NCBI GenBank assembly: GCA_012522335.1
Contig: JAAYKP010000020.1
Location: 1-49,729, forward strand
DNA: 49,729 bases
Reading direction: 5' to 3'
Source of the DNA: Bacillota bacterium
GTDB lineage: Bacteria > Bacillota > Dethiobacteria > Dethiobacterales > Dethiobacteraceae
The notes below the pieces were generated by a model. It was not told the DNA's origin, ran no database searches, and saw nothing but the letters and a program-made list of their open reading frames with translations. Positions 1 through 49,729 of the stretch are shown here, one piece after another. Positions within the stretch are counted from its first letter, which is position 1. The number at the start of each line of letters is the position of its first letter. The position numbers were made by a program, and so were the translations under genes.

Positions 1-471
1 GAAAACCGGCAGATGGTAGAGGAATCGCTGCGGCAGGTACTGGACCTAAAACCGGAAAACATCACTTTACATGTTTTTTCCCGTAAGCGGGCCTCGCGCT
101 ACGATAAAGAACAGGACAGTTTTCCCTTACCTGAAGCTGAGCTTGTACGGGAGATGCATGCTGCTGCTGTAGCTATGCTGGAAGCACACGGCTACCAGCC
201 TTACTACCTTTACAGGCAGCGTCAAATTCTCGGTGGGCTGGAAAATATCGGCTATGCCCTGCCCGGCTGTGAGTGTGTGTATAATATTGCCATGATTGAG
301 GAACGCCACCATATTCTCGGTTTAGGCGGCGGTGCCACCAGTAAATTCATTTATCCTGACTTCTCTCTGCAAAATGTCTCTACGCCCAAAGATGTGCGCA
401 TGTATCTGGAACGTCGGACAGCCTTAGTGCAGCGTCGGGCTGAGGAATTAAAAAATGCCTTAAATCGGTAA
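1..471 (+). CDS. hemZ: HemZ-type radical SAM coproporphyrinogen dehydrogenase, C-terminal part
   Basis: This is the 3' end of a gene whose start lies before the window; the frame is open from base 1, so about 156 residues are visible. The segment ENIGYALPGCECVYNIAMIE, followed by HHILGLGGGATSKF, is characteristic of the C-terminal part of HemZ, the oxygen-independent coproporphyrinogen III oxidase-like radical SAM enzyme of Clostridia and Bacillus. The radical SAM CxxxCxxC cluster would lie upstream and cannot be checked. It would act in the cytoplasm on porphyrinogen precursors of haem or related tetrapyrroles. It converges on the sortase operon and shares a terminator hairpin with it. Confidence 0.85.
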   Translation, partial: ENRQMVEESLRQVLDLKPENITLHVFSRKRASRYDKEQDSFPLPEAELVREMHAAAVAMLEAHGYQPYYLYRQRQILGGLENIGYALPGCECVYNIAMIEERHHILGLGGGATSKFIYPDFSLQNVSTPKDVRMYLERRTALVQRRAEELKNALNR

Positions 472-478
472 AAAGTAA

Positions 479-518
479 AAAGCTGCAGCATAATGAGCAT
501 AGTTAGGGCTGCGGCTTT
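479..518. terminator. Bidirectional hairpin between hemZ and the pilus operon
   Basis: AAAGCTGCAGC pairs with GCTGCGGCTTT (11 bp with one G-U wobble), with A-rich and T-rich flanks on the two sides. It lies just after hemZ and overlaps the last codons of the convergent sortase gene, so it can end transcription from both directions. Confidence 0.65.
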
Positions 519-1240
519 ATTACTTTGCCTATAACAACATATCTGGCACCATCGAAGTCATGAGCACATGTAGACAAAGTAACTATTTTATCTCCTTCCT
601 CAAGGCATATATTTGCTTTAAAGCGTGATTTTGATGCTATCTCTTGCAATAATTCATTTTGCTCTGCCCTGGTTTGCGGGATGCTATAGATATTTGACCA
701 AGCTTCAGTCACAAAGCCTGCAGCTAATTGAATTTCATAGCTTTGTCTCGGAGTAAGATAGTAGATTACCGGATGCTCTTCATAATAATCCTGCTGCAGA
801 TAATTCGCCAAACTCCCAAACATGGTACCATTTCTCATATTGTGACCATAGATTATAGTATTTAAATCTGTTAAGTCTGCCGAGTTTCGATAATCCATAA
901 ATATGGTCCCGGCTATATTGTAAGTACCATCTAACAATCGGCGCAGATAATAATTGTTGTCATTAGCTTGCACAACCGGGTAGTTGATTGGCGTACCTTC
1001 ACAATAAATCCAACCAACGATATCTTTATTCTCAGCAAGAAGAGCAGCAAAATCAATGTCAATAATTTCTGCTTTTGCTGCTTCTACTCCTACCGTATCT
1101 GTCACAAACCTGTTAGCATAATCATCATACACCCTTTCGCCTTCAGCATACTCCGTGTATATAACCCATAGTTTATGTCCTGAAAAAAACATCATGCCAA
1201 CAGCAAAAATTAAGACAATATACCTGAAAGTTCTTTTCAT
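503..1240 (-). CDS. Class B sortase (pilus or surface-protein transpeptidase)
   Basis: This 245-residue protein has an N-terminal membrane anchor (about residues 7-25) followed by a class B sortase domain. The catalytic His is H133 in YGHNM, the Cys is C225 in TLSTCAHD, and the Arg is R233 in DGARYVV. The NKDIVGWI stretch near residue 71 is typical of SrtB. It should sit outside the membrane and join a pilin or surface protein to its acceptor through a thioester on C225. It is the last gene of the pilus operon and a second class B sortase lies two genes upstream; one probably polymerises the fibre and the other may anchor it, but the sequence does not say which does which. Confidence 0.9.
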   Translation of the reverse strand: MKRTFRYIVLIFAVGMMFFSGHKLWVIYTEYAEGERVYDDYANRFVTDTVGVEAAKAEIIDIDFAALLAENKDIVGWIYCEGTPINYPVVQANDNNYYLRRLLDGTYNIAGTIFMDYRNSADLTDLNTIIYGHNMRNGTMFGSLANYLQQDYYEEHPVIYYLTPRQSYEIQLAAGFVTEAWSNIYSIPQTRAEQNELLQEIASKSRFKANICLEEGDKIVTLSTCAHDFDGARYVVIGKVIKPQP

Positions 1241-1312
1241 AATATCCCGACTTTATGTTCTGATAAGTAAGCAGCCCCACCTATGCTCAAATGGCAGGGA
1301 TGGGGTTTCTTA

Positions 1313-1939
1313 TTAGTCTTCATATTTCCCCTTTTTCTTCGTTACTCCAAGTATGAAAAGCATGGCTGCGCCGCTGCTGAATAAAGCTAAATATGGCCAA
1401 ATCACAGTGTCATCGCTGGTTTTCGGGGGTTCCGGGTCAACTATGCTTTCTTTCACAACCGGTGGACTAAATATGACCGCATCGAGCTTTTCCGTTTGGC
1501 CAAGCAAGTATAGAAGCACCGTCGTCTCTAAACCGCTTCCGTTTTCGGCATTGGTCACATAAACAACAAGATTATATTTCGTCTCATCATAACCTACTAC
1601 TTCATCGCTGCCAGGTTTTAATTGATAAATCGTATATGTGTAAATACCTACTGAATTAAAGCGGATCTCAGGCAATTTAACTGTCGCTTCTCCTGTAATA
1701 ATCAGTTTATACATTCCATCGACACTGCCGTCCGGCATAGGAAAGTCCGGATTATCAGCTTCTAAAATGATTGTGTAATCACAAACCTCATAATCAGGCG
1801 GAGGCGTGCTTTTCAAAGTAACGGTAACCGGTAGTTCCACAATAGGGATGCTTTCTGCTTTGACAGCCGATGAGATTACTATGAGGAAAATGATCATGGT
1901 GAGTAAGCTGGCTAATACTTTTGTCTGTCTTATGCTCAC
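1313..1939 (-). CDS. Minor pilin with FctA-like domain and sorting signal
   Basis: This 208-residue protein starts at a GTG behind GGAGG. It has a signal peptide (about residues 8-28), one beta-sandwich domain resembling Spy0128/FctA pilins (motifs VGIYTYTIYQ and YNLVVYVTN), and a C-terminal sorting region: a PPKTSDD motif, a hydrophobic helix and the basic tail KKKGK. A Lys in VTVTLK matches the usual isopeptide Lys, but the Asn expected near the domain end is replaced by AVIFSPPV, so the internal isopeptide bond may be missing. Lying between two class B sortase genes, it may be the basal or anchoring pilin, similar in role to FctB; that role is an inference. Confidence 0.75.
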   Translation of the reverse strand: MSIRQTKVLASLLTMIIFLIVISSAVKAESIPIVELPVTVTLKSTPPPDYEVCDYTIILEADNPDFPMPDGSVDGMYKLIITGEATVKLPEIRFNSVGIYTYTIYQLKPGSDEVVGYDETKYNLVVYVTNAENGSGLETTVLLYLLGQTEKLDAVIFSPPVVKESIVDPEPPKTSDDTVIWPYLALFSSGAAMLFILGVTKKKGKYED

Positions 1940-1954
1940 TGCATAACCTCCTCT

Positions 1955-2710
1955 TCAAATTTGTTTCATAACCGCCAATATTGCCGTTCTGGCGTCTGTA
2001 AATTCATTTGAGCAGGTAGTTAGTGCTAAAATCTGCCCTTCTTCTTTCGCAGCTCTGATCTCTGCCACGGTAACTGCATTAACATATAAAGCAGAGCGCT
2101 GAACATAGCCCAGCAGTTCATCCAGATTTCTATGCCATATAATGGGGTTAAATATTTCTTCCTCATTGGCGGGAACGACTAAACAGGCAAAGATTTGCAG
2201 CGCATATTTTTTTTCAGGAGTCAGCAATTCGCCGGTTTGATTTTCTGCAAAGAAGTCCTCTTCCTTATACAGGTTAATGTCACCAAACATCCTGTCGTTA
2301 TTGATGCTGTGCCCATACAGCAAAGAATAACTGTCTGTAAAGTTTCTATTATTGCGTGAATCAAGAAAAATACTTCCTGCAAGGGCAAATTCACCATAGA
2401 TATCGGTATTAATATAAGTTAAGTTCGTCTTCCCCTGAAGGACAGGATAGTCAATCCTGGTATTATCTACTGTCACCCAACCAACTACATCAGGGTTTAT
2501 AGCCAGTAATTCATCAAAGGTAGGACGACCGGCTTCGATTTCCGGCTTCAGCTTTAACATTTCAGCCTGAATATTATCTATCTCAGCATAAACGAGGCTG
2601 TTATCCCATAAGGCATAGGCAGCATAAAGAGCGATAATGCACAATGAGATTACCACCACAAAAGTGACAAGTGCCTCAGTTACCTTTAAAATGAATTTCG
2701 CAAACCTCAT
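1955..2710 (-). CDS. Class B sortase, likely pilin polymerase
   Basis: This 251-residue protein has a long N-terminal membrane helix (about residues 9-32) and a class B sortase domain with H134 in LYGHSI, C233 in LTTCSNEF and R241 in TDARTAI as the catalytic triad. It lies directly downstream of the major pilin gene, from which it is separated by a strong hairpin; in comparable streptococcal FCT loci this position is held by the pilin-polymerising sortase. It is clearly a paralogue of the sortase at 503-1240 but differs across most of the sequence, which suggests distinct substrates rather than a recent duplication. Confidence 0.9.
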   Translation of the reverse strand: MRFAKFILKVTEALVTFVVVISLCIIALYAAYALWDNSLVYAEIDNIQAEMLKLKPEIEAGRPTFDELLAINPDVVGWVTVDNTRIDYPVLQGKTNLTYINTDIYGEFALAGSIFLDSRNNRNFTDSYSLLYGHSINNDRMFGDINLYKEEDFFAENQTGELLTPEKKYALQIFACLVVPANEEEIFNPIIWHRNLDELLGYVQRSALYVNAVTVAEIRAAKEEGQILALTTCSNEFTDARTAILAVMKQI

Positions 2711-2729
2711 GCAGCTGTGCTCCCATCGT

Positions 2730-2776
2730 TTGCCTTTGGGGTTGATGGCAAAACTATACCATCAACCCCTGGCAAA
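2730..2776 (-). terminator. Long intergenic hairpin after the major pilin gene
   Basis: GGGGTTGATGG pairs perfectly with CCATCAACCCC, and an outer TTTGCC/GGCAAA arm extends the stem to about 17 bp with small bulges. There is no U-tract on the minus-strand transcript, so this is more likely a 3' stabiliser or partial attenuator. It would allow pilin mRNA to exceed sortase mRNA. Confidence 0.6.
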
Positions 2777-2793
2777 AGTTATCCTCTAACAGA

Positions 2794-3765
2794 TTATCTG
2801 TTACCTGCTAATCTTCTCTTCATGGCAAAGCCAAACAACCCCACTACAGCACCGACTAAAAGCAAAAGATAGGGTAGGCTGTCAAGGTTGACACCTGCTT
2901 GAATTTCTTTGTCTAGTCTATTTGTAATTGCTACAGTTTGCGACTCTCCGATAACTCCTGTTGCTCCTTCAATAGTAGCCGTGTAGTTGCCTGACTCTTC
3001 AGCAACTTCATATGACACATCATAAGGAATATTGTCAATTATCACTTCTGATCCATCAGTTACTTTAAAGGTTACCGTAACTGTTCCATCTTCATTCTTA
3101 ACAACAGAACCTATATCGTCAACTGCACCTGTTACAGAAATTGGACCTTCTTTAATAACTTTACCTTGCTCTGATGTTAGTGTAACTGTTACTTCAAATT
3201 CATCAGAATATACAGCGTAATTACCTTCTATCTTCTTTGTAATTACCAGCTTACCGGCTGAGAATTCGTTTTCAAAGGCATCATCTTTAACGTTATTTTC
3301 GTCTGTTAGTGTTAATACACGTAGAAAACCATCACCGTCAGGATTGTTAATTACTGTTACTACCAGCTCGTAAGCAGTTTCTCCGTCATGATAAACCATA
3401 CCGGCTGTATTGCCAGGCACTTCGAAGACAGGATAACTGTAAACTCCCACATCGGTAAATTCCGGTAAATTAATATTTGTAGACCCTTCCCCGTCGCCTT
3501 CACCTACATCAATTGTGAAAGTATTTGGCTCAAATGCAGGAGCACTTGCTGCATTACCCTCTAGAACTGTGCCGGAGCCAATAGTAAAGTTAAAGGTTTC
3601 TGCCGGATGTACCGTTCCTGGATTAGTAAGCTTAACTTCCTTCTTAATTGTAATTGGGCTCCAGTCATCATAAACATTATCACCATTATCAGTTTCCGCA
3701 AATGCAAACGCACTCAGACTTAAGACTAAAGTCAACGCTAACAGGATTGATAAAAGCTTTTTCAT
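2794..3765 (-). CDS. Major pilin, two-domain FctA/Spy0128-like
   Basis: This 323-residue precursor has a clear signal peptide (about residues 1-23, cleavage after AFA). Two immunoglobulin-like domains follow. Domain 1 starts at ITIKKEVK and ends at FENEFSA; domain 2 starts at LVITKKIEG and ends at AITNRLD. Each has a Lys near its first strand, an Asn in its last strand and a Glu between (VFEV, YEVAEE), the pattern of self-forming Lys-Asn isopeptide bonds. The C-terminus has the hydrophobic helix and basic tail of a sorting signal, but the recognition site reads IQAGVNLDSLPY rather than LPxTG, recalling the degenerate VPTG-type signals of FctA pilins. It should be the fibre subunit. The strong AGGAGG site fits high expression. 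Confidence 0.82.
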   Translation of the reverse strand: MKKLLSILLALTLVLSLSAFAFAETDNGDNVYDDWSPITIKKEVKLTNPGTVHPAETFNFTIGSGTVLEGNAASAPAFEPNTFTIDVGEGDGEGSTNINLPEFTDVGVYSYPVFEVPGNTAGMVYHDGETAYELVVTVINNPDGDGFLRVLTLTDENNVKDDAFENEFSAGKLVITKKIEGNYAVYSDEFEVTVTLTSEQGKVIKEGPISVTGAVDDIGSVVKNEDGTVTVTFKVTDGSEVIIDNIPYDVSYEVAEESGNYTATIEGATGVIGESQTVAITNRLDKEIQAGVNLDSLPYLLLLVGAVVGLFGFAMKRRLAGNR

Positions 3766-3794
3766 TTTTCTTCCTCCTCGAGTTTTTAATGTTT

Positions 3795-4319
3795 TTACAA
3801 GCCTCTTCTCCGCAGTAGAGTAATTACTTTCCCGTCAACATCATCCCTGGGAATGGCACCGAAGTCACGGCTGTCTGTCGCTTGTGTACGAAAGTCACCG
3901 AGGATAAATACATGATCTGCCGGGACTTTGTAAGGGTAGGTTAATCCTGCTTTCGCATAGGTGGGATACATGATCTCACCTGACTGTACAGTACCATTGA
4001 TACGCAGGGTTCCGGCGGCATCTATGGTCACTACATCGTTTGCCTGAGCGATGCAGCGTCCCAGCTTTCTTTTACCGTTTACTCTGTAGCTGACAATATC
4101 GTTTTTCGCATAATTCTTCTGTAGTCTGAAGCAGATTATTAAATCTCCGTCTTTAACTGCCGGGAACATCTCATTGCCGGCTGCCCTGGTTAGCAAAAAC
4201 ACCTGCGTGAAGACAAGATATCCCAGAATTGCCAGCACAATTATTCTCAGCAGCAGACTTACATAACCTTCTTTTAAGACGAGTTTATCTCTTCTCTTTT
4301 TGATCACTTCACTAATCAT
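3795..4319 (-). CDS. SipA-like signal peptidase I homologue lacking the catalytic dyad (pilus assembly factor)
   Basis: This 174-residue protein has the layout of type I signal peptidases: one membrane helix (about residues 22-43), the substrate-binding box GNEMFPAVKDGD, the second conserved box KLGRCIAQAND, and the late box GDFRTQATDSRDFG. The residue that should be the catalytic Ser is Glu50 and the residue that should be the catalytic Lys is Gly87. The same double loss is known in the SipA pilus chaperone of Streptococcus pyogenes FCT loci. It is therefore probably a non-proteolytic assembly factor for the neighbouring pilins and not a preprotein peptidase. It overlaps the upstream small gene by 8 bases, showing translational coupling. 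Confidence 0.85.
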   Translation of the reverse strand: MISEVIKKRRDKLVLKEGYVSLLLRIIVLAILGYLVFTQVFLLTRAAGNEMFPAVKDGDLIICFRLQKNYAKNDIVSYRVNGKRKLGRCIAQANDVVTIDAAGTLRINGTVQSGEIMYPTYAKAGLTYPYKVPADHVFILGDFRTQATDSRDFGAIPRDDVDGKVITLLRRRGL

Positions 4320-4551
4320 CAGCAGTCAGCTCTTCTGTCGGTTCTTTACCTATACGCTTAAAGTACGCAATCAAGGTGTCGTACCTTACTCTTTCCGCCT
4401 TAAGAGCAGCTTCGTACAGCTCATTTAACTCCTCAATTTTCTTCCAAACTTCCTGCTCACTGACGCCTCCGAAGAGCTGTTTGCGAAAGCGGAGCTGCTC
4501 CAACCATGCGGCAATTTTCTTAAGATACAGATTTTCGTCTTTATGCTTCAT
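4312..4551 (-). CDS. Small charged helical protein of the pilus operon, function unknown
   Basis: This is a 79-residue reading frame with no signal peptide or membrane segment. It is rich in Lys and Glu with heptad-like spacing (LYLKKIAAWLEQLRFRKQLF, then EQEVWKKIEELNELYEAAL), suggesting two amphipathic helices, perhaps a helical hairpin. An upstream in-frame GTG at 4560 is possible, but the ATG at 4551 is better placed behind GGTGAG. It is not recognised as a named family. Its place between the large surface protein and the SipA-like gene, with an overlap into the latter, makes a cytoplasmic or regulatory part in pilus production plausible; this is inference only. Confidence 0.6.
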   Translation of the reverse strand: MKHKDENLYLKKIAAWLEQLRFRKQLFGGVSEQEVWKKIEELNELYEAALKAERVRYDTLIAYFKRIGKEPTEELTADD

Positions 4552-4563
4552 CGCTCTCACCGC

Positions 4564-6108
4564 TTATTTTTCATTGCCGAGATTGCCTTTACGAATAATA
4601 ATTACACTCAAACCAATAGCTGCCAGTATCAACATTAAAACATATGGCAGAGTGTCAAGTGAGATACCGGTGTCAATGATGACGTCTTTATGGTTCTTCA
4701 CCATGATAGTTACGGCTGAACTGTAAGCGGACAAATCAATGATATATTCATGATCACTGTTCGGATTAATTACTGTTTCATCTACCATTACCGTAACTTC
4801 ATAACCACCGTTATCCTCTGTGAGCGTAATTACATCTTTAGGTCGGATCCCTGTAAGCTTATATTCCTCTCCATCTGATAGCTTGAACTCTGTTGGAGGG
4901 CCGTCATTTATAGCTACAGTAAATCTGAATTCTCTTGACAAATCACCCAAGTTACCTGTTACTTCCTTTCTAATAGTCACCGGTATGTCAGGTACGCGGG
5001 TATTTGTAACTATGATGACTCCAACAATGTTAGCACCTACGGTGACAGGATCGCTTATCGAGACATGATAATCTTCGGCCTCTTCTGCTGCATAATAGGT
5101 GCCATTAGCCAAGTCGCCCAATAAAACAAATTTTCCACTGGTTACCTTAACAACTTTTTGAAAACCGCCCGGTCCGTGTACAGTTATTTCAAATTCTTCT
5201 GCGGGGTTCAGAATTTCACCATATTGATCATAAGCTATCTTGTGTATTTCCAGAGCGCCTTTAACATGCCAGATAGCCTGTTCGCCTCTAACATCAAATC
5301 CTCCCGCGCCTGTTAACAGCTCCAAAGTAACTGCTCCTCTCAGAGACAGCTCGCCGAGATTATAGATTGCCCAATAGTAATGCTCATTGCCAAAAGGTAC
5401 ATGCTCATGCACATAAAATGGGCCTTCACCATTTACATAAAGAGGGCTGCCTGGATCAGTTGGATAATTTTCTATCTCTCCGGTTGCTGCTAAGACCTCA
5501 CTGGCTGTGAAGCTTATAAAGTTTTGATCATTTTCATCAGTATTATCCTTAAATCTCAATGTTTGAACAGGTTTATTAGTTTGGGTGGCAACTGCGATAT
5601 ATAACTTATCATCTAATATCCAGGCGTACGTAAAAACATTCTTGTCATTCATTGATGAGCCAACCAGTTTGTACACCTGCGTATCGGAAGTAAAGTGTAA
5701 TTCTGTAGTAGTTTCAAGGGGCGTGATTGCACTCAGTGATTGCTTATTTTGCTCAGGCCTTGTCTCCAGACCACTTTCTTCAATATCCGCATCAGCTGCT
5801 GCAGCCTCTTCTTCTCCCAGAACAAGATCAATATCATCTGGATACTCTTCCAATACTTCTGCTTCTTCATTAGTGTCTTCTGGGACTTCAGGCTCCTCTC
5901 TGATTCCTCGCTCTGCGGTCTTTTCTTCTAAAACAACTTCCTCTCCGGGTTTGTCTCGAATATCTGTTTCAGCGACATCATCTTTTTCTAGTTCTTTACC
6001 TTCGGCCCCATTGTGCAGAGGAAAAATTAATCCCAAAAATAAGAGCATTACCAAAAACAAGCTTGTTATTTTATAAATTTGTTTCTTCGTTCCCATTTTT
6101 TTAAACAC
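4564..6108 (-). CDS. Large sortase-dependent surface protein, putative pilus tip or accessory pilin
   Basis: This 514-residue protein starts at a GTG seven bases after GGAGG. It has a signal/membrane helix (about residues 10-32), an acidic low-complexity stretch (about 33-125, Glu/Asp-rich), an unassigned globular region (about 128-275) without any cysteine, so not a thioester adhesin domain, then two Cna-B/DUF-type beta domains beginning at ALEIHKIAYD and VTIRKEVTGN. The C-terminus reads IIDTGISLDTLPYVLML plus a basic tail, almost the same sorting region as the major pilin. It is the first gene of the operon, as tip adhesins often are in such loci. Adhesin function is inferred from position and architecture. 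Confidence 0.72.
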   Translation of the reverse strand: MFKKMGTKKQIYKITSLFLVMLLFLGLIFPLHNGAEGKELEKDDVAETDIRDKPGEEVVLEEKTAERGIREEPEVPEDTNEEAEVLEEYPDDIDLVLGEEEAAAADADIEESGLETRPEQNKQSLSAITPLETTTELHFTSDTQVYKLVGSSMNDKNVFTYAWILDDKLYIAVATQTNKPVQTLRFKDNTDENDQNFISFTASEVLAATGEIENYPTDPGSPLYVNGEGPFYVHEHVPFGNEHYYWAIYNLGELSLRGAVTLELLTGAGGFDVRGEQAIWHVKGALEIHKIAYDQYGEILNPAEEFEITVHGPGGFQKVVKVTSGKFVLLGDLANGTYYAAEEAEDYHVSISDPVTVGANIVGVIIVTNTRVPDIPVTIRKEVTGNLGDLSREFRFTVAINDGPPTEFKLSDGEEYKLTGIRPKDVITLTEDNGGYEVTVMVDETVINPNSDHEYIIDLSAYSSAVTIMVKNHKDVIIDTGISLDTLPYVLMLILAAIGLSVIIIRKGNLGNEK

Positions 6109-6132
6109 CTATCCACCTCCTCACTTCTGTAT

Positions 6133-6240
6133 AATAAAAGACTGCCAATGTTGTATCTAACACAGCAGCCAGACGGTCATAGCTTGCGCTGTAGACTCAA
6201 GCTTTGCGTCCTTACCTTTCGTTAAGTTTGCCCGTATTAT
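6133..6240 (-). promoter_or_regulatory. c-di-GMP-I (GEMM) riboswitch with overlapping terminator
   Basis: On the minus strand the leader of the pilus operon contains GGGCAAAC, a GAAA tetraloop, the diagnostic GGACGCAAAGC (around 6201-6212), a GAGTCTA element and a 3' CTGGCTGC arm, in the order of the GEMM-I aptamer. The 3' arm shares bases with a terminator hairpin (6142-6168; CTGCTG...GGCAG followed by TCTTTTATTAT). Aptamer and terminator therefore appear mutually exclusive, which predicts that c-di-GMP turns the pilus operon on. The polarity is inferred from the fold and not proven. Confidence 0.78.
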
Positions 6241-6293
6241 GATACTTCATCAGATATTTATTTTCTATCTCTTAAAGTTATTCCACCATAAAT

Positions 6294-6330
6294 AAAAAAA
6301 GCTGCCGTGCTATAAAACTAACACGGCAGC
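6294..6330 (-). terminator. Second terminator in the pilus leader
   Basis: GCTGCCGTG pairs with CACGGCAGC (9 bp) followed on the minus strand by seven T residues, a textbook intrinsic terminator. It lies upstream of the c-di-GMP-I aptamer and downstream of the ndk terminator, so it only makes sense as part of a separate regulated leader. Confidence 0.7.
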
Positions 6331-6410
6331 CTGACGACCATAACTCCGGTCAAAGGTCAAATTTACCTGCTTTCCCCATCAAGCTGTAGCCCATGTCGGG
6401 CACACCGTAT
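6331..6410 (-). promoter_or_regulatory. Unassigned structured leader preceding the second terminator
   Basis: The minus-strand text just before the terminator ends in GGTCGTCAGGCTGCCGTGTT. This resembles the 3' arm of the adjacent c-di-GMP-I aptamer, but the GACGCAAAGC core is absent. A GACC/GGTC helix and a GGGGAAA element are present. It could be a degraded duplicate aptamer or another riboswitch class; no class can be assigned from reading alone. Confidence 0.35.
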
Positions 6411-6441
6411 AAAAAAATGCACACCCAAGGGTGTGCATTTT
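6411..6441 (-). terminator. Terminator of the speH-speE-ndk operon
   Basis: AAAATGCACACCC and GGGTGTGCATTTT form a perfect 13-bp inverted repeat with a two-base spacer, and the minus-strand transcript continues into T residues. It lies 16 bases after the ndk stop codon. Confidence 0.85.
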
Positions 6442-6456
6442 CACTGATTGATATAC

Positions 6457-6909
6457 TTACTTTCCGTTCAGCCAGAAATCGGCTGCTTTTTTATAATCCA
6501 GTAACTCCTCAGGTGTGAAGAAAAGATTGATCTCCCGTGTGGCACTATCCGGTGAGTCTGAACCATGGACAACATTGTTAACCATGTATAAGGCAAAATC
6601 ACCACGGATTGTCCCAGGGGCGGCCGCAGCCGGGTTTGTTTTACCCATCATGTTCCTGACTACGGAGACAGCGTTCAGACCTTCCCAAACCATCGCCACA
6701 ACCGGCCCTGAGGTAATGAAACCGATTAACTCGTCATAAAAAGGTTTACCTTGATGTTCGCCGTAATGTTTGGCGGCCAGTTCCTGTGAAATCTGCATTA
6801 ACTTAAGACCCACAAGTTTTAAGCCCCGTTTCTCAAAACGGCTGATAACTTCTCCAACCAAATTGCGCTGCACGCCATCTGGTTTAACCATGACAAAGGT
6901 TCTTTCCAC
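6457..6909 (-). CDS. ndk: Nucleoside diphosphate kinase
   Basis: This enzyme transfers the gamma phosphate from ATP to nucleoside diphosphates through a phosphohistidine, and works as an oligomer in the cytoplasm. The 150-residue protein is full length. The motif [11 protein letters not shown] is near the N-terminus and the catalytic His is in NVVHGSDS, followed by the conserved SAxREI segment and a C-terminal [10 protein letters not shown] place the start at the GTG at 6909 because AGGAG lies eight bases upstream and the product then begins [12 protein letters not shown] as in the family; a GTG three codons earlier is also possible. It is the last gene of the spermidine operon. Confidence 0.96.
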
Positions 6910-6931
6910 TCTCGTCACTCCTCATTTACTA

Positions 6932-7846
6932 CTAGTAAGTAATTAGGGGTCTGTCATCGGCAATAATGCGTTTTTCGTTTGCAATAGCTGTCCTGATGTC
7001 CTTAGGAATGGCAAACATTGCGCGATGCGTTTCCCCGTCATAAAACTTCAAGTTAGTGATCCCTCTTTCCTGCAAACGCTGATCAATTTCTGCTTCAGGC
7101 AGCTGCAGCGGATCATGAGTTTTGGCAGCAAGAGCAAAAGCCCATGTGGAATCATAGGAAGGAATAAAGTTCCAGTAGGAGCGAACAATGGGAAAAGCTG
7201 TCTTTAAGGTGTTATAGATAGCTGCATGAGGTTCAATAAAACGTGGGTTAAAAGAACCGGCCTGCAGGGCGATGATACCATTATCAGCTAAACGATCACT
7301 GACAATTTGGTAAAACTCTTTAGTAAACAGCAGGTATGACGGACCATCATCCAAAGGCTCTGTCAGGTCGACAAAAATAATGTCAAAAACCTCATCAGTT
7401 TTTTGCAGGTATTTGCGCGCATCCATATAATGGACTCGTACTTTGGGATCCTCAAAAGCTCCTTGATGCCACTCCGGCAGATATTCTTTACATAATTCAA
7501 CTACTTCCCGGTCAATATCAACCATCACTACTGCTTCAACTGTAGGATGGCGCAGAATTTCACGCAGGACTGCTCCTTCCCCGCCACCGACAATCATTAC
7601 ATTTTTCGGCTCCGGATGCATAATCATCGCCGGTTGGATCAATGCTTCATGGTAAATATATTCATCATATTGTGAAGACTGTATTTTTCCGTCCAGCACC
7701 AGACATCTGCCGTAAAAATCAGTATCAATAACTTCTACGTCTTGATATTTGGTCTTACCACTATACACAAACTGTTCAACACCATGCATATGCGCCTGGG
7801 TAGGGTGTGTGTATTCAATAAACCACTTCCAGGTCGGTGCACTCAA
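6932..7846 (-). CDS. speE: Spermidine synthase (polyamine aminopropyltransferase)
   Basis: This enzyme transfers an aminopropyl group from decarboxylated S-adenosylmethionine to putrescine. The 304-residue protein shows the SpeE hallmarks: an N-terminal FIEYTHPTQA strand, YHEALIQPAM, the cofactor loop MIVGGGEGAVLRE, VDIDREVVEL, and the catalytic-loop region IIFVDLTEPLDDGP. The start appears to be TTG (7846) behind a purine-rich GGGGAAGAGG, because no earlier ATG is in frame and the conserved N-terminal strand begins only a few residues in. It follows speH, which makes its substrate, by 18 bases. Confidence 0.95.
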   Translation of the reverse strand: MSAPTWKWFIEYTHPTQAHMHGVEQFVYSGKTKYQDVEVIDTDFYGRCLVLDGKIQSSQYDEYIYHEALIQPAMIMHPEPKNVMIVGGGEGAVLREILRHPTVEAVVMVDIDREVVELCKEYLPEWHQGAFEDPKVRVHYMDARKYLQKTDEVFDIIFVDLTEPLDDGPSYLLFTKEFYQIVSDRLADNGIIALQAGSFNPRFIEPHAAIYNTLKTAFPIVRSYWNFIPSYDSTWAFALAAKTHDPLQLPEAEIDQRLQERGITNLKFYDGETHRAMFAIPKDIRTAIANEKRIIADDRPLITY

Positions 7847-7864
7847 GCCTCTTCCCCCTTTCGG

Positions 7865-8245
7865 TTAGAAGTTTGCCGCTTTAACGGAGACTTCATGATC
7901 AAAGATGCCCCGCATTATTTCGTTCGCCTCTAATCGTTCAGCAGCGAAATGGTCTTTCAAATAGTTACAAGCAACCCAAGGGTCCACTTTTTCTCCACAA
8001 GTAAATACGTCAACTGCAGCATAACCCAATTCGGGCCAAGTATGAATTGCCAGGTGTGATTCCGAGATTACTACTACTCCACTGACACCCTGCGGGCTAA
8101 ATTTATGGAAAGCCACTTCCCGAACTTCGGCACCGGCTTCCAACGCCGCGTCGACCATTGTTCGCTCAATCCTCTGTATATCATTAAGGATTTCCGAAGG
8201 GCAGCCATAAAATTCAGCTAAAATATGACGACCTAATGCGTTCAT
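7865..8245 (-). CDS. speH: S-adenosylmethionine decarboxylase proenzyme
   Basis: This pyruvoyl enzyme supplies decarboxylated S-adenosylmethionine to SpeE. The 126-residue product is the short bacterial/archaeal type. The self-cleavage site is [13 protein letters not shown], where cleavage before the Ser makes the pyruvoyl group; the downstream Cys in [12 protein letters not shown] matches the proton donor. The start at 8245 is set by AAGGAGG nine bases upstream; a longer frame to 8290 lacks such a site. It is the first gene of the operon with speE and ndk and is preceded by a good promoter. Confidence 0.95.
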
Positions 8246-8317
8246 CTTTCTGAAGCCTCCTTTATTTCTTTTTTTGCCCCTTAGGAGCATGTTCTGCCCG
8301 TATAGACATCAAGTAAA

Positions 8318-8345
8318 ATTGTAACAAATTCACGAGAAATGTCAA
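8318..8345 (-). promoter_or_regulatory. Sigma-A-type promoter for speH-speE-ndk
   Basis: On the minus strand TTGACA (8340-8345) and TACAAT (8318-8323) are separated by 16 bases, about 70 bases before the speH start. This is one of the best sigma-A matches in the window. Confidence 0.7.
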
Positions 8346-8481
8346 TAAAAAACGGGACTTTTTTTGAAAAAATTAAATAATCTCTCCCTTACTTCCATAT
8401 TGCTCTAAAATGCGCTGTTTTTCTCCTGTTTACCGCTCTATATGCCTACTGATACAGCAAGCTGTCTGTTTCGCAGCAGTC

Positions 8482-9840
8482 TTAATTGCGGAGGCTGTTA
8501 ATAGGAGCAGGGATACGACCGCCGCGGCGGACAAATTTAGCAGCACCATAATTATTAAGCGGCATCACGGGGGCTCGTCCCAAAAGCCCGCCAAACTCTA
8601 CAGTATCACCTACCACTTTTCCCGGCGCCGGAATAATTCGTACCGCTGTCGTCTTATTGTTAACAACACCTATTGCTGCCTCATCGGCAATAATGGCCGC
8701 TATGGTTTCTGCCGTGGTGTCTCCGGGGACGGCAATCATGTCCAACCCGACGGAACAAACGCAGGTCATTGCTTCTAACTTCTCGATGGTCAGCGCACCT
8801 TCATTAACTGCCCGGATCATCCCCGCATCTTCACTGACGGGAATAAAAGCGCCTGATAAGCCCCCCACATAGGAGGATGCCATGGCACCGCCCTTCTTCA
8901 CTGCATCATTGAGGAGAGCTAAAGCTGCCGTAGTGCCGTGGGTACCGCAACGTTCCAAGCCCATTGCTTCCAGAATCTCGGCCACACTATCACCGACTGC
9001 CGGTGTCGGAGCCAAAGACAGATCGACAATACCAAAGGGCACCCCTAAACGTTCCGCGGCTGCACGTCCCACCAGTTCCCCCATGCGGGTGATTTTAAAA
9101 GCTGTCTTTTTGATCGTTTCCGACAGCGTACCAAAGTCGGCATCACCAAGCTTTTCCACAGCGCTTTTTACCACTCCCGGACCGCTGACACCGGTATTTA
9201 TGACACATTCCGGTTCACCCACGCCGTGAAAAGCACCGGCCATAAAGGGATTGTCCTCGGGCACATTGGCAAAAACGACCAATTTGGCGCAGCCCAACCC
9301 ATCGTGGTCTGCTGTCAGCTCTGCTGTTTCTTTAACAATCTTCCCCATGCGATAGACGGCATCCATATTGATACCGGCTCTGGTAGAGGCAACATTGACC
9401 GAGGCACACACTCGTTCTGTCGCTGCCAGTGCCTGGGGAATAGAAGCCAGTAATTTTTCATCACCACCGGTAAAACCTTTATGCACAAGTGCGGAAAAAC
9501 CGCCGATAAAATTAACACCTACTTCTGCTGCCGCGCGGTCCAGCGTCAGCGCAAAAGCAGTATAATCATCTGCGGCTGTGTTCTCGGCAATCATGGCAAT
9601 AGGCGTAACAGAAATGCGTTTATTAACAATGGGAATACCAAACTCCCGCTCCAGGCTGTCACCTACCGCTACCAAGTTGCTCGCCAGCCGTGTAATTTTA
9701 TCATATATTTTTTGACAGGCCTGCCTGACGCTGCTGTCAGCACAATCACGCAGACTGATACCCATGGTAATGGTTCGGATATCTAAATTTTCCTCCTGCA
9801 CCATCTTAATTGTTTCCAGGATTTCCTGTATTGTAAACAT
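8482..9840 (-). CDS. DUF711 / UPF0210 family protein
   Basis: This 452-residue protein belongs to the DUF711 (UPF0210, PFL-like) family, recognised by [20 protein letters not shown] at the N-terminus, [14 protein letters not shown], the Gly-rich [12 protein letters not shown], and the C-terminal [10 protein letters not shown]. Its biochemical function has not been established. It is cytoplasmic, with no signal peptide or membrane segment. It starts 15 bases after an ACT-domain gene, and this pairing is widely conserved in Firmicutes, suggesting that the ACT protein regulates it in response to a small ligand such as an amino acid; that is an inference from the domain and the gene order. Confidence 0.88.
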
Positions 9841-9854
9841 AGCCGCACTCCTTC

Positions 9855-10157
9855 TTACAGCCGATGCATATAGCGAAAGGCAGCTTCATGTTGGGCATCA
9901 ATTTTTAAACCAAGTTTTTCTCCCAATTGACCTAGCTGCACCTTTAAAGCGGCCAAGTCAATTTTGCTCTTTTCCATGTCAGCAATCAAGATCATAGTAA
10001 AAAATTCCTGCATGGTAGTTTGGCTGATATCGAGGATATTAATATTGTTGTCCGCCAGTATGTTGGCCACAGCGGCAATAATCCCTACCCTGTCTTCCCC
10101 CAGCACACTGACTATGACCCGGCTGCCGGCCGTTTCCTGCTGGTTTGTCACAAGCAT
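9855..10157 (-). CDS. ACT-domain regulatory protein (UPF0237)
   Basis: This 100-residue protein is essentially a single ACT domain: the first strand [20 protein letters not shown] has the conserved Gly-Ile/Val turn of GcvR-like ACT proteins, and the second half is [11 protein letters not shown]-like (read [17 protein letters not shown]). The family is expected to bind small ligands as a dimer. It lies directly upstream of the DUF711 gene, with which it forms a two-gene operon. Confidence 0.88.
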
Positions 10158-10258
10158 CGCCCCCTTATATTATTCTGACCGTTTCTGTGGTCTTTACTTG
10201 CGCACTATTCTACCATAAGATGGCTCACAATGGAAAGGCTGCGCCGGATTTTTGTCAT

Positions 10259-10292
10259 ATAAAAAAGAGGCTGAACAAATCAGCCTCTTTTT
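10259..10292 (-). terminator. Terminator after oppA
   Basis: A 13-bp perfect stem (AAAAAGAGGCTGA with TCAGCCTCTTTTT) has a five-base loop and a T-run on the minus-strand transcript. It ends the oppBCDFA operon and separates it from the ACT/DUF711 pair. Confidence 0.88.
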
Positions 10293-10304
10293 GAACAGTT
10301 ACTA

Positions 10305-11915
10305 CTACTCGGTTACACTTGCATACATGAAGTATTTGTATCCGAGCGGGGAAGAATATGCATTTTGCAATTTAGTACTCATGAGATAGAGATCTACATA
10401 GTAGTAAATTGGTGCCAGCATGGACTCTGCAAAAATGATATCTTCCGCTTTGTGCATTTTTTCGAAACGCTCTACGGGGTCGCTGGAAGCTTTAACTTCA
10501 GCAATCAGCTTATCGTACTCAGGGTTAGACCAGTGAGCATCGTTGTTACCGCTTCCGGTAATCCACATATCCAGGAAGGAAATGGGATCGTTGTAGTCAC
10601 CTAACCAACCGTTACGGGCGATCTGGTAGTCGCCGTTTTTACGGGTGTTCAGGAAGGTTGCCCATTCTTGGGAAGCAATGGTTACTTCTACGCCGAGTTT
10701 ACCCCACATATCCTGCAGAGCTTCAGCAATCAGTTTGTGAGCGTCACTGGTATTGTAGAGATATTCTACAGTGGGGAAGCCTTCACCGTTTTCGTAGCCG
10801 GCTTCTTTCATCAGCTCTTTAGCTCTCGCCAGGTTTGCTTCATAACCGGCAGCGGTGGGATCATAATAGTCGCCGCCTACTTCACGGAATTCTTTGGTGG
10901 GATCAGCATCACTTAAACCGGTGGGCACGAAGGCACCGGCAGGCTGCTGACCGGCTTTACCGATTTCTTTACAGATAAACTCACGGTCAATAGCCAGACT
11001 AAAGGCTTCACGTACTTTGGGATTATCAAAGGGTGCTTTCTGGGTGTTAAAGCTGACATAGTAGGTGCCAAGCTGACCTTCGATATGGAATTCGTCTCTT
11101 TCTCTCCAGGAATCGATGTCTTCGTTGGGCAGGTCGTCAGCAAAGTAAATGGCGCCTGTTTCAAAGGCAGTTACGATGGCGTTAGCATCGTCCATGAGCA
11201 TAAACTTAATTTGGTCTGGACCTAAAGCATCATAGTTCCAGTAATGCTCGTTCTTCTCATACAGCATATGGGAAGACGGAACCCATTCTACCAGCTTGTA
11301 AGGGCCATTGCCAATATAGTGTTCAGGCTTCAAAGCCCACTGCTCACCATTGGCTTCAACTGTAGCTTTTTGCACAGGACTGAAGGTCGGGAAGGCAGTT
11401 AACTCCAGGAAGTAAGGAGTTACAGCGACCAGGTTAACTACTAATGTTTTTTCATCTACAGCAGTTACATCCAGTTTGCCTTCATCATAACCTTTGATGG
11501 ATTCAAACATGTAAGCATAGTCAGCTGCTGTTTCCGGATCAATAGCTCTGTTCCAGGCGTAGACAAAGTCTTCAGCCGTCAGGTCACTACCGTCACTCCA
11601 CTTGAGACCATCACGCAGATGGAAGGTGTAGGTAAGTTCGTCTTCACTGATATCTACACTTTCTGCCTGACCGGGAATGGGAACCCCGTTGGGATCCAAG
11701 GTGTAGAGCCCCTCAAATGCGTGAATAATCAGTGTGGCACCATCAACTGCAGAGTTTAAAGCAGGATCGATGGTGTCCGGGTTAGGTCCGACATGCACCG
11801 GCAGTACAACTTTGCCGTCGCCACCGGTTTCATCGCCGTTGCTGCTGCCGCCGCAGCCAACCAGCACGCCGGCTACCAGCATCATCAATGCCAGTAGAAA
11901 TGAAAGTTTCTTCAT
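10305..11915 (-). CDS. oppA: Oligopeptide-type ABC transporter substrate-binding lipoprotein
   Basis: This 536-residue protein has a lipoprotein signal ending in VLVGC, so it is anchored by Cys21 outside the membrane. The body is an SBP family 5 peptide-binding protein: PDTIDPALNSAVDG near the N-terminus, LTYTFHLRDGLKWSDGSDLTAEDFVYAWNR-like text, KVREAFSLAIDRE, and a late region on NGDYQIARNGWLGDYNDP. It captures oligopeptides for the OppBCDF channel. It is the last gene of the operon; an intergenic space of 58 bases and its own strong ribosome site may let it be made in excess of the permeases. The precise peptide preference cannot be read. Confidence 0.92.
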   Translation of the reverse strand: MKKLSFLLALMMLVAGVLVGCGGSSNGDETGGDGKVVLPVHVGPNPDTIDPALNSAVDGATLIIHAFEGLYTLDPNGVPIPGQAESVDISEDELTYTFHLRDGLKWSDGSDLTAEDFVYAWNRAIDPETAADYAYMFESIKGYDEGKLDVTAVDEKTLVVNLVAVTPYFLELTAFPTFSPVQKATVEANGEQWALKPEHYIGNGPYKLVEWVPSSHMLYEKNEHYWNYDALGPDQIKFMLMDDANAIVTAFETGAIYFADDLPNEDIDSWRERDEFHIEGQLGTYYVSFNTQKAPFDNPKVREAFSLAIDREFICKEIGKAGQQPAGAFVPTGLSDADPTKEFREVGGDYYDPTAAGYEANLARAKELMKEAGYENGEGFPTVEYLYNTSDAHKLIAEALQDMWGKLGVEVTIASQEWATFLNTRKNGDYQIARNGWLGDYNDPISFLDMWITGSGNNDAHWSNPEYDKLIAEVKASSDPVERFEKMHKAEDIIFAESMLAPIYYYVDLYLMSTKLQNAYSSPLGYKYFMYASVTE

Positions 11916-11973
11916 TCTTTTTTCCTCCTCTTTTTTTTTCTATAATTTAAGCCTCGTAAAGAGGACTTAAACT

Positions 11974-12939
11974 CTATTCACAACAGTGATGACAGGCAAC
12001 AAAGTGCCCGCTGCGCACCTCTTTAAATTCTGGTTCCTCTTCCGCGCAAATTTTTGTTGCATAACGGCAGCGTGTACGGAAGCGACAGCCTGAAGGCGGA
12101 TCCAGAGGACTTGGTACATCGCCTTCCAGCACGATGCGCTGACGCTCACGCGACTCTTTAGGGTCCGGTACCGGAATAGCGGAAACAAGGGATTTAGTAT
12201 AAGGATGGAGGCTGTGAAATGTTAACTCATAACTATCGGCCAGCTCTACCAATTTACCAAGGTACATCACACCGATACGGTTAGAAATATGCTTGACTAC
12301 AGAAAGATCATGGGCGATGAATAAATAAGTCAGTCCCATCTCTTCCTGCAGCTCTTCAAACATATTAATGATCTGTGCCTGAATCGAAACATCAAGGGCT
12401 GAAACAGGTTCATCACAGACAATAAACTCCGGATCTACCGCCAGAGCACGGGCAATGCCGATGCGCTGGCGCTGCCCACCGGAAAACTCATGCGGGAAAC
12501 GGTTGGCGTGTTCAGAGTTGAGGCCAACATGCTCTAAAAGCGTAATGATTTTCTCTTTACGTTCTGCATTACTGGGAGCAAGGTTATGAATGTCTATGGC
12601 CTCGCCAACAATGTCGCCAACTGTCATCCGGGGATCCAAAGAGGCATAGGGATCCTGGAAAACAATTTGCATTTTACGGCGGTACGGTAGCATATTTACC
12701 TTGGTAATATCTTTGCCGTCATAAATAATCTGACCAGCTGTCGGTTCGTAGAGGCGAATCACAGTTTTGCCGGTGGTAGTCTTACCACAGCCGGATTCAC
12801 CAACCAGTCCCAAGGTTTCTCCTTTCTTAATGGAGAAAGAAACATCGTCAACAGCTTTTAGAAACCGCTTATTGAATAAAGTATTGCTGGCTGCCGGAAA
12901 ATATTTTTTTAGATTTTTTACTTCAAGTAGTGTCGTCAT
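11974..12939 (-). CDS. oppF: Oligopeptide ABC transporter ATPase OppF
   Basis: This ATPase subunit has a Walker A motif GESGCGKTT, the signature [15 protein letters not shown], a Walker [13 protein letters not shown] and the C-terminal oligopeptide-transporter tail with Cys residues in [12 protein letters not shown] and VACHHCCE. The latter resembles the Cys cluster that binds an iron-sulfur centre or structural metal in Opp/Dpp ATPases. The start is placed at the ATG at 12939, which overlaps the oppD stop codon as ATGA, so the two genes are translationally coupled; the longer frame to 12993 would overlap oppD much further. Confidence 0.93.
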
Positions 12940-13943
12940 CGTGCAACCCCATCTTTCATCGTCATGTAGGCTTGTTTCTGCAACAACCAGCAAGCACTGT
13001 AATGGTCTTCATTGATATCGGTATAGGGCGGCATTTCCTTGAGACAGATCTTCATAGTGTTTTGGCAGCGCGGGGCAAAAGGACAGCCCTGCGGCGGCAT
13101 TAACATATCAACCGGAGTACCCTCAATGGGAATCAGTTTTTCATGTTCAGTAGCGGTAAGTTTAGGAATACTCAGCAGCAGTCCCTTGGTGTATTCATGC
13201 TGAGGGTTGTAAAAGATCTCCTCGGCAGTGCCGTACTCAACAATCTTGCCGGCGTACATCACGGCTATTTTTTCACACATGCTGGCCACTACGCCCAAAT
13301 CGTGAGTAATCATAATAATGGACATACCGATTTTTTCTTTTAACTCATTCATCAGTTCCAAAATCTGTGCCTGGATAGTCACATCAAGTGCAGTTGTTGG
13401 TTCATCTGCAATCAGCAGTTTTGGCTCACAAGCCAGGGCGATGGCAATCATCACCCGTTGACGCATGCCGCCGGAAAGCTCATGCGGATACTGCCGTAAA
13501 CGTTTTTTCGGTTCATTAATACCAACTAAACTTAAAAGCTCTTCAGCGCGCTCTCGCGCTTCCTTACGGTTTTTATCGGTATGCAGAAGAATAACCTCTT
13601 CGATTTGGTTACCGATGGTAAACACCGGGTTTAAAGAAGTCATGGGGTCCTGAAAAATAATACTAATTTCATTTCCCCGAATTTGTCGTAATTCCTTCTC
13701 GCTCATCTCATGGATACGGTGACCGTTAAAGATGATGGAGCCGGATAAAATACGTCCGGGTTCAGGAACCAGGCCCATCAGCGAATAAGCGGTAACAGAT
13801 TTACCACTGCCAGATTCTCCTACTATACCTAACACATCGCCCTGTTTCATTTGAATTGAAACATCATTGAGCGCTTTAACTTCGCCCGCCGGAGTGAAAA
13901 AGGAGAGCCTTAAGTTTTGTATGTCAACTAGATATTCACTCAT
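12936..13943 (-). CDS. oppD: Oligopeptide ABC transporter ATPase OppD
   Basis: This 335-residue nucleotide-binding subunit shows Walker [10 protein letters not shown]-loop [10 protein letters not shown], signature [15 protein letters not shown], Walker [13 protein letters not shown] and the H-loop ITHDLGVV. The C-terminal segment with [21 protein letters not shown] is the Opp/Dpp-specific extension. It would form the ATPase heterodimer with OppF. It starts 14 bases downstream of oppC. Confidence 0.94.
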
Positions 13944-13957
13944 TTCCTGCTGCCCCC

Positions 13958-15037
13958 CTAACTCTTTAATTTGGGATCAAAGGCATCCCTGAGACCGTCC
14001 CCTAGTAGGTTGAAGGCCAAAATAATGATGCTAATCGTAACCGCAGGCGCAAAAAGGCGATACGGATAGGTATAAATACCATCAAGTGCCGTTGCTGCCA
14101 GCGAGCCTAGAGAAGGCATCGGTGCAGACACGCCCAGGCCTAAAAAGCTGAGAAAACTCTCCGTAAAAATGGAAGAGGGAATCTGTAAGGTGGTCGTTAC
14201 AATTAGCGTACCAATACAGTTAGTTAACAAATGTTTGCGGATAATGCGGCTGTGGCTTGCGCCTAAGGCTCTTGCCGCAGCAATATACTCCTGTTCCTTT
14301 AGGGCTAACACTTGCCCTCTGACAATACGTGCCATACCTACCCAGTAAAGTAAGGAGAAAACGATAAAAATACTGATTAAACCGACACCTACTCTATTGA
14401 TCCAGCCAAAACCAGGCTTTTCTGCCAGTGCCATCAGAGGGTGTTTAAGTGTAACAGAGAGTAGGATAATAATCAGAAAATCAGGCACCGTATAAATAAT
14501 ATCTACGATGCGCATCATGATGATGTCAACCCAGCCGCCGAAATAACCGGCTATGGCACCAAAGGTAGAGCCAATAATCAAAATAATGGCAGAGGCAACT
14601 AAACCAACCAGAATTGACACACTGCTGCCCATCATTATCCTGGCCATAATGTCTCTTCCTAAAGTATCGGTCCCCAGCACATGGGGGAAGACTTTTTCCC
14701 CGGCTTCCTTGGCGGCCAATTCTGTCTCCGAATACTCAAAGGGAGCTAACCCTTCACTGCCGCGAATCTGCTGAGCATAGTGATAGGGGTAAAATCTCGG
14801 CAGGACAAAGGAGAAAAACATCATGAAAATAACTACCACTAAACTTGCCATAGCCAATTTATTTTTACGAAAGCGTCTGATTCCGTCACTCCAAAAGCTG
14901 ACACTTTCCCGCATAGTTACCAGTTCTTCTTTTTCACTGTCGCTGGCAGGCTCAAAATCTTCCGGATTAAGATGAAAATTAAGCGGAATTTCTTTATCAG
15001 GGCCAACTTTTATCGCAAAAGGCTGTTTCTGACTCAT
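13958..15037 (-). CDS. oppC: Oligopeptide ABC transporter permease OppC
   Basis: This 359-residue inner-membrane protein has a long N-terminal cytoplasmic segment, a first helix near residue 65 and a BPD-type permease domain with about five helices. The EAA loop that docks the ATPase reads EYIAAARALGASHSRIIRKH. HVLGTDTLGRDIMARIM is the typical OppC/DppC sequence after the first helix. It pairs with OppB to form the pore. Confidence 0.93.
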   Translation of the reverse strand: MSQKQPFAIKVGPDKEIPLNFHLNPEDFEPASDSEKEELVTMRESVSFWSDGIRRFRKNKLAMASLVVVIFMMFFSFVLPRFYPYHYAQQIRGSEGLAPFEYSETELAAKEAGEKVFPHVLGTDTLGRDIMARIMMGSSVSILVGLVASAIILIIGSTFGAIAGYFGGWVDIIMMRIVDIIYTVPDFLIIILLSVTLKHPLMALAEKPGFGWINRVGVGLISIFIVFSLLYWVGMARIVRGQVLALKEQEYIAAARALGASHSRIIRKHLLTNCIGTLIVTTTLQIPSSIFTESFLSFLGLGVSAPMPSLGSLAATALDGIYTYPYRLFAPAVTISIIILAFNLLGDGLRDAFDPKLKS

Positions 15038-15051
15038 GTTGTCTACACCAC

Positions 15052-15969
15052 CTAACCTAATTTAATCCGTGGATCTACTAATTTATAAACAATGTCCACT
15101 ACTACGTTCATCGTGATGACCAGAAAAGCCAGGAAAATGGTTGTGCCCATAATCAGTGGATAATCCCGGCCCGTAATGGAACTGATAAAGGAATCACCAA
15201 GCCCTGGGATGGTGAAAATCTTCTCCACAATAAAGCTGCCTGTCAAAGTATAAGCCAGCAGCGGACCGAGGTAGGTTACCACAGGTAAAATAGCATTGCG
15301 CAGAGCATGTTTAAACAGCGCCGCCCACTGGGACACACCTTTGGCTTTAGCCGTACGCATATAGTCCTGTCCCAGTACATCCAGCATGCAGGAGCGCATT
15401 AAGCGAGAAATATAGGACATGGGGTAAAAAGACAGGGCGATAACCGGCATAATATAATGCTTGTACGAAGTCAAACCAAATGTCGGCAGTATATTTAATT
15501 TAGCACCAAGAAAATACATCAACACCGTACAAACCACAAAGCCGGGTACAGCTATGCCGCAGGTAGAAAGAAACACAATGACATTATCTATTGCCTTTCC
15601 TCTGTTTAAAGCAGCCACTGAACCTAAAGTGACACCTAAAACAACTGCCACAAGAATTGCCCAGCCGCCGACTCTTGCTGAAACAGGTAACCTGGTAAAA
15701 ATAATATCATTAACTTCCCGACCACGCTGTTTGAGGGAAGTGCCTAAATCTCCTTTAAGCAAACGCAGCATATAATTCTTGTACTGTACAGGTACCGGCT
15801 TATCTAAACCGTATTTTTCTTCTAATGCTTTCAAGGTAGCGGCTGACGGTGCTTTTTCAGCAAGAAAAGGACCGCCGGGTACCAGAAACATTAGAAAAAA
15901 GGTTACAGTTGATACGATGAGTAAGGTAACCATGCCAATGGCCATCCGCTTGACAATATATTTTGCCAT
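15052..15969 (-). CDS. oppB: Oligopeptide ABC transporter permease OppB
   Basis: This 305-residue permease starts with MAKYIVKRMAIG, as OppB/DppB proteins do, at the ATG at 15969 placed eight bases behind GAGGAGG. It has six predicted helices; the EAA loop reads DYMRTAKAKGVSQWAALFKH, followed by PGLGDSFISSITGRDYPLIMG near the C-terminus. It is the first gene of the oppBCDFA operon. Confidence 0.93.
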   Translation of the reverse strand: MAKYIVKRMAIGMVTLLIVSTVTFFLMFLVPGGPFLAEKAPSAATLKALEEKYGLDKPVPVQYKNYMLRLLKGDLGTSLKQRGREVNDIIFTRLPVSARVGGWAILVAVVLGVTLGSVAALNRGKAIDNVIVFLSTCGIAVPGFVVCTVLMYFLGAKLNILPTFGLTSYKHYIMPVIALSFYPMSYISRLMRSCMLDVLGQDYMRTAKAKGVSQWAALFKHALRNAILPVVTYLGPLLAYTLTGSFIVEKIFTIPGLGDSFISSITGRDYPLIMGTTIFLAFLVITMNVVVDIVYKLVDPRIKLG

Positions 15970-16211
15970 TTTGTCTATATCCTCCTCGAAGTTCGTCGAC
16001 TTTGCTCGATTATTAATGACAGAATTAGTTAGACACAAAAAAAGAAAGGTACATAATCAGATTAAATATTCGCCCTTAATCAATGTTTCCCTGCTTTTTA
16101 GCCAATAAAAAAATCTTCTAAACAGTTTGTCATTTGCTTTATCACGCAAATGCTGCCCGTTTTGTCCTGATACTGAAACTTATCCGGCAGGTGCAGAAGC
16201 AAAACATTCTT

Positions 16212-16239
16212 ACTGTAGAATAACAGATAATTATGTCAA
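16212..16239 (-). promoter_or_regulatory. Candidate promoter of the opp operon
   Basis: On the minus strand TTGACA (16234-16239) is followed after 16 bases by TACAGT (16212-16217). It lies about 240 bases before oppB, leaving a long leader (15970-16211) in which I see no recognisable riboswitch. Confidence 0.45.
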
Positions 16240-16255
16240 CCGTCAACTATCTTGA

Positions 16256-16274
16256 TCAGGTAACTATTACCTGA
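16256..16274. promoter_or_regulatory. Perfect palindrome between opp promoter and CBS gene
   Basis: TCAGGTAA and TTACCTGA form an 8-bp inverted repeat around CTA. It lies 17 bases upstream of the putative opp -35 box in the divergent region and could be an operator for either direction. The binding protein is unknown. Confidence 0.4.
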
Positions 16275-16374
16275 GACAGCTAATAATCTCCAGATATGGT
16301 TAACTTATTTAGCAGGGAATAGCATAAACAGCGGGAATTATATATTAATATTTATCTGGAAAGGAGTAATTTCC

Positions 16375-16800
16375 ATTAATATCGCATTCTTTCTCATACC
16401 GAAAAAAGAAGTAGTTTATCTTCCTCTAACCGCAACAATGCGTCAAGCTATAGAACGTATGGAGTATCATCGTTATACAGCAGTCCCCCTCGTTGACCAT
16501 GAGGGTAAATATGCCGGCACGATTACAGAAGGAGACTTGTTGTGGAAAATGAAAAACACACCCGGGCTCTCCTTTGAAGATACAGAAAAAATACCTATTA
16601 CTGAGATACCCAGACGGGTAAAAAATGAACCTGTACGTATTAAGGCACAAATTGACAGCCTGCTTAATCTGGCAGTGACGCAAAACTTTGTTCCTGTAGT
16701 GGATGATAACGATATTTTCATTGGCATCATCCGACGTCGCGAGATCATAGAGTATTTAATACAACAAAGCTCACAAACTATACATTCTTGTCAGCGTTAA
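16375..16800 (+). CDS. Stand-alone CBS-domain protein with apparent ATT start codon
   Basis: The product is about 141 residues and consists of two CBS motifs (VVYLPLTATMRQAIERMEYH with YTAVPLVDHEGKYAGTITEGDLL, and FVPVVDDNDIFIGIIRRREII). Such pairs bind adenosine nucleotides and act as sensors. The usual family N-terminus, INIAFFLIPKKEVVYLPL, precedes the first ATG (16438), which falls inside the first CBS motif. No ATG, GTG or TTG is in frame upstream, whereas an ATT at 16375 stands eight bases after AAGGAG. I therefore infer ATT initiation, which is rare and usually self-limiting. The partner controlled by this protein cannot be identified. Confidence 0.75.
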   Translation: MNIAFFLIPKKEVVYLPLTATMRQAIERMEYHRYTAVPLVDHEGKYAGTITEGDLLWKMKNTPGLSFEDTEKIPITEIPRRVKNEPVRIKAQIDSLLNLAVTQNFVPVVDDNDIFIGIIRRREIIEYLIQQSSQTIHSCQR

Positions 16801-17450
16801 CATGGACTGTTCAGCAGTTCCGGCCCCTCATTAGCGGGTCTGTTGACCAATGTACTTACTTTACGCATATTCATGTCAGCAGCAGGATAGGGCTGCAGGA
16901 CCTGCTGCAGCACATCAGGTTGACGCACCTGCGCATCCAGCCATACAGTTTCCGCTTCCGGCCGCAGAATGACAGGCATCCTGTCGTGAATTTCTGCCAC
17001 CAGTTGGTTTGCCTGGGTGGTAATAACGGTACAGCTGTACAGTTCACTGCCGTCTGCTGCCTGCCATTTATCCCACAAACCGGCAAAGGCAAAAAGCCGA
17101 CCGTCGCTTAAACTAAAATAATACGGCTGTTTTTTCTTTCCTTCTTGCCTCCATTCATAAAACCCATCTGCCGGAATTAAACAGCGCTGCTGCTGCAGAC
17201 AGTGGCGAAAAGTTTTTTTCTCCTGGATAGTCTCTGCCCGCGCGTTAATCATGCGTCTGCCGGCAGCCGGAGCTGACACCCAAAATGGAATCAGACCCCA
17301 CTGAAACATACGTACTTCCCTGCTGCCCTGTAGTATAACAGCGATCTCCTGCGTCGGGGCAATATTGTAGCGCGGCTGTATATCAAGGACAGCCACCCCA
17401 AACCTTGCTGCCAGCTCCTGCCAATTAATCAGAGTAAATCTCCCACACAC
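16797..17450 (-). CDS. SOS response-associated peptidase (SRAP/YedK/HMCES family)
   Basis: This family caps abasic sites in single-stranded DNA by forming a thiazolidine bond with the amino-terminal Cys2. The 217-residue protein begins CGRF right after the start codon, as required for this chemistry. RYNIAPTQ, INARAET, the Glu motif GFYEW and the His in EIHDRMPVIL are all present. The start is therefore the GTG at 17450; the longer open frame would bury Cys2. It converges on the CBS gene and the two overlap by four bases at their 3' ends. Confidence 0.93.
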   Translation of the reverse strand: MCGRFTLINWQELAARFGVAVLDIQPRYNIAPTQEIAVILQGSREVRMFQWGLIPFWVSAPAAGRRMINARAETIQEKKTFRHCLQQQRCLIPADGFYEWRQEGKKKQPYYFSLSDGRLFAFAGLWDKWQAADGSELYSCTVITTQANQLVAEIHDRMPVILRPEAETVWLDAQVRQPDVLQQVLQPYPAADMNMRKVSTLVNRPANEGPELLNSPC

Positions 17451-17534
17451 AATGATCACCCTTTTTCTTAACAAAAAATTTATCTGATAAAAAGCTGCCG
17501 CTATGGAAAAATAAATAACGGAGGTGAACAAAAA

Positions 17535-17708
17535 ATGGCCAAAAGTACAACTACCGGCTGGGCTGTTGCTGGCACCGGTGCGGTAGTAACAGGAATTGGC
17601 CGTGTAGTGGGCGGTAAAGTTGGTGCTTGGATATCCGGTTTTGGGTTAGCACATATAGTGCTGGGGCTTTTGGATATGCGCAGACCAACAATTCGCAAAT
17701 CTCACTAG
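17535..17708 (+). CDS. Small Gly-rich hydrophobic protein, 57 residues
   Basis: A strong site (GGAGGTG) precedes an ATG that opens a 57-codon frame: a polar MAKSTTTG start, a Gly/Val-rich hydrophobic stretch (about residues 9-48) and a basic RRPTIRK tail. One or two short membrane helices are likely. An intrinsic terminator follows immediately, so this is a complete single-gene unit. I recall similar small proteins in Firmicutes but know of no established function. Confidence 0.75.
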   Translation: MAKSTTTGWAVAGTGAVVTGIGRVVGGKVGAWISGFGLAHIVLGLLDMRRPTIRKSH

Positions 17709-17714
17709 TTCACC

Positions 17715-17746
17715 TTTTCCCCGGGCAACCGGGGATTTTATTTTTT
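17715..17746 (+). terminator. Terminator of the small-protein gene
   Basis: CCCCGG, a GCAA loop and CCGGGG are followed by ATTTTATTTTTT on the plus strand, seven bases after the stop codon. Confidence 0.85.
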
Positions 17747-17787
17747 GCAGAAAACACATCAGGAGAGTATGTGATCTTATCTGCTGT

Positions 17788-18582
17788 TTAGTTTAATAAC
17801 AGCCGGTCATTTGCTAAATAGGCACCGCTGCGCTCTTCGAACAAAGCAATCAGCTTTTCTACTGTCAGCTCTGCCCTTTCCGCTCCCTGCAGGTCAAGGA
17901 TTATTTTTCCGTTATGCATCATGATGGTACGGCTGCCTACCTCCAGGGCTTCCTTCATATTGTGCGTGATCATCAGTGTACTCAGTTTATTCTCTGCGAC
18001 CAATTGTTTGGTAAGCGCTAAAACCTTGCGGGCTGTCAGCGGGTCCAACGCCGCTGTATGTTCATCTAACAACAGCAATTTTGGCTGCACAATGGTTGCC
18101 ATCAAAACAGTTAAAGCCTGCCGCTGTCCACCCGACAGCAGGCTCACTTTGTCTTTCAGTCTGTTCTCCAAACCAAGTCCCAACAGTGCCAGCTGTTCAC
18201 GGAAATACTGCTGTTCATGTCTCCGCAGACCGGGCTGGAGTCCCCGCCTTTTATTCTTGCAGTAAGCAATGGCCAGGTTCTCCTCAATGGTCATATCAAA
18301 GGCCGTTCCCAAGGCGGGATCTTGAAAGACACGACCCAGCCAGCGTGAACGTTTATGTTCCGGCATTTCAGTAACATCTACGCTATTTAAAACAATCTGA
18401 CCCGCATCAACTGGATGTACACCGGCGATACAGTTGAGGAGGGTAGATTTACCTGCGCCATTTCCTCCAATTACCGTGACAAATTCACCCTCGGCCAAGG
18501 TCAGGTTAATATTATCCAGAGCCGTTTTTTCGTTAATTGTACCTTTATCAAATATTTTAGTAAGACCGGTAATTTTAATCAT
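17788..18582 (-). CDS. ABC importer ATPase (TrpZ-like, amino-acid-type)
   Basis: This 264-residue ATPase has Walker A GGNGAGKST, Q-loop FQDPALGTAFDM, signature LSGGQRQALTVLMA, and Walker B LLLLDEHTAALD, where His after the Glu is usual for this subfamily. The VFQDPALGT segment is typical of the ATPases that serve ABC_sub_bind (DUF534) systems. It overlaps the permease gene by eight bases and is the last gene of a three-gene importer operon behind a T-box. Confidence 0.88.
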   Translation of the reverse strand: MIKITGLTKIFDKGTINEKTALDNINLTLAEGEFVTVIGGNGAGKSTLLNCIAGVHPVDAGQIVLNSVDVTEMPEHKRSRWLGRVFQDPALGTAFDMTIEENLAIAYCKNKRRGLQPGLRRHEQQYFREQLALLGLGLENRLKDKVSLLSGGQRQALTVLMATIVQPKLLLLDEHTAALDPLTARKVLALTKQLVAENKLSTLMITHNMKEALEVGSRTIMMHNGKIILDLQGAERAELTVEKLIALFEERSGAYLANDRLLLN

Positions 18583-19492
18583 GATACAGCACTCGCTTTT
18601 GAAAGTATGGCAGACGGCTTAACTGTTTTCTCAGTCCGTCTTTAAAAGAGCCTGCTGACAGGGCAACCGCTACAATAACTGCCGAAACCAGTTTTAAATC
18701 TGTAGCCGGCATTCCCCTGCCCAGGGCAAAAGCAATAATTAAACGGTAAAGGATGGAGCCAAGGACGACAGCCAGCAGCCGGCGCCATAGCGGTTTAACA
18801 CCAAAGATAACTTCACCTATGATTACAGAGGCCAAGCCGATCACCACCATGCCGACTCCCATCCCGGCATCGGCATATGATTGATACTGGGCGATCATAG
18901 CTCCGGAAGCAGCAACCAAGCCATTTGCTAAGGCTAAACCAAGGATTTTCATTTGATTGCTGTCAATACCGGCGGCTCTGACCATCACTTCATTATCTCC
19001 CGTCGCCCGCAAAGCAAAGCCTAAACGGGTATTTAAAAAGAAGTATAATAGCAGCAAAATAATTAACATGGATATTGCAGCCACTACCAGCTTACTAAAA
19101 CCGGCCAGTGCTGTTTCAGCAAAAAGGTGGTAAATTGAGGGCGTATTCATTAAATGAATATTGGCTCTGCCGCCCATCACGCGCAGATTAACAGAGTATA
19201 AGGCCAGCATAACCAGAATGCTGGAGATCAAAGGTTGAATCCGCAATTTAGTGTTCAGTAAAGCCGTGACACAACCGGCCGCACAGCCGGCAGCAAAGGC
19301 GATTAAAATAGCCCAGAAAGGGCTGCCTCCGCCGCTGATCAGCACAGCAGCGGTGGCAGCACCTAAAACAAAACTTCCATCTACCGTCAGGTCCGGTGTG
19401 TTAAGTGTACGATAGGAAATGAATACACCTAAGGCCATCACGGAGTAGATTAAACCTAATTCAATTGAGCCGAGAAAAGCAAGGTAACTCAT
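18575..19492 (-). CDS. ABC importer permease (TrpY-like)
   Basis: This 305-residue permease of the BPD_transp_2 type has about nine hydrophobic segments. The N-terminus GSIELGLIYSVMALGVFISY and YRTLNTPDLTVDGSF are characteristic of the permease partner of DUF534 binding proteins, and GDNEVMVRAAGIDSNQMKILG is the cytoplasmic ATPase-docking loop. A single permease gene implies a homodimeric pore. The gene starts 49 bases after the binding-protein gene. Confidence 0.88.
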   Translation of the reverse strand: MSYLAFLGSIELGLIYSVMALGVFISYRTLNTPDLTVDGSFVLGAATAAVLISGGGSPFWAILIAFAAGCAAGCVTALLNTKLRIQPLISSILVMLALYSVNLRVMGGRANIHLMNTPSIYHLFAETALAGFSKLVVAAISMLIILLLLYFFLNTRLGFALRATGDNEVMVRAAGIDSNQMKILGLALANGLVAASGAMIAQYQSYADAGMGVGMVVIGLASVIIGEVIFGVKPLWRRLLAVVLGSILYRLIIAFALGRGMPATDLKLVSAVIVAVALSAGSFKDGLRKQLSRLPYFQKRVLYHD

Positions 19493-19541
19493 TGGGTCAT
19501 CCCCTATATTGTTATTTTCCTAGCAAAAAGGCAATTGGTGA

Positions 19542-20537
19542 TTAAAATATGTTTGCCTGCTCCAAAATAGCCTGAGGTATGTCAATGCCGATCGCCTCAG
19601 CAGTTTCCTGGTTGATATAGATCTCCACTTCTTCGATCGTGACAACGGGAAGATCGCCAGGGTTGGCGCCTTCCAGCACCTGCGCTGCCAGATGGGCAGT
19701 TTTTCGGCCTAAAATCTTATAATTTATGCCGTAGGTCGCAAAACCGCCGTCAGCCACCATCGAATCTGCTCCTACATAAACCGGCAGTTTGGCCTCTTTT
19801 GCCACTTGTGCTACGATAGGCATTGCTGAAGCCACAGTATTATCAATAGGTATAAATACTGCGTCTGCCTTATCTGCTAATGAAGCAGCTGCCTGCTGTA
19901 CCTCGGAAGAATTGGTTACTGTAGCCTCTACAACTGTTAAACCATTAGCAGCAGCAAAAGCTTTCAAATCATTAATCACTGAGACAGAGTTTGCTTCTCC
20001 CGCATTGTAAAGCGCGCCAACAGTCTTGATATTGGGCGTTATCTCCAATGCCAGCCCCATAATCTTTTCCGCCGAGACAGCATCAGAAGTACCGGTTACA
20101 TTACCGCCCGGCTTCTCCATACTGGCCACAAGTCCGGAACCGACCGGATCGGTACAGGCGGAAAAAATAATGGGAATATCCTTTGTTTCCCCTACCACAG
20201 CCTGGGCGGAAGGGGTAGCAATGGCAATAATCAAATCATAACCGTCGGCAACAAATTTCTGGCTGATTGTTTTTAGATTAGTGGCATCACCCTGAGCGCT
20301 TTGATAGTCAATGATGACGTTTTCACCATCTTTATAACCACTTGCCTCTAGTTCTGCCAGCATCTCTTCCCGAATTGTATTAAGGGAAGGATGTTCCACA
20401 ATTTGGATAATGCCGATTTTAGGCAGATCCTTTGATTCTTCTCCCGCATCACCGGCACATCCGGCACTAATTACTGCCACCAGCAAAAAAACTGTTAAGA
20501 GTAGCGAAAAGAATTTTTTCCGTTTGAAACCTTTCAT
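19542..20537 (-). CDS. ABC importer substrate-binding lipoprotein (ABC_sub_bind/DUF534, TrpX-like)
   Basis: This 331-residue protein starts at the ATG at 20537 behind AGGAGG. It has a lipoprotein signal with the lipobox ISAGC, then the DUF534 fold: KIGIIQIVEHPSLNTIR, IATPSAQAVV, IIFSACTDPVGSGLV and GGNVTGTSD are signature segments. Relatives are called TrpX and are predicted to bind tryptophan or other hydrophobic amino acids. Here the T-box leader offers an independent clue that may point to methionine instead. The ligand is not established. Confidence 0.88.
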   Translation of the reverse strand: MKGFKRKKFFSLLLTVFLLVAVISAGCAGDAGEESKDLPKIGIIQIVEHPSLNTIREEMLAELEASGYKDGENVIIDYQSAQGDATNLKTISQKFVADGYDLIIAIATPSAQAVVGETKDIPIIFSACTDPVGSGLVASMEKPGGNVTGTSDAVSAEKIMGLALEITPNIKTVGALYNAGEANSVSVINDLKAFAAANGLTVVEATVTNSSEVQQAAASLADKADAVFIPIDNTVASAMPIVAQVAKEAKLPVYVGADSMVADGGFATYGINYKILGRKTAHLAAQVLEGANPGDLPVVTIEEVEIYINQETAEAIGIDIPQAILEQANIF

Positions 20538-20713
20538 ACTTTTTCCTCCTCTTTTAAAAGTCAGATTTTTGCTGTGTGCTCTCTGTAGTCTCAGGTTCAT
20601 CCGCGGTATGAACCTGCAACAAGCGGTAACAAGCGGTATTTACATCAGAGCGCTCTTTCTGTGGTGCTGCTGCCTAAGCATTAGCCGGCTGCCAGCAAAA
20701 AGACAGCAGACAC

Positions 20714-20972
20714 AAAAAACGCCTATCCTAATGCAAGGACAGGCGTCTACCTGCGGTACCACCTTGATTGATGTCATCATGACATCCTCTCATACAGAGT
20801 GCCAACACACTCCTACCATGTAACGCTGGTAAAACGTCGGCAGCTACTAGAATAAAATATTCGTTCACCCCGCCCTCCGAGGACCATTTGTCTACGGCTG
20901 CCTTCCTCGGGCTCCCACCATCCCCGATTCGCTGGGCAAGCGCTTCGTAGTTTTACTTCCTCATCAACGGTT
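20714..20972 (-). promoter_or_regulatory. T-box riboswitch upstream of the ABC importer
   Basis: On the minus strand a Stem I is recognisable: GAGGAAGTA with CTACG/CGTAG and GAGGA/TCCTC helices around a specifier loop reading ACAAATGG, and a distal GATGGTG element. The T-box AAGGTGGTACCGCAGG lies at 20749-20765, and a terminator (20714-20746; ACGCCTGTCC with GGATAGGCGT, then T6) follows. Uncharged tRNA should open the terminator. The specifier is AUG (Met) if the usual single purine follows it, or UGG (Trp) one base later. The T-box bulge UGGU pairs with a tRNA whose discriminator base is A, which favours Met. Confidence 0.92.
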
Positions 20973-20978
20973 TCCACA

Positions 20979-21007
20979 ATCCTACCATAAAATTACCAAA
21001 CGGTCAA
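20979..21007 (-). promoter_or_regulatory. Promoter of the T-box-controlled operon
   Basis: TTGACC (21002-21007) and TAGGAT (20979-20984) are separated by 17 bases on the minus strand, placing the start about seven bases before the T-box Stem I. Confidence 0.6.
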
Positions 21008-21209
21008 GAGTAAAAATACACTCTTTTTTGCCGTTTTAACAACTAAGCGAACTGTTGATAAGCTCGCAAATTTTTCCTCCTCCTCCTCAAACTTACTATC
21101 TGTAGGCTCGCGATTAATTTTGGAAACAGTCATTACCGTAAGACCCACAGTTTAAGCTGAACTATATTTCGCTCTTTCTACATAATAGAGTCACTGTACT
21201 CCTGCTCTG

Positions 21210-21218
21210 TGATATAAT
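21210..21218 (+). promoter_or_regulatory. Extended -10 promoter for the 65-residue membrane protein
   Basis: TGATATAAT is an extended -10 element. No good -35 box is seen. It lies about 80 bases before the small gene at 21296. The rest of 21008-21209 shows only a short AGAGT/ACTCT repeat and nothing else I can assign. Confidence 0.45.
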
Positions 21219-21295
21219 AATAATGAACAATAGACTGGGAAATGTTTAGAACCTTGTGCTGCTTGAGTGCATCTTACTTTAAGGACGGTGACGGT

Positions 21296-21493
21296 ATGGG
21301 CTGCCTGCTCTGGTTGATTCTTTTTGCTTTATGCTGGCCTCTGGCTTTAGTTTTTCTCTTCCTTTATCCCCTTGTCTGGCTGATTTTGCTGCCCTTCTCT
21401 TTATTCGGCTGGACAGTAGGCTTCATTTTAGAATTCATCTGGGCTGTCGTAACTCTCCCCCTGCGCATTTTGCGTATGTTTTGGCCATATTAA
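21296..21493 (+). CDS. Small, very hydrophobic membrane protein, 65 residues
   Basis: The ATG at 21296 stands behind AAGGA at fair spacing. The product is almost entirely hydrophobic, rich in Leu, Phe and Trp, with two or three possible membrane helices and a short basic end (RILRMF). A longer frame starting at 21242 would add a Cys-rich stretch without a ribosome site. No family or function is recognised. It converges on the hydrolase gene with two bases between stops. Confidence 0.6.
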   Translation: MGCLLWLILFALCWPLALVFLFLYPLVWLILLPFSLFGWTVGFILEFIWAVVTLPLRILRMFWPY

Positions 21494-21495
21494 GC

Positions 21496-22407
21496 TTATT
21501 TGCATACTTCCCGCAGAAACTCCCCTGCTTTACGCCGGCACAGTTTAGCTGTAGGCAGATGGGGCAAAAAAGGAAAGCCGTGAAAGGCTTTTCTTTCATT
21601 TCTAGGAAAGAGGAGACTGGTCACAGGAACTTGCCGCTGACTAAGGGCCTTGATAAAAGTGATGGACTCCTCATAAAACCAATCTACTTCACCACTGCTG
21701 ATAAAGGTGGGTGGATAGCTGGCGCTTAGATTACGGGTAACAGATAAATTGGCAAAATCATCATAGCTGCGCAGATCATTTACACCCAAAACCAGCTCAA
21801 TTAAACTGCGTACACCGGGGAATTTGCAGGCAGCTGCGCTTTCCAGATCGTAGAGACCGCAGAGCAGCATAACACCTTTCAGCTTATGGGCAGGTAGGGT
21901 TGGCTTCACCCCTAACCGGCGGGCGTGCTGGGGATTTGTACAGACATTGGCCGCAAGAGCCGCTAAATATGCACCGGCCGAATCTCCTGCCAGCACTATT
22001 TTTTCACCATCACCATGATAGCGATGATGATTATTACTGATCCAGTCCAAAGCAGCAAGGATGTCATTAAGCTGTGTCACTTCTGAGGGCTGCGGGGCCA
22101 GGCTGTAGTTTACATTAAACACCACATAACCCTCTCGCGCCCACTGCATACAATAGTGGCGGTAATGCAGCTTATCACCACCAACAGCACCGCCGCCGTG
22201 TATGTAAACAAGAATGGGTAGAAAAGCGCTGACATCTTCCGGATAGTAAACATCAAGGCACTGCTTAGGATTTGCTTCTTTTCTATAGGGCAAATCACTG
22301 TGCATGGTCACACCATGCACCAGGCCTGTCCTGCTGACAAGGGCATAACAGAATAAATCAATTGTTTTCCATAATAAGCGTACAAAAAAGTATCTGAATA
22401 AATGCAT
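21496..22407 (-). CDS. Alpha/beta hydrolase, hormone-sensitive-lipase-like esterase
   Basis: The 303-residue product has the oxyanion motif YIHGGGAVGG, the nucleophile motif AGDSAGAYLA with catalytic Ser, an Asp in SSGEVDWFY and a His in KAFHGFPFL, the full triad of the family. An N-terminal hydrophobic stretch (LFRYFFVRLLWKTIDLFCYAL) could be a membrane anchor. I place the start at the ATG at 22407 because GGGAG precedes it; the frame extends 33 codons further upstream without a good site. It may hydrolyse esters of small acids. It is not obviously linked to the methyltransferase array that follows. Confidence 0.85.
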   Translation of the reverse strand: MHLFRYFFVRLLWKTIDLFCYALVSRTGLVHGVTMHSDLPYRKEANPKQCLDVYYPEDVSAFLPILVYIHGGGAVGGDKLHYRHYCMQWAREGYVVFNVNYSLAPQPSEVTQLNDILAALDWISNNHHRYHGDGEKIVLAGDSAGAYLAALAANVCTNPQHARRLGVKPTLPAHKLKGVMLLCGLYDLESAAACKFPGVRSLIELVLGVNDLRSYDDFANLSVTRNLSASYPPTFISSGEVDWFYEESITFIKALSQRQVPVTSLLFPRNERKAFHGFPFLPHLPTAKLCRRKAGEFLREVCK

Positions 22408-22538
22408 TATGCTCCCTTTCCTTATACCAGAAAAAGCTGCTTTTCTATATTTGTTTGCTTCAATTATATCACTGTTCAGATAATAGGTCCCCAAAAAGCT
22501 ATTCAAGGCTGCAATAATTTTCTATCCGAAATTAAAGA

Positions 22539-22565
22539 GATGGCAGAGGAATCCCCCCTGCCATC
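22539..22565 (-). repeat. Array hairpin a (variant), after MT1
   Basis: GATGGCAG/CTGCCATC stem with an inner G/C-rich part. It is the most diverged of eight similar intergenic hairpins that follow methyltransferase genes. Confidence 0.6.
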
Positions 22566-22584
22566 ATGGGAAAGCAGCTGAAGC

Positions 22585-23823
22585 TTAATACTTGCCGTAC
22601 TTTTCAACAGCCTCGTAAACAGCACGGATGTTTTCAATGGGAGTACCGCGTGGGCAGTTCCCAATATTAGGCGAGAAGATAAACCCGCCACCAGGTGCCA
22701 CTTCGTCAAAGAGTTCCTTAACTTGCTGGTCCAGCTTGGCCGGTGTGCTGCTGATAATATCACTGACATCAATACCGCCCATGATGCATGTATGCCCCTG
22801 CAGCAGCTTTTTCGCTTTGCGGACATCTGTTTTTTCAAAATAGGCTGTACCCCAGCCGGCAGGAAGCTCCAGAATAGTTTCCATATGTGGATCATGCCAG
22901 CCTTCAAAGAAGACCTGTGTTTTTAAGCCCGCCTCAAAAAGCTTTATGATTACCTCTTTTAAAGTAGGCCAGTAAAACTCATTATACAGCTGAGGAGACA
23001 GGTATTCATTCAAGTGAAGGGGAATGAATACCTCCTTTGCCCCTAACTCTTTAGATAACAGAGCTATTTTTAACAGCGGCTCCAACAATGCTTCCGCTGC
23101 GGCTTTAACTTTGTCCGGATACCGGCGTATATCCAGGATTACATTGGGAATATCCCGCAGCTGGTCACCAATATAATCTAAAGGAGCTAAACATGAGCCC
23201 CTGGCGCCAAAAGAATAACCTAATTTCTCAAGTTCATGTATAGTTTTGGCCATCTCCGCATTCTGCCTGGCTTTTTCCATTCCTAAACGAGCCATAGCTG
23301 CCAGGGCCGTCGGAGACTCCGGATCTTTTAAATTGCCGGCAATACGCGGCAGTATTTTCTCAAAATTAAACTTCACCGGATCAGCAATTAACTCATCGTA
23401 CTCGTCCGGACTCATATTGCAGCAGCCGACAAATTGTGGACTGCTGTATTCGTCCAGCTCTCTGCCCGGGAAACGAGCAAAATTCATTTTGAGGATATCA
23501 TTAATCGGTCCGTTAATAGTGCCGAAGCCGTCTGCCAAATCGGGAAAATCCGAGAAGGCTACAGGCATGACACGGCAGCCTATGCCGGTAAAACCAACCC
23601 TTGGCGCACTGTCACTGGGGAAATCTGTAAACCACTTAACTGCTGCCAGCCGGTTCTTTTCGAAGTCAAACTCATACTCATAGGCGGAAATTCCTGCATA
23701 GGCAGGTATCACATCTCCGCCTAAACCTGTAAACGGCACACGATCAGGCTCTTTTAGCTCTATAGCCGCCTGCAGTCTGGCTGTACGTTCTGCTGCCAGT
23801 TTTCTTGCTTCCGGACTCACCAT
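22585..23823 (-). CDS. MT1: UROD-fold corrinoid methyltransferase
   Basis: This 412-residue protein starts at the ATG at 23823; a GTG three codons upstream lies inside the ribosome site. It carries the array signature: ELKEPDRVPF near the N-terminus, EYDELIADPVKF, PLHLNEYLSP with LYNEFYWPTLKE (UROD family core), EGWHDPH at about residue 307, FEKTD, and the ending AVEKYGKY. Its closest relative in the array is MT11, at the opposite end: both have GGDVIPAYAG, SDSAPRVG, DVSDIIS and APGGGFIFSPNIG followed by CPR. Its own corrinoid partner survives only as the remnant just upstream, so it must borrow another corrinoid protein or be inactive in methyl transfer. It is not HemE, which is a single-copy enzyme of about 350 residues. 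Confidence 0.85.
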   Translation of the reverse strand: MVSPEARKLAAERTARLQAAIELKEPDRVPFTGLGGDVIPAYAGISAYEYEFDFEKNRLAAVKWFTDFPSDSAPRVGFTGIGCRVMPVAFSDFPDLADGFGTINGPINDILKMNFARFPGRELDEYSSPQFVGCCNMSPDEYDELIADPVKFNFEKILPRIAGNLKDPESPTALAAMARLGMEKARQNAEMAKTIHELEKLGYSFGARGSCLAPLDYIGDQLRDIPNVILDIRRYPDKVKAAAEALLEPLLKIALLSKELGAKEVFIPLHLNEYLSPQLYNEFYWPTLKEVIIKLFEAGLKTQVFFEGWHDPHMETILELPAGWGTAYFEKTDVRKAKKLLQGHTCIMGGIDVSDIISSTPAKLDQQVKELFDEVAPGGGFIFSPNIGNCPRGTPIENIRAVYEAVEKYGKY

Positions 23824-23835
23824 CTTGTTCACCCC

Positions 23836-23933
23836 TTAAGCCAGTATTTCTTTACTTAAACGGACACCACGCACAACTCATCAGTTCAGGAATCAGCACC
23901 TGTCCGCAAATCTTTTAACAGCTCTTCACGCAT
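23836..23933 (-). pseudogene. Remnant of a corrinoid protein gene (internal deletion)
   Basis: Behind AGGAGGGAC an ATG opens MREELLKDLR and stops after 15 codons. In another frame the last codons read RGVRLSKEILA and stop, matching the C-terminus RGVRLSKELLGKE of the intact corrinoid genes. About 530 bases of the middle are missing. Both ends align with C1-C6, so this was a complete gene ahead of MT1. Confidence 0.85.
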
Positions 23934-24010
23934 CCCTGTCCCTCCTGTTTTGAAAAAAATATCAGCATTACACTGCTATGTCAGAAGGGAAAATATTATG
24001 CCACTGTTTT

Positions 24011-24044
24011 ACTGCTGACAGGGGAAACCTCCCCTGTCAGCAGT
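24011..24044 (-). repeat. Array hairpin b, after MT2
   Basis: ACTGCTGACAGGGG and CCCCTGTCAGCAGT form a perfect 14-bp stem with a six-base loop, ten bases after the MT2 stop. No U-tract follows on the minus-strand transcript. Confidence 0.8.
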
Positions 24045-24053
24045 TTTAGCAAC

Positions 24054-25292
24054 CTAGTACTTCCCGTATTTTTCAACAGCCTCGTAGACGGCAGCGATAT
24101 TTTCAATTGGTGTGTTGCGCGGCAAGTTGGCCACATCGAGACAGAGAATAAAACCGCCACCCGGCATCATATCGCCTAACAGTCTCTTTACATGCTCATC
24201 GATTTGCGCCGGAGTACTACCGATTACTACACCCGCTTCCAGGCCGCCCATAATACAGGTATGCCCCTGCAGCAGCTTTTTCGCTTTACGTATATCTGTT
24301 TTTTCAAAATAAGCTGTGCCCCAACCGGCAGGCAGTTCTAAAATGGTTTCCAGATGCGGATCATGACGGCCTTCAAAGAAGATCTCTGATCTCATGCCGT
24401 GTTCACGCAGCCGCAAAACAAATTCTTTCAAAGTGGGCCAGAAAAATTCTTTATACAGCTCGGGAGACAAATACTCATTCAGGTGCAGGGGGAACATGGC
24501 CATTTCTGCACCCAGCTTTTTATGCTCCAGTGTGATCTTGAGTAATACTTCCAGAATAGACTCGCATGCTGCCTTAACTTTGTCCGGATATCTGCGCAGA
24601 TCGAGAATTAAGCTGGGAATATCACGCAGAAAATCGCCAATATAGTCCAGGGGAGCATAAGCAAAAGCTCCGGTAGAGGGAGGATAACCTAATTTCGCCA
24701 TCTCCGCCCCCAGGCGCATCATCTCCGCGTTCTGTCTCGCTTTTTCCATCCCCCAGCGAGCCATGGTAGCCAAGGCAGTAGGTGAGCCTAAGTCCTGCAG
24801 ATTGGTGACGGTACGGGGAATCATTTTTTCCATACTAAATTTAACCGGATCAGCAATTAACTCATCATACTCTTCCGGCTGCATATAGATATCACCAATA
24901 AACTGTGGACTGCTGTCTTCATCCAGTTCCCTGCCCGGAAAACGACAATACTTAACTCCTAAAATGTCATTTAAGGGACCGGTAACCATAAACATACTTG
25001 TAGCCAGGTCCGGATAATCTGCAAAGGCTATACACATCACAAGGTTACAGACATTGGACATCCCTCCGAACATAACCCCGTCACTGGGGAAGTCGGTCAG
25101 GAACTTAATGGTAGCCTGGAGAGATTTCTCGTAATCAAAGTTAAACTCATAGCTGGTGAGACCGGAGTAAGCGGCCACCACATCACCGGCCACACCCATA
25201 AAAGGTACGCGGTCAGGTTCTCTCAGCTCAATCGCAGCCTTCATTCTGGCAGCGCGTTCCTGCGCCAATTTTTGCGCTTCTAAACTGATCAC
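24054..25292 (-). CDS. MT2: UROD-fold corrinoid methyltransferase
   Basis: This 412-residue paralogue appears to start at GTG (25292; product MISLEAQK), since no ATG is near and the start aligns with those of its paralogues. It has ELREPDRVPF instead of ELKEPDRVPF, EGRHDPH, and a changed loop after the HTCIMGG motif: GLEAGVVIGSTP where others have GIDVG or GIDVS. It is closest to the adjacent MT3: both have YEFNFDYEK, ATIKFL with DFPSD, and AMFPLHLNEYLSPELY. MT3 and MT2 lie in tandem 26 bases apart, with no corrinoid gene between them, so they probably arose by tandem duplication. Confidence 0.85.
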   Translation of the reverse strand: MISLEAQKLAQERAARMKAAIELREPDRVPFMGVAGDVVAAYSGLTSYEFNFDYEKSLQATIKFLTDFPSDGVMFGGMSNVCNLVMCIAFADYPDLATSMFMVTGPLNDILGVKYCRFPGRELDEDSSPQFIGDIYMQPEEYDELIADPVKFSMEKMIPRTVTNLQDLGSPTALATMARWGMEKARQNAEMMRLGAEMAKLGYPPSTGAFAYAPLDYIGDFLRDIPSLILDLRRYPDKVKAACESILEVLLKITLEHKKLGAEMAMFPLHLNEYLSPELYKEFFWPTLKEFVLRLREHGMRSEIFFEGRHDPHLETILELPAGWGTAYFEKTDIRKAKKLLQGHTCIMGGLEAGVVIGSTPAQIDEHVKRLLGDMMPGGGFILCLDVANLPRNTPIENIAAVYEAVEKYGKY

Positions 25293-25318
25293 TACCTTCC
25301 CCCCTAAACAAATATTTT

Positions 25319-26554
25319 TTAATACTTACCGTACTTTTCCACAGCCTCATAAACTGCGCGGATATTTTCAATTGGTGTCTCACGAGGTAAGTTGTTTACA
25401 TTGGCACTAAGAATAAAACCTCCGCCCGGCATCATTTCACCCAGCAGCTCTTTCATGTATTCATCGATTTTTGCCGGTGTACCACCAATGACTACACCTA
25501 CATCAATGCCGCCCATAATACAGGTATGACCCTGCAGAATTTTTTTAGCTTTACGTACATCAGTCTTTTCAAAATATGCTGTACCCCAACCGGCAGGCAG
25601 TTCCAAAATAGTGTCTAAATGTGCATCATGGCGCCCCTCAAAGAAGATTTGCGATATCATTCCTTCCTCGCGCAAGCGCAGGACATATTCCTTTAAAGTG
25701 GGCCAGTAAAATTCCCTATATAGTTCCGGCGAAAGATATTCATTCAGGTGCAGGGGAAACATGGCACTCTTGGCGCCCATTGCCTTGCTTTGCAACGTCA
25801 GCCTTAATAATGTCTCCAGCAAAGATCTGGTCGCAGCTTTTACTTTCTCCGGATACCTGCGTAAATCCAGGATTAAATTAGGGATATCACGGAGTTGGTC
25901 ACCTATATAATCCAAGGGAGCGCTGGCAAATGCACCAGCTGAGCCACCGTAACCTAATTTCGCCAAATCTGCTCCCAGACGAGCCATCGCCGCACTTTGC
26001 TTCTGAATTTCCATGCCAAAACGAGCCATGGTTGCCATTGCGGCAGGGGAACCTAAATCTTCCAGGTTTTCAACTGTGCGCGGGAGTATCTTTTCGTAAC
26101 TAAATTTGACGGGGTCTGCAATCAAATCATCGTATTCTTCCGGCTGCATGTAGGTGCCGCCAATAAACTGCGGACTGCTGTTTACAGGTAGTTCCCGGCC
26201 GGGGAAACGGAAATATTTCACTTTTAAAATGTCATTCATCGGTCCGTTAATCATAAAGAATCTACCGGCCAAGTCAGGATAATCCAGAAAAGCTAAAGTC
26301 ATCACCAGGTTACCTAAAGCCGACATCCCCACCATGGCCCGATCACTGGGAAAGTCCTGAAGAAATTTTATCGTTGCTTGGTGTGCTTTCTCGTAATCAA
26401 AATTAAATTCATAGCTGGTGAGACCGGCATAAGCTGCCACCACATCTCCACCCAAACCCATAAAAGGGACTCTATCCGGCTCCTTTAAATTAATAGCTGC
26501 CTGTATTCTCGCTTCACGTTCTTCTGCCAGTTTTTTCGCTTCCGGACTAATCAT
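25319..26554 (-). CDS. MT3: UROD-fold corrinoid methyltransferase
   Basis: This 411-residue paralogue starts at the ATG at 26554. It is distinguished by NLKEPDRVPF, LPVNSSPQFIGGTYMQPEEYDDL, a Gly/Ser-rich segment GYGGSAGAFASAPLDYIGDQ before the domain middle, and EGRHDAH. There is no corrinoid gene upstream; instead it follows a 418-base spacer, the longest inside the array, and is probably the first gene of a separate MT3-MT2-MT1 transcript. The region between the conserved blocks (about residues 45-110 and 195-225) differs most from the other paralogues and probably lines the substrate pocket; that is an inference from the pattern of variation. Confidence 0.85.
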   Translation of the reverse strand: MISPEAKKLAEEREARIQAAINLKEPDRVPFMGLGGDVVAAYAGLTSYEFNFDYEKAHQATIKFLQDFPSDRAMVGMSALGNLVMTLAFLDYPDLAGRFFMINGPMNDILKVKYFRFPGRELPVNSSPQFIGGTYMQPEEYDDLIADPVKFSYEKILPRTVENLEDLGSPAAMATMARFGMEIQKQSAAMARLGADLAKLGYGGSAGAFASAPLDYIGDQLRDIPNLILDLRRYPEKVKAATRSLLETLLRLTLQSKAMGAKSAMFPLHLNEYLSPELYREFYWPTLKEYVLRLREEGMISQIFFEGRHDAHLDTILELPAGWGTAYFEKTDVRKAKKILQGHTCIMGGIDVGVVIGGTPAKIDEYMKELLGEMMPGGGFILSANVNNLPRETPIENIRAVYEAVEKYGKY

Positions 26555-26972
26555 TATCTTCACCCCTAACTACTTATTCTTGCTAACAGTCACCAGAGGC
26601 TGTATCACCTCCTTGACATTAGCGTCTATCTCTTTACAGCGGCTCGTACATGTTGACGGAATATTGCCACAATTGCCTGCAAAATTTGTCCAGCTGCAAA
26701 CAAGGCTGTTTACTGATTGTCGCTGCCAGTATACTGTTATGTCTAATCAGGCGGCTGTATTCCATTTATTACGCTTTACGTTGTTAGCCCCGCCAGCAGC
26801 TTCTTTTAAATAGTGCAGGACCCGCTGTTTCCGCGGGTCCTGACAAAACCAGGCGAAATTAAAGAGAATCCCGCTTTAACAACATCCGGCAGTGATTCAA
26901 AGTTATAATATTCAGCCTGAGAAGAAAGCTGACAGGGACTTATCCCCTGTCAGCTGTTAATTTGGATATAGG
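26555..26972 (-). other. Long spacer splitting the methyltransferase array
   Basis: This 418-base stretch has no convincing gene. It holds array hairpin c and a second, unrelated 10-bp perfect stem (26816-26842; CAGGACCCGC with GCGGGTCCTG). On the minus strand short open stretches such as KEIDANVKEVIQPLVTVSKNK just before MT3 look like the end of a decayed gene but match nothing I recognise. I found no clear promoter, although one is expected for MT3-MT2-MT1. Confidence 0.5.
26927..26955 (-). repeat. Array hairpin c, after MT4
   Basis: AGCTGACAGGG and CCCTGTCAGCT form an 11-bp perfect stem with a seven-base loop, 17 bases past the MT4 stop. Confidence 0.8.
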
Positions 26973-28211
26973 TTAATACTTGCCGTATTTTTCTACTGCT
27001 TCGTAGACGGCAGCAATATTTTCAATTGGTGTTTCGCGCGGCAGGTTACCTACGTTAGGTCCGCAGATATAGCCGCCACCAGGCATCATGTCTCCCAATA
27101 GGGCTTTCATATACTCATCAATTTTAGCAGGGGTCCCGCTGATGACCACACCGACATCAATACCACCGGAAATACAGGTGTGACCCTGCAGCATCTCTTT
27201 TGCTTTACGCACATCTGTTTTTTCCAGGGCTACATAACCCCAGCCGGCAGGCAGATCTAAGAAAGTATCCAGATGCGGGTCATGCCAACCTTCACAAAAG
27301 ACCCGTGAATTCATTCCTTCAGCCCGCACACGCAGGATATATTCCTTTAATGTCGGCCAATAAAACTCTCTATACAATTTGGGTGAAAGGTATTCATTTA
27401 AATGCAGCGGGAAGCTGGCTGTTTTTGCCCCGGCCGCTTTGCCCTGCAGCGTCCATTTGACTAAAACTTCTAAAATCGCTTCCGCTGCCGCTTTAACTTT
27501 GTCCGGGTAGCGGCGGATATCCAATACCACATTGGGCAGGTCACGCAAATGGTCGCCGATATAGTCCAATGGGGCAAAAGCATAAGTCATACCACCACCG
27601 CGTGGATAACCCAGTTCCGCTAAAGCTTGCGCCAGTTTCCCCATCTCTGCGGCTTGTTGAGCCTTAACCATCCCCAACCGGGCCATGGCGGCTAAAGAAG
27701 TAGGTGAACCCAGATCCTTAAGATTGTTGGAAATACGCGGTAATATTTTTTCATAACTGAATTTTACCGGATCAGCGATTAGCTCATCGTATTCTTCCGC
27801 TTCCATATTTTTACCGCCTATAAACTGCCGGCTGCTGTTTGCATCCAACTGTCGGCCCGGGAAACGGGCAAATTTCATATCCAGCACATCATTCATCGGC
27901 CCGTTAACCATGAAGAACTGGTTAGCCAAATCCGGGAAATCGACAAAGGCCACCGACATGGTCAAGTTATCCAGACCGCCAAGGCCGCCGGTAGCACTGT
28001 CAGCGGGAAAATCTTTGAGCCATTTAATTACGGCTGCACGGTTTTTTTCATAATCAAACTCATACTCGTGAGCAGTAATCCCCGCATAAGCTGCAATGAC
28101 ATCGCCGCCTAAACCTAAGAAAGGCACCCGATCCGGTTCTTTTAATTCAATCGCCGCCTGCATTCTGGCCGCACGTTCTTCTGCCAACTTTTGCATTTCG
28201 GGACTAACCAT
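26973..28211 (-). CDS. MT4: UROD-fold corrinoid methyltransferase paired with C1
   Basis: This 412-residue paralogue starts at the ATG at 28211, six bases after the stop of the corrinoid gene C1; its ribosome site AAGGAG is formed by the last sense codons of C1, so translation is coupled. It belongs to a subgroup with MT8 and MT9: FPGRQLD, GGKNMEAEEYDEL, FAPLDYIGDHLRDLPNVVLDI, CEGWHDPH with Cys in place of Phe, and CGPNVGNLPR near the end. It is unique in having YVALEKTD where all others have a Phe before EKTD, and DLPAGWG instead of ELPAGWG. These changes lie next to the proposed metal site. Confidence 0.87.
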   Translation of the reverse strand: MVSPEMQKLAEERAARMQAAIELKEPDRVPFLGLGGDVIAAYAGITAHEYEFDYEKNRAAVIKWLKDFPADSATGGLGGLDNLTMSVAFVDFPDLANQFFMVNGPMNDVLDMKFARFPGRQLDANSSRQFIGGKNMEAEEYDELIADPVKFSYEKILPRISNNLKDLGSPTSLAAMARLGMVKAQQAAEMGKLAQALAELGYPRGGGMTYAFAPLDYIGDHLRDLPNVVLDIRRYPDKVKAAAEAILEVLVKWTLQGKAAGAKTASFPLHLNEYLSPKLYREFYWPTLKEYILRVRAEGMNSRVFCEGWHDPHLDTFLDLPAGWGYVALEKTDVRKAKEMLQGHTCISGGIDVGVVISGTPAKIDEYMKALLGDMMPGGGYICGPNVGNLPRETPIENIAAVYEAVEKYGKY

Positions 28212-28216
28212 CAAGA

Positions 28217-28846
28217 TCACTCCTTACCAAGCAGTTCTTTACTTAAGCGGACACCGCGTGCCGCATCGTCAGCCCAGGCATCGGCACCTACGTGCTCCAT
28301 CACAGCTTGGCTGACCCGGCCGCCGCCGATAATAATCTTGATGTCGTCGCGCAGGCCGGCCTCTCTGATAACCTCAATGGTCCGCTTCATGGAATCGACA
28401 CCGAGGGTAATTAAACAGCTCATACCGACAAGCTCCGGCTTATGCTCTTTGATTGCTTCCACAAACTTTTCGTGGGGTAGATCAATGCCGATGTCAATCA
28501 CATTAATACCGGAAGCTTCTGCCATAACCTTGAAGATATCCTTACCGATGTTGTGCACGTCACCCAGCACCGTACCTAAAACCATGGTGCCGATACTGGC
28601 GACTTCGCCCCCCTGCAGCTTAGGCAGGGTAAACTCCATGATTTGGTTAAACATATCGCCGGCGGCGATTAACTCGGATAAGAAATACTCGCCGGCTTCA
28701 AACAGTCTGCCTACCTCTTCCATCGCTTCTTTACAGGTGTCAAGTACTGCTGCTGCACCACCGTCCGTCTCAATCAATTCCCTGGCAATTCTGACTGCCT
28801 CCTGCTCATCCATGTCCACGAAGCTTTTTAACAGTTCGTCTCGCAT
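28217..28846 (-). CDS. C1: corrinoid (B12-binding) protein, methyl carrier
   Basis: This 209-residue protein has the two-part structure of methyltransferase corrinoid proteins. The N-terminal helical cap contains EEVGRLFEAGEYFLSELIAAGDMF. The Rossmann domain has the cobalamin motif D96-x-H98-x-x-G101 in GDVHNIGKDI, S143-x-L145 in GMSCLIT and a GGG at about 174-176. H98 should coordinate cobalt from below. It would carry the methyl group between MT4 and an acceptor enzyme that is not in this window. It has Leu94 and Ser143, a state shared only with C6, and is alone in having Leu in IGIDLPHEKF. The start at 28846 is set by GGAGGTG. Confidence 0.95.
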   Translation of the reverse strand: MRDELLKSFVDMDEQEAVRIARELIETDGGAAAVLDTCKEAMEEVGRLFEAGEYFLSELIAAGDMFNQIMEFTLPKLQGGEVASIGTMVLGTVLGDVHNIGKDIFKVMAEASGINVIDIGIDLPHEKFVEAIKEHKPELVGMSCLITLGVDSMKRTIEVIREAGLRDDIKIIIGGGRVSQAVMEHVGADAWADDAARGVRLSKELLGKE

Positions 28847-28907
28847 AAATAAGCACCTCCACATGTTTTTGTTTAGACAATGTACACATTTTGTCTATCC
28901 ATGTGTG

Positions 28908-28938
28908 CTGCTGACAGGGGACACTCCCCTGCCAGCAG
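28908..28938 (-). repeat. Array hairpin d, after MT5
   Basis: CTGCTGACAGGGG and CCCCTGCCAGCAG (12 of 13 bases paired, five-base loop), 11 bases after the MT5 stop. It lies between MT5 and C1 and so divides two modules. Confidence 0.8.
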
Positions 28939-28949
28939 TCTTAGGGAAC

Positions 28950-30185
28950 TTAATATTTACCGTATTTCTCCACAGCTTCATAAACGGCTGCAATGTTTTC
29001 GATGGGGGTTTCACGCGGTAAATTGCCGATATTGGGCGAAAGAATGAAGCCGCCGCCCGGCATCATTTCGCCTAACAGTTCTTTAATGTATTCATCTAGT
29101 TTAGCCGGTGTACTGGCGATTACCATGCCCACATCGATACCACCCATGATGCAGGTATGCCCCTTGAGGATTTTTTTCGCTTTGCGTACATCGGTCTTTT
29201 CAAAGTAGCCGACACCCCAACCGGCGGGCAATTCTAAAACGCTTTCCATGTGCGCGTCATGCCAGCCTTCAAAGAAGACCTGAGATTTCATGCCTTCCTG
29301 CAGCATTCTTAAGATACCTTCTTTAAGGGTAGGCCAGTAAAACTCATTATAAAGTTTTGGTGAGAGATACTCATTTAGATGCAGTGGAATAAAGGCCATA
29401 TCTGCACCTATGTTTTTACCCAGGAGAGCCAACTTTAACATAGGCTCAAGCAGAGCTTCCGCTGCTGCTTTAACTTTGTCAGGATAACGACGTAAATCTT
29501 TAACCAAATTCACGGTATCACGCAGGTTATCACTGATGAAATCCAGGGGTGCTAAAAAGAAGGAAGCCGGCTCAGATTTATAACCTAACTTCAGCAGTTC
29601 AGCTGCCTGTTTCTGCATGAAAGCTCCTGACCTTGCTTTATGCATACCAAACCTGGCCATAGTCGCCAAAGCCGCGGGGGAGCCGAGATCTCGTAAGTTC
29701 CTGGTAGTGCGGGGTACAATTTTTTCAAACAAAAACTTGACTGGATCTGCAATCAATTCGTCATATTCATCTGCCTTCATATATTCAGCGCCGATAAACT
29801 GCGGACTGCTGTATTCGTCCACTTCCCGGCCCGGGAAACGAATGTAATCAACGCCTAAAATATCGTTAGTGGGCCCGTCTACCATAGCGAACAGTCCTGT
29901 CAGATCGGGATAATCCAAAAATGCTAACTGGGTAATAGCATTCCCGATCCCGGACATGCCGCCAATGGGACGATCACTGGGGAAGTCCTTTAGATATTTG
30001 ATGATGGCCTGCAGAGATTTCTCGGGGTCAAAGCAGTACTCGTAGCTGGAGATGCCGGCATAAGCCGCCACAACATCACCGCCCATGCCCGTGAAGGGGA
30101 CCCGATCAGGCTCTTTTAATTCTATCGCCGCTCTATATCTGGCGGCACGTTCTTCTGCCAGCTTAAGCATTTCGGGACTGGGCAT
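28950..30185 (-). CDS. MT5: UROD-fold corrinoid methyltransferase paired with C2
   Basis: This 411-residue paralogue starts at the ATG at 30185, just past the C2 stop, with GGAAGGAG supplied by the end of C2. It groups with MT6 and MT10 through PTNDILGVDY with RFPGRE, a PLDFI segment (here FFLAPLDFISDNLRDTVN), and the VKDLRRYPDKVKAA variant of the common LDLRRYPDKVKAA. It has EGWHDAHMESVLELPAGWG and KGHTCIMGG, with Lys where most have Gln. The FLAPLDFISDNL text is its most distinctive part. Confidence 0.87.
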   Translation of the reverse strand: MPSPEMLKLAEERAARYRAAIELKEPDRVPFTGMGGDVVAAYAGISSYEYCFDPEKSLQAIIKYLKDFPSDRPIGGMSGIGNAITQLAFLDYPDLTGLFAMVDGPTNDILGVDYIRFPGREVDEYSSPQFIGAEYMKADEYDELIADPVKFLFEKIVPRTTRNLRDLGSPAALATMARFGMHKARSGAFMQKQAAELLKLGYKSEPASFFLAPLDFISDNLRDTVNLVKDLRRYPDKVKAAAEALLEPMLKLALLGKNIGADMAFIPLHLNEYLSPKLYNEFYWPTLKEGILRMLQEGMKSQVFFEGWHDAHMESVLELPAGWGVGYFEKTDVRKAKKILKGHTCIMGGIDVGMVIASTPAKLDEYIKELLGEMMPGGGFILSPNIGNLPRETPIENIAAVYEAVEKYGKY

Positions 30186-30189
30186 AAAA

Positions 30190-30819
30190 TCACTCCTTCC
30201 CAAGCAGTTCTTTACTTAAGCGGACACCGCGTGCAGCATCGTCAGCCCAGGCATCGGCGCCTACGTGCTCCATCACAGCTTGGCTGACCCGGCCGCCGCC
30301 GATAATAATCTTGATGTCGTCGCGCAGGCCGGCCTCTCTGATAACCTCAATGGTCCGCTTCATGGAATCAACACCGAGTGTAATTAAGCAGCACATACCG
30401 ACAAGTTCCGGCTTATGCTCTTTGATTGCTTCCACAAACTTTTCGTGGGGCACATCAATGCCGATGTCAATCACATTAATACCGGAGGCTTCTGCCATAA
30501 CCTTGAAGATATCCTTACCGATGTTGTGTACGTCCCCCTGCACAGTACCTAAAACCATGGTCCCGATGCTGGTAACTTCGTCCCCCTGCAGCTTAGGCAG
30601 GGTAAATTCCATAATTTGATTAAACATATCGCCGGCAGCAATTAACTCGGATAAGAAATACTCACCGGCTTCAAACAGTCTGCCTACCTCTTCCATCGCT
30701 TCTTTACAGGTATCAAGTACTGCTACTGCACCACCGTCAGTATCAACCAATTCCCTGGCTATTCTGACAGCCTCCTGCTCGTCCATATCGACGAAGCTTT
30801 TCAACAACTGTTCACGCAT
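30190..30819 (-). CDS. C2: corrinoid protein, methyl carrier
   Basis: This 209-residue protein differs from C4 at about six positions only. It has Gln94 before GDVHNIGK and Cys143 in GMCCLIT, so the usual Ser of the SxL cobalamin motif is a Cys. Thr replaces Ala in DEVTSIGTMV, a change not seen in other copies. The start at 30819 is set by GGAGGTG; upstream frame extension lacks a site. It is followed after four bases by MT5 and preceded by MT6. Confidence 0.95.
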   Translation of the reverse strand: MREQLLKSFVDMDEQEAVRIARELVDTDGGAVAVLDTCKEAMEEVGRLFEAGEYFLSELIAAGDMFNQIMEFTLPKLQGDEVTSIGTMVLGTVQGDVHNIGKDIFKVMAEASGINVIDIGIDVPHEKFVEAIKEHKPELVGMCCLITLGVDSMKRTIEVIREAGLRDDIKIIIGGGRVSQAVMEHVGADAWADDAARGVRLSKELLGKE

Positions 30820-30874
30820 TTTCACTTGCACCTCCGTTTTTTATCAGCACCCTGTTCAGGGATTGCTTAAACTG

Positions 30875-32110
30875 TTAATACTTACCGTATTTCTCCACAG
30901 CTTCATAAACGGCTGCAATGTTTTCGATGGGGGTTTCACGCGGCAAATTGTTGACCCCCAGGGACAGAATGAAACCGCCGCCGGGCATCATGTCGCCCAA
31001 CAGTTCTTTAATGTGTTCATCCAGTTTGGCAGGAGTACTGCCTATAACCATGCCCGGATCAAGGCCGCCCATAATACAGGTGTGCCCCTGCAGTAATTTT
31101 TTCGCTTTACGTACATCCGTCTTTTCAAAAAAGGCAATTCCCCAGCCGGCAGGCAGTTCTAAAATGGTTTCCAGATGCGGATCATGACGGCCTTCAAAAA
31201 AGACGCGCGACCTCATCCCTTCTTCCAGCATTCCTAAAATACCGGCTTTAAGGGTGGGCCAGTAAAACTCATTATAGAGAACCGGCGATAGATATTCATT
31301 AAAGTGCAGCGGGATAAAAGACATTTCTACCCCTGTTTTTTTACCGGCCAGTGCCAGCTTTAAAAGGGGCTCCAGCAGGGCTTCTGCCGCGGCTTTGACC
31401 TTATCGGGATATCTGCGTAAATCTTTAATCAGATTAGGAATGTCACGCAGAAAATCCCCAATAAAGTCAAGGGGAGTTAAAAACATGGACGTACCTGAAA
31501 GTGGGTAGCCCAGTTTCTGCAGTTCCAACAGAAACTTCTGCATAGCTGCTCCCTGCCTGGTCTTCTCTATGCCAAGTCTGGCCATGGCAGCCAAAGCATT
31601 AGCTGACTGCAGATCTTGTAAGCCGGTAATGGTGCGGGGAACGATCTTTTCGTAACAAAACTTGACCGGGTCTGCAATTAGTTCATCATACTCTTCCGGC
31701 TGCATAAAATCTTTACCGATAAATTGAGGGCTGCTGTTTTCTCCTAATTCCCGGCCGGGGAAACGGAAATATTTAACCCCCAAAATATCGTTGGTTGGTC
31801 CGTCTATGTTGCTGACAAGCGGGGTGATATCAGGATAATCAACAAAGGCTAGGGCGGCAACAGTGTTTGCCAAACTTGTCATCGGCATCAAGGGCTGGTC
31901 ACTGGGAAATTCCCGGAGGTATTTAAGGGTAGCCTGATAAGACTTCTCATAATCAAAACAAAACTCATAACTGGTAATGCCGGCATAGGCAGCCACAACA
32001 TCACCACCAAGTCCCATAAAAGGCACGCGGTCAGGTTCTTTCAGTTCCACAGCCGCTTTATATCTTGCTGCGCGCTCTTCCGCCACTTTTTTCATCTCAT
32101 GACTTATCAT
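30875..32110 (-). CDS. MT6: UROD-fold corrinoid methyltransferase without own corrinoid gene
   Basis: This 411-residue paralogue starts MISHEMKKVAEERAARYK at the ATG at 32110. It groups with MT5 and MT10 (PTNDILGVKY with RFPGRE, FLTPLDFIGDFLRDIPNLIKDL). It has EGRHDPH, an IAFFEKTD segment, a GGLDPGMVIGSTP loop unlike the GIDV of most others, and LGVNNLPRE near the end where many have PNIGNLPRE. There is no corrinoid gene or visible remnant upstream; it directly precedes C2, with 55 bases between, so the order MT6-C2-MT5 would let both methyltransferases share C2. The usual hairpin after the gene is reduced to a short CCCTG/CAGGG stem (30849-30860). Confidence 0.85.
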   Translation of the reverse strand: MISHEMKKVAEERAARYKAAVELKEPDRVPFMGLGGDVVAAYAGITSYEFCFDYEKSYQATLKYLREFPSDQPLMPMTSLANTVAALAFVDYPDITPLVSNIDGPTNDILGVKYFRFPGRELGENSSPQFIGKDFMQPEEYDELIADPVKFCYEKIVPRTITGLQDLQSANALAAMARLGIEKTRQGAAMQKFLLELQKLGYPLSGTSMFLTPLDFIGDFLRDIPNLIKDLRRYPDKVKAAAEALLEPLLKLALAGKKTGVEMSFIPLHFNEYLSPVLYNEFYWPTLKAGILGMLEEGMRSRVFFEGRHDPHLETILELPAGWGIAFFEKTDVRKAKKLLQGHTCIMGGLDPGMVIGSTPAKLDEHIKELLGDMMPGGGFILSLGVNNLPRETPIENIAAVYEAVEKYGKY

Positions 32111-32208
32111 AGCTTCACCCCTATTCAGAGTTTTTTCAAATTACACAATATTTAGTTAATTCTATGCCTGTCTAACCAGTTCCATTCCCCATAAAAATCA
32201 CCTGGACA

Positions 32209-32237
32209 GGCTGACAGGGAGCAGCTCCCTGTCAGCC
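32209..32237 (-). repeat. Array hairpin e, after MT7
   Basis: GGCTGACAGGGAGC and GCTCCCTGTCAGCC form a 14-bp near-perfect palindrome around a single A, 11 bases after the MT7 stop. In practice the loop would open to at least three bases. Confidence 0.8.
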
Positions 32238-32248
32238 GCCAGTTAAAT

Positions 32249-33481
32249 CTAGTACTTACCGTATTTTTCTACAGCTTCGTAGACGGCTGCAATATTCTCA
32301 ATAGGTGTGTTGCGCGGCAGGTTGCCCACATTGGCACCCAGGATAAAACCGCCACCGGGCATCATATCATCCAGAAGCTGTTTAATGTACTCATCAATTT
32401 GTGCCGGTGTACCGCTGATGACAACCCCGACATCAATACCACCTTGAACAACGGTATGTCCCTGGAGAACCTTTTTCGCTTTGCGGACATCTGTTTTTTC
32501 GAACATAGCTGTGCCCCAGCCGGCAGGTAATTCTAACAAGGTTTCCAGATGGGGATCATGCCAGCCTTCACAGAACATACTTGACTTGATTCCTTTTTCA
32601 GCTAAGCGCAGAACAAATTCCTTCAGGGTCGGCCAGTAGAATTCCTTATACAGTTCTGGCGAGAGATACTCGTTCAGGTGGAGAGGGAAACCGACAGAGG
32701 CAACATTCGGATTAGCCGTTGCCAGTTTAAACAAGACTTCGAGGATTGATTCTGTAGCTGCCTTAACTTTATCCGGATATCTGCGCAAATCTAAGACGGT
32801 ATTAGGAATATCACGCAGATGGTCACCGATAAAATCAAGGGGCGCATAAGACAAGCCACCGGCAGGACCAAAGGGGTACCCTAATTCAGCGATGGCTGCC
32901 ATTGTCTTCGCCATCTCAGCACCCTGTCTGACTCTTTCCAAACCTGCACGGGCCATGGTGGCCAGGGCCAAGGGGGAGTTTAAATCTTTAAAATTGTCGC
33001 TAAGCCGGGGCAGTATTTTTTCATAGGCGAATTTTTGTGGATTAGCTATTAACTCATCATATTCAGAGGGATCCATATTACTTCTGCCAATGAACTGAGG
33101 ACTGCTGTTTTCGTCCAGCTCTCTGCCCGGGAAGCGAGCAAATTTCATTTTCAGGATATCATTCATGGGGCCATTTACGACCATGAAGCCACCTGCCAAG
33201 TCAGGGAAATCTGAGAAAGCTACAGCCAGTGGCAGGCAGTCTAAACCACCGGCGCCGATCATGGCACTGTCACTGGGGAAGTCCTTCAGCCATTTGAGGA
33301 CGGCAGCACGACTTTTTTCAAAATCAAACTGGTACTCGTAAGCAGTAATTCCGGCATAAGCGGCTATCACATCGCCGCCCAGACCTGTAAAAGGAACACG
33401 ATCAGGCTCCTTTAATTCACGGGCCGCCTGCATTCTGGCTGCACGCTCTTCTGCTAACTTTTGCATTTCTGGACTTACCAT
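32249..33481 (-). CDS. MT7: UROD-fold corrinoid methyltransferase with a lost corrinoid partner
   Basis: This 410-residue paralogue starts at the ATG at 33481. It has the CEGWHDPH and GVVISGTP features of MT4, MT8 and MT9, and shares QKFAYEKILPR and the rare GHTV(V/I)QGGIDV with MT8, but keeps FPGRELDENSSPQFIGRSNMD, a SNMDPSEYDELIAN variant with Asn for Asp, and an insertion-like TANPNVASVGFPLHLNEY where others have a GK(A/G)-rich segment. The region upstream holds the tail of a broken corrinoid gene, so this module has lost its carrier. Confidence 0.86.
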   Translation of the reverse strand: MVSPEMQKLAEERAARMQAARELKEPDRVPFTGLGGDVIAAYAGITAYEYQFDFEKSRAAVLKWLKDFPSDSAMIGAGGLDCLPLAVAFSDFPDLAGGFMVVNGPMNDILKMKFARFPGRELDENSSPQFIGRSNMDPSEYDELIANPQKFAYEKILPRLSDNFKDLNSPLALATMARAGLERVRQGAEMAKTMAAIAELGYPFGPAGGLSYAPLDFIGDHLRDIPNTVLDLRRYPDKVKAATESILEVLFKLATANPNVASVGFPLHLNEYLSPELYKEFYWPTLKEFVLRLAEKGIKSSMFCEGWHDPHLETLLELPAGWGTAMFEKTDVRKAKKVLQGHTVVQGGIDVGVVISGTPAQIDEYIKQLLDDMMPGGGFILGANVGNLPRNTPIENIAAVYEAVEKYGKY

Positions 33482-33501
33482 TTTTGATATCACCTCTTAT
33501 C

Positions 33502-33590
33502 CTTAGTATGTTTTTACTACAGCGAACGCCGCGAGCTTCTTCGTCAGCTCAGTCATCAGCGCCCACATACTCCATCACAGCCTGATTAAT
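33502..33590 (-). pseudogene. Remnant of a corrinoid protein gene (3' end only)
   Basis: In one minus-strand frame the text reads INQAVMEYVGADD, a TGA stop (33549-33551, where intact copies have the Trp of GADAWADD), then ADEEARGVRCSKNIL. This matches VSQAVMEHVGADAWADDAARGVRLSKELL of C1-C6. Everything before this segment, including the cobalamin motif, is gone. It is the eroded partner of MT7. Confidence 0.85.
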
Positions 33591-33613
33591 TATGGGCATT
33601 TCTTTTTTCTTGA

Positions 33614-33647
33614 AAAACTGACAGGGGACTTAGCCCCTGCCAGTTTT
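33614..33647 (-). repeat. Array hairpin f, after MT8
   Basis: AAAACTGACAGGGG and CCCCTGCCAGTTTT (13 of 14 paired). Here the minus-strand transcript ends CAGTTTTTC, so this copy, unlike the others, could act as an intrinsic terminator. Confidence 0.8.
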
Positions 33648-33659
33648 CAGTTGGAGAAA

Positions 33660-34892
33660 TTAGTACTTACCGTATTTCTCTATAGCTTCATAGACTGCTG
33701 CAACGTTTTCGATAGGTGTTTCACGCGGCAGGTTGCCTACGTTCGGTCCGCAAATATAACCGCCACCGGGCATCATGTCGCCCAACAGGGCTTTCATGTA
33801 CTCATCAATTTTAGCGGGAGTGCCGCTGATGACCACACCGACATCAATACCACCTTGAATAACGGTGTGACCCTGGAGAATCTTTTTCGCTTTGCGGACA
33901 TCTGTTTTTTCAAACATAGCTCTACCCCAGCCGGCGGGGAGCTCTAAGAAGGTTTCCAGATGAGGATCATGCCAGCCTTCGCAGAATAAGCTTGACTTTT
34001 TACCGTTCTCAGCCAACCGCAGGATGAATTCTTTTAAGGTGGGCCAATAGAATTCATTATACAGTTTGGGAGAGAGGTACTCATTCAAGTGCAGTGGGAA
34101 CATGATGGTATCTGCATGTTGATTCTGCATAGCCAGCTTAAAGAGCACTTCCAGGATGGAACGGGTTGCTGCTTTTACTTTATCCGGGTATTTACGGATA
34201 TCCAGCACCACATTGGGAAGATCGCGCAGGTGGTCACCGATATAATCCAGCGGGGCAAAACCAAAACCAAAACCGCCGCCCGAGGGGAAGCCCAGCTCTG
34301 CCAGGGCCTGCCCGGTTTTCATTAATTCGGCCGCCTGCTGCGCTTTTACCATACCTAAACGAGCCATGGTTGCCAAAGCCTTCGGTGAGCTCATATCTTG
34401 TAAGTTATTGCTGATGCGCGGCAGGATTTTTTCATAGGCAAATTTTTGCGGATCAGCAATTAACTCATCATACTCTTCCGGCTCCATGTTCTTGCCGCCG
34501 ATAAACTGCGGGCTGCTGTACTCATCCAGTTGCCTGCCGGGGAAACGGGCAAATTTCATATCCAGCACATCATTCATGGGGCCATTGAGCATAAAAATGC
34601 TGTTAGCCAAATCGGGGAAATCGACAAAGGCTACCGACAGGGAAAGGTTATCTAACCCACCGACACCGCCCTGGGGACTATCCGCCGGGAAATCTGTGTT
34701 CCACTTAATGATGGCCTGACGGTTTTTTTCAAAATCAAAGTTGTATTCATAACTGGAGATGCCGGCATATGCAGCGATAATGTCACCGCCTAAGCCTGAA
34801 AACGGCACACGGTCGGGCTCTTTTAGCTCATTAGCCGCTTTCATGCGCGCTGCACGTTCTTCAGCTAATTTTTGCATTTCAGGGCTTACCAT
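33660..34892 (-). CDS. MT8: UROD-fold corrinoid methyltransferase paired with C3
   Basis: This 410-residue paralogue starts at the ATG at 34892, five bases past the C3 stop. It belongs with MT4 and MT9 (GPMNDVLDMKFARFPGRQLD, GGKNMEPEEYDEL, DHLRDLPNVVLDI) but shares AMFEKTD and HTVIQGGIDV with MT7. A Gly/Phe-rich SGGGFGFGFAPLDY segment is unique, as is EAIEKYGKY, with Ile for the Val of all the others. It also has ANELKEPDRVPFSG with Ser for Thr. It follows C3 in a complete module. Confidence 0.87.
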   Translation of the reverse strand: MVSPEMQKLAEERAARMKAANELKEPDRVPFSGLGGDIIAAYAGISSYEYNFDFEKNRQAIIKWNTDFPADSPQGGVGGLDNLSLSVAFVDFPDLANSIFMLNGPMNDVLDMKFARFPGRQLDEYSSPQFIGGKNMEPEEYDELIADPQKFAYEKILPRISNNLQDMSSPKALATMARLGMVKAQQAAELMKTGQALAELGFPSGGGFGFGFAPLDYIGDHLRDLPNVVLDIRKYPDKVKAATRSILEVLFKLAMQNQHADTIMFPLHLNEYLSPKLYNEFYWPTLKEFILRLAENGKKSSLFCEGWHDPHLETFLELPAGWGRAMFEKTDVRKAKKILQGHTVIQGGIDVGVVISGTPAKIDEYMKALLGDMMPGGGYICGPNVGNLPRETPIENVAAVYEAIEKYGKY

Positions 34893-34897
34893 TTAGC

Positions 34898-35527
34898 TCA
34901 CTCCTTACCAAGTAATTCTTTACTTAAGCGAACACCGCGGGCGGCATCGTCTGCCCAGGCATCAGCGCCCACGTGTTCCATCACAGCTTGGCTGACCCGG
35001 CCGCCGCCGATAATAATCTTAATGTCATCACGCAGGCCGGCTTCTTTAATTACTTCGATGGTCCGCTTCATAGAATCGACACCGAGAGTAATTAAGCAGC
35101 ACATGCCAACAAGCTCAGGCTTATGCTCTTTGATTGCTTCCACAAACTTTTCGTGGGGTACGTCAATACCGATATCAATCACATTGATGCCGGAGGCTTC
35201 GGCCATAACTTTAAAGATGTCCTTACCGATATTGTGTACGTCACCCTGCACAGTACCTAAAACCATGGTACCGAGGCTGGCAACTTCTTCCCCCTGCAGT
35301 TTAGGTAGGGTGAATTCCATAATCTGATTAAACATATCGCCGGCAGCAATTAGCTCGGATAAGAAATATTCACCGGCTTCAAACAGTCTGCCTACCTCTT
35401 CCATTGCCTCTTTACAGGTATCCAATACTGCTACTGCGCCGCCGTCAGTCTCAACCAGTTCTCTGGCAATTTTTACTGCTTCCTGCTCGTCCATGTCAAC
35501 GAAACTTTTCAACAACTGTTCACGCAT
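34898..35527 (-). CDS. C3: corrinoid protein, methyl carrier
   Basis: This 209-residue copy carries Gln94 and Cys143 (GTVQGDVHNIGK, GMCCLIT). It is marked by KLQGEEVASLGTMV, a combination shared only with C5, and by AVKIAREL where others have AVRIAREL. The start at 35527 is set by GGAGGTG; the frame extends 13 codons further without a site. It is followed immediately by MT8. Confidence 0.95.
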   Translation of the reverse strand: MREQLLKSFVDMDEQEAVKIARELVETDGGAVAVLDTCKEAMEEVGRLFEAGEYFLSELIAAGDMFNQIMEFTLPKLQGEEVASLGTMVLGTVQGDVHNIGKDIFKVMAEASGINVIDIGIDVPHEKFVEAIKEHKPELVGMCCLITLGVDSMKRTIEVIKEAGLRDDIKIIIGGGRVSQAVMEHVGADAWADDAARGVRLSKELLGKE

Positions 35528-35618
35528 GCATGTCACCTCCAAATTTTTATATAACATAATCAGCATTACACTGTTATGCTGCCGTTACAGCTGACTCTTT
35601 CCTTCAGCTGCGCTGACC

Positions 35619-35644
35619 GGCTGACAGGGGCTTCCCTGTCAGCC
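35619..35644 (-). repeat. Array hairpin g, after MT9
   Basis: GGCTGACAGGG and CCCTGTCAGCC form a perfect 11-bp stem with a four-base loop, 14 bases past the MT9 stop and ahead of C3. Confidence 0.8.
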
Positions 35645-35657
35645 GCCAGCATTAAAA

Positions 35658-36896
35658 TTAATACTTGCCGTACTTTTCTACAGCTTCATAAACTGCAGCT
35701 ACATTTTCAATTGGTGTGTTGCGCGGCAGGTTGCCCACATTGGGACCGAGGATGAAGCCGCCACCAGGCATCATATCACCTAATAACCGCTTAATGTACT
35801 CATCGATCTCGGCAGGCGTACCGCTAATAACCACACCGACATCTATGCCGCCTGAGATACAGGTATGACCTGCCAATACTTTTTTCGCCTTGCGTACATC
35901 GGTTTTTTCGAAGGCTGCAATTCCCCAACCGGCAGGCAGTTCTAAGAAGGTGTCAAGGTGAGCATCATGCCAGCCTTCACAGAACAGCCGGGATCTCATG
36001 CCTTCTTCCCGCAAACGCAAAATATACTCTTTTAATGTCGGCCAATAGAATTCTCTATACAGTTTAGGTGAAAGGTACTCATTCAGGTGCAGCGGGAAAC
36101 CGGCTTGTACCGCGCCGGCAGCTTTACCCTGCAGCGTCCATTTAACCAGAACTTCTAAAATCGCTTCTGCTGCCGCCTTTACTTTATCCGGATAGCGGCG
36201 GATATCAAGCACCAAATTGGGCAGATCCCGTAAATGGTCACCGATATAATCCAGTGGCGCAAAAGCAAAGGTTGAACCGCCACCTGTGGGATAGCCTAAT
36301 TCGGCCAAGGCGGCTCCGGTTTTTCTCATTTCAGCAGCCTGTTGGGCTTTTACCATGCCTAAGCGGGCCATGGTAGCCAAGGAAGTGGGAGATCCCAAAT
36401 CGGCTAAATTGCCGGCAATACGGGGCAAAATTTTCTCATAGCTGAACTTAACCGGATCAGCAATTAACTCGTCGTACTCTTCCGGCTCCATGTTCTTGCC
36501 GCCAATGAACTGCCGGCTGCTGTATTCATCCAGCTGTCTGCCGGGGAAGCGGGCAAATTTCATGTTGAGCACATCGTTCATGGGACCGTTAACCATAAAG
36601 AACTGGTTAGCCAGATCAGGGAAGTCAACAAAGGCAACGGACATGGCCAGGTTATCTAAACCGCCAATGCCGCCGACAGGACTGTCGGCGGGAAAATCTT
36701 TAAGCCACTTAATAGCCGCCTGACGGTTCTTTTCAAAATCAAACTCAAACTCATAGGCAGTAATTCCGGCATAAGCTGCTACTATATCACCGCCCAAACC
36801 GGTAAAGGGCACGCGATCAGGCTCTTTTAACTCAATAGCAGCCTGCATGCGAGCAGCACGCTCTTGTGCTAATTTTTGCATTTCGGGACTAACCAT
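35658..36896 (-). CDS. MT9: UROD-fold corrinoid methyltransferase paired with C4
   Basis: This 412-residue paralogue starts at the ATG at 36896, with AAGGAG supplied by the end of C4. It is the nearest relative of MT4: both have a WTLQGKAAGA segment before FPLHLNEYLSPKLYREFYWPTLKEYILR, and GHTCISGGIDVGVVISGTP. It differs in CEGWHDAHLDTFLELPAGWG, KVLAGHTC with Ala, and IAAFEKTD. MT9-C4 and MT4-C1 are thus a duplicated module whose carriers fall into different corrinoid subgroups. Confidence 0.87.
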   Translation of the reverse strand: MVSPEMQKLAQERAARMQAAIELKEPDRVPFTGLGGDIVAAYAGITAYEFEFDFEKNRQAAIKWLKDFPADSPVGGIGGLDNLAMSVAFVDFPDLANQFFMVNGPMNDVLNMKFARFPGRQLDEYSSRQFIGGKNMEPEEYDELIADPVKFSYEKILPRIAGNLADLGSPTSLATMARLGMVKAQQAAEMRKTGAALAELGYPTGGGSTFAFAPLDYIGDHLRDLPNLVLDIRRYPDKVKAAAEAILEVLVKWTLQGKAAGAVQAGFPLHLNEYLSPKLYREFYWPTLKEYILRLREEGMRSRLFCEGWHDAHLDTFLELPAGWGIAAFEKTDVRKAKKVLAGHTCISGGIDVGVVISGTPAEIDEYIKRLLGDMMPGGGFILGPNVGNLPRNTPIENVAAVYEAVEKYGKY

Positions 36897-36900
36897 GAGA

Positions 36901-37530
36901 TCACTCCTTACCAAGTAATTCTTTACTTAGGCGAACACCGCGCGCTGCATCGTCAGCCCAGGCATCAGCGCCCACGTGCTCCATGACAGCTTGGCTGACC
37001 CGGCCGCCGCCGATAATAATCTTAATGTCATCGCGCAGGCCGGCTTCTTTTATGACCTCGATGGTCCGCTTCATGGAATCAACACCGAGGGTGATTAAGC
37101 AGCACATGCCGACAAGTTCAGGCTTATGTTCTTTAATAGCTTCGACGAACTTTTCATGGGGAACATCAATACCGATATCAATAACATTGATGCCGGAGGC
37201 TTCCGCCATAACCTTGAAGATATCCTTACCAATGTTATGCACGTCCCCCTGGACAGTACCTAAGACCATGGTCCCAATGCTGGCAACTTCGTCTCCCTGC
37301 AGTTTAGGTAGGGTGAATTCCATAATTTGATTAAACATATCGCCGGCAGCAATTAACTCGGACAAGAAATATTCACCGGCTTCAAACAGTCTGCCTACCT
37401 CTTCCATTGCTTCTTTACAGGTTTCCAATACTGCTACTGCTCCGCCGTCAGACTCAACCAGTTCTCTGGCAATTCTTACGGCTTCCTGCTCGTCCATGTC
37501 GACGAAACTTTTCAACAACTCTTCACGCAT
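36901..37530 (-). CDS. C4: corrinoid protein, methyl carrier
   Basis: This 209-residue copy has Gln94 and Cys143, and is marked by ELVESDGGAVAVLETCKE, where other copies have Thr for the Ser and Asp for the second Glu. From about residue 37 to the end it is nearly identical to C2, C3 and C5. GGAGGTG precedes the start. The gap to MT10 upstream (37531-37604) contains a decayed version of the array hairpin (GGGGTTGACCCC core inside TAGC/GCTA). Confidence 0.95.
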   Translation of the reverse strand: MREELLKSFVDMDEQEAVRIARELVESDGGAVAVLETCKEAMEEVGRLFEAGEYFLSELIAAGDMFNQIMEFTLPKLQGDEVASIGTMVLGTVQGDVHNIGKDIFKVMAEASGINVIDIGIDVPHEKFVEAIKEHKPELVGMCCLITLGVDSMKRTIEVIKEAGLRDDIKIIIGGGRVSQAVMEHVGADAWADDAARGVRLSKELLGKE

Positions 37531-37604
37531 TAAATAAAGTCACCTCCGGTTTTATCTATAGCCAGGGGGTTGACCCCATCAGCTATCAGCAAAAGAAATA
37601 ATTC

Positions 37605-38837
37605 TTAGTACTTACCGTACTTCTCCACAGCCTCATAGACAGCTCTAATATTCTCAATGGGAGTTTCGCGCGGCAAGTTGCCAATGTTGGGGGCGAGAAT
37701 GAAACCGCCACCCGGCATCATTTCACCTAAAATTTCCTTAATATATTCATCAAGCTTGGCGGGAGTGCTGCTGATAACCATACCTACATCAATGCCTCCC
37801 ATAATGCAGGTATGACCCTGGAGCAGCTTTTTCGCTTTGCGCACATCAGTCTTTTCAAAATAAGCTGTACCCCAACCGGCAGGCAGTTCAAGGATTGTTT
37901 CCAGATGAGCGTCATGCCGGCCTTCAAAGAAGACTTGAGACTTCATGCCGAGTTCAGCCAGACGCAGTATTCCTTCTTTCAAGGTAGGCCAATAAAACTC
38001 ATTATAGAGAGCCGGCGACAGGTATTCGTTTAAATGGAGAGGTATCATCGCTGTCTCTACACCAGGCCCTTTAGCATTAACTGACACCTTTAACAGCGGT
38101 TCCAGCACAGCCTCAGTGGCTGCCTTGACTTTGTCCGGATAGCGCCGCAAATCCTTAATTAGATTAGGAATGTCACGCAGCTGATCGCCAATAAAATCCA
38201 AGGGCGCGAAAAAGACAGATAATCCGCCAGGAGCATAGCCAAGCTCCTGCAGCTGCCTAAACATGTCTCTCATAGCAGCCCCGGCTTTGGCTTTTTCCAG
38301 GGCCAGACGTGCCATAGCAGCATGAGCTTCAGGTGCCTTCATATCCCGGAAAGCTCTCACTATCCGGGGAAGAATTTTTTCAAAACAGAACTTCACAGGA
38401 TCAGCAATCAACTCATCGTATTCTTCCGCCGACATATATTCCCTACCGATAAACTGGGGACTGCTGTTTTCATCCAGTTCCCGTCCGGGAAAGCGGCAGT
38501 AGTCAACTCCCAGAATATCATTAGTCGGACCATCAACACGGGAAATAATGGGGTACAGATCGGGATAATCAGAAAAGGCCATTGAGGCAACATGATTACC
38601 TAACCCCGTCATGCCAATCACCGGCTGATCGCTGGGAAAATCCTTAACATATTTGATGATGGCCTGACACTGTTTTTCGTAGTCAAAATTAAACTCGTAG
38701 CTGGTAATGCCGGCATAAGCAGCGATTACATCACCGCCAATACCTGTAAAAGGAACGCGGTCTGGCTCCTTCAGTTCTACAGCAGCTTTAAGTCTTGCCG
38801 CCCTTTCTGCAGCCAGTTGCTTTGCATCTACTGCCAT
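37605..38837 (-). CDS. MT10: UROD-fold corrinoid methyltransferase paired with C5
   Basis: This 410-residue paralogue starts MAVDAKQLAAERAARLK at the ATG at 38837; it lacks the SPEM/SPEA start of most others. It groups with MT5 and MT6 (PTNDILGVDY with RFPGRE, FFAPLDFIGDQLRDIPNLIKDL). The middle is distinctive: RAFRDMKAPEAHAAMARLALEKAKAGAAMRDMFRQL, and VSVNAKGPGVETAMIPLHLNEY. It has EGRHDAHLETILELPAGWG. It is coupled to C5 through AAGGAG at the end of that gene. Confidence 0.87.
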   Translation of the reverse strand: MAVDAKQLAAERAARLKAAVELKEPDRVPFTGIGGDVIAAYAGITSYEFNFDYEKQCQAIIKYVKDFPSDQPVIGMTGLGNHVASMAFSDYPDLYPIISRVDGPTNDILGVDYCRFPGRELDENSSPQFIGREYMSAEEYDELIADPVKFCFEKILPRIVRAFRDMKAPEAHAAMARLALEKAKAGAAMRDMFRQLQELGYAPGGLSVFFAPLDFIGDQLRDIPNLIKDLRRYPDKVKAATEAVLEPLLKVSVNAKGPGVETAMIPLHLNEYLSPALYNEFYWPTLKEGILRLAELGMKSQVFFEGRHDAHLETILELPAGWGTAYFEKTDVRKAKKLLQGHTCIMGGIDVGMVISSTPAKLDEYIKEILGEMMPGGGFILAPNIGNLPRETPIENIRAVYEAVEKYGKY

Positions 38838-38842
38838 GCTCT

Positions 38843-39472
38843 TCACTCCTTACCAAGCAATTCTTTGCTTAAACGAACGCCGCGCGCTGCATCGTCAGCC
38901 CAGGCATCAGCGCCAACGTGCTCCATCACGGCTTGGCTGACCCGACCGCCGCCGATAATAATCTTAATGTCATCACGCAGGCCGGCTTCCTTAATTACTT
39001 CGATGGTCCGCTTCATAGAATCAACACCGAGAGTAATTAAGCAGCACATGCCAACCAGCTCCGGCTTATGCTCTTTGATTGCTTCCACAAACTTTTCGTG
39101 GGGTACGTCAATACCGATGTCAATCACATTGATGCCGGAAGCTTCGGCCATAACTTTAAAGATGTCCTTACCGATGTTATGTACGTCACCCTGCACAGTA
39201 CCTAAAACCATGGTACCGAGGCTGGCAACTTCTTCCCCCTGCAGTTTAGGTAGGGTGAATTCCATAATCTGATTAAACATGTCGCCGGCAGCTATTAACT
39301 CTGATAAGAAATACTCACCGGCTTCAAATAATCTCCCTACCTCTTCCATTGCTTCTTTACAGGTGTCCAGGACTGCTACCGCACCGCCCTCAGTCTCAAC
39401 CAATTCCCTGGCGATTCTTACTGCCTCCTGCTCATCCATGTCAACAAAACTTCTTAACAATTCTTCCCGCAT
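38843..39472 (-). CDS. C5: corrinoid protein, methyl carrier
   Basis: This 209-residue copy has Gln94 and Cys143, LLRSFVDMD where others have LLKSFVDMD, and LVETEGGAVAVL shared with C6. It shares KLQGEEVASLGTMV with C3, suggesting a recent exchange between these two. The start at 39472 follows GGAGGTG; the frame extends 16 codons upstream without support. MT10 follows at once. Confidence 0.95.
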   Translation of the reverse strand: MREELLRSFVDMDEQEAVRIARELVETEGGAVAVLDTCKEAMEEVGRLFEAGEYFLSELIAAGDMFNQIMEFTLPKLQGEEVASLGTMVLGTVQGDVHNIGKDIFKVMAEASGINVIDIGIDVPHEKFVEAIKEHKPELVGMCCLITLGVDSMKRTIEVIKEAGLRDDIKIIIGGGRVSQAVMEHVGADAWADDAARGVRLSKELLGKE

Positions 39473-39572
39473 AAAACAGTACACCTCCAGATGAATTAAT
39501 ACTTGCACTAAATCAGCCAAATTACTTATTGCATCCGTCTACAGCACCACTACAATATTTTGTTAACTGAGA

Positions 39573-39599
39573 GCTGACAGGGGGCAGGCCCCTGTCAGC
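39573..39599 (-). repeat. Array hairpin h, after MT11
   Basis: GCTGACAGGGG and CCCCTGTCAGC form a perfect 11-bp stem with a five-base loop, seven bases after the MT11 stop. Confidence 0.8.
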
Positions 39600-39606
39600 C
39601 TATTTA

Positions 39607-40845
39607 TTAATACTTACCATACTTCTCTACAGCTTCGTAAACAGCCCTGACGTTTTCGATAGGCGTCTCACGTGGGCAGGTGCCGATATTGGGTGAGAAG
39701 ATGAAACCGCCACCGGGTGCCATTTCGTCAAAAAGCTTCTTAATATTTTCGTCCAATTGAGCCGGGGTCAGGCTGATAATATCACTTACATCAATACCAC
39801 CCATGATGCAGGTATGTCCCTGCAGCAGTTTCTTTGCTTTACGCACATCTGTTTTTTCAAAATAAGCTGTACCCCAACCGGCAGGCAGCTCAAGGATTGT
39901 CTCCAGGTGAGCGTCATGCCAACCCTCAAAAAACACCTGAACCTTCATGCCCGCCTCAACCAGTTTAAGAATAACTTCTTTCAAGGTTGGCCAGTAAAAC
40001 TCATTATATTGTTTGGGCGAGAGATACTCGTTCAAATGCAGTGGGATAAAACACTCCTTTGCTCCCGCCTTGATGCTCATCGTTCCCATTTTAACCATGG
40101 GCTCTACCAATGCTTCCGCTGCAGCCTTAACTTTGTCGGGATAGCGGCGCAAATCCAGAATAAGGTTGGGTATGTCGCGCAGCTGGTCACTGATTAAATC
40201 CAGGGGAGCCAGGCAGACACCTCTGGGAGCAAAGTAATAACCCAATTCCATCAAGGCCTGCATCGTTTTCGCCATTTCGGCATCCTGTCTCGCTTTTTCC
40301 AGACCAAAGCGGGCCATGGTAGCCAGCGAAGCGGGAGAACCTAAGTCCTTTAACCCGCCCGAAATTCTCGGCATAATTACTTCGAAGCAGAATTTGACCG
40401 GGTCGGCAATTAACTGATCATACTCCTCCGGCTCCATGTTCTTGCCGCCTATGAACTGGCGGGCACTGTTCTCATCAAGTTCTCTGCCCGGGAAACGGAC
40501 AAACTTCATCTTGAGAACATCATTCATGGGACCGTTAACTGAGTTAACGCCGCTTACGATCTCCGGATAATCTTGAAAGGCTACACCCATTGACTGGTTA
40601 TCTAAGCCACCAAGTCCCACCCTGGGGGCACTGTCACTGGGGAAGTCCGTAAACCACTTAACGGCTGCCTGCCGGTTCTTTTCAAAATCAAACTCATACT
40701 CATAAGAAGTGATACCGGCATAAGCAGGAATTACATCGCCGCCCAAGCCTGTGAAAGGCACACGATCCGGCTCTTTTAAATCCAGAGCTGCCTGCATCCT
40801 TGCCGCCCGTTCTTCTGCCAGCTTTTTCGCTTCCGGACTAACCAT
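39607..40845 (-). CDS. MT11: UROD-fold corrinoid methyltransferase paired with C6
   Basis: This is the first methyltransferase transcribed in the array and a good type example. It is 412 residues with no signal peptide or membrane segment. The family core of uroporphyrinogen decarboxylase-like proteins is visible (LHLNEYLSPKQYNEFYWPTLKE, then EGWHDAH, FEKTD, GHTCIMGGID, TPIENVRAVYEA). The HxC...C zinc signature of MtaA/MtbA coenzyme M methyltransferases is missing; Glu, His and Asp in EGWHDAH and the Glu of FEKTD are invariant in all eleven copies and are the best metal-ligand candidates, as in aryl O-demethylase methyltransferase I enzymes. The substrate is unknown. NSARQFIGG and EYDQLIADP are its own variants. 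It starts behind AGGGGTG, 12 bases after C6. Confidence 0.87.
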   Translation of the reverse strand: MVSPEAKKLAEERAARMQAALDLKEPDRVPFTGLGGDVIPAYAGITSYEYEFDFEKNRQAAVKWFTDFPSDSAPRVGLGGLDNQSMGVAFQDYPEIVSGVNSVNGPMNDVLKMKFVRFPGRELDENSARQFIGGKNMEPEEYDQLIADPVKFCFEVIMPRISGGLKDLGSPASLATMARFGLEKARQDAEMAKTMQALMELGYYFAPRGVCLAPLDLISDQLRDIPNLILDLRRYPDKVKAAAEALVEPMVKMGTMSIKAGAKECFIPLHLNEYLSPKQYNEFYWPTLKEVILKLVEAGMKVQVFFEGWHDAHLETILELPAGWGTAYFEKTDVRKAKKLLQGHTCIMGGIDVSDIISLTPAQLDENIKKLFDEMAPGGGFIFSPNIGTCPRETPIENVRAVYEAVEKYGKY

Positions 40846-40857
40846 TAAGTTCACCCC

Positions 40858-41481
40858 TTATCCGAGCAATTCTTTGCTTAAACGCACACCACGCGCGGCG
40901 TCGTCTGCCCAGGCATCAGCGCCCACGTGCTCCATGACAGCCTGGCTAACGCGGCCGCCGCCAATAATAATCTTAATGTCGTCGCGCAGACCGGCTTCCT
41001 CAATCACCTCAATTGTCCGCTTCATGGAATCAACACCGAGAGTAATTAGGCAGCTCATACCAACAATTTCCGGCTTATGTTCTTTAATTGCTTCCACGAA
41101 CTTTTCATGCGGCACATCAATGCCTATGTCAATGACATTGATGCCCGATGCTTCGGCCATCACTTTAAAAATATCCTTACCAATGTTATGTACGTCACCC
41201 AAAACAGTACCTAAAACCATGGTCCCGATACTGGCAACTTCGCCCCCCTGCAGCTTAGGTAGGGTAAATTCCATGATCTGGTTAAACATATCACCGGCAG
41301 CAATTAACTCTGATAAGAAATACTCACCGGCTTCAAATAATCTACCCACCTCTTCCATGGCTTCTTTACAGGTGTCAAGGACTGCTACTGCGCCACCCTC
41401 AGTCTCAACCAATTCCCTGGCGATCCTGACAGCTTCAGCTTCATCCATATCTACAAAACTTTTTAGAAGTTCTTTCTGCAT
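40858..41481 (-). CDS. C6: corrinoid protein, first gene of the array
   Basis: This 207-residue copy lacks the final Lys-Glu of the other five and ends SKELLG. It has Leu94 and Ser143 as in C1. It is marked by MQKELLKSF, DMDEAEAVRIA, KPEIVGMS and VIEEAGLRDD. The start is taken at 41481, nine bases after GGAGGTG and in line with the other copies; an ATG at 41487 is also possible. The first 263 bases upstream hold the only plausible control region of the array. Confidence 0.94.
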   Translation of the reverse strand: MQKELLKSFVDMDEAEAVRIARELVETEGGAVAVLDTCKEAMEEVGRLFEAGEYFLSELIAAGDMFNQIMEFTLPKLQGGEVASIGTMVLGTVLGDVHNIGKDIFKVMAEASGINVIDIGIDVPHEKFVEAIKEHKPEIVGMSCLITLGVDSMKRTIEVIEEAGLRDDIKIIIGGGRVSQAVMEHVGADAWADDAARGVRLSKELLG

Positions 41482-41744
41482 TAACATTTTCACCTCCAGT
41501 TTATTTTGCAAAAAGTGTACAAACCTAAGTTAATACACTTTTATGCTTTGAAAAACTATCATATTACCTAATTGTCAAGACTGGAGTAGAATTGTTATCC
41601 AATTTTTTGAAAATTCGTTAACTTGTCCTACGATATTAAGATATCATAATCTGCAGCCGCATGCAAGACTTTTCTGAATCTTTTATATTGGTCAATATTG
41701 TTGACTAGTCTGCTTTAAGTGAAAACAATAAATAATCATATATT
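41482..41744 (-). promoter_or_regulatory. Control region upstream of the methyltransferase array
   Basis: This A/T-rich gap holds two inverted repeats: GTCAA-N5-TTGAC (41691-41705) and GATAT-TAAG-ATATC (41632-41645). A TTGACA on the minus strand (41573-41578) has no good -10 box at normal distance. I see no cobalamin riboswitch, no S-box and no sigma-54 site. The repeats are candidate operators for an activator encoded elsewhere. Confidence 0.4.
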
Positions 41745-43139
41745 TTAGTTAGTTGACGCTGATTCAGCTTCCCGGGCAGCACGAAGCTGGTTCTGTATAT
41801 CCAAGACCCTAGCTGTGGTAAGCTTGTTAAACAGAGTGGTGATAACAAGGGCAAGGGCAATAAAAACCATGGGTACTAAATGCAGAATGGCACGAATACT
41901 GGCAGCCAGCTGCGGGGTGTACTCCATATCTGCCACATAGCCAATTGCCGCCAGAGAGAAACCAATCACACCACTGGAGACAATTTTGCCCAACTTGGGA
42001 GAAAGGTTGGAAAGGTTCATAATAAAGGGCGTGGCATCTTTGCCGGTCTTTAATTTGCCATAGTCGCAGCAGTCAGAAAACATGGCAAAGGAAATTCCCA
42101 TCATGAAAGAAATGCCAATCTGATTAATGCCCATAAAGATGATAAAAGTGATTAAATCACGGGCAAAAAGATATGCCAGCGTGTGTCCGACTAAACACAA
42201 AAATAATCCGCTTGTATAAATATGTCTTTTATCCATAAATTTGTTGACAAGCTGCACAAGTATGGATGCTCCCACTCCGATGACTGCTATGGATGACATA
42301 AATACCGGCATTAGGGCCATATTTTGCATTACATAACGGAAGTAGTAAGCAATGGTGTAAGTTAAAGCAAAAGCAGCGACATTGCGGGCTGTTTCACCAA
42401 AGATCAGAGCCAATAAAGGAGGACTGTTAAAAAGCTGCTGCAGCATTTCCTTCCCCGACAGCTCACTTTTCTTTTGTTCTGCCCGGGTTGTGCTACCACT
42501 TTCATAAGGTTCAGTAACTTTAAACACCAGCCAAAACATCATTAACATGACTGAGGATAGAATTAGTGCAGTAAAAGTAAAACCGCGCACACCCGGCACA
42601 GCCGCGCCTCCGCCTGTAAAAAAGAGCAGCATCGGCATCGAGATTGCGCCAAAGATAAAGCGGCTAACAGAGCTGAACTGCAGTCGTCTGATAGAAAGAA
42701 TGGCCCTGTCCTTCGGATTTCTGCCCAAAATGGGCAGCATGGCATTGAGCGCCCCAAACGAGAGATTATAGGAGCCATGGGCAATAGTATAAACAATCAC
42801 GATCCAAACATAACGCCAAACAGAGTCTACGGGGGGATTGGTAAAAATGAGCGTAAAAGTAACCAGGGTGATTGGCGGTCCGATCAGCATCCAGGACCGA
42901 TTTTTGCCCCAGGGCAGGTTTGATTTCTGCATAATTACCCCGGCAGCAGGCACAGTTAACATGTCCAGTAAATTTAAAACCATCATCAGTGTTGCCATTA
43001 CAGCAGCAGGCATAAAAAGAACATCAGTCAGAAAAAAAGCATAGTAATTGGAGGTCATACTGACCATGAGCGAAAATCCTAAATTAGCAAGACCGTATGT
43101 ATTAACAACTACACTTGAAACTCTTTGCGGTGCTGACAT
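41745..43139 (-). CDS. MFS transporter of the GPH (glycoside-pentoside-hexuronide:cation symporter) type
   Basis: This 464-residue protein has about 12 hydrophobic segments and is a polytopic membrane carrier. The family layout is visible: an N-terminal YGLANLGFSLMVS helix, LLDMLTVPAAGVIMQKS with the conserved Asp of helix 2, a central charged loop (VTEPYESGSTTRAEQKKSELSG), and the late FSDCCDYGKLKTGKDATPF loop typical of GPH transporters. The substrate may be a glycoside or an unrelated organic acid or aromatic. It lies just upstream of the array in the same direction, so import of a methyl donor or export of its demethylated product is plausible but unproven. It has its own promoter. Confidence 0.85.
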   Translation of the reverse strand: MSAPQRVSSVVVNTYGLANLGFSLMVSMTSNYYAFFLTDVLFMPAAVMATLMMVLNLLDMLTVPAAGVIMQKSNLPWGKNRSWMLIGPPITLVTFTLIFTNPPVDSVWRYVWIVIVYTIAHGSYNLSFGALNAMLPILGRNPKDRAILSIRRLQFSSVSRFIFGAISMPMLLFFTGGGAAVPGVRGFTFTALILSSVMLMMFWLVFKVTEPYESGSTTRAEQKKSELSGKEMLQQLFNSPPLLALIFGETARNVAAFALTYTIAYYFRYVMQNMALMPVFMSSIAVIGVGASILVQLVNKFMDKRHIYTSGLFLCLVGHTLAYLFARDLITFIIFMGINQIGISFMMGISFAMFSDCCDYGKLKTGKDATPFIMNLSNLSPKLGKIVSSGVIGFSLAAIGYVADMEYTPQLAASIRAILHLVPMVFIALALVITTLFNKLTTARVLDIQNQLRAAREAESASTN

Positions 43140-43227
43140 TGAATTACCCTCCTTTGTTTAAGCTGACCACACCTTCTGGAATTAAAAGAAGAGGACGCGC
43201 CCTGTTCAGTTCATACCTACACCCTAA

Positions 43228-43280
43228 CTGACACCATAGTCAGACTATTTTATATTACCATACTATTTTGACAGTGTAAA
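43228..43280 (-). promoter_or_regulatory. Promoter and operator-like palindrome of the MFS gene
   Basis: TTTACA (43275-43280) and TAATAT (43252-43257) are 17 bases apart on the minus strand. Directly downstream is CTGAC-N6-GTCAG (43228-43243), where a bound repressor would block the start. About 90 bases of leader follow with no recognised structure. Confidence 0.55.
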
Positions 43281-43371
43281 CCGAACCCTGCCCCTCCCTG
43301 CTTAGCGCTGGGAACAGCGCCGGTTTATACTGCCGCTTAAAGCAATCTGACACAGCAAAAAAGCAGGAGAT

Positions 43372-43401
43372 ATAAAAACCGCCCTCTTCTACCGAGGGCG
43401 G
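43372..43401 (-). terminator. Terminator of the liv-fmdA operon
   Basis: CCGCCCTC and GAGGGCGG form an 8-bp G/C stem with a seven-base loop, followed by TTTTTATAT on the minus strand, 58 bases after the amidase stop. Confidence 0.88.
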
Positions 43402-43459
43402 CGGTGGGATTCAACCTTTACAGCAAAGTGTCAGCTGTTTTCACGTACCGGTTTGCGAG

Positions 43460-44371
43460 CTAAACGCCAATGCCCGCAAAACCTAACTGGGCAAGTACAG
43501 CTTTCGGAAACTCAAAACGCACCGTAATCTCCGGATCTACTACCTGGCAGAACTTCAAATCGCCCACCAGGCTCATTAAACGACCGGCATCTCCTTCACT
43601 CAAACCAACAATGCCTGTCAGGAAAGCAAACATATTGTCCACTGCCATTTTAAGCGCTTCGTCTGAAGTTTTTGCTGTAGCAATGGCCGCGTACAGCTCT
43701 TCAGTTTCCACAAAGGGCGTCGGCAGCTGCGGCACATCAACTACGGCTGCCGCTAAAGTTACCCGCGCCGGCGTTTCTGCACCACAAACCAAAACTTCAC
43801 CGTCACCCATCAAAGCGTGGGCATCACCGCAGCCAAACAGACCACCTTCCACAGCGGCCTGCAGATAAAGTGAGGCACCCTCGCCAATCAAATTGCAGTC
43901 CATATTGCCGCCGTGTTTGCCCGGTGTACCGGTTGGTATGCTTCCTTCAGCCGGAGCCAAACCAATGACGCCGATCATAGGTTTTAAGGGCAGCTGCAGC
44001 TCGCCTTTCTCCGTCGCTACGGTCAGCACACCATCATCGTTATCCATTACCCGCGTCGAAGCTTCGGTAATACCGCTAATCATTCCTGCTCCCGGAATGG
44101 TAGTCATAACCGATTTACCGGTCAGCTCCAATTTTTTAATGTCAATACGAACTACGTTGCCCGGTTTGACTCCTGAGATAGCAACCGGTCCCGTTGCCGG
44201 ATTAATTCTGTTCCAATCCAGTTTGTCCAGGGTGTCTTCATCAGAGCTCAACTGATTCTCAAAGCAATCGCAGGTATTCAGCACAAACTCCTCACCCTGG
44301 TCCACCGTTAAGTGGGGCTCCAGGTCTGGTGCAAAGGCATAGAATACCTGGTCGTTACTTAATGATTTCAT
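43460..44371 (-). CDS. Acetamidase/formamidase family protein
   Basis: This 303-residue cytoplasmic enzyme of the FmdA/AmdA family hydrolyses small amides to ammonia and an acid. Key segments are KPGNVVRIDI, the metal-site region GKHGGNMDCNLI and GDAHALMGDGEV with its acidic and His residues, and EITVRFEFPK near the end. It is slightly shorter than classical formamidases (about 400 residues). Its ATG overlaps the stop of the last transporter gene as ATGA, so it is the final member of the five-gene importer operon. That link suggests that the imported solute is an amide or is turned into one; ammonia and formate or acetate would be the products. Confidence 0.9.
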   Translation of the reverse strand: MKSLSNDQVFYAFAPDLEPHLTVDQGEEFVLNTCDCFENQLSSDEDTLDKLDWNRINPATGPVAISGVKPGNVVRIDIKKLELTGKSVMTTIPGAGMISGITEASTRVMDNDDGVLTVATEKGELQLPLKPMIGVIGLAPAEGSIPTGTPGKHGGNMDCNLIGEGASLYLQAAVEGGLFGCGDAHALMGDGEVLVCGAETPARVTLAAAVVDVPQLPTPFVETEELYAAIATAKTSDEALKMAVDNMFAFLTGIVGLSEGDAGRLMSLVGDLKFCQVVDPEITVRFEFPKAVLAQLGFAGIGV

Positions 44372-45513
44372 GCCTTCTCCTCCTGTTTTACATTTTTTGA
44401 AACCTTTTCTCTGCTTTTCTTACCGTTGGGCAATCTACGTTTGATTTTTTCCCACGTCAGCTCTTCTCCACCGGTAATACCGTCCGCCTGCCAGACGAGA
44501 AAAATAATCATCAGTACAGCAACAACAATTTCTGTTGAACCGGAGGCCTCAAAACCGCTCCTGGTCAGGAAGTTTTCAGCCTGCCGCAAAAACTGACGCA
44601 TGAGGGTTACAAACAGTGTCCCGAAAAATGCTCCTGAGACAGACATGGAACCGCCGATCACCAGCATGGAAAGAATCATAAACAGCTCACCCATATAAAA
44701 AGAAGCGGCAGTAATGGAAAGGATATAGTGTGAATATAAGCCTCCGGCAAGGCCGCCGATAAAAGCGCTCACCACATAGGCGTAATAACGTACTGCCACA
44801 AAATTGATTCCGCTGGATCGGGCAGCATAACGATCATCGCGGGTAGCCCGTAGTTTCAGACCCAGGGAAGATTCTTTAAAATAATAAACAATGATAATAA
44901 CCAGCACCGCCACGCCAAGGGCCACCCAGAGCGAGGTCAGACGCGTACCGCCCAGGGTAAAAGTCCTGGGACCGTTAGTTATTTGTGACCATTGGGAAAG
45001 CAGTACATTGATCACAATCAGCAGTGCAAACTGGGTAATTGCTCCTACCGCGTCAGAAAGACGCATCAAAGGCCAGGCGACAAGGGCTGCCACAATCATG
45101 GCCACCATTGCTCCGGCTACCAAAGCCACTGGAAAGGGCAGGTGCAGATTAACCAGAAACGGATACATAGTTGGAATTTGCATTGCCTTAAACGACGGTG
45201 TCATCGAGAAGATCGCCGAGGCAAATGCCCCGATTCCGACATAGCCGACATAACTCCAATTCAGGACACCGGAGTTGCCCATAAAAAGCTGAAAACCGAG
45301 GGCCATAATTAAAGTAATGGTGCCGGCTGTAAAAATATCCTCAATGAAAGGAATGTTCAGCCACCAGATAAAATAGCCGATGACAACCAGGATAGCGATC
45401 AAAATAACTACCGTCGAGGACTTACGGGAAAAACTAAAGTACTCGGTATAATCTTTGGCGGCAGCATGTCTTGCACTCTCCTGCCGGGTAGATAGTTCCT
45501 TTGATAGATTCAT
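44368..45513 (-). CDS. Branched-chain-amino-acid-type ABC permease (LivM-like)
   Basis: This 381-residue permease has a charged N-terminal extension (about 30 residues), about ten helices, and the LivM landmarks LQxFMGxxGxL (read FQLFMGNSGVLNWSYVGYVGIGAFAS), SLGLKLRATRDDRYAARSSGIN and FIGGLAGGLYSHY. A basic tail (KRRLPNGKKSREKVSKNVK) extends beyond the last helix. It would form the pore with the LivH-like protein and overlaps that gene by four bases. Confidence 0.9.
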   Translation of the reverse strand: MNLSKELSTRQESARHAAAKDYTEYFSFSRKSSTVVILIAILVVIGYFIWWLNIPFIEDIFTAGTITLIMALGFQLFMGNSGVLNWSYVGYVGIGAFASAIFSMTPSFKAMQIPTMYPFLVNLHLPFPVALVAGAMVAMIVAALVAWPLMRLSDAVGAITQFALLIVINVLLSQWSQITNGPRTFTLGGTRLTSLWVALGVAVLVIIIVYYFKESSLGLKLRATRDDRYAARSSGINFVAVRYYAYVVSAFIGGLAGGLYSHYILSITAASFYMGELFMILSMLVIGGSMSVSGAFFGTLFVTLMRQFLRQAENFLTRSGFEASGSTEIVVAVLMIIFLVWQADGITGGEELTWEKIKRRLPNGKKSREKVSKNVKQEEKA

Positions 45514-46412
45514 CCTACACGCTCCTCCTGGTAGTTACCACGCAGCAGTCCTTCAGGTTTTAACACAAGAAAGGCGATAACAATCGCAAACATAAAAGCA
45601 TCACGGAATGACAGTAAAGAGGATGGCAGTGTCAGCGAGAGTACGTTAGAAATAAAGGCATAGACATACCCGCCCAGCACTGACCCGGGTAAAGAATGCA
45701 TCCCGCCGATAACCACAGCGATAAAGCCAATTAACAAAGGCGTCCCGCCCATCATAGGTTCAACGGAACCTGTGCGCGCAGACCAGAAGATGGCCACCAC
45801 GCCGGCCAGCAAACCGCTGATAATGAAAGCAGCAGAAATCATCAGATTAGCCGGCACGCCCATCAGGCGGGCGGTGACAAAATTTTCCGAAGCACCGCGC
45901 ATAGCAATACCCAGTGTAGTATATTTCATGATCAGTACCAGAACAGTCAGCAGCACAATGGTAGTCCCGATGATCAACAGGTTGCGCAGCGGGGTAATTA
46001 CACCAAATAATTGGATGTTCAGATTAAAAAATGCCGGTACGGGTACAGCTTTTGAACGCGGACTGATACCCAATTGAAACAGCCGCTGCAGAATGATGCT
46101 GACCGCAAAGGAGGTGACCAGCAGGGCATCAAGTGAGCGTTCCCGAAAGGGCCGGAAGGCGACCAGTTCACTGAAGAAACCAATTGCTACACCGGCCAGG
46201 ATACCTAAAAGAAAAACAACCGGCCAGGGCAGATTGGTAAAAACACCAAGAAAATACAGAACATAGCCGCTGACGGTAATATATTCGCCATAGGCGTAAT
46301 TAACTAATTGGCAGATACCAAAAACAAATACCAAACCTAATGATATCAAGGCGTACAGACTGCCCATGCTGAGCACATTGATGACAAACTCAAATAAAAT
46401 TTCTGCATTCAT
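45510..46412 (-). CDS. Branched-chain-amino-acid-type ABC permease (LivH-like)
   Basis: This 300-residue permease has the LivH motifs GSLYALISLGLVFVFGICQL, NYAYGEYITVSGYV, TTLGIAMRGASENFVTARLMG (ATPase-docking loop) and IGGMHSLPGSVLGGYV. The start at the ATG at 46412 (behind GGAGGCG) shares one base with the stop of the LivF-like gene; the TTG one codon earlier is less likely. Homologous permeases serve amide, urea and amino-acid importers alike. Confidence 0.9.
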   Translation of the reverse strand: MNAEILFEFVINVLSMGSLYALISLGLVFVFGICQLVNYAYGEYITVSGYVLYFLGVFTNLPWPVVFLLGILAGVAIGFFSELVAFRPFRERSLDALLVTSFAVSIILQRLFQLGISPRSKAVPVPAFFNLNIQLFGVITPLRNLLIIGTTIVLLTVLVLIMKYTTLGIAMRGASENFVTARLMGVPANLMISAAFIISGLLAGVVAIFWSARTGSVEPMMGGTPLLIGFIAVVIGGMHSLPGSVLGGYVYAFISNVLSLTLPSSLLSFRDAFMFAIVIAFLVLKPEGLLRGNYQEERVG

Positions 46413-47146
46413 CAAACATCGCCTCCATTATGGCCCAGATACACCGACGTGATGTCCACGTTGCCCATCAGTTCCTGTGGTTGGCCGGAATACTCAACCC
46501 GGCCGTTGGCAAAAAGATAAGCACGGTCAGCAATGGCCAGAGCCCTTTGGGCATTCTGTTCGACCAGCAGGATAGTGATGTTGCGGGACTTAAGTTCGAT
46601 AATCAGCTCAAAAATTTGGTCAACAAGGGCAGGTGAAAGCCCCAGTGACGGTTCGTCCAACATCAGTAGATCGGGTTTTGAAATGAGGCCGCGCGCGATG
46701 GCCAGCATCTGCTGTTCACCACCGGACAGCAGTCCCCCTGCCTGATGGTAGCGTTCCTTCAAAATGGGAAAAAGGTTAAATAAATCCTCTAAGTCGGCAG
46801 CAAAGCTCTTGTCCAGGCGACGTCCATAAGCTCCGATGCGCAGGTTCTCTTCTACTGTCAACGAGGGAAAGATCTCACGTCCTTCCGGCACCAAAGCCAT
46901 CCCCATTTTATGGAGCTGTTCCGGCTTATAGCCAGCGACTTCCTTACCCTTAAAGCGAATACTGCCTGAACGGGGCTTCAGCACTCCGGCTATGGCTTTT
47001 AAGACTGTCGATTTTCCCGCACCGTTGACTCCACAGATGCTTACCAATTCACCTTTATGTACTTCCATACAAACTCCATGGAGAGCCAGGATGGAACCAT
47101 AAGCCACATAAAGATCCGAGATTTGCAGAACCGGGTTATTGTTCAT
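46412..47146 (-). CDS. ABC importer ATPase (LivF-like)
   Basis: This 244-residue ATPase has Walker A GVNGAGKST, LVPEGREIFPSLTVEENL, a canonical signature LSGGEQQMLAIARGL, and Walker B LLMLDEPSLGLSP, all usual for LivF. The start is taken at the ATG at 47146, eight bases after GGGGAG, inside the end of the LivG-like gene. It forms the ATPase pair with that protein. Confidence 0.92.
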   Translation of the reverse strand: MNNNPVLQISDLYVAYGSILALHGVCMEVHKGELVSICGVNGAGKSTVLKAIAGVLKPRSGSIRFKGKEVAGYKPEQLHKMGMALVPEGREIFPSLTVEENLRIGAYGRRLDKSFAADLEDLFNLFPILKERYHQAGGLLSGGEQQMLAIARGLISKPDLLMLDEPSLGLSPALVDQIFELIIELKSRNITILLVEQNAQRALAIADRAYLFANGRVEYSGQPQELMGNVDITSVYLGHNGGDV

Positions 47147-47873
47147 GAGCAGCACTCCCCAAATAGGCCTTAACTACCTCCGGATTGTTACGCACATCCT
47201 CGGGCTTGCCTTCAGCAATAGTTCTTCCATAGTTCAGCACATGCAGACGGTCGCAAAGATTCATAATTAGCCTCATATCATGTTCGACGATAATAATGCC
47301 GACCTGCTTGCTGTGGGGCATCGGTTTCAACAGGGACAGCAGCTCATCTGTTTCTTCTTCGTTCAGGCCGGCTGCCGGTTCGTCGAGCAGCATAAATTTA
47401 GGTTTTGCTGCCAAAGCCCGCGCAATCTCCAGCAAACGCTGATCACGAAAGGTTAAACTCTGAGCAGACAGCTCAATCTTGTCTCCCAGTCCCAACTCTT
47501 CCAACAGCGCCACTGCCAGCTGTGCTGCTTCACGATGTTTAGTTCCGACACCAAGAGCACCAATCATCGCATTTTCGAGGCAGCTGAGGTTTTTAAAAAT
47601 ACGAATAGTTTGATAAGTGCGCACTAAGCCATAAAAAGGAACACGGTAAGCGGGCATTTCGCCGATGTTATGATTGTCGATTAAAATCTGTCCACTGTCT
47701 TTTTCCAGCATACCCGTCATCAGATTAATCAATGTCGTCTTACCAGACCCGTTGGGACCAATCAATCCCAGAATTTCGCCCGTTTCCAGCTGCAGGCTGA
47801 CATCATCTACTGCTTTCAGGCCGGCGAAAGACTTGCTAAGTCCTTTCACGGTGAAAGTCGATTTGCTTTCCAT
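47136..47873 (-). CDS. ABC importer ATPase (LivG-like) with degenerate signature motif
   Basis: This 245-residue ATPase has Walker A GPNGSGKTT, RTYQTIRIFKNLSCLENAMIGA, Walker B FMLLDEPAAGLNEEETDEL and the H-loop IVEHDMRLIMNLCD of LivG proteins. Its ABC signature reads SLTFRDQRLLEIARAL: the Gly normally present in LSxGxQ is Arg. Such changes occur in some LivG paralogues and leave one asymmetric ATP site. The start is the ATG at 47873 behind GGAGAG. It is separated from the binding-protein gene by a hairpin. Confidence 0.91.
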   Translation of the reverse strand: MESKSTFTVKGLSKSFAGLKAVDDVSLQLETGEILGLIGPNGSGKTTLINLMTGMLEKDSGQILIDNHNIGEMPAYRVPFYGLVRTYQTIRIFKNLSCLENAMIGALGVGTKHREAAQLAVALLEELGLGDKIELSAQSLTFRDQRLLEIARALAAKPKFMLLDEPAAGLNEEETDELLSLLKPMPHSKQVGIIIVEHDMRLIMNLCDRLHVLNYGRTIAEGKPEDVRNNPEVVKAYLGSAAHEQ

Positions 47874-47891
47874 AATGTCACTCTCCAAAAC

Positions 47892-47923
47892 TGCAAGCGT
47901 GCTCTCAATAGAACACGCTTGCA
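47892..47923 (-). terminator. Hairpin between binding-protein and ATPase genes
   Basis: TGCAAGCGTG and CACGCTTGCA form a perfect 10-bp stem with a 12-base loop. The minus-strand transcript continues GTTTTGG, a weak U-tract. It probably attenuates or protects the message so that the binding protein is made in excess. Confidence 0.65.
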
Positions 47924-47997
47924 CTTATCTCAAACGCTGTTTTGTCCTAATAGATCATGATTTGCACAAATAGTTCCGGCTGCCCGGCAAGGAACAG

Positions 47998-49200
47998 TTA
48001 CGGCCGGGGCAGGTACTCGGGAGTTGCCCATTCGATAAAGACAGGCTTACCGTTGACAAGCTCCATCACAGCCGCAGCCTTGTTGGGCTCGTGACCGCTT
48101 GCCGCATCTGACCAATCCAGCCTTCCTGTCAGCAAATCGAAGGTGTTTTCTTCCATATACCTGGCCATGGCATCGCCGTCTGTACCCACTGCACGCATAG
48201 CCTCGGCCAGTACCATGACGACGTCATAACCTGCCATTGACCAGGGTGCATCTACATCTTTGCCGTGTTTCTTTTTGTAAGCTGCATTATACTCGTTAAA
48301 TCCGGGGACCGCCTCTTCACTGTTAAAGCTGTGAGAATCCCAATAAATCTTGTTCCCAAATTCCGGACCGAGCAGTTCAAAGAGTGCCGGATCATCATAA
48401 GCATCGCCGCCGTAGATCGGGGAATCTATACCTGCGGTACGGAATTCCTTGATAATCGTACCGAGATCGGGCATGTACGAGCTTATGTAGATAAAGTCGG
48501 GCTTTTCCGGTAAAGCTTTGTAGTGTGCAATCAGAGCAGCGGTATCAACTTTACCTTGGCTGAAAACATCCTCCCGCAGTATTTTACCACCCAGTCTCTC
48601 AAAGCACTGTACAAAGTAACGGGATAAGCTCTTGGTGTAATCGATAAAATCGTCAGTAATCACGTAGCATGTTTTTAAGCCATCTTTTACGTAGGCCTTT
48701 TCTGCCATCACGGCACCCATGGTGGTGTTCCACATGGAGAGTGTAAACTGCTTATCGCCAAGCATCGTGCTGCCGAACAGCGGCGAGGAAGCACTGGGGC
48801 TGATGCCGACAATACCGGCTTCCTGGGCTGCGCGCGCTGCCGGACCGCCAAAGTCATAATCCGAAGAGGTAATAATGGCTACGGCGCCTTGGTCAATCAG
48901 CTGTTTGGCTACTTCAGCAGCGGTTGCCGAAACTGATTTTGAGTCCATGTTGCGGAACTCCAACATTTTCCCGTTAATACCGCCGCTGGCATTAATCTCA
49001 TCGATAGCTACCTCGATCCCCTCAATAGCCGGTGCATCAAGTGGACCCTGGATACCTGTCAGAGACATTGCCCCCCCAATGATAATCGTGTCGCCCCCTG
49101 TTTTCGGTTCGGTATCTTCCCTACGGCACCCCGCAGCTGTAATCATTACCGCTACAGCCATCAGAACTACCATCAGCAAAGATATAATTCTTCGTTTCAT
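47998..49200 (-). CDS. ABC importer substrate-binding lipoprotein (LivJ/Peripla_BP_6 type)
   Basis: This 400-residue protein has a lipoprotein signal (MKRRIISLLMVVLMAVAVM, lipobox TAAGC) and the periplasmic-binding-protein type 1 fold: IIIGGAMSLTGIQGPLDAPAIEGIEVAIDEINASGGINGK, VAIITSSDYDFGGPAARAAQ and GISPSASSPLFG. The SLTG and SS(D/Y) segments contact amino-acid or amide ligands in relatives. The start at 49200 replaces a longer frame without a site. As the first gene of the operon that ends in the amidase gene, it is likely to bind a short amide, urea-like or amino-acid-like solute; the exact ligand is unknown. Confidence 0.92.
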   Translation of the reverse strand: MKRRIISLLMVVLMAVAVMITAAGCRREDTEPKTGGDTIIIGGAMSLTGIQGPLDAPAIEGIEVAIDEINASGGINGKMLEFRNMDSKSVSATAAEVAKQLIDQGAVAIITSSDYDFGGPAARAAQEAGIVGISPSASSPLFGSTMLGDKQFTLSMWNTTMGAVMAEKAYVKDGLKTCYVITDDFIDYTKSLSRYFVQCFERLGGKILREDVFSQGKVDTAALIAHYKALPEKPDFIYISSYMPDLGTIIKEFRTAGIDSPIYGGDAYDDPALFELLGPEFGNKIYWDSHSFNSEEAVPGFNEYNAAYKKKHGKDVDAPWSMAGYDVVMVLAEAMRAVGTDGDAMARYMEENTFDLLTGRLDWSDAASGHEPNKAAAVMELVNGKPVFIEWATPEYLPRP

Positions 49201-49283
49201 GCATACACCTACTTCCCAATTTTTTTTCTTGTTTTGGGCCCCCAACCCGTTGACAAGCATTACCTCGTTGTAATTTTCCTATC

Positions 49284-49312
49284 ATTGTAAGTGAATTTTA
49301 ATGTGATGTCAA
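49284..49312 (-). promoter_or_regulatory. Strong sigma-A promoter of the liv-fmdA operon
   Basis: TTGACA (49307-49312) and TACAAT (49284-49289) stand exactly 17 bases apart on the minus strand, about 80 bases before the binding-protein start. The rest of the gap (49313-49430) is A/T-rich with no assigned element. Confidence 0.75.
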
Positions 49313-49430
49313 GGTAAAGTGTTAAAGAACTTTTAAAAATATTAATTAAGTCAATAATATGAAAAAGCGTATAAACGGAAACTGCTTTCACGCGTATCAT
49401 ATAATGTACTTTTTATGATAAGGGTGCTCG

Positions 49431-49467
49431 AAAAAGAAAAAACCACGGTGCGAAAAACACCGTGGTT
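49431..49467 (-). terminator. Terminator of the tRNA-Pro gene
   Basis: AACCACGGTG and CACCGTGGTT form a 10-bp stem followed by TTTTCTTTTT on the minus strand, starting 14 bases past the tRNA 3' end. Confidence 0.88.
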
Positions 49468-49480
49468 AAATGCTTTTTAA

Positions 49481-49557
49481 TGGTCGGAGCGACAGGATTT
49501 GAACCTGCGACCTCTTGACCCCCAGTCAAGCGCGCTACCAAGCTGCGCCACGCCCCG
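49481..49557 (-). tRNA. tRNA-Pro(GGG)
   Basis: The minus strand folds into a 77-base tRNA with encoded CCA. The acceptor stem CGGGGCG pairs with CGCTCCG (one G-U), the anticodon stem is CTTGA/TCAAG and the seven-base loop CTGGGGG gives the anticodon GGG for proline codons CCC and CCT. The T-loop GGTTCAAATCC is canonical. The discriminator base is A. Confidence 0.96.
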
Positions 49558-49568
49558 ACACAAATGTT

Positions 49569-49597
49569 ATTATAGTATATTCCGCCCCAGATTGCAA
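49569..49597 (-). promoter_or_regulatory. Promoter of the tRNA-Pro gene
   Basis: TTGCAA (49592-49597) and a perfect TATAAT (49569-49574) are separated by 17 bases on the minus strand, with the start expected about five bases before the tRNA 5' end. Beyond it, 49598-49729 shows nothing I can assign. Confidence 0.8.
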
Positions 49598-49729
49598 GGG
49601 GTACATTGTGGTATTTTTCCCGCTTCCTGCTGTCGGCTTCTGACAAAGCGCTAAACCAATGGCAGATACCTTTCTGGGCAGCCACCCGTTTAGCTGATAA
49701 CTGTCTCTTCTGTCCTGCTGTACAGCCAC

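Follow-up and report, generated by a model that had tools for sequence, protein, structure and literature searches.

The closest described counterparts of the locus analysed here are the archaeal Mto O-demethylase systems (A. fulgidus AF_0006-0013; Methermicoccus shengliensis MtoABCD), in which a UROD-type substrate methyltransferase (MTI) of ~415 aa carrying the motifs HLNEYL, EG.HDAH and KTD is encoded beside a 210-aa corrinoid protein. The A. fulgidus cluster contains duplicated pairs of corrinoid protein (CoP) and methyltransferase (MT) genes, in which the carrier is conserved (97%) and the MT has diverged (70%); its two modules share the cluster with the genes for MtoA (MtrH type) and MtoD. 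The Cdm chloromethane dehalogenase system also uses a UROD-superfamily MTI with N-terminal extensions and without zinc, and is organized as a single cdmBCA module. According to literature descriptions, the acetogen vanillate and veratrole O-demethylases MtvB, OdmB and VdmB belong to the same superfamily and follow an MTI, CoP, MTII and activase logic that feeds tetrahydrofolate (H4F) and the Wood-Ljungdahl pathway. The zinc enzymes MtaA, MtbA and CmuA share the UROD fold.

The window, i.e. the whole 49,729-nt stretch that we analysed, is from an uncultured anaerobic acetogen-type bacterium of the Dethiobacteraceae family. According to ORF listing and translation, the minus strand from 22585 to 41511 carries 11 UROD-family ORFs, all intact and 410-418 aa long (the length varies with the start codon), along with 6 ORFs for B12-binding proteins (Table 1). 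There are 0 other gene types in this block and no pseudogenes among the 11 MTs and 6 CoPs. The order in the direction of transcription is CoP6-MT11-CoP5-MT10-CoP4-MT9-CoP3-MT8-(CoP relic)-MT7-MT6-CoP2-MT5-CoP1-MT4-MT3-MT2-(CoP relic)-MT1. When the whole genome was searched with Pfam URO-D, all 11 MTs exceeded the cut-off of 23.9 bits, the best of them reaching 81 bits. The ORF listing and this search confirm the original prediction of eleven UROD-fold paralogues and six corrinoid proteins in about 19 kb with nothing inserted. Its gene set stands, while its lengths (410-412 aa) and block end (41481) differ trivially from ours through start-codon choice, and its inventory overlooked two carrier-gene remnants and the intergenic stem-loops. 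A covarying stem-loop follows most modules, and no perfect copies were found elsewhere in the genome.

Table 1. Features of the methyltransferase array and the adjacent transporter gene
Feature	Coordinates	Strand	Remarks
MT1, UROD-family corrinoid methyltransferase (MTI)	22585..23832	-	closest paralogue MT11 (77%)
CoP gene remnant before MT1	23843..23933 (start/end approximate)	-	opening codons retained, interior deleted, stop-containing C-terminal fragment
Intercistronic stem-loop after MT2	24011..24044	-	
MT2, MTI	24054..25292	-	without own carrier
MT3, MTI	25319..26563	-	without own carrier
Stem-loop after MT4	26927..26955	-	
MT4, MTI	26973..28220	-	4-nt overlap with CoP1 gene end
CoP1, corrinoid protein	28217..28864	-	
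Stem-loop after MT5	28902..28945	-	
MT5, MTI	28950..30203	-	overlap with CoP2
CoP2, corrinoid protein	30190..30831	-	
MT6, MTI	30875..32110	-	without own carrier
Stem-loop after MT7	32209..32237	-	
MT7, MTI	32249..33493	-	carrier gene is a remnant
CoP gene remnant, C-terminal part	33504..33590	-	internal stop; E 7e-6; 80 nt at 80% identity to CoP4
Stem-loop after MT8	33612..33650	-	
MT8, MTI	33660..34892	-	
CoP3, corrinoid protein	34898..35566	-	
Stem-loop after MT9	35618..35645	-	
MT9, MTI	35658..36914	-	AlphaFold2 model m61b5cc0298e9, mean pLDDT 93.7
CoP4, corrinoid protein	36901..37530	-	
MT10, MTI	37605..38846	-	
CoP5, corrinoid protein	38843..39520	-	
Stem-loop after MT11	39573..39599	-	
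MT11, MTI	39607..40854	-	
CoP6, corrinoid protein	40858..41511	-	first gene of the array
GPH-type (MelB-like) cation symporter	41745..43139	-	candidate substrate transporter, directly upstream of array

Pairwise MT identities of 61-88%, saturated silent sites and a maximum exact-repeat length of 110 bp within the array make an assembly artefact or strain chimera unlikely. A viral origin was discarded as there were no PHROG matches. Neither a cobalamin riboswitch nor any other riboswitch that could control the array was found in the window, the sole exception being a distant c-di-GMP-I aptamer.

The array MTs form a single clade (support 100/99), in keeping with the local expansion that had been proposed, and synonymous sites are saturated in most MT pairs. 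In contrast, the CoPs are 92-97% identical (dN 0.012-0.050, dS 0.29-1.33) and are under strong constraint. The motif DVHNIGKD is common to 6/6 CoPs, and PF02607 and PF02310 were detected in the CoP that was tested. A gene-conversion tract was identified between carriers C3 and C5, and exact repeats of 110 and 101 bp are present. As two decayed carrier remnants remain, at least eight carrier-enzyme modules were once present. The high carrier identity, the gene conversion and the loss of carrier genes before some enzymes support the view, also part of the original prediction, that one carrier type would be common to all of the MTs.

Sequence and a predicted model indicate that the MTs are UROD-superfamily TIM barrels of ~410-420 aa, as for MtoB-type MTI. 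The model of MT9 would adopt the UROD/MtaA fold, with a TM-score of at most 0.73 normalised by target (4ay7/4ay8). The identity of the MTs as HemE was rejected, in agreement with the earlier assignment to corrinoid methyltransferases, because scores against TIGR01464 were only 19.6 bits (MT1) and 29.3 bits (MT6) versus a cut-off of 303. MtaA/CmuA zinc methyltransferases were likewise rejected since the NCBIfam scores were far under the cut-off and the HxC...C zinc ligands of MtaA are absent from the array MTs. Variation among the MTs is focused in residues 73-120 and 187-218, two N-terminal extension segments in which 15/80 positions are invariant compared to 147/329 elsewhere (Fisher p 1.3e-5). 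N-terminal control of substrate range is the topic of Kreher 2010, as cited in PMC12915777. The sister clade shows N-terminal variability to the same degree, so the pattern belongs to the family as a whole and does not establish that the array has eleven specificities.

The nearest characterised relative of the array MTs is the archaeal O-demethylase MtoB (A. fulgidus AF_0007; 41-45% identity), and the MtoB-type motifs HLNEYL[SN]P, F.EG[WR]HDAH and F[ED]KTD are present in the array MTs. A corrinoid gene of the MtoC kind adjoins the MT in six CoP-MT pairs, and CoP4 is 46% identical to A. fulgidus MtoC. This relationship and the motifs agree with methoxylated aromatics, the best guess put forward before the analysis. 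We also considered that the MTs are haloalkane (chloromethane-type) dehalogenating methyltransferases, as is CdmB, their best relative with a solved structure (PDB 9rui; E 2.5e-77), from which MtaA-type zinc ligands are also absent. The full tree grouped the array clade with MtoB apart from CdmB (support 92/79), and the orders among the array clade, MtoB and CdmB were not separated in an AU test on a reduced tree (p 0.63). However, identity to CdmB is only 31-34%, and the array MTs lack the residues WYNSFLSK and SFQGEHDHL that CdmB has at the motif positions; CdmB membership was rejected on these two grounds. Moreover, true CdmB-like genes in other Dethiobacteraceae, one of them 75% identical to CdmB, group with CdmB on the tree, and eleven haloalkane specificities would be hard to motivate, so we regard the haloalkane explanation as very improbable. 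Family position is nevertheless a weak guide to substrate because CdmB, which is not separable from MtoB on the tree, takes haloalkanes and not methoxyaromatics.

The GPH symporter gene immediately upstream of the array raises the possibility that an array of the same build serves imported non-aromatic donors, e.g. O-methyl sugars or methyl glycosides. GPH genes also occur in four sister MT loci, including one in Thermovorax whose GPH protein is 33% identical to that of the array. Sister loci also contain MFS genes like AF_0008, which is induced on a methoxyaromatic, and the MTs retain the MtoB motifs. Corrinoid enzymes are not known to cleave methyl ethers of sugars, and not all GPH family members carry sugars; we therefore consider non-aromatic donors unlikely. 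Another explanation is dosage, i.e. eleven MTs with essentially one substrate range retained for expression level. Amplification typically produces such a build, in which modules lie in tandem, stem-loops are repeated and gene conversion occurs, and the carriers were amplified almost without sequence change. Pure dosage would favour MTs homogenised like the carriers, whereas the MTs have diverged with all ORFs intact and with changes mainly in the extension segments, which makes this explanation improbable as well. We give similarly little weight to a combinatorial array, in which the eleven MTIs would differ in donor specificity, some specificities being new and extending to non-aromatic methyl ethers that enter via the GPH symporter, and would share one interchangeable carrier homogenised by gene conversion, the stem-loop-delimited modules allowing MT swapping or single expression.

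We favour, with reasonable though not high confidence, the interpretation that the array arose by local amplification of an Mto-like MTI/carrier set, that its substrates are most likely methoxylated aromatics, and that it delivers CH3-H4F to the Wood-Ljungdahl pathway. Some observations count against the methoxyaromatic reading. Whereas an MFS-type transporter is found beside MtoB, the one next to the array belongs to the GPH (sugar) family, and neither an MTII nor a reductive activase is encoded in the window. The origin of the closest relative, M17C-03, from a 3,4-dimethoxybenzoate enrichment speaks for this reading, but M17C-03 made up 3% of that enrichment, in which the presumed demethylator was a Bathyarchaeon. 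Beyond this M17C enrichment, we found nothing direct in the literature on demethylation by Tepidanaerobacter or Dethiobacteraceae. The favoured interpretation is supported by the host genome, which contains two copies of acsB (acetyl-CoA synthase), MTII genes of the MeTr type on contigs C150 and C140, and activase genes on C150 and C157. The host MTIIs are 69-74% identical to MTIIs adjoining sister MTs, and the activases are ~50% identical; sister loci also contain FchA and CODH.

Tandem amplification of corrinoid:methyl-donor methyltransferase modules would have built the array. Each zinc-free MTI would bind at least one methoxylated compound, most likely a plant- or lignin-derived methoxyaromatic, and offer its methyl group to Co(I) of the common corrinoid protein, with the conserved polar residues of HLNEY, EG[WR]HD and KTD possibly protonating the phenolate as it leaves. 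Donor specificities may differ among the eleven MTs, as the original prediction had it. The six carriers, being nearly identical, should be interchangeable among these MTs. The methyl group of the methyl-Co(III) carrier would be passed to tetrahydrofolate by an MTII encoded on C150, and accidental Co(II) could be re-reduced by the RACE/RamA-type activases. The resulting CH3-H4F would then enter the Wood-Ljungdahl pathway.

Compared to A. fulgidus Mto, the array differs in its bacterial host, its 11 MTs and 6 CoPs, and its MTII (MeTr type) and activase encoded in trans. The expectation that such loci have one or a few modules has to be qualified, as an archaeal array of the same family contains five MTs, four CoPs (91-97% identical) and an activase in ~14 kb. 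This expansion has fewer than half as many MTs and is independent on the tree. No other genome among the 98 of the class has more than two array-family members; a 398-genome search of the phylum scored only four candidates per genome, and its counts, being lower bounds, were not used for array size. The array is the extreme of a known pattern and enzyme system, and is not unique in kind.

The array probably lets its host take methyl groups off many related plant-derived methoxy compounds. Within one block, enzyme and carrier have evolved under opposite regimes, an arrangement that recurred independently in archaea. As a natural library of eleven MTIs with apparently one carrier, the array would allow direct mapping of donor-specificity residues in corrinoid O-demethylases, and it could yield substrate-selective, oxygen-free demethylases for lignin-derived aromatics. 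The array also points to the Dethiobacteraceae as overlooked methyl-group users.

A six-frame ORF listing of 22585-41511 on the minus strand yielded eleven intact ORFs of the UROD family (MT1-MT11; 410-418 aa) and six corrinoid-protein ORFs (CoP1-CoP6), with no further gene type inside the array. All eleven MTs exceeded the Pfam URO-D cut-off in a genome-wide search. The original prediction of eleven UROD-fold methyltransferases and six corrinoid proteins uninterrupted by other genes is confirmed. The carrier has both B12-binding domains, and its closest solved relatives are stand-alone corrinoid domains and methionine-synthase corrinoid domains. The order of transcription is GPH symporter, CoP6-MT11, CoP5-MT10, CoP4-MT9, CoP3-MT8, MT7, MT6, CoP2-MT5, CoP1-MT4, MT3, MT2, MT1. 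Each of the six CoP-MT pairs has genes that either share 4 or 14 nt or are separated by 3-5 nt, and is therefore probably translationally coupled. Upstream of the array, an FmdA/AmdA-like amidase adjoins a branched-chain-amino-acid-type ABC transporter operon (43460-49260). The window also contains an LPXTG/Cna-B-like pilin protein cluster with two sortase-like proteins (503-6242), in front of which lies a c-di-GMP-I riboswitch (6161-6242, minus strand).

The original prediction missed carrier-gene remnants in front of MT7 and MT1. The remnant before MT1 retains AGGAGGG followed by the first codons, an internal deletion and a C-terminal scrap with stops. We infer from these remnants that at least eight CoP-MT modules were formerly present and that some enzymes lost the carrier in front of them; such losses would be expected of interchangeable carriers. 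Also missed was a stem-loop, CTGACAGGG...CCCTGTCAG, behind most MT genes. Perfect copies number five in the 2.0-Mb genome, all within the array and none in the rest of the genome; the other array copies are imperfect matches. In a covariation analysis of nine aligned sites (the MT10 site was not alignable over the stem), both sides had changed in six pairs and 90% of cells paired, falling to 36-54% when the partner was slid by 1-3 columns. Only a few of the stem-loops resemble terminators, and their role may be to mark off modules as mRNA-end or processing elements.

Coordinates of array elements and acetyl-CoA synthase genes (G000, window genome; C, contig)
Feature	Position	Comment
Decayed corrinoid-protein gene before MT7	33504-33590	80% identity to CoP4 over 80 nt
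Decayed corrinoid-protein gene before MT1	about 23843-23933	
Stem-loop between array genes	24011-24044	
Stem-loop between array genes	26927-26955	
Stem-loop between array genes	28902-28945	
Stem-loop between array genes	32209-32237	
Stem-loop between array genes	33612-33650	
Stem-loop between array genes	35618-35645	
Stem-loop between array genes	39573-39599	
Acetyl-CoA synthase gene	G000:C105:17597-18061	
Acetyl-CoA synthase gene	G000:C147:3722-4186	

The eleven MTs are very likely corrinoid-dependent MTIs. Identity as HemE was rejected (19.6-29.3 bits versus a cut-off of 303), and curated family scores ruled out MtaA/CmuA. An AlphaFold2 model of MT9 (pLDDT 93.7) matched UROD and MtaA folds. 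Among relatives of solved structure, CdmB is the closest (E 2.5e-77); it is a chloromethane:corrinoid MTI that works without zinc and acts as a substrate-channelling scaffold (PMC13222342). CdmB is 31-34% identical to the array MTs, whereas the A. fulgidus O-demethylase MtoB is 41-45% identical. MtoB was assigned because the gene order of its locus, CoP-MT-MFS-MtrH-activase-CoP-MT-MFS, agrees with AF_0006-AF_0013 as described in PMC8359953; its 31% identity to CdmB equals the value that PMC13222342 reports for MtoB. MtoB and the array have the motifs HLNEYL[SN]P, F.EG[WR]HDAH and F[ED]KTD in common, whereas CdmB has WYNSFLSK, SFQGEHDHL and FDRTN at those positions; His/Glu/Asp residues are kept in the array and MtoB and partly replaced in CdmB. 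The conserved residues would fit an acid role toward a phenolate leaving group; a halide would need none. In a 75-row tree the branching of array, MtoB and CdmB had support of 92/79; AU tests on a reduced tree gave a p of about 0.6 and do not tell the orders apart.

Variable residues of the array MTs cluster at 73-120 and 187-218 (Fisher p 1.3e-5, for segments picked after viewing the alignment). These segments lie in the N-terminal part, where CdmB bears extensions that form substrate tunnels (PMC13222342), and the sister clade shares this variability pattern. It is probable that at least several array MTs differ in donor range. Other members of the host's family encode close CdmB relatives (loci L034, L035 and L036, the last 75% identical to CdmB), which are candidates for chloromethane use. 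The window genome also encodes three tandem 458-495-aa UROD-type methyltransferases of a different subfamily (L121, G000:C70:1-8000), with no carrier gene nearby within the 8 kb read.

The eleven MTs and the single homologue from M17C-03 (G001/L009) form one clade in the 75-row tree (100/99); outside it lie, in order, Bacillota MAG AS09scLD_241, Tepidanaerobacter/Thermosediminibacter/Fervidicola/Thermovorax and Bathyarchaeota. As the M17C-03 homologue falls within the array clade, most of the expansion is older than the split of the two genera. The M17C-03 contig begins inside a carrier gene, so an array there may have been lost or left unassembled. Silent sites are saturated in most MT pairs (pS 0.66-0.82), whereas carrier pairs are unsaturated (pS 0.24-0.62; dN 0.012-0.050). 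Together with a conversion-like tract in carriers C3/C5 and with two exact repeats of 110 and 101 bp, the longest of the array, that lie in carrier genes, these values indicate that the MT genes diverge while selection and conversion hold the carriers uniform. The same contrast was found in A. fulgidus (carrier 97% versus MT 70% identity), archaeon G157 (91-97% versus 60-82%) and Fervidicola (90% versus 64-77%), and is thus a property of this family.

M17C-03, listed as Dethiobacteraceae (556 contigs, 2,658,718 bp) and of the same family as the window genome, came from lake sediment that had been enriched on 3,4-dimethoxybenzoate in the presence of ampicillin (PMC10477458). The methoxyaromatic link is circumstantial because M17C-03 made up 3% of that culture (PMC10477458). 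Methoxyaromatics are somewhat favored as the main methyl donors; the structural part of the original interpretation is supported, and its substrate guess is plausible.

The 2-Mb window genome encodes two acsB-type (CdhC/AcsB) acetyl-CoA synthases, three pterin-binding proteins and three RACE/RACo-type activases. An MTII, a carrier, a GntR-type regulator and an activase lie side by side on contig C150 (L118, G000:C150:16000-26000). The MTII, named methyltetrahydrofolate:corrinoid methyltransferase by NCBIfam, is 69-74% identical to MTIIs adjoining sister MTs, and the activase is about 50% identical to its counterparts there; this cluster probably serves the array in trans. Sister loci, whose neighbor names were partly read from sequence starts, further hold FchA, CODH/CooC and GPH and MFS transporters. 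The MFS protein of sister loci L016/L011 is 35% identical to AF_0008, which belongs to the methoxyaromatic-induced A. fulgidus cluster (PMC8359953). The genes in trans and those of the sister loci support a route in which an MTI would take the methyl group from its donor and place it on the corrinoid carrier, MTII would pass it on to form CH3-H4F, and CH3-H4F would enter the Wood-Ljungdahl pathway.

In a set of 98 genomes from the host's class, each genome apart from the host's own has at most two members at E<=1e-60, and the class of Fervidicola has at most four per genome (26 genomes). In the archaeal phylum of Methanogenium, 15 of 391 genomes have a member at E<=1e-40. One of these, archaeon G157, has an independently expanded array in which five MTs and four CoPs (91-97% identical) occupy 12.3 kb, with an adjoining activase and MFS genes (L114, G157:C3:300000-316000). 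No published array of comparable size was found in the literature searched; six systems are reported for E. callanderi, one with two MTIs, and 26 genome-wide for A. dehalogenans. We conclude that the array is an extreme variant of the Mto-like MTI/carrier module, for which MTII and activase are encoded in trans.
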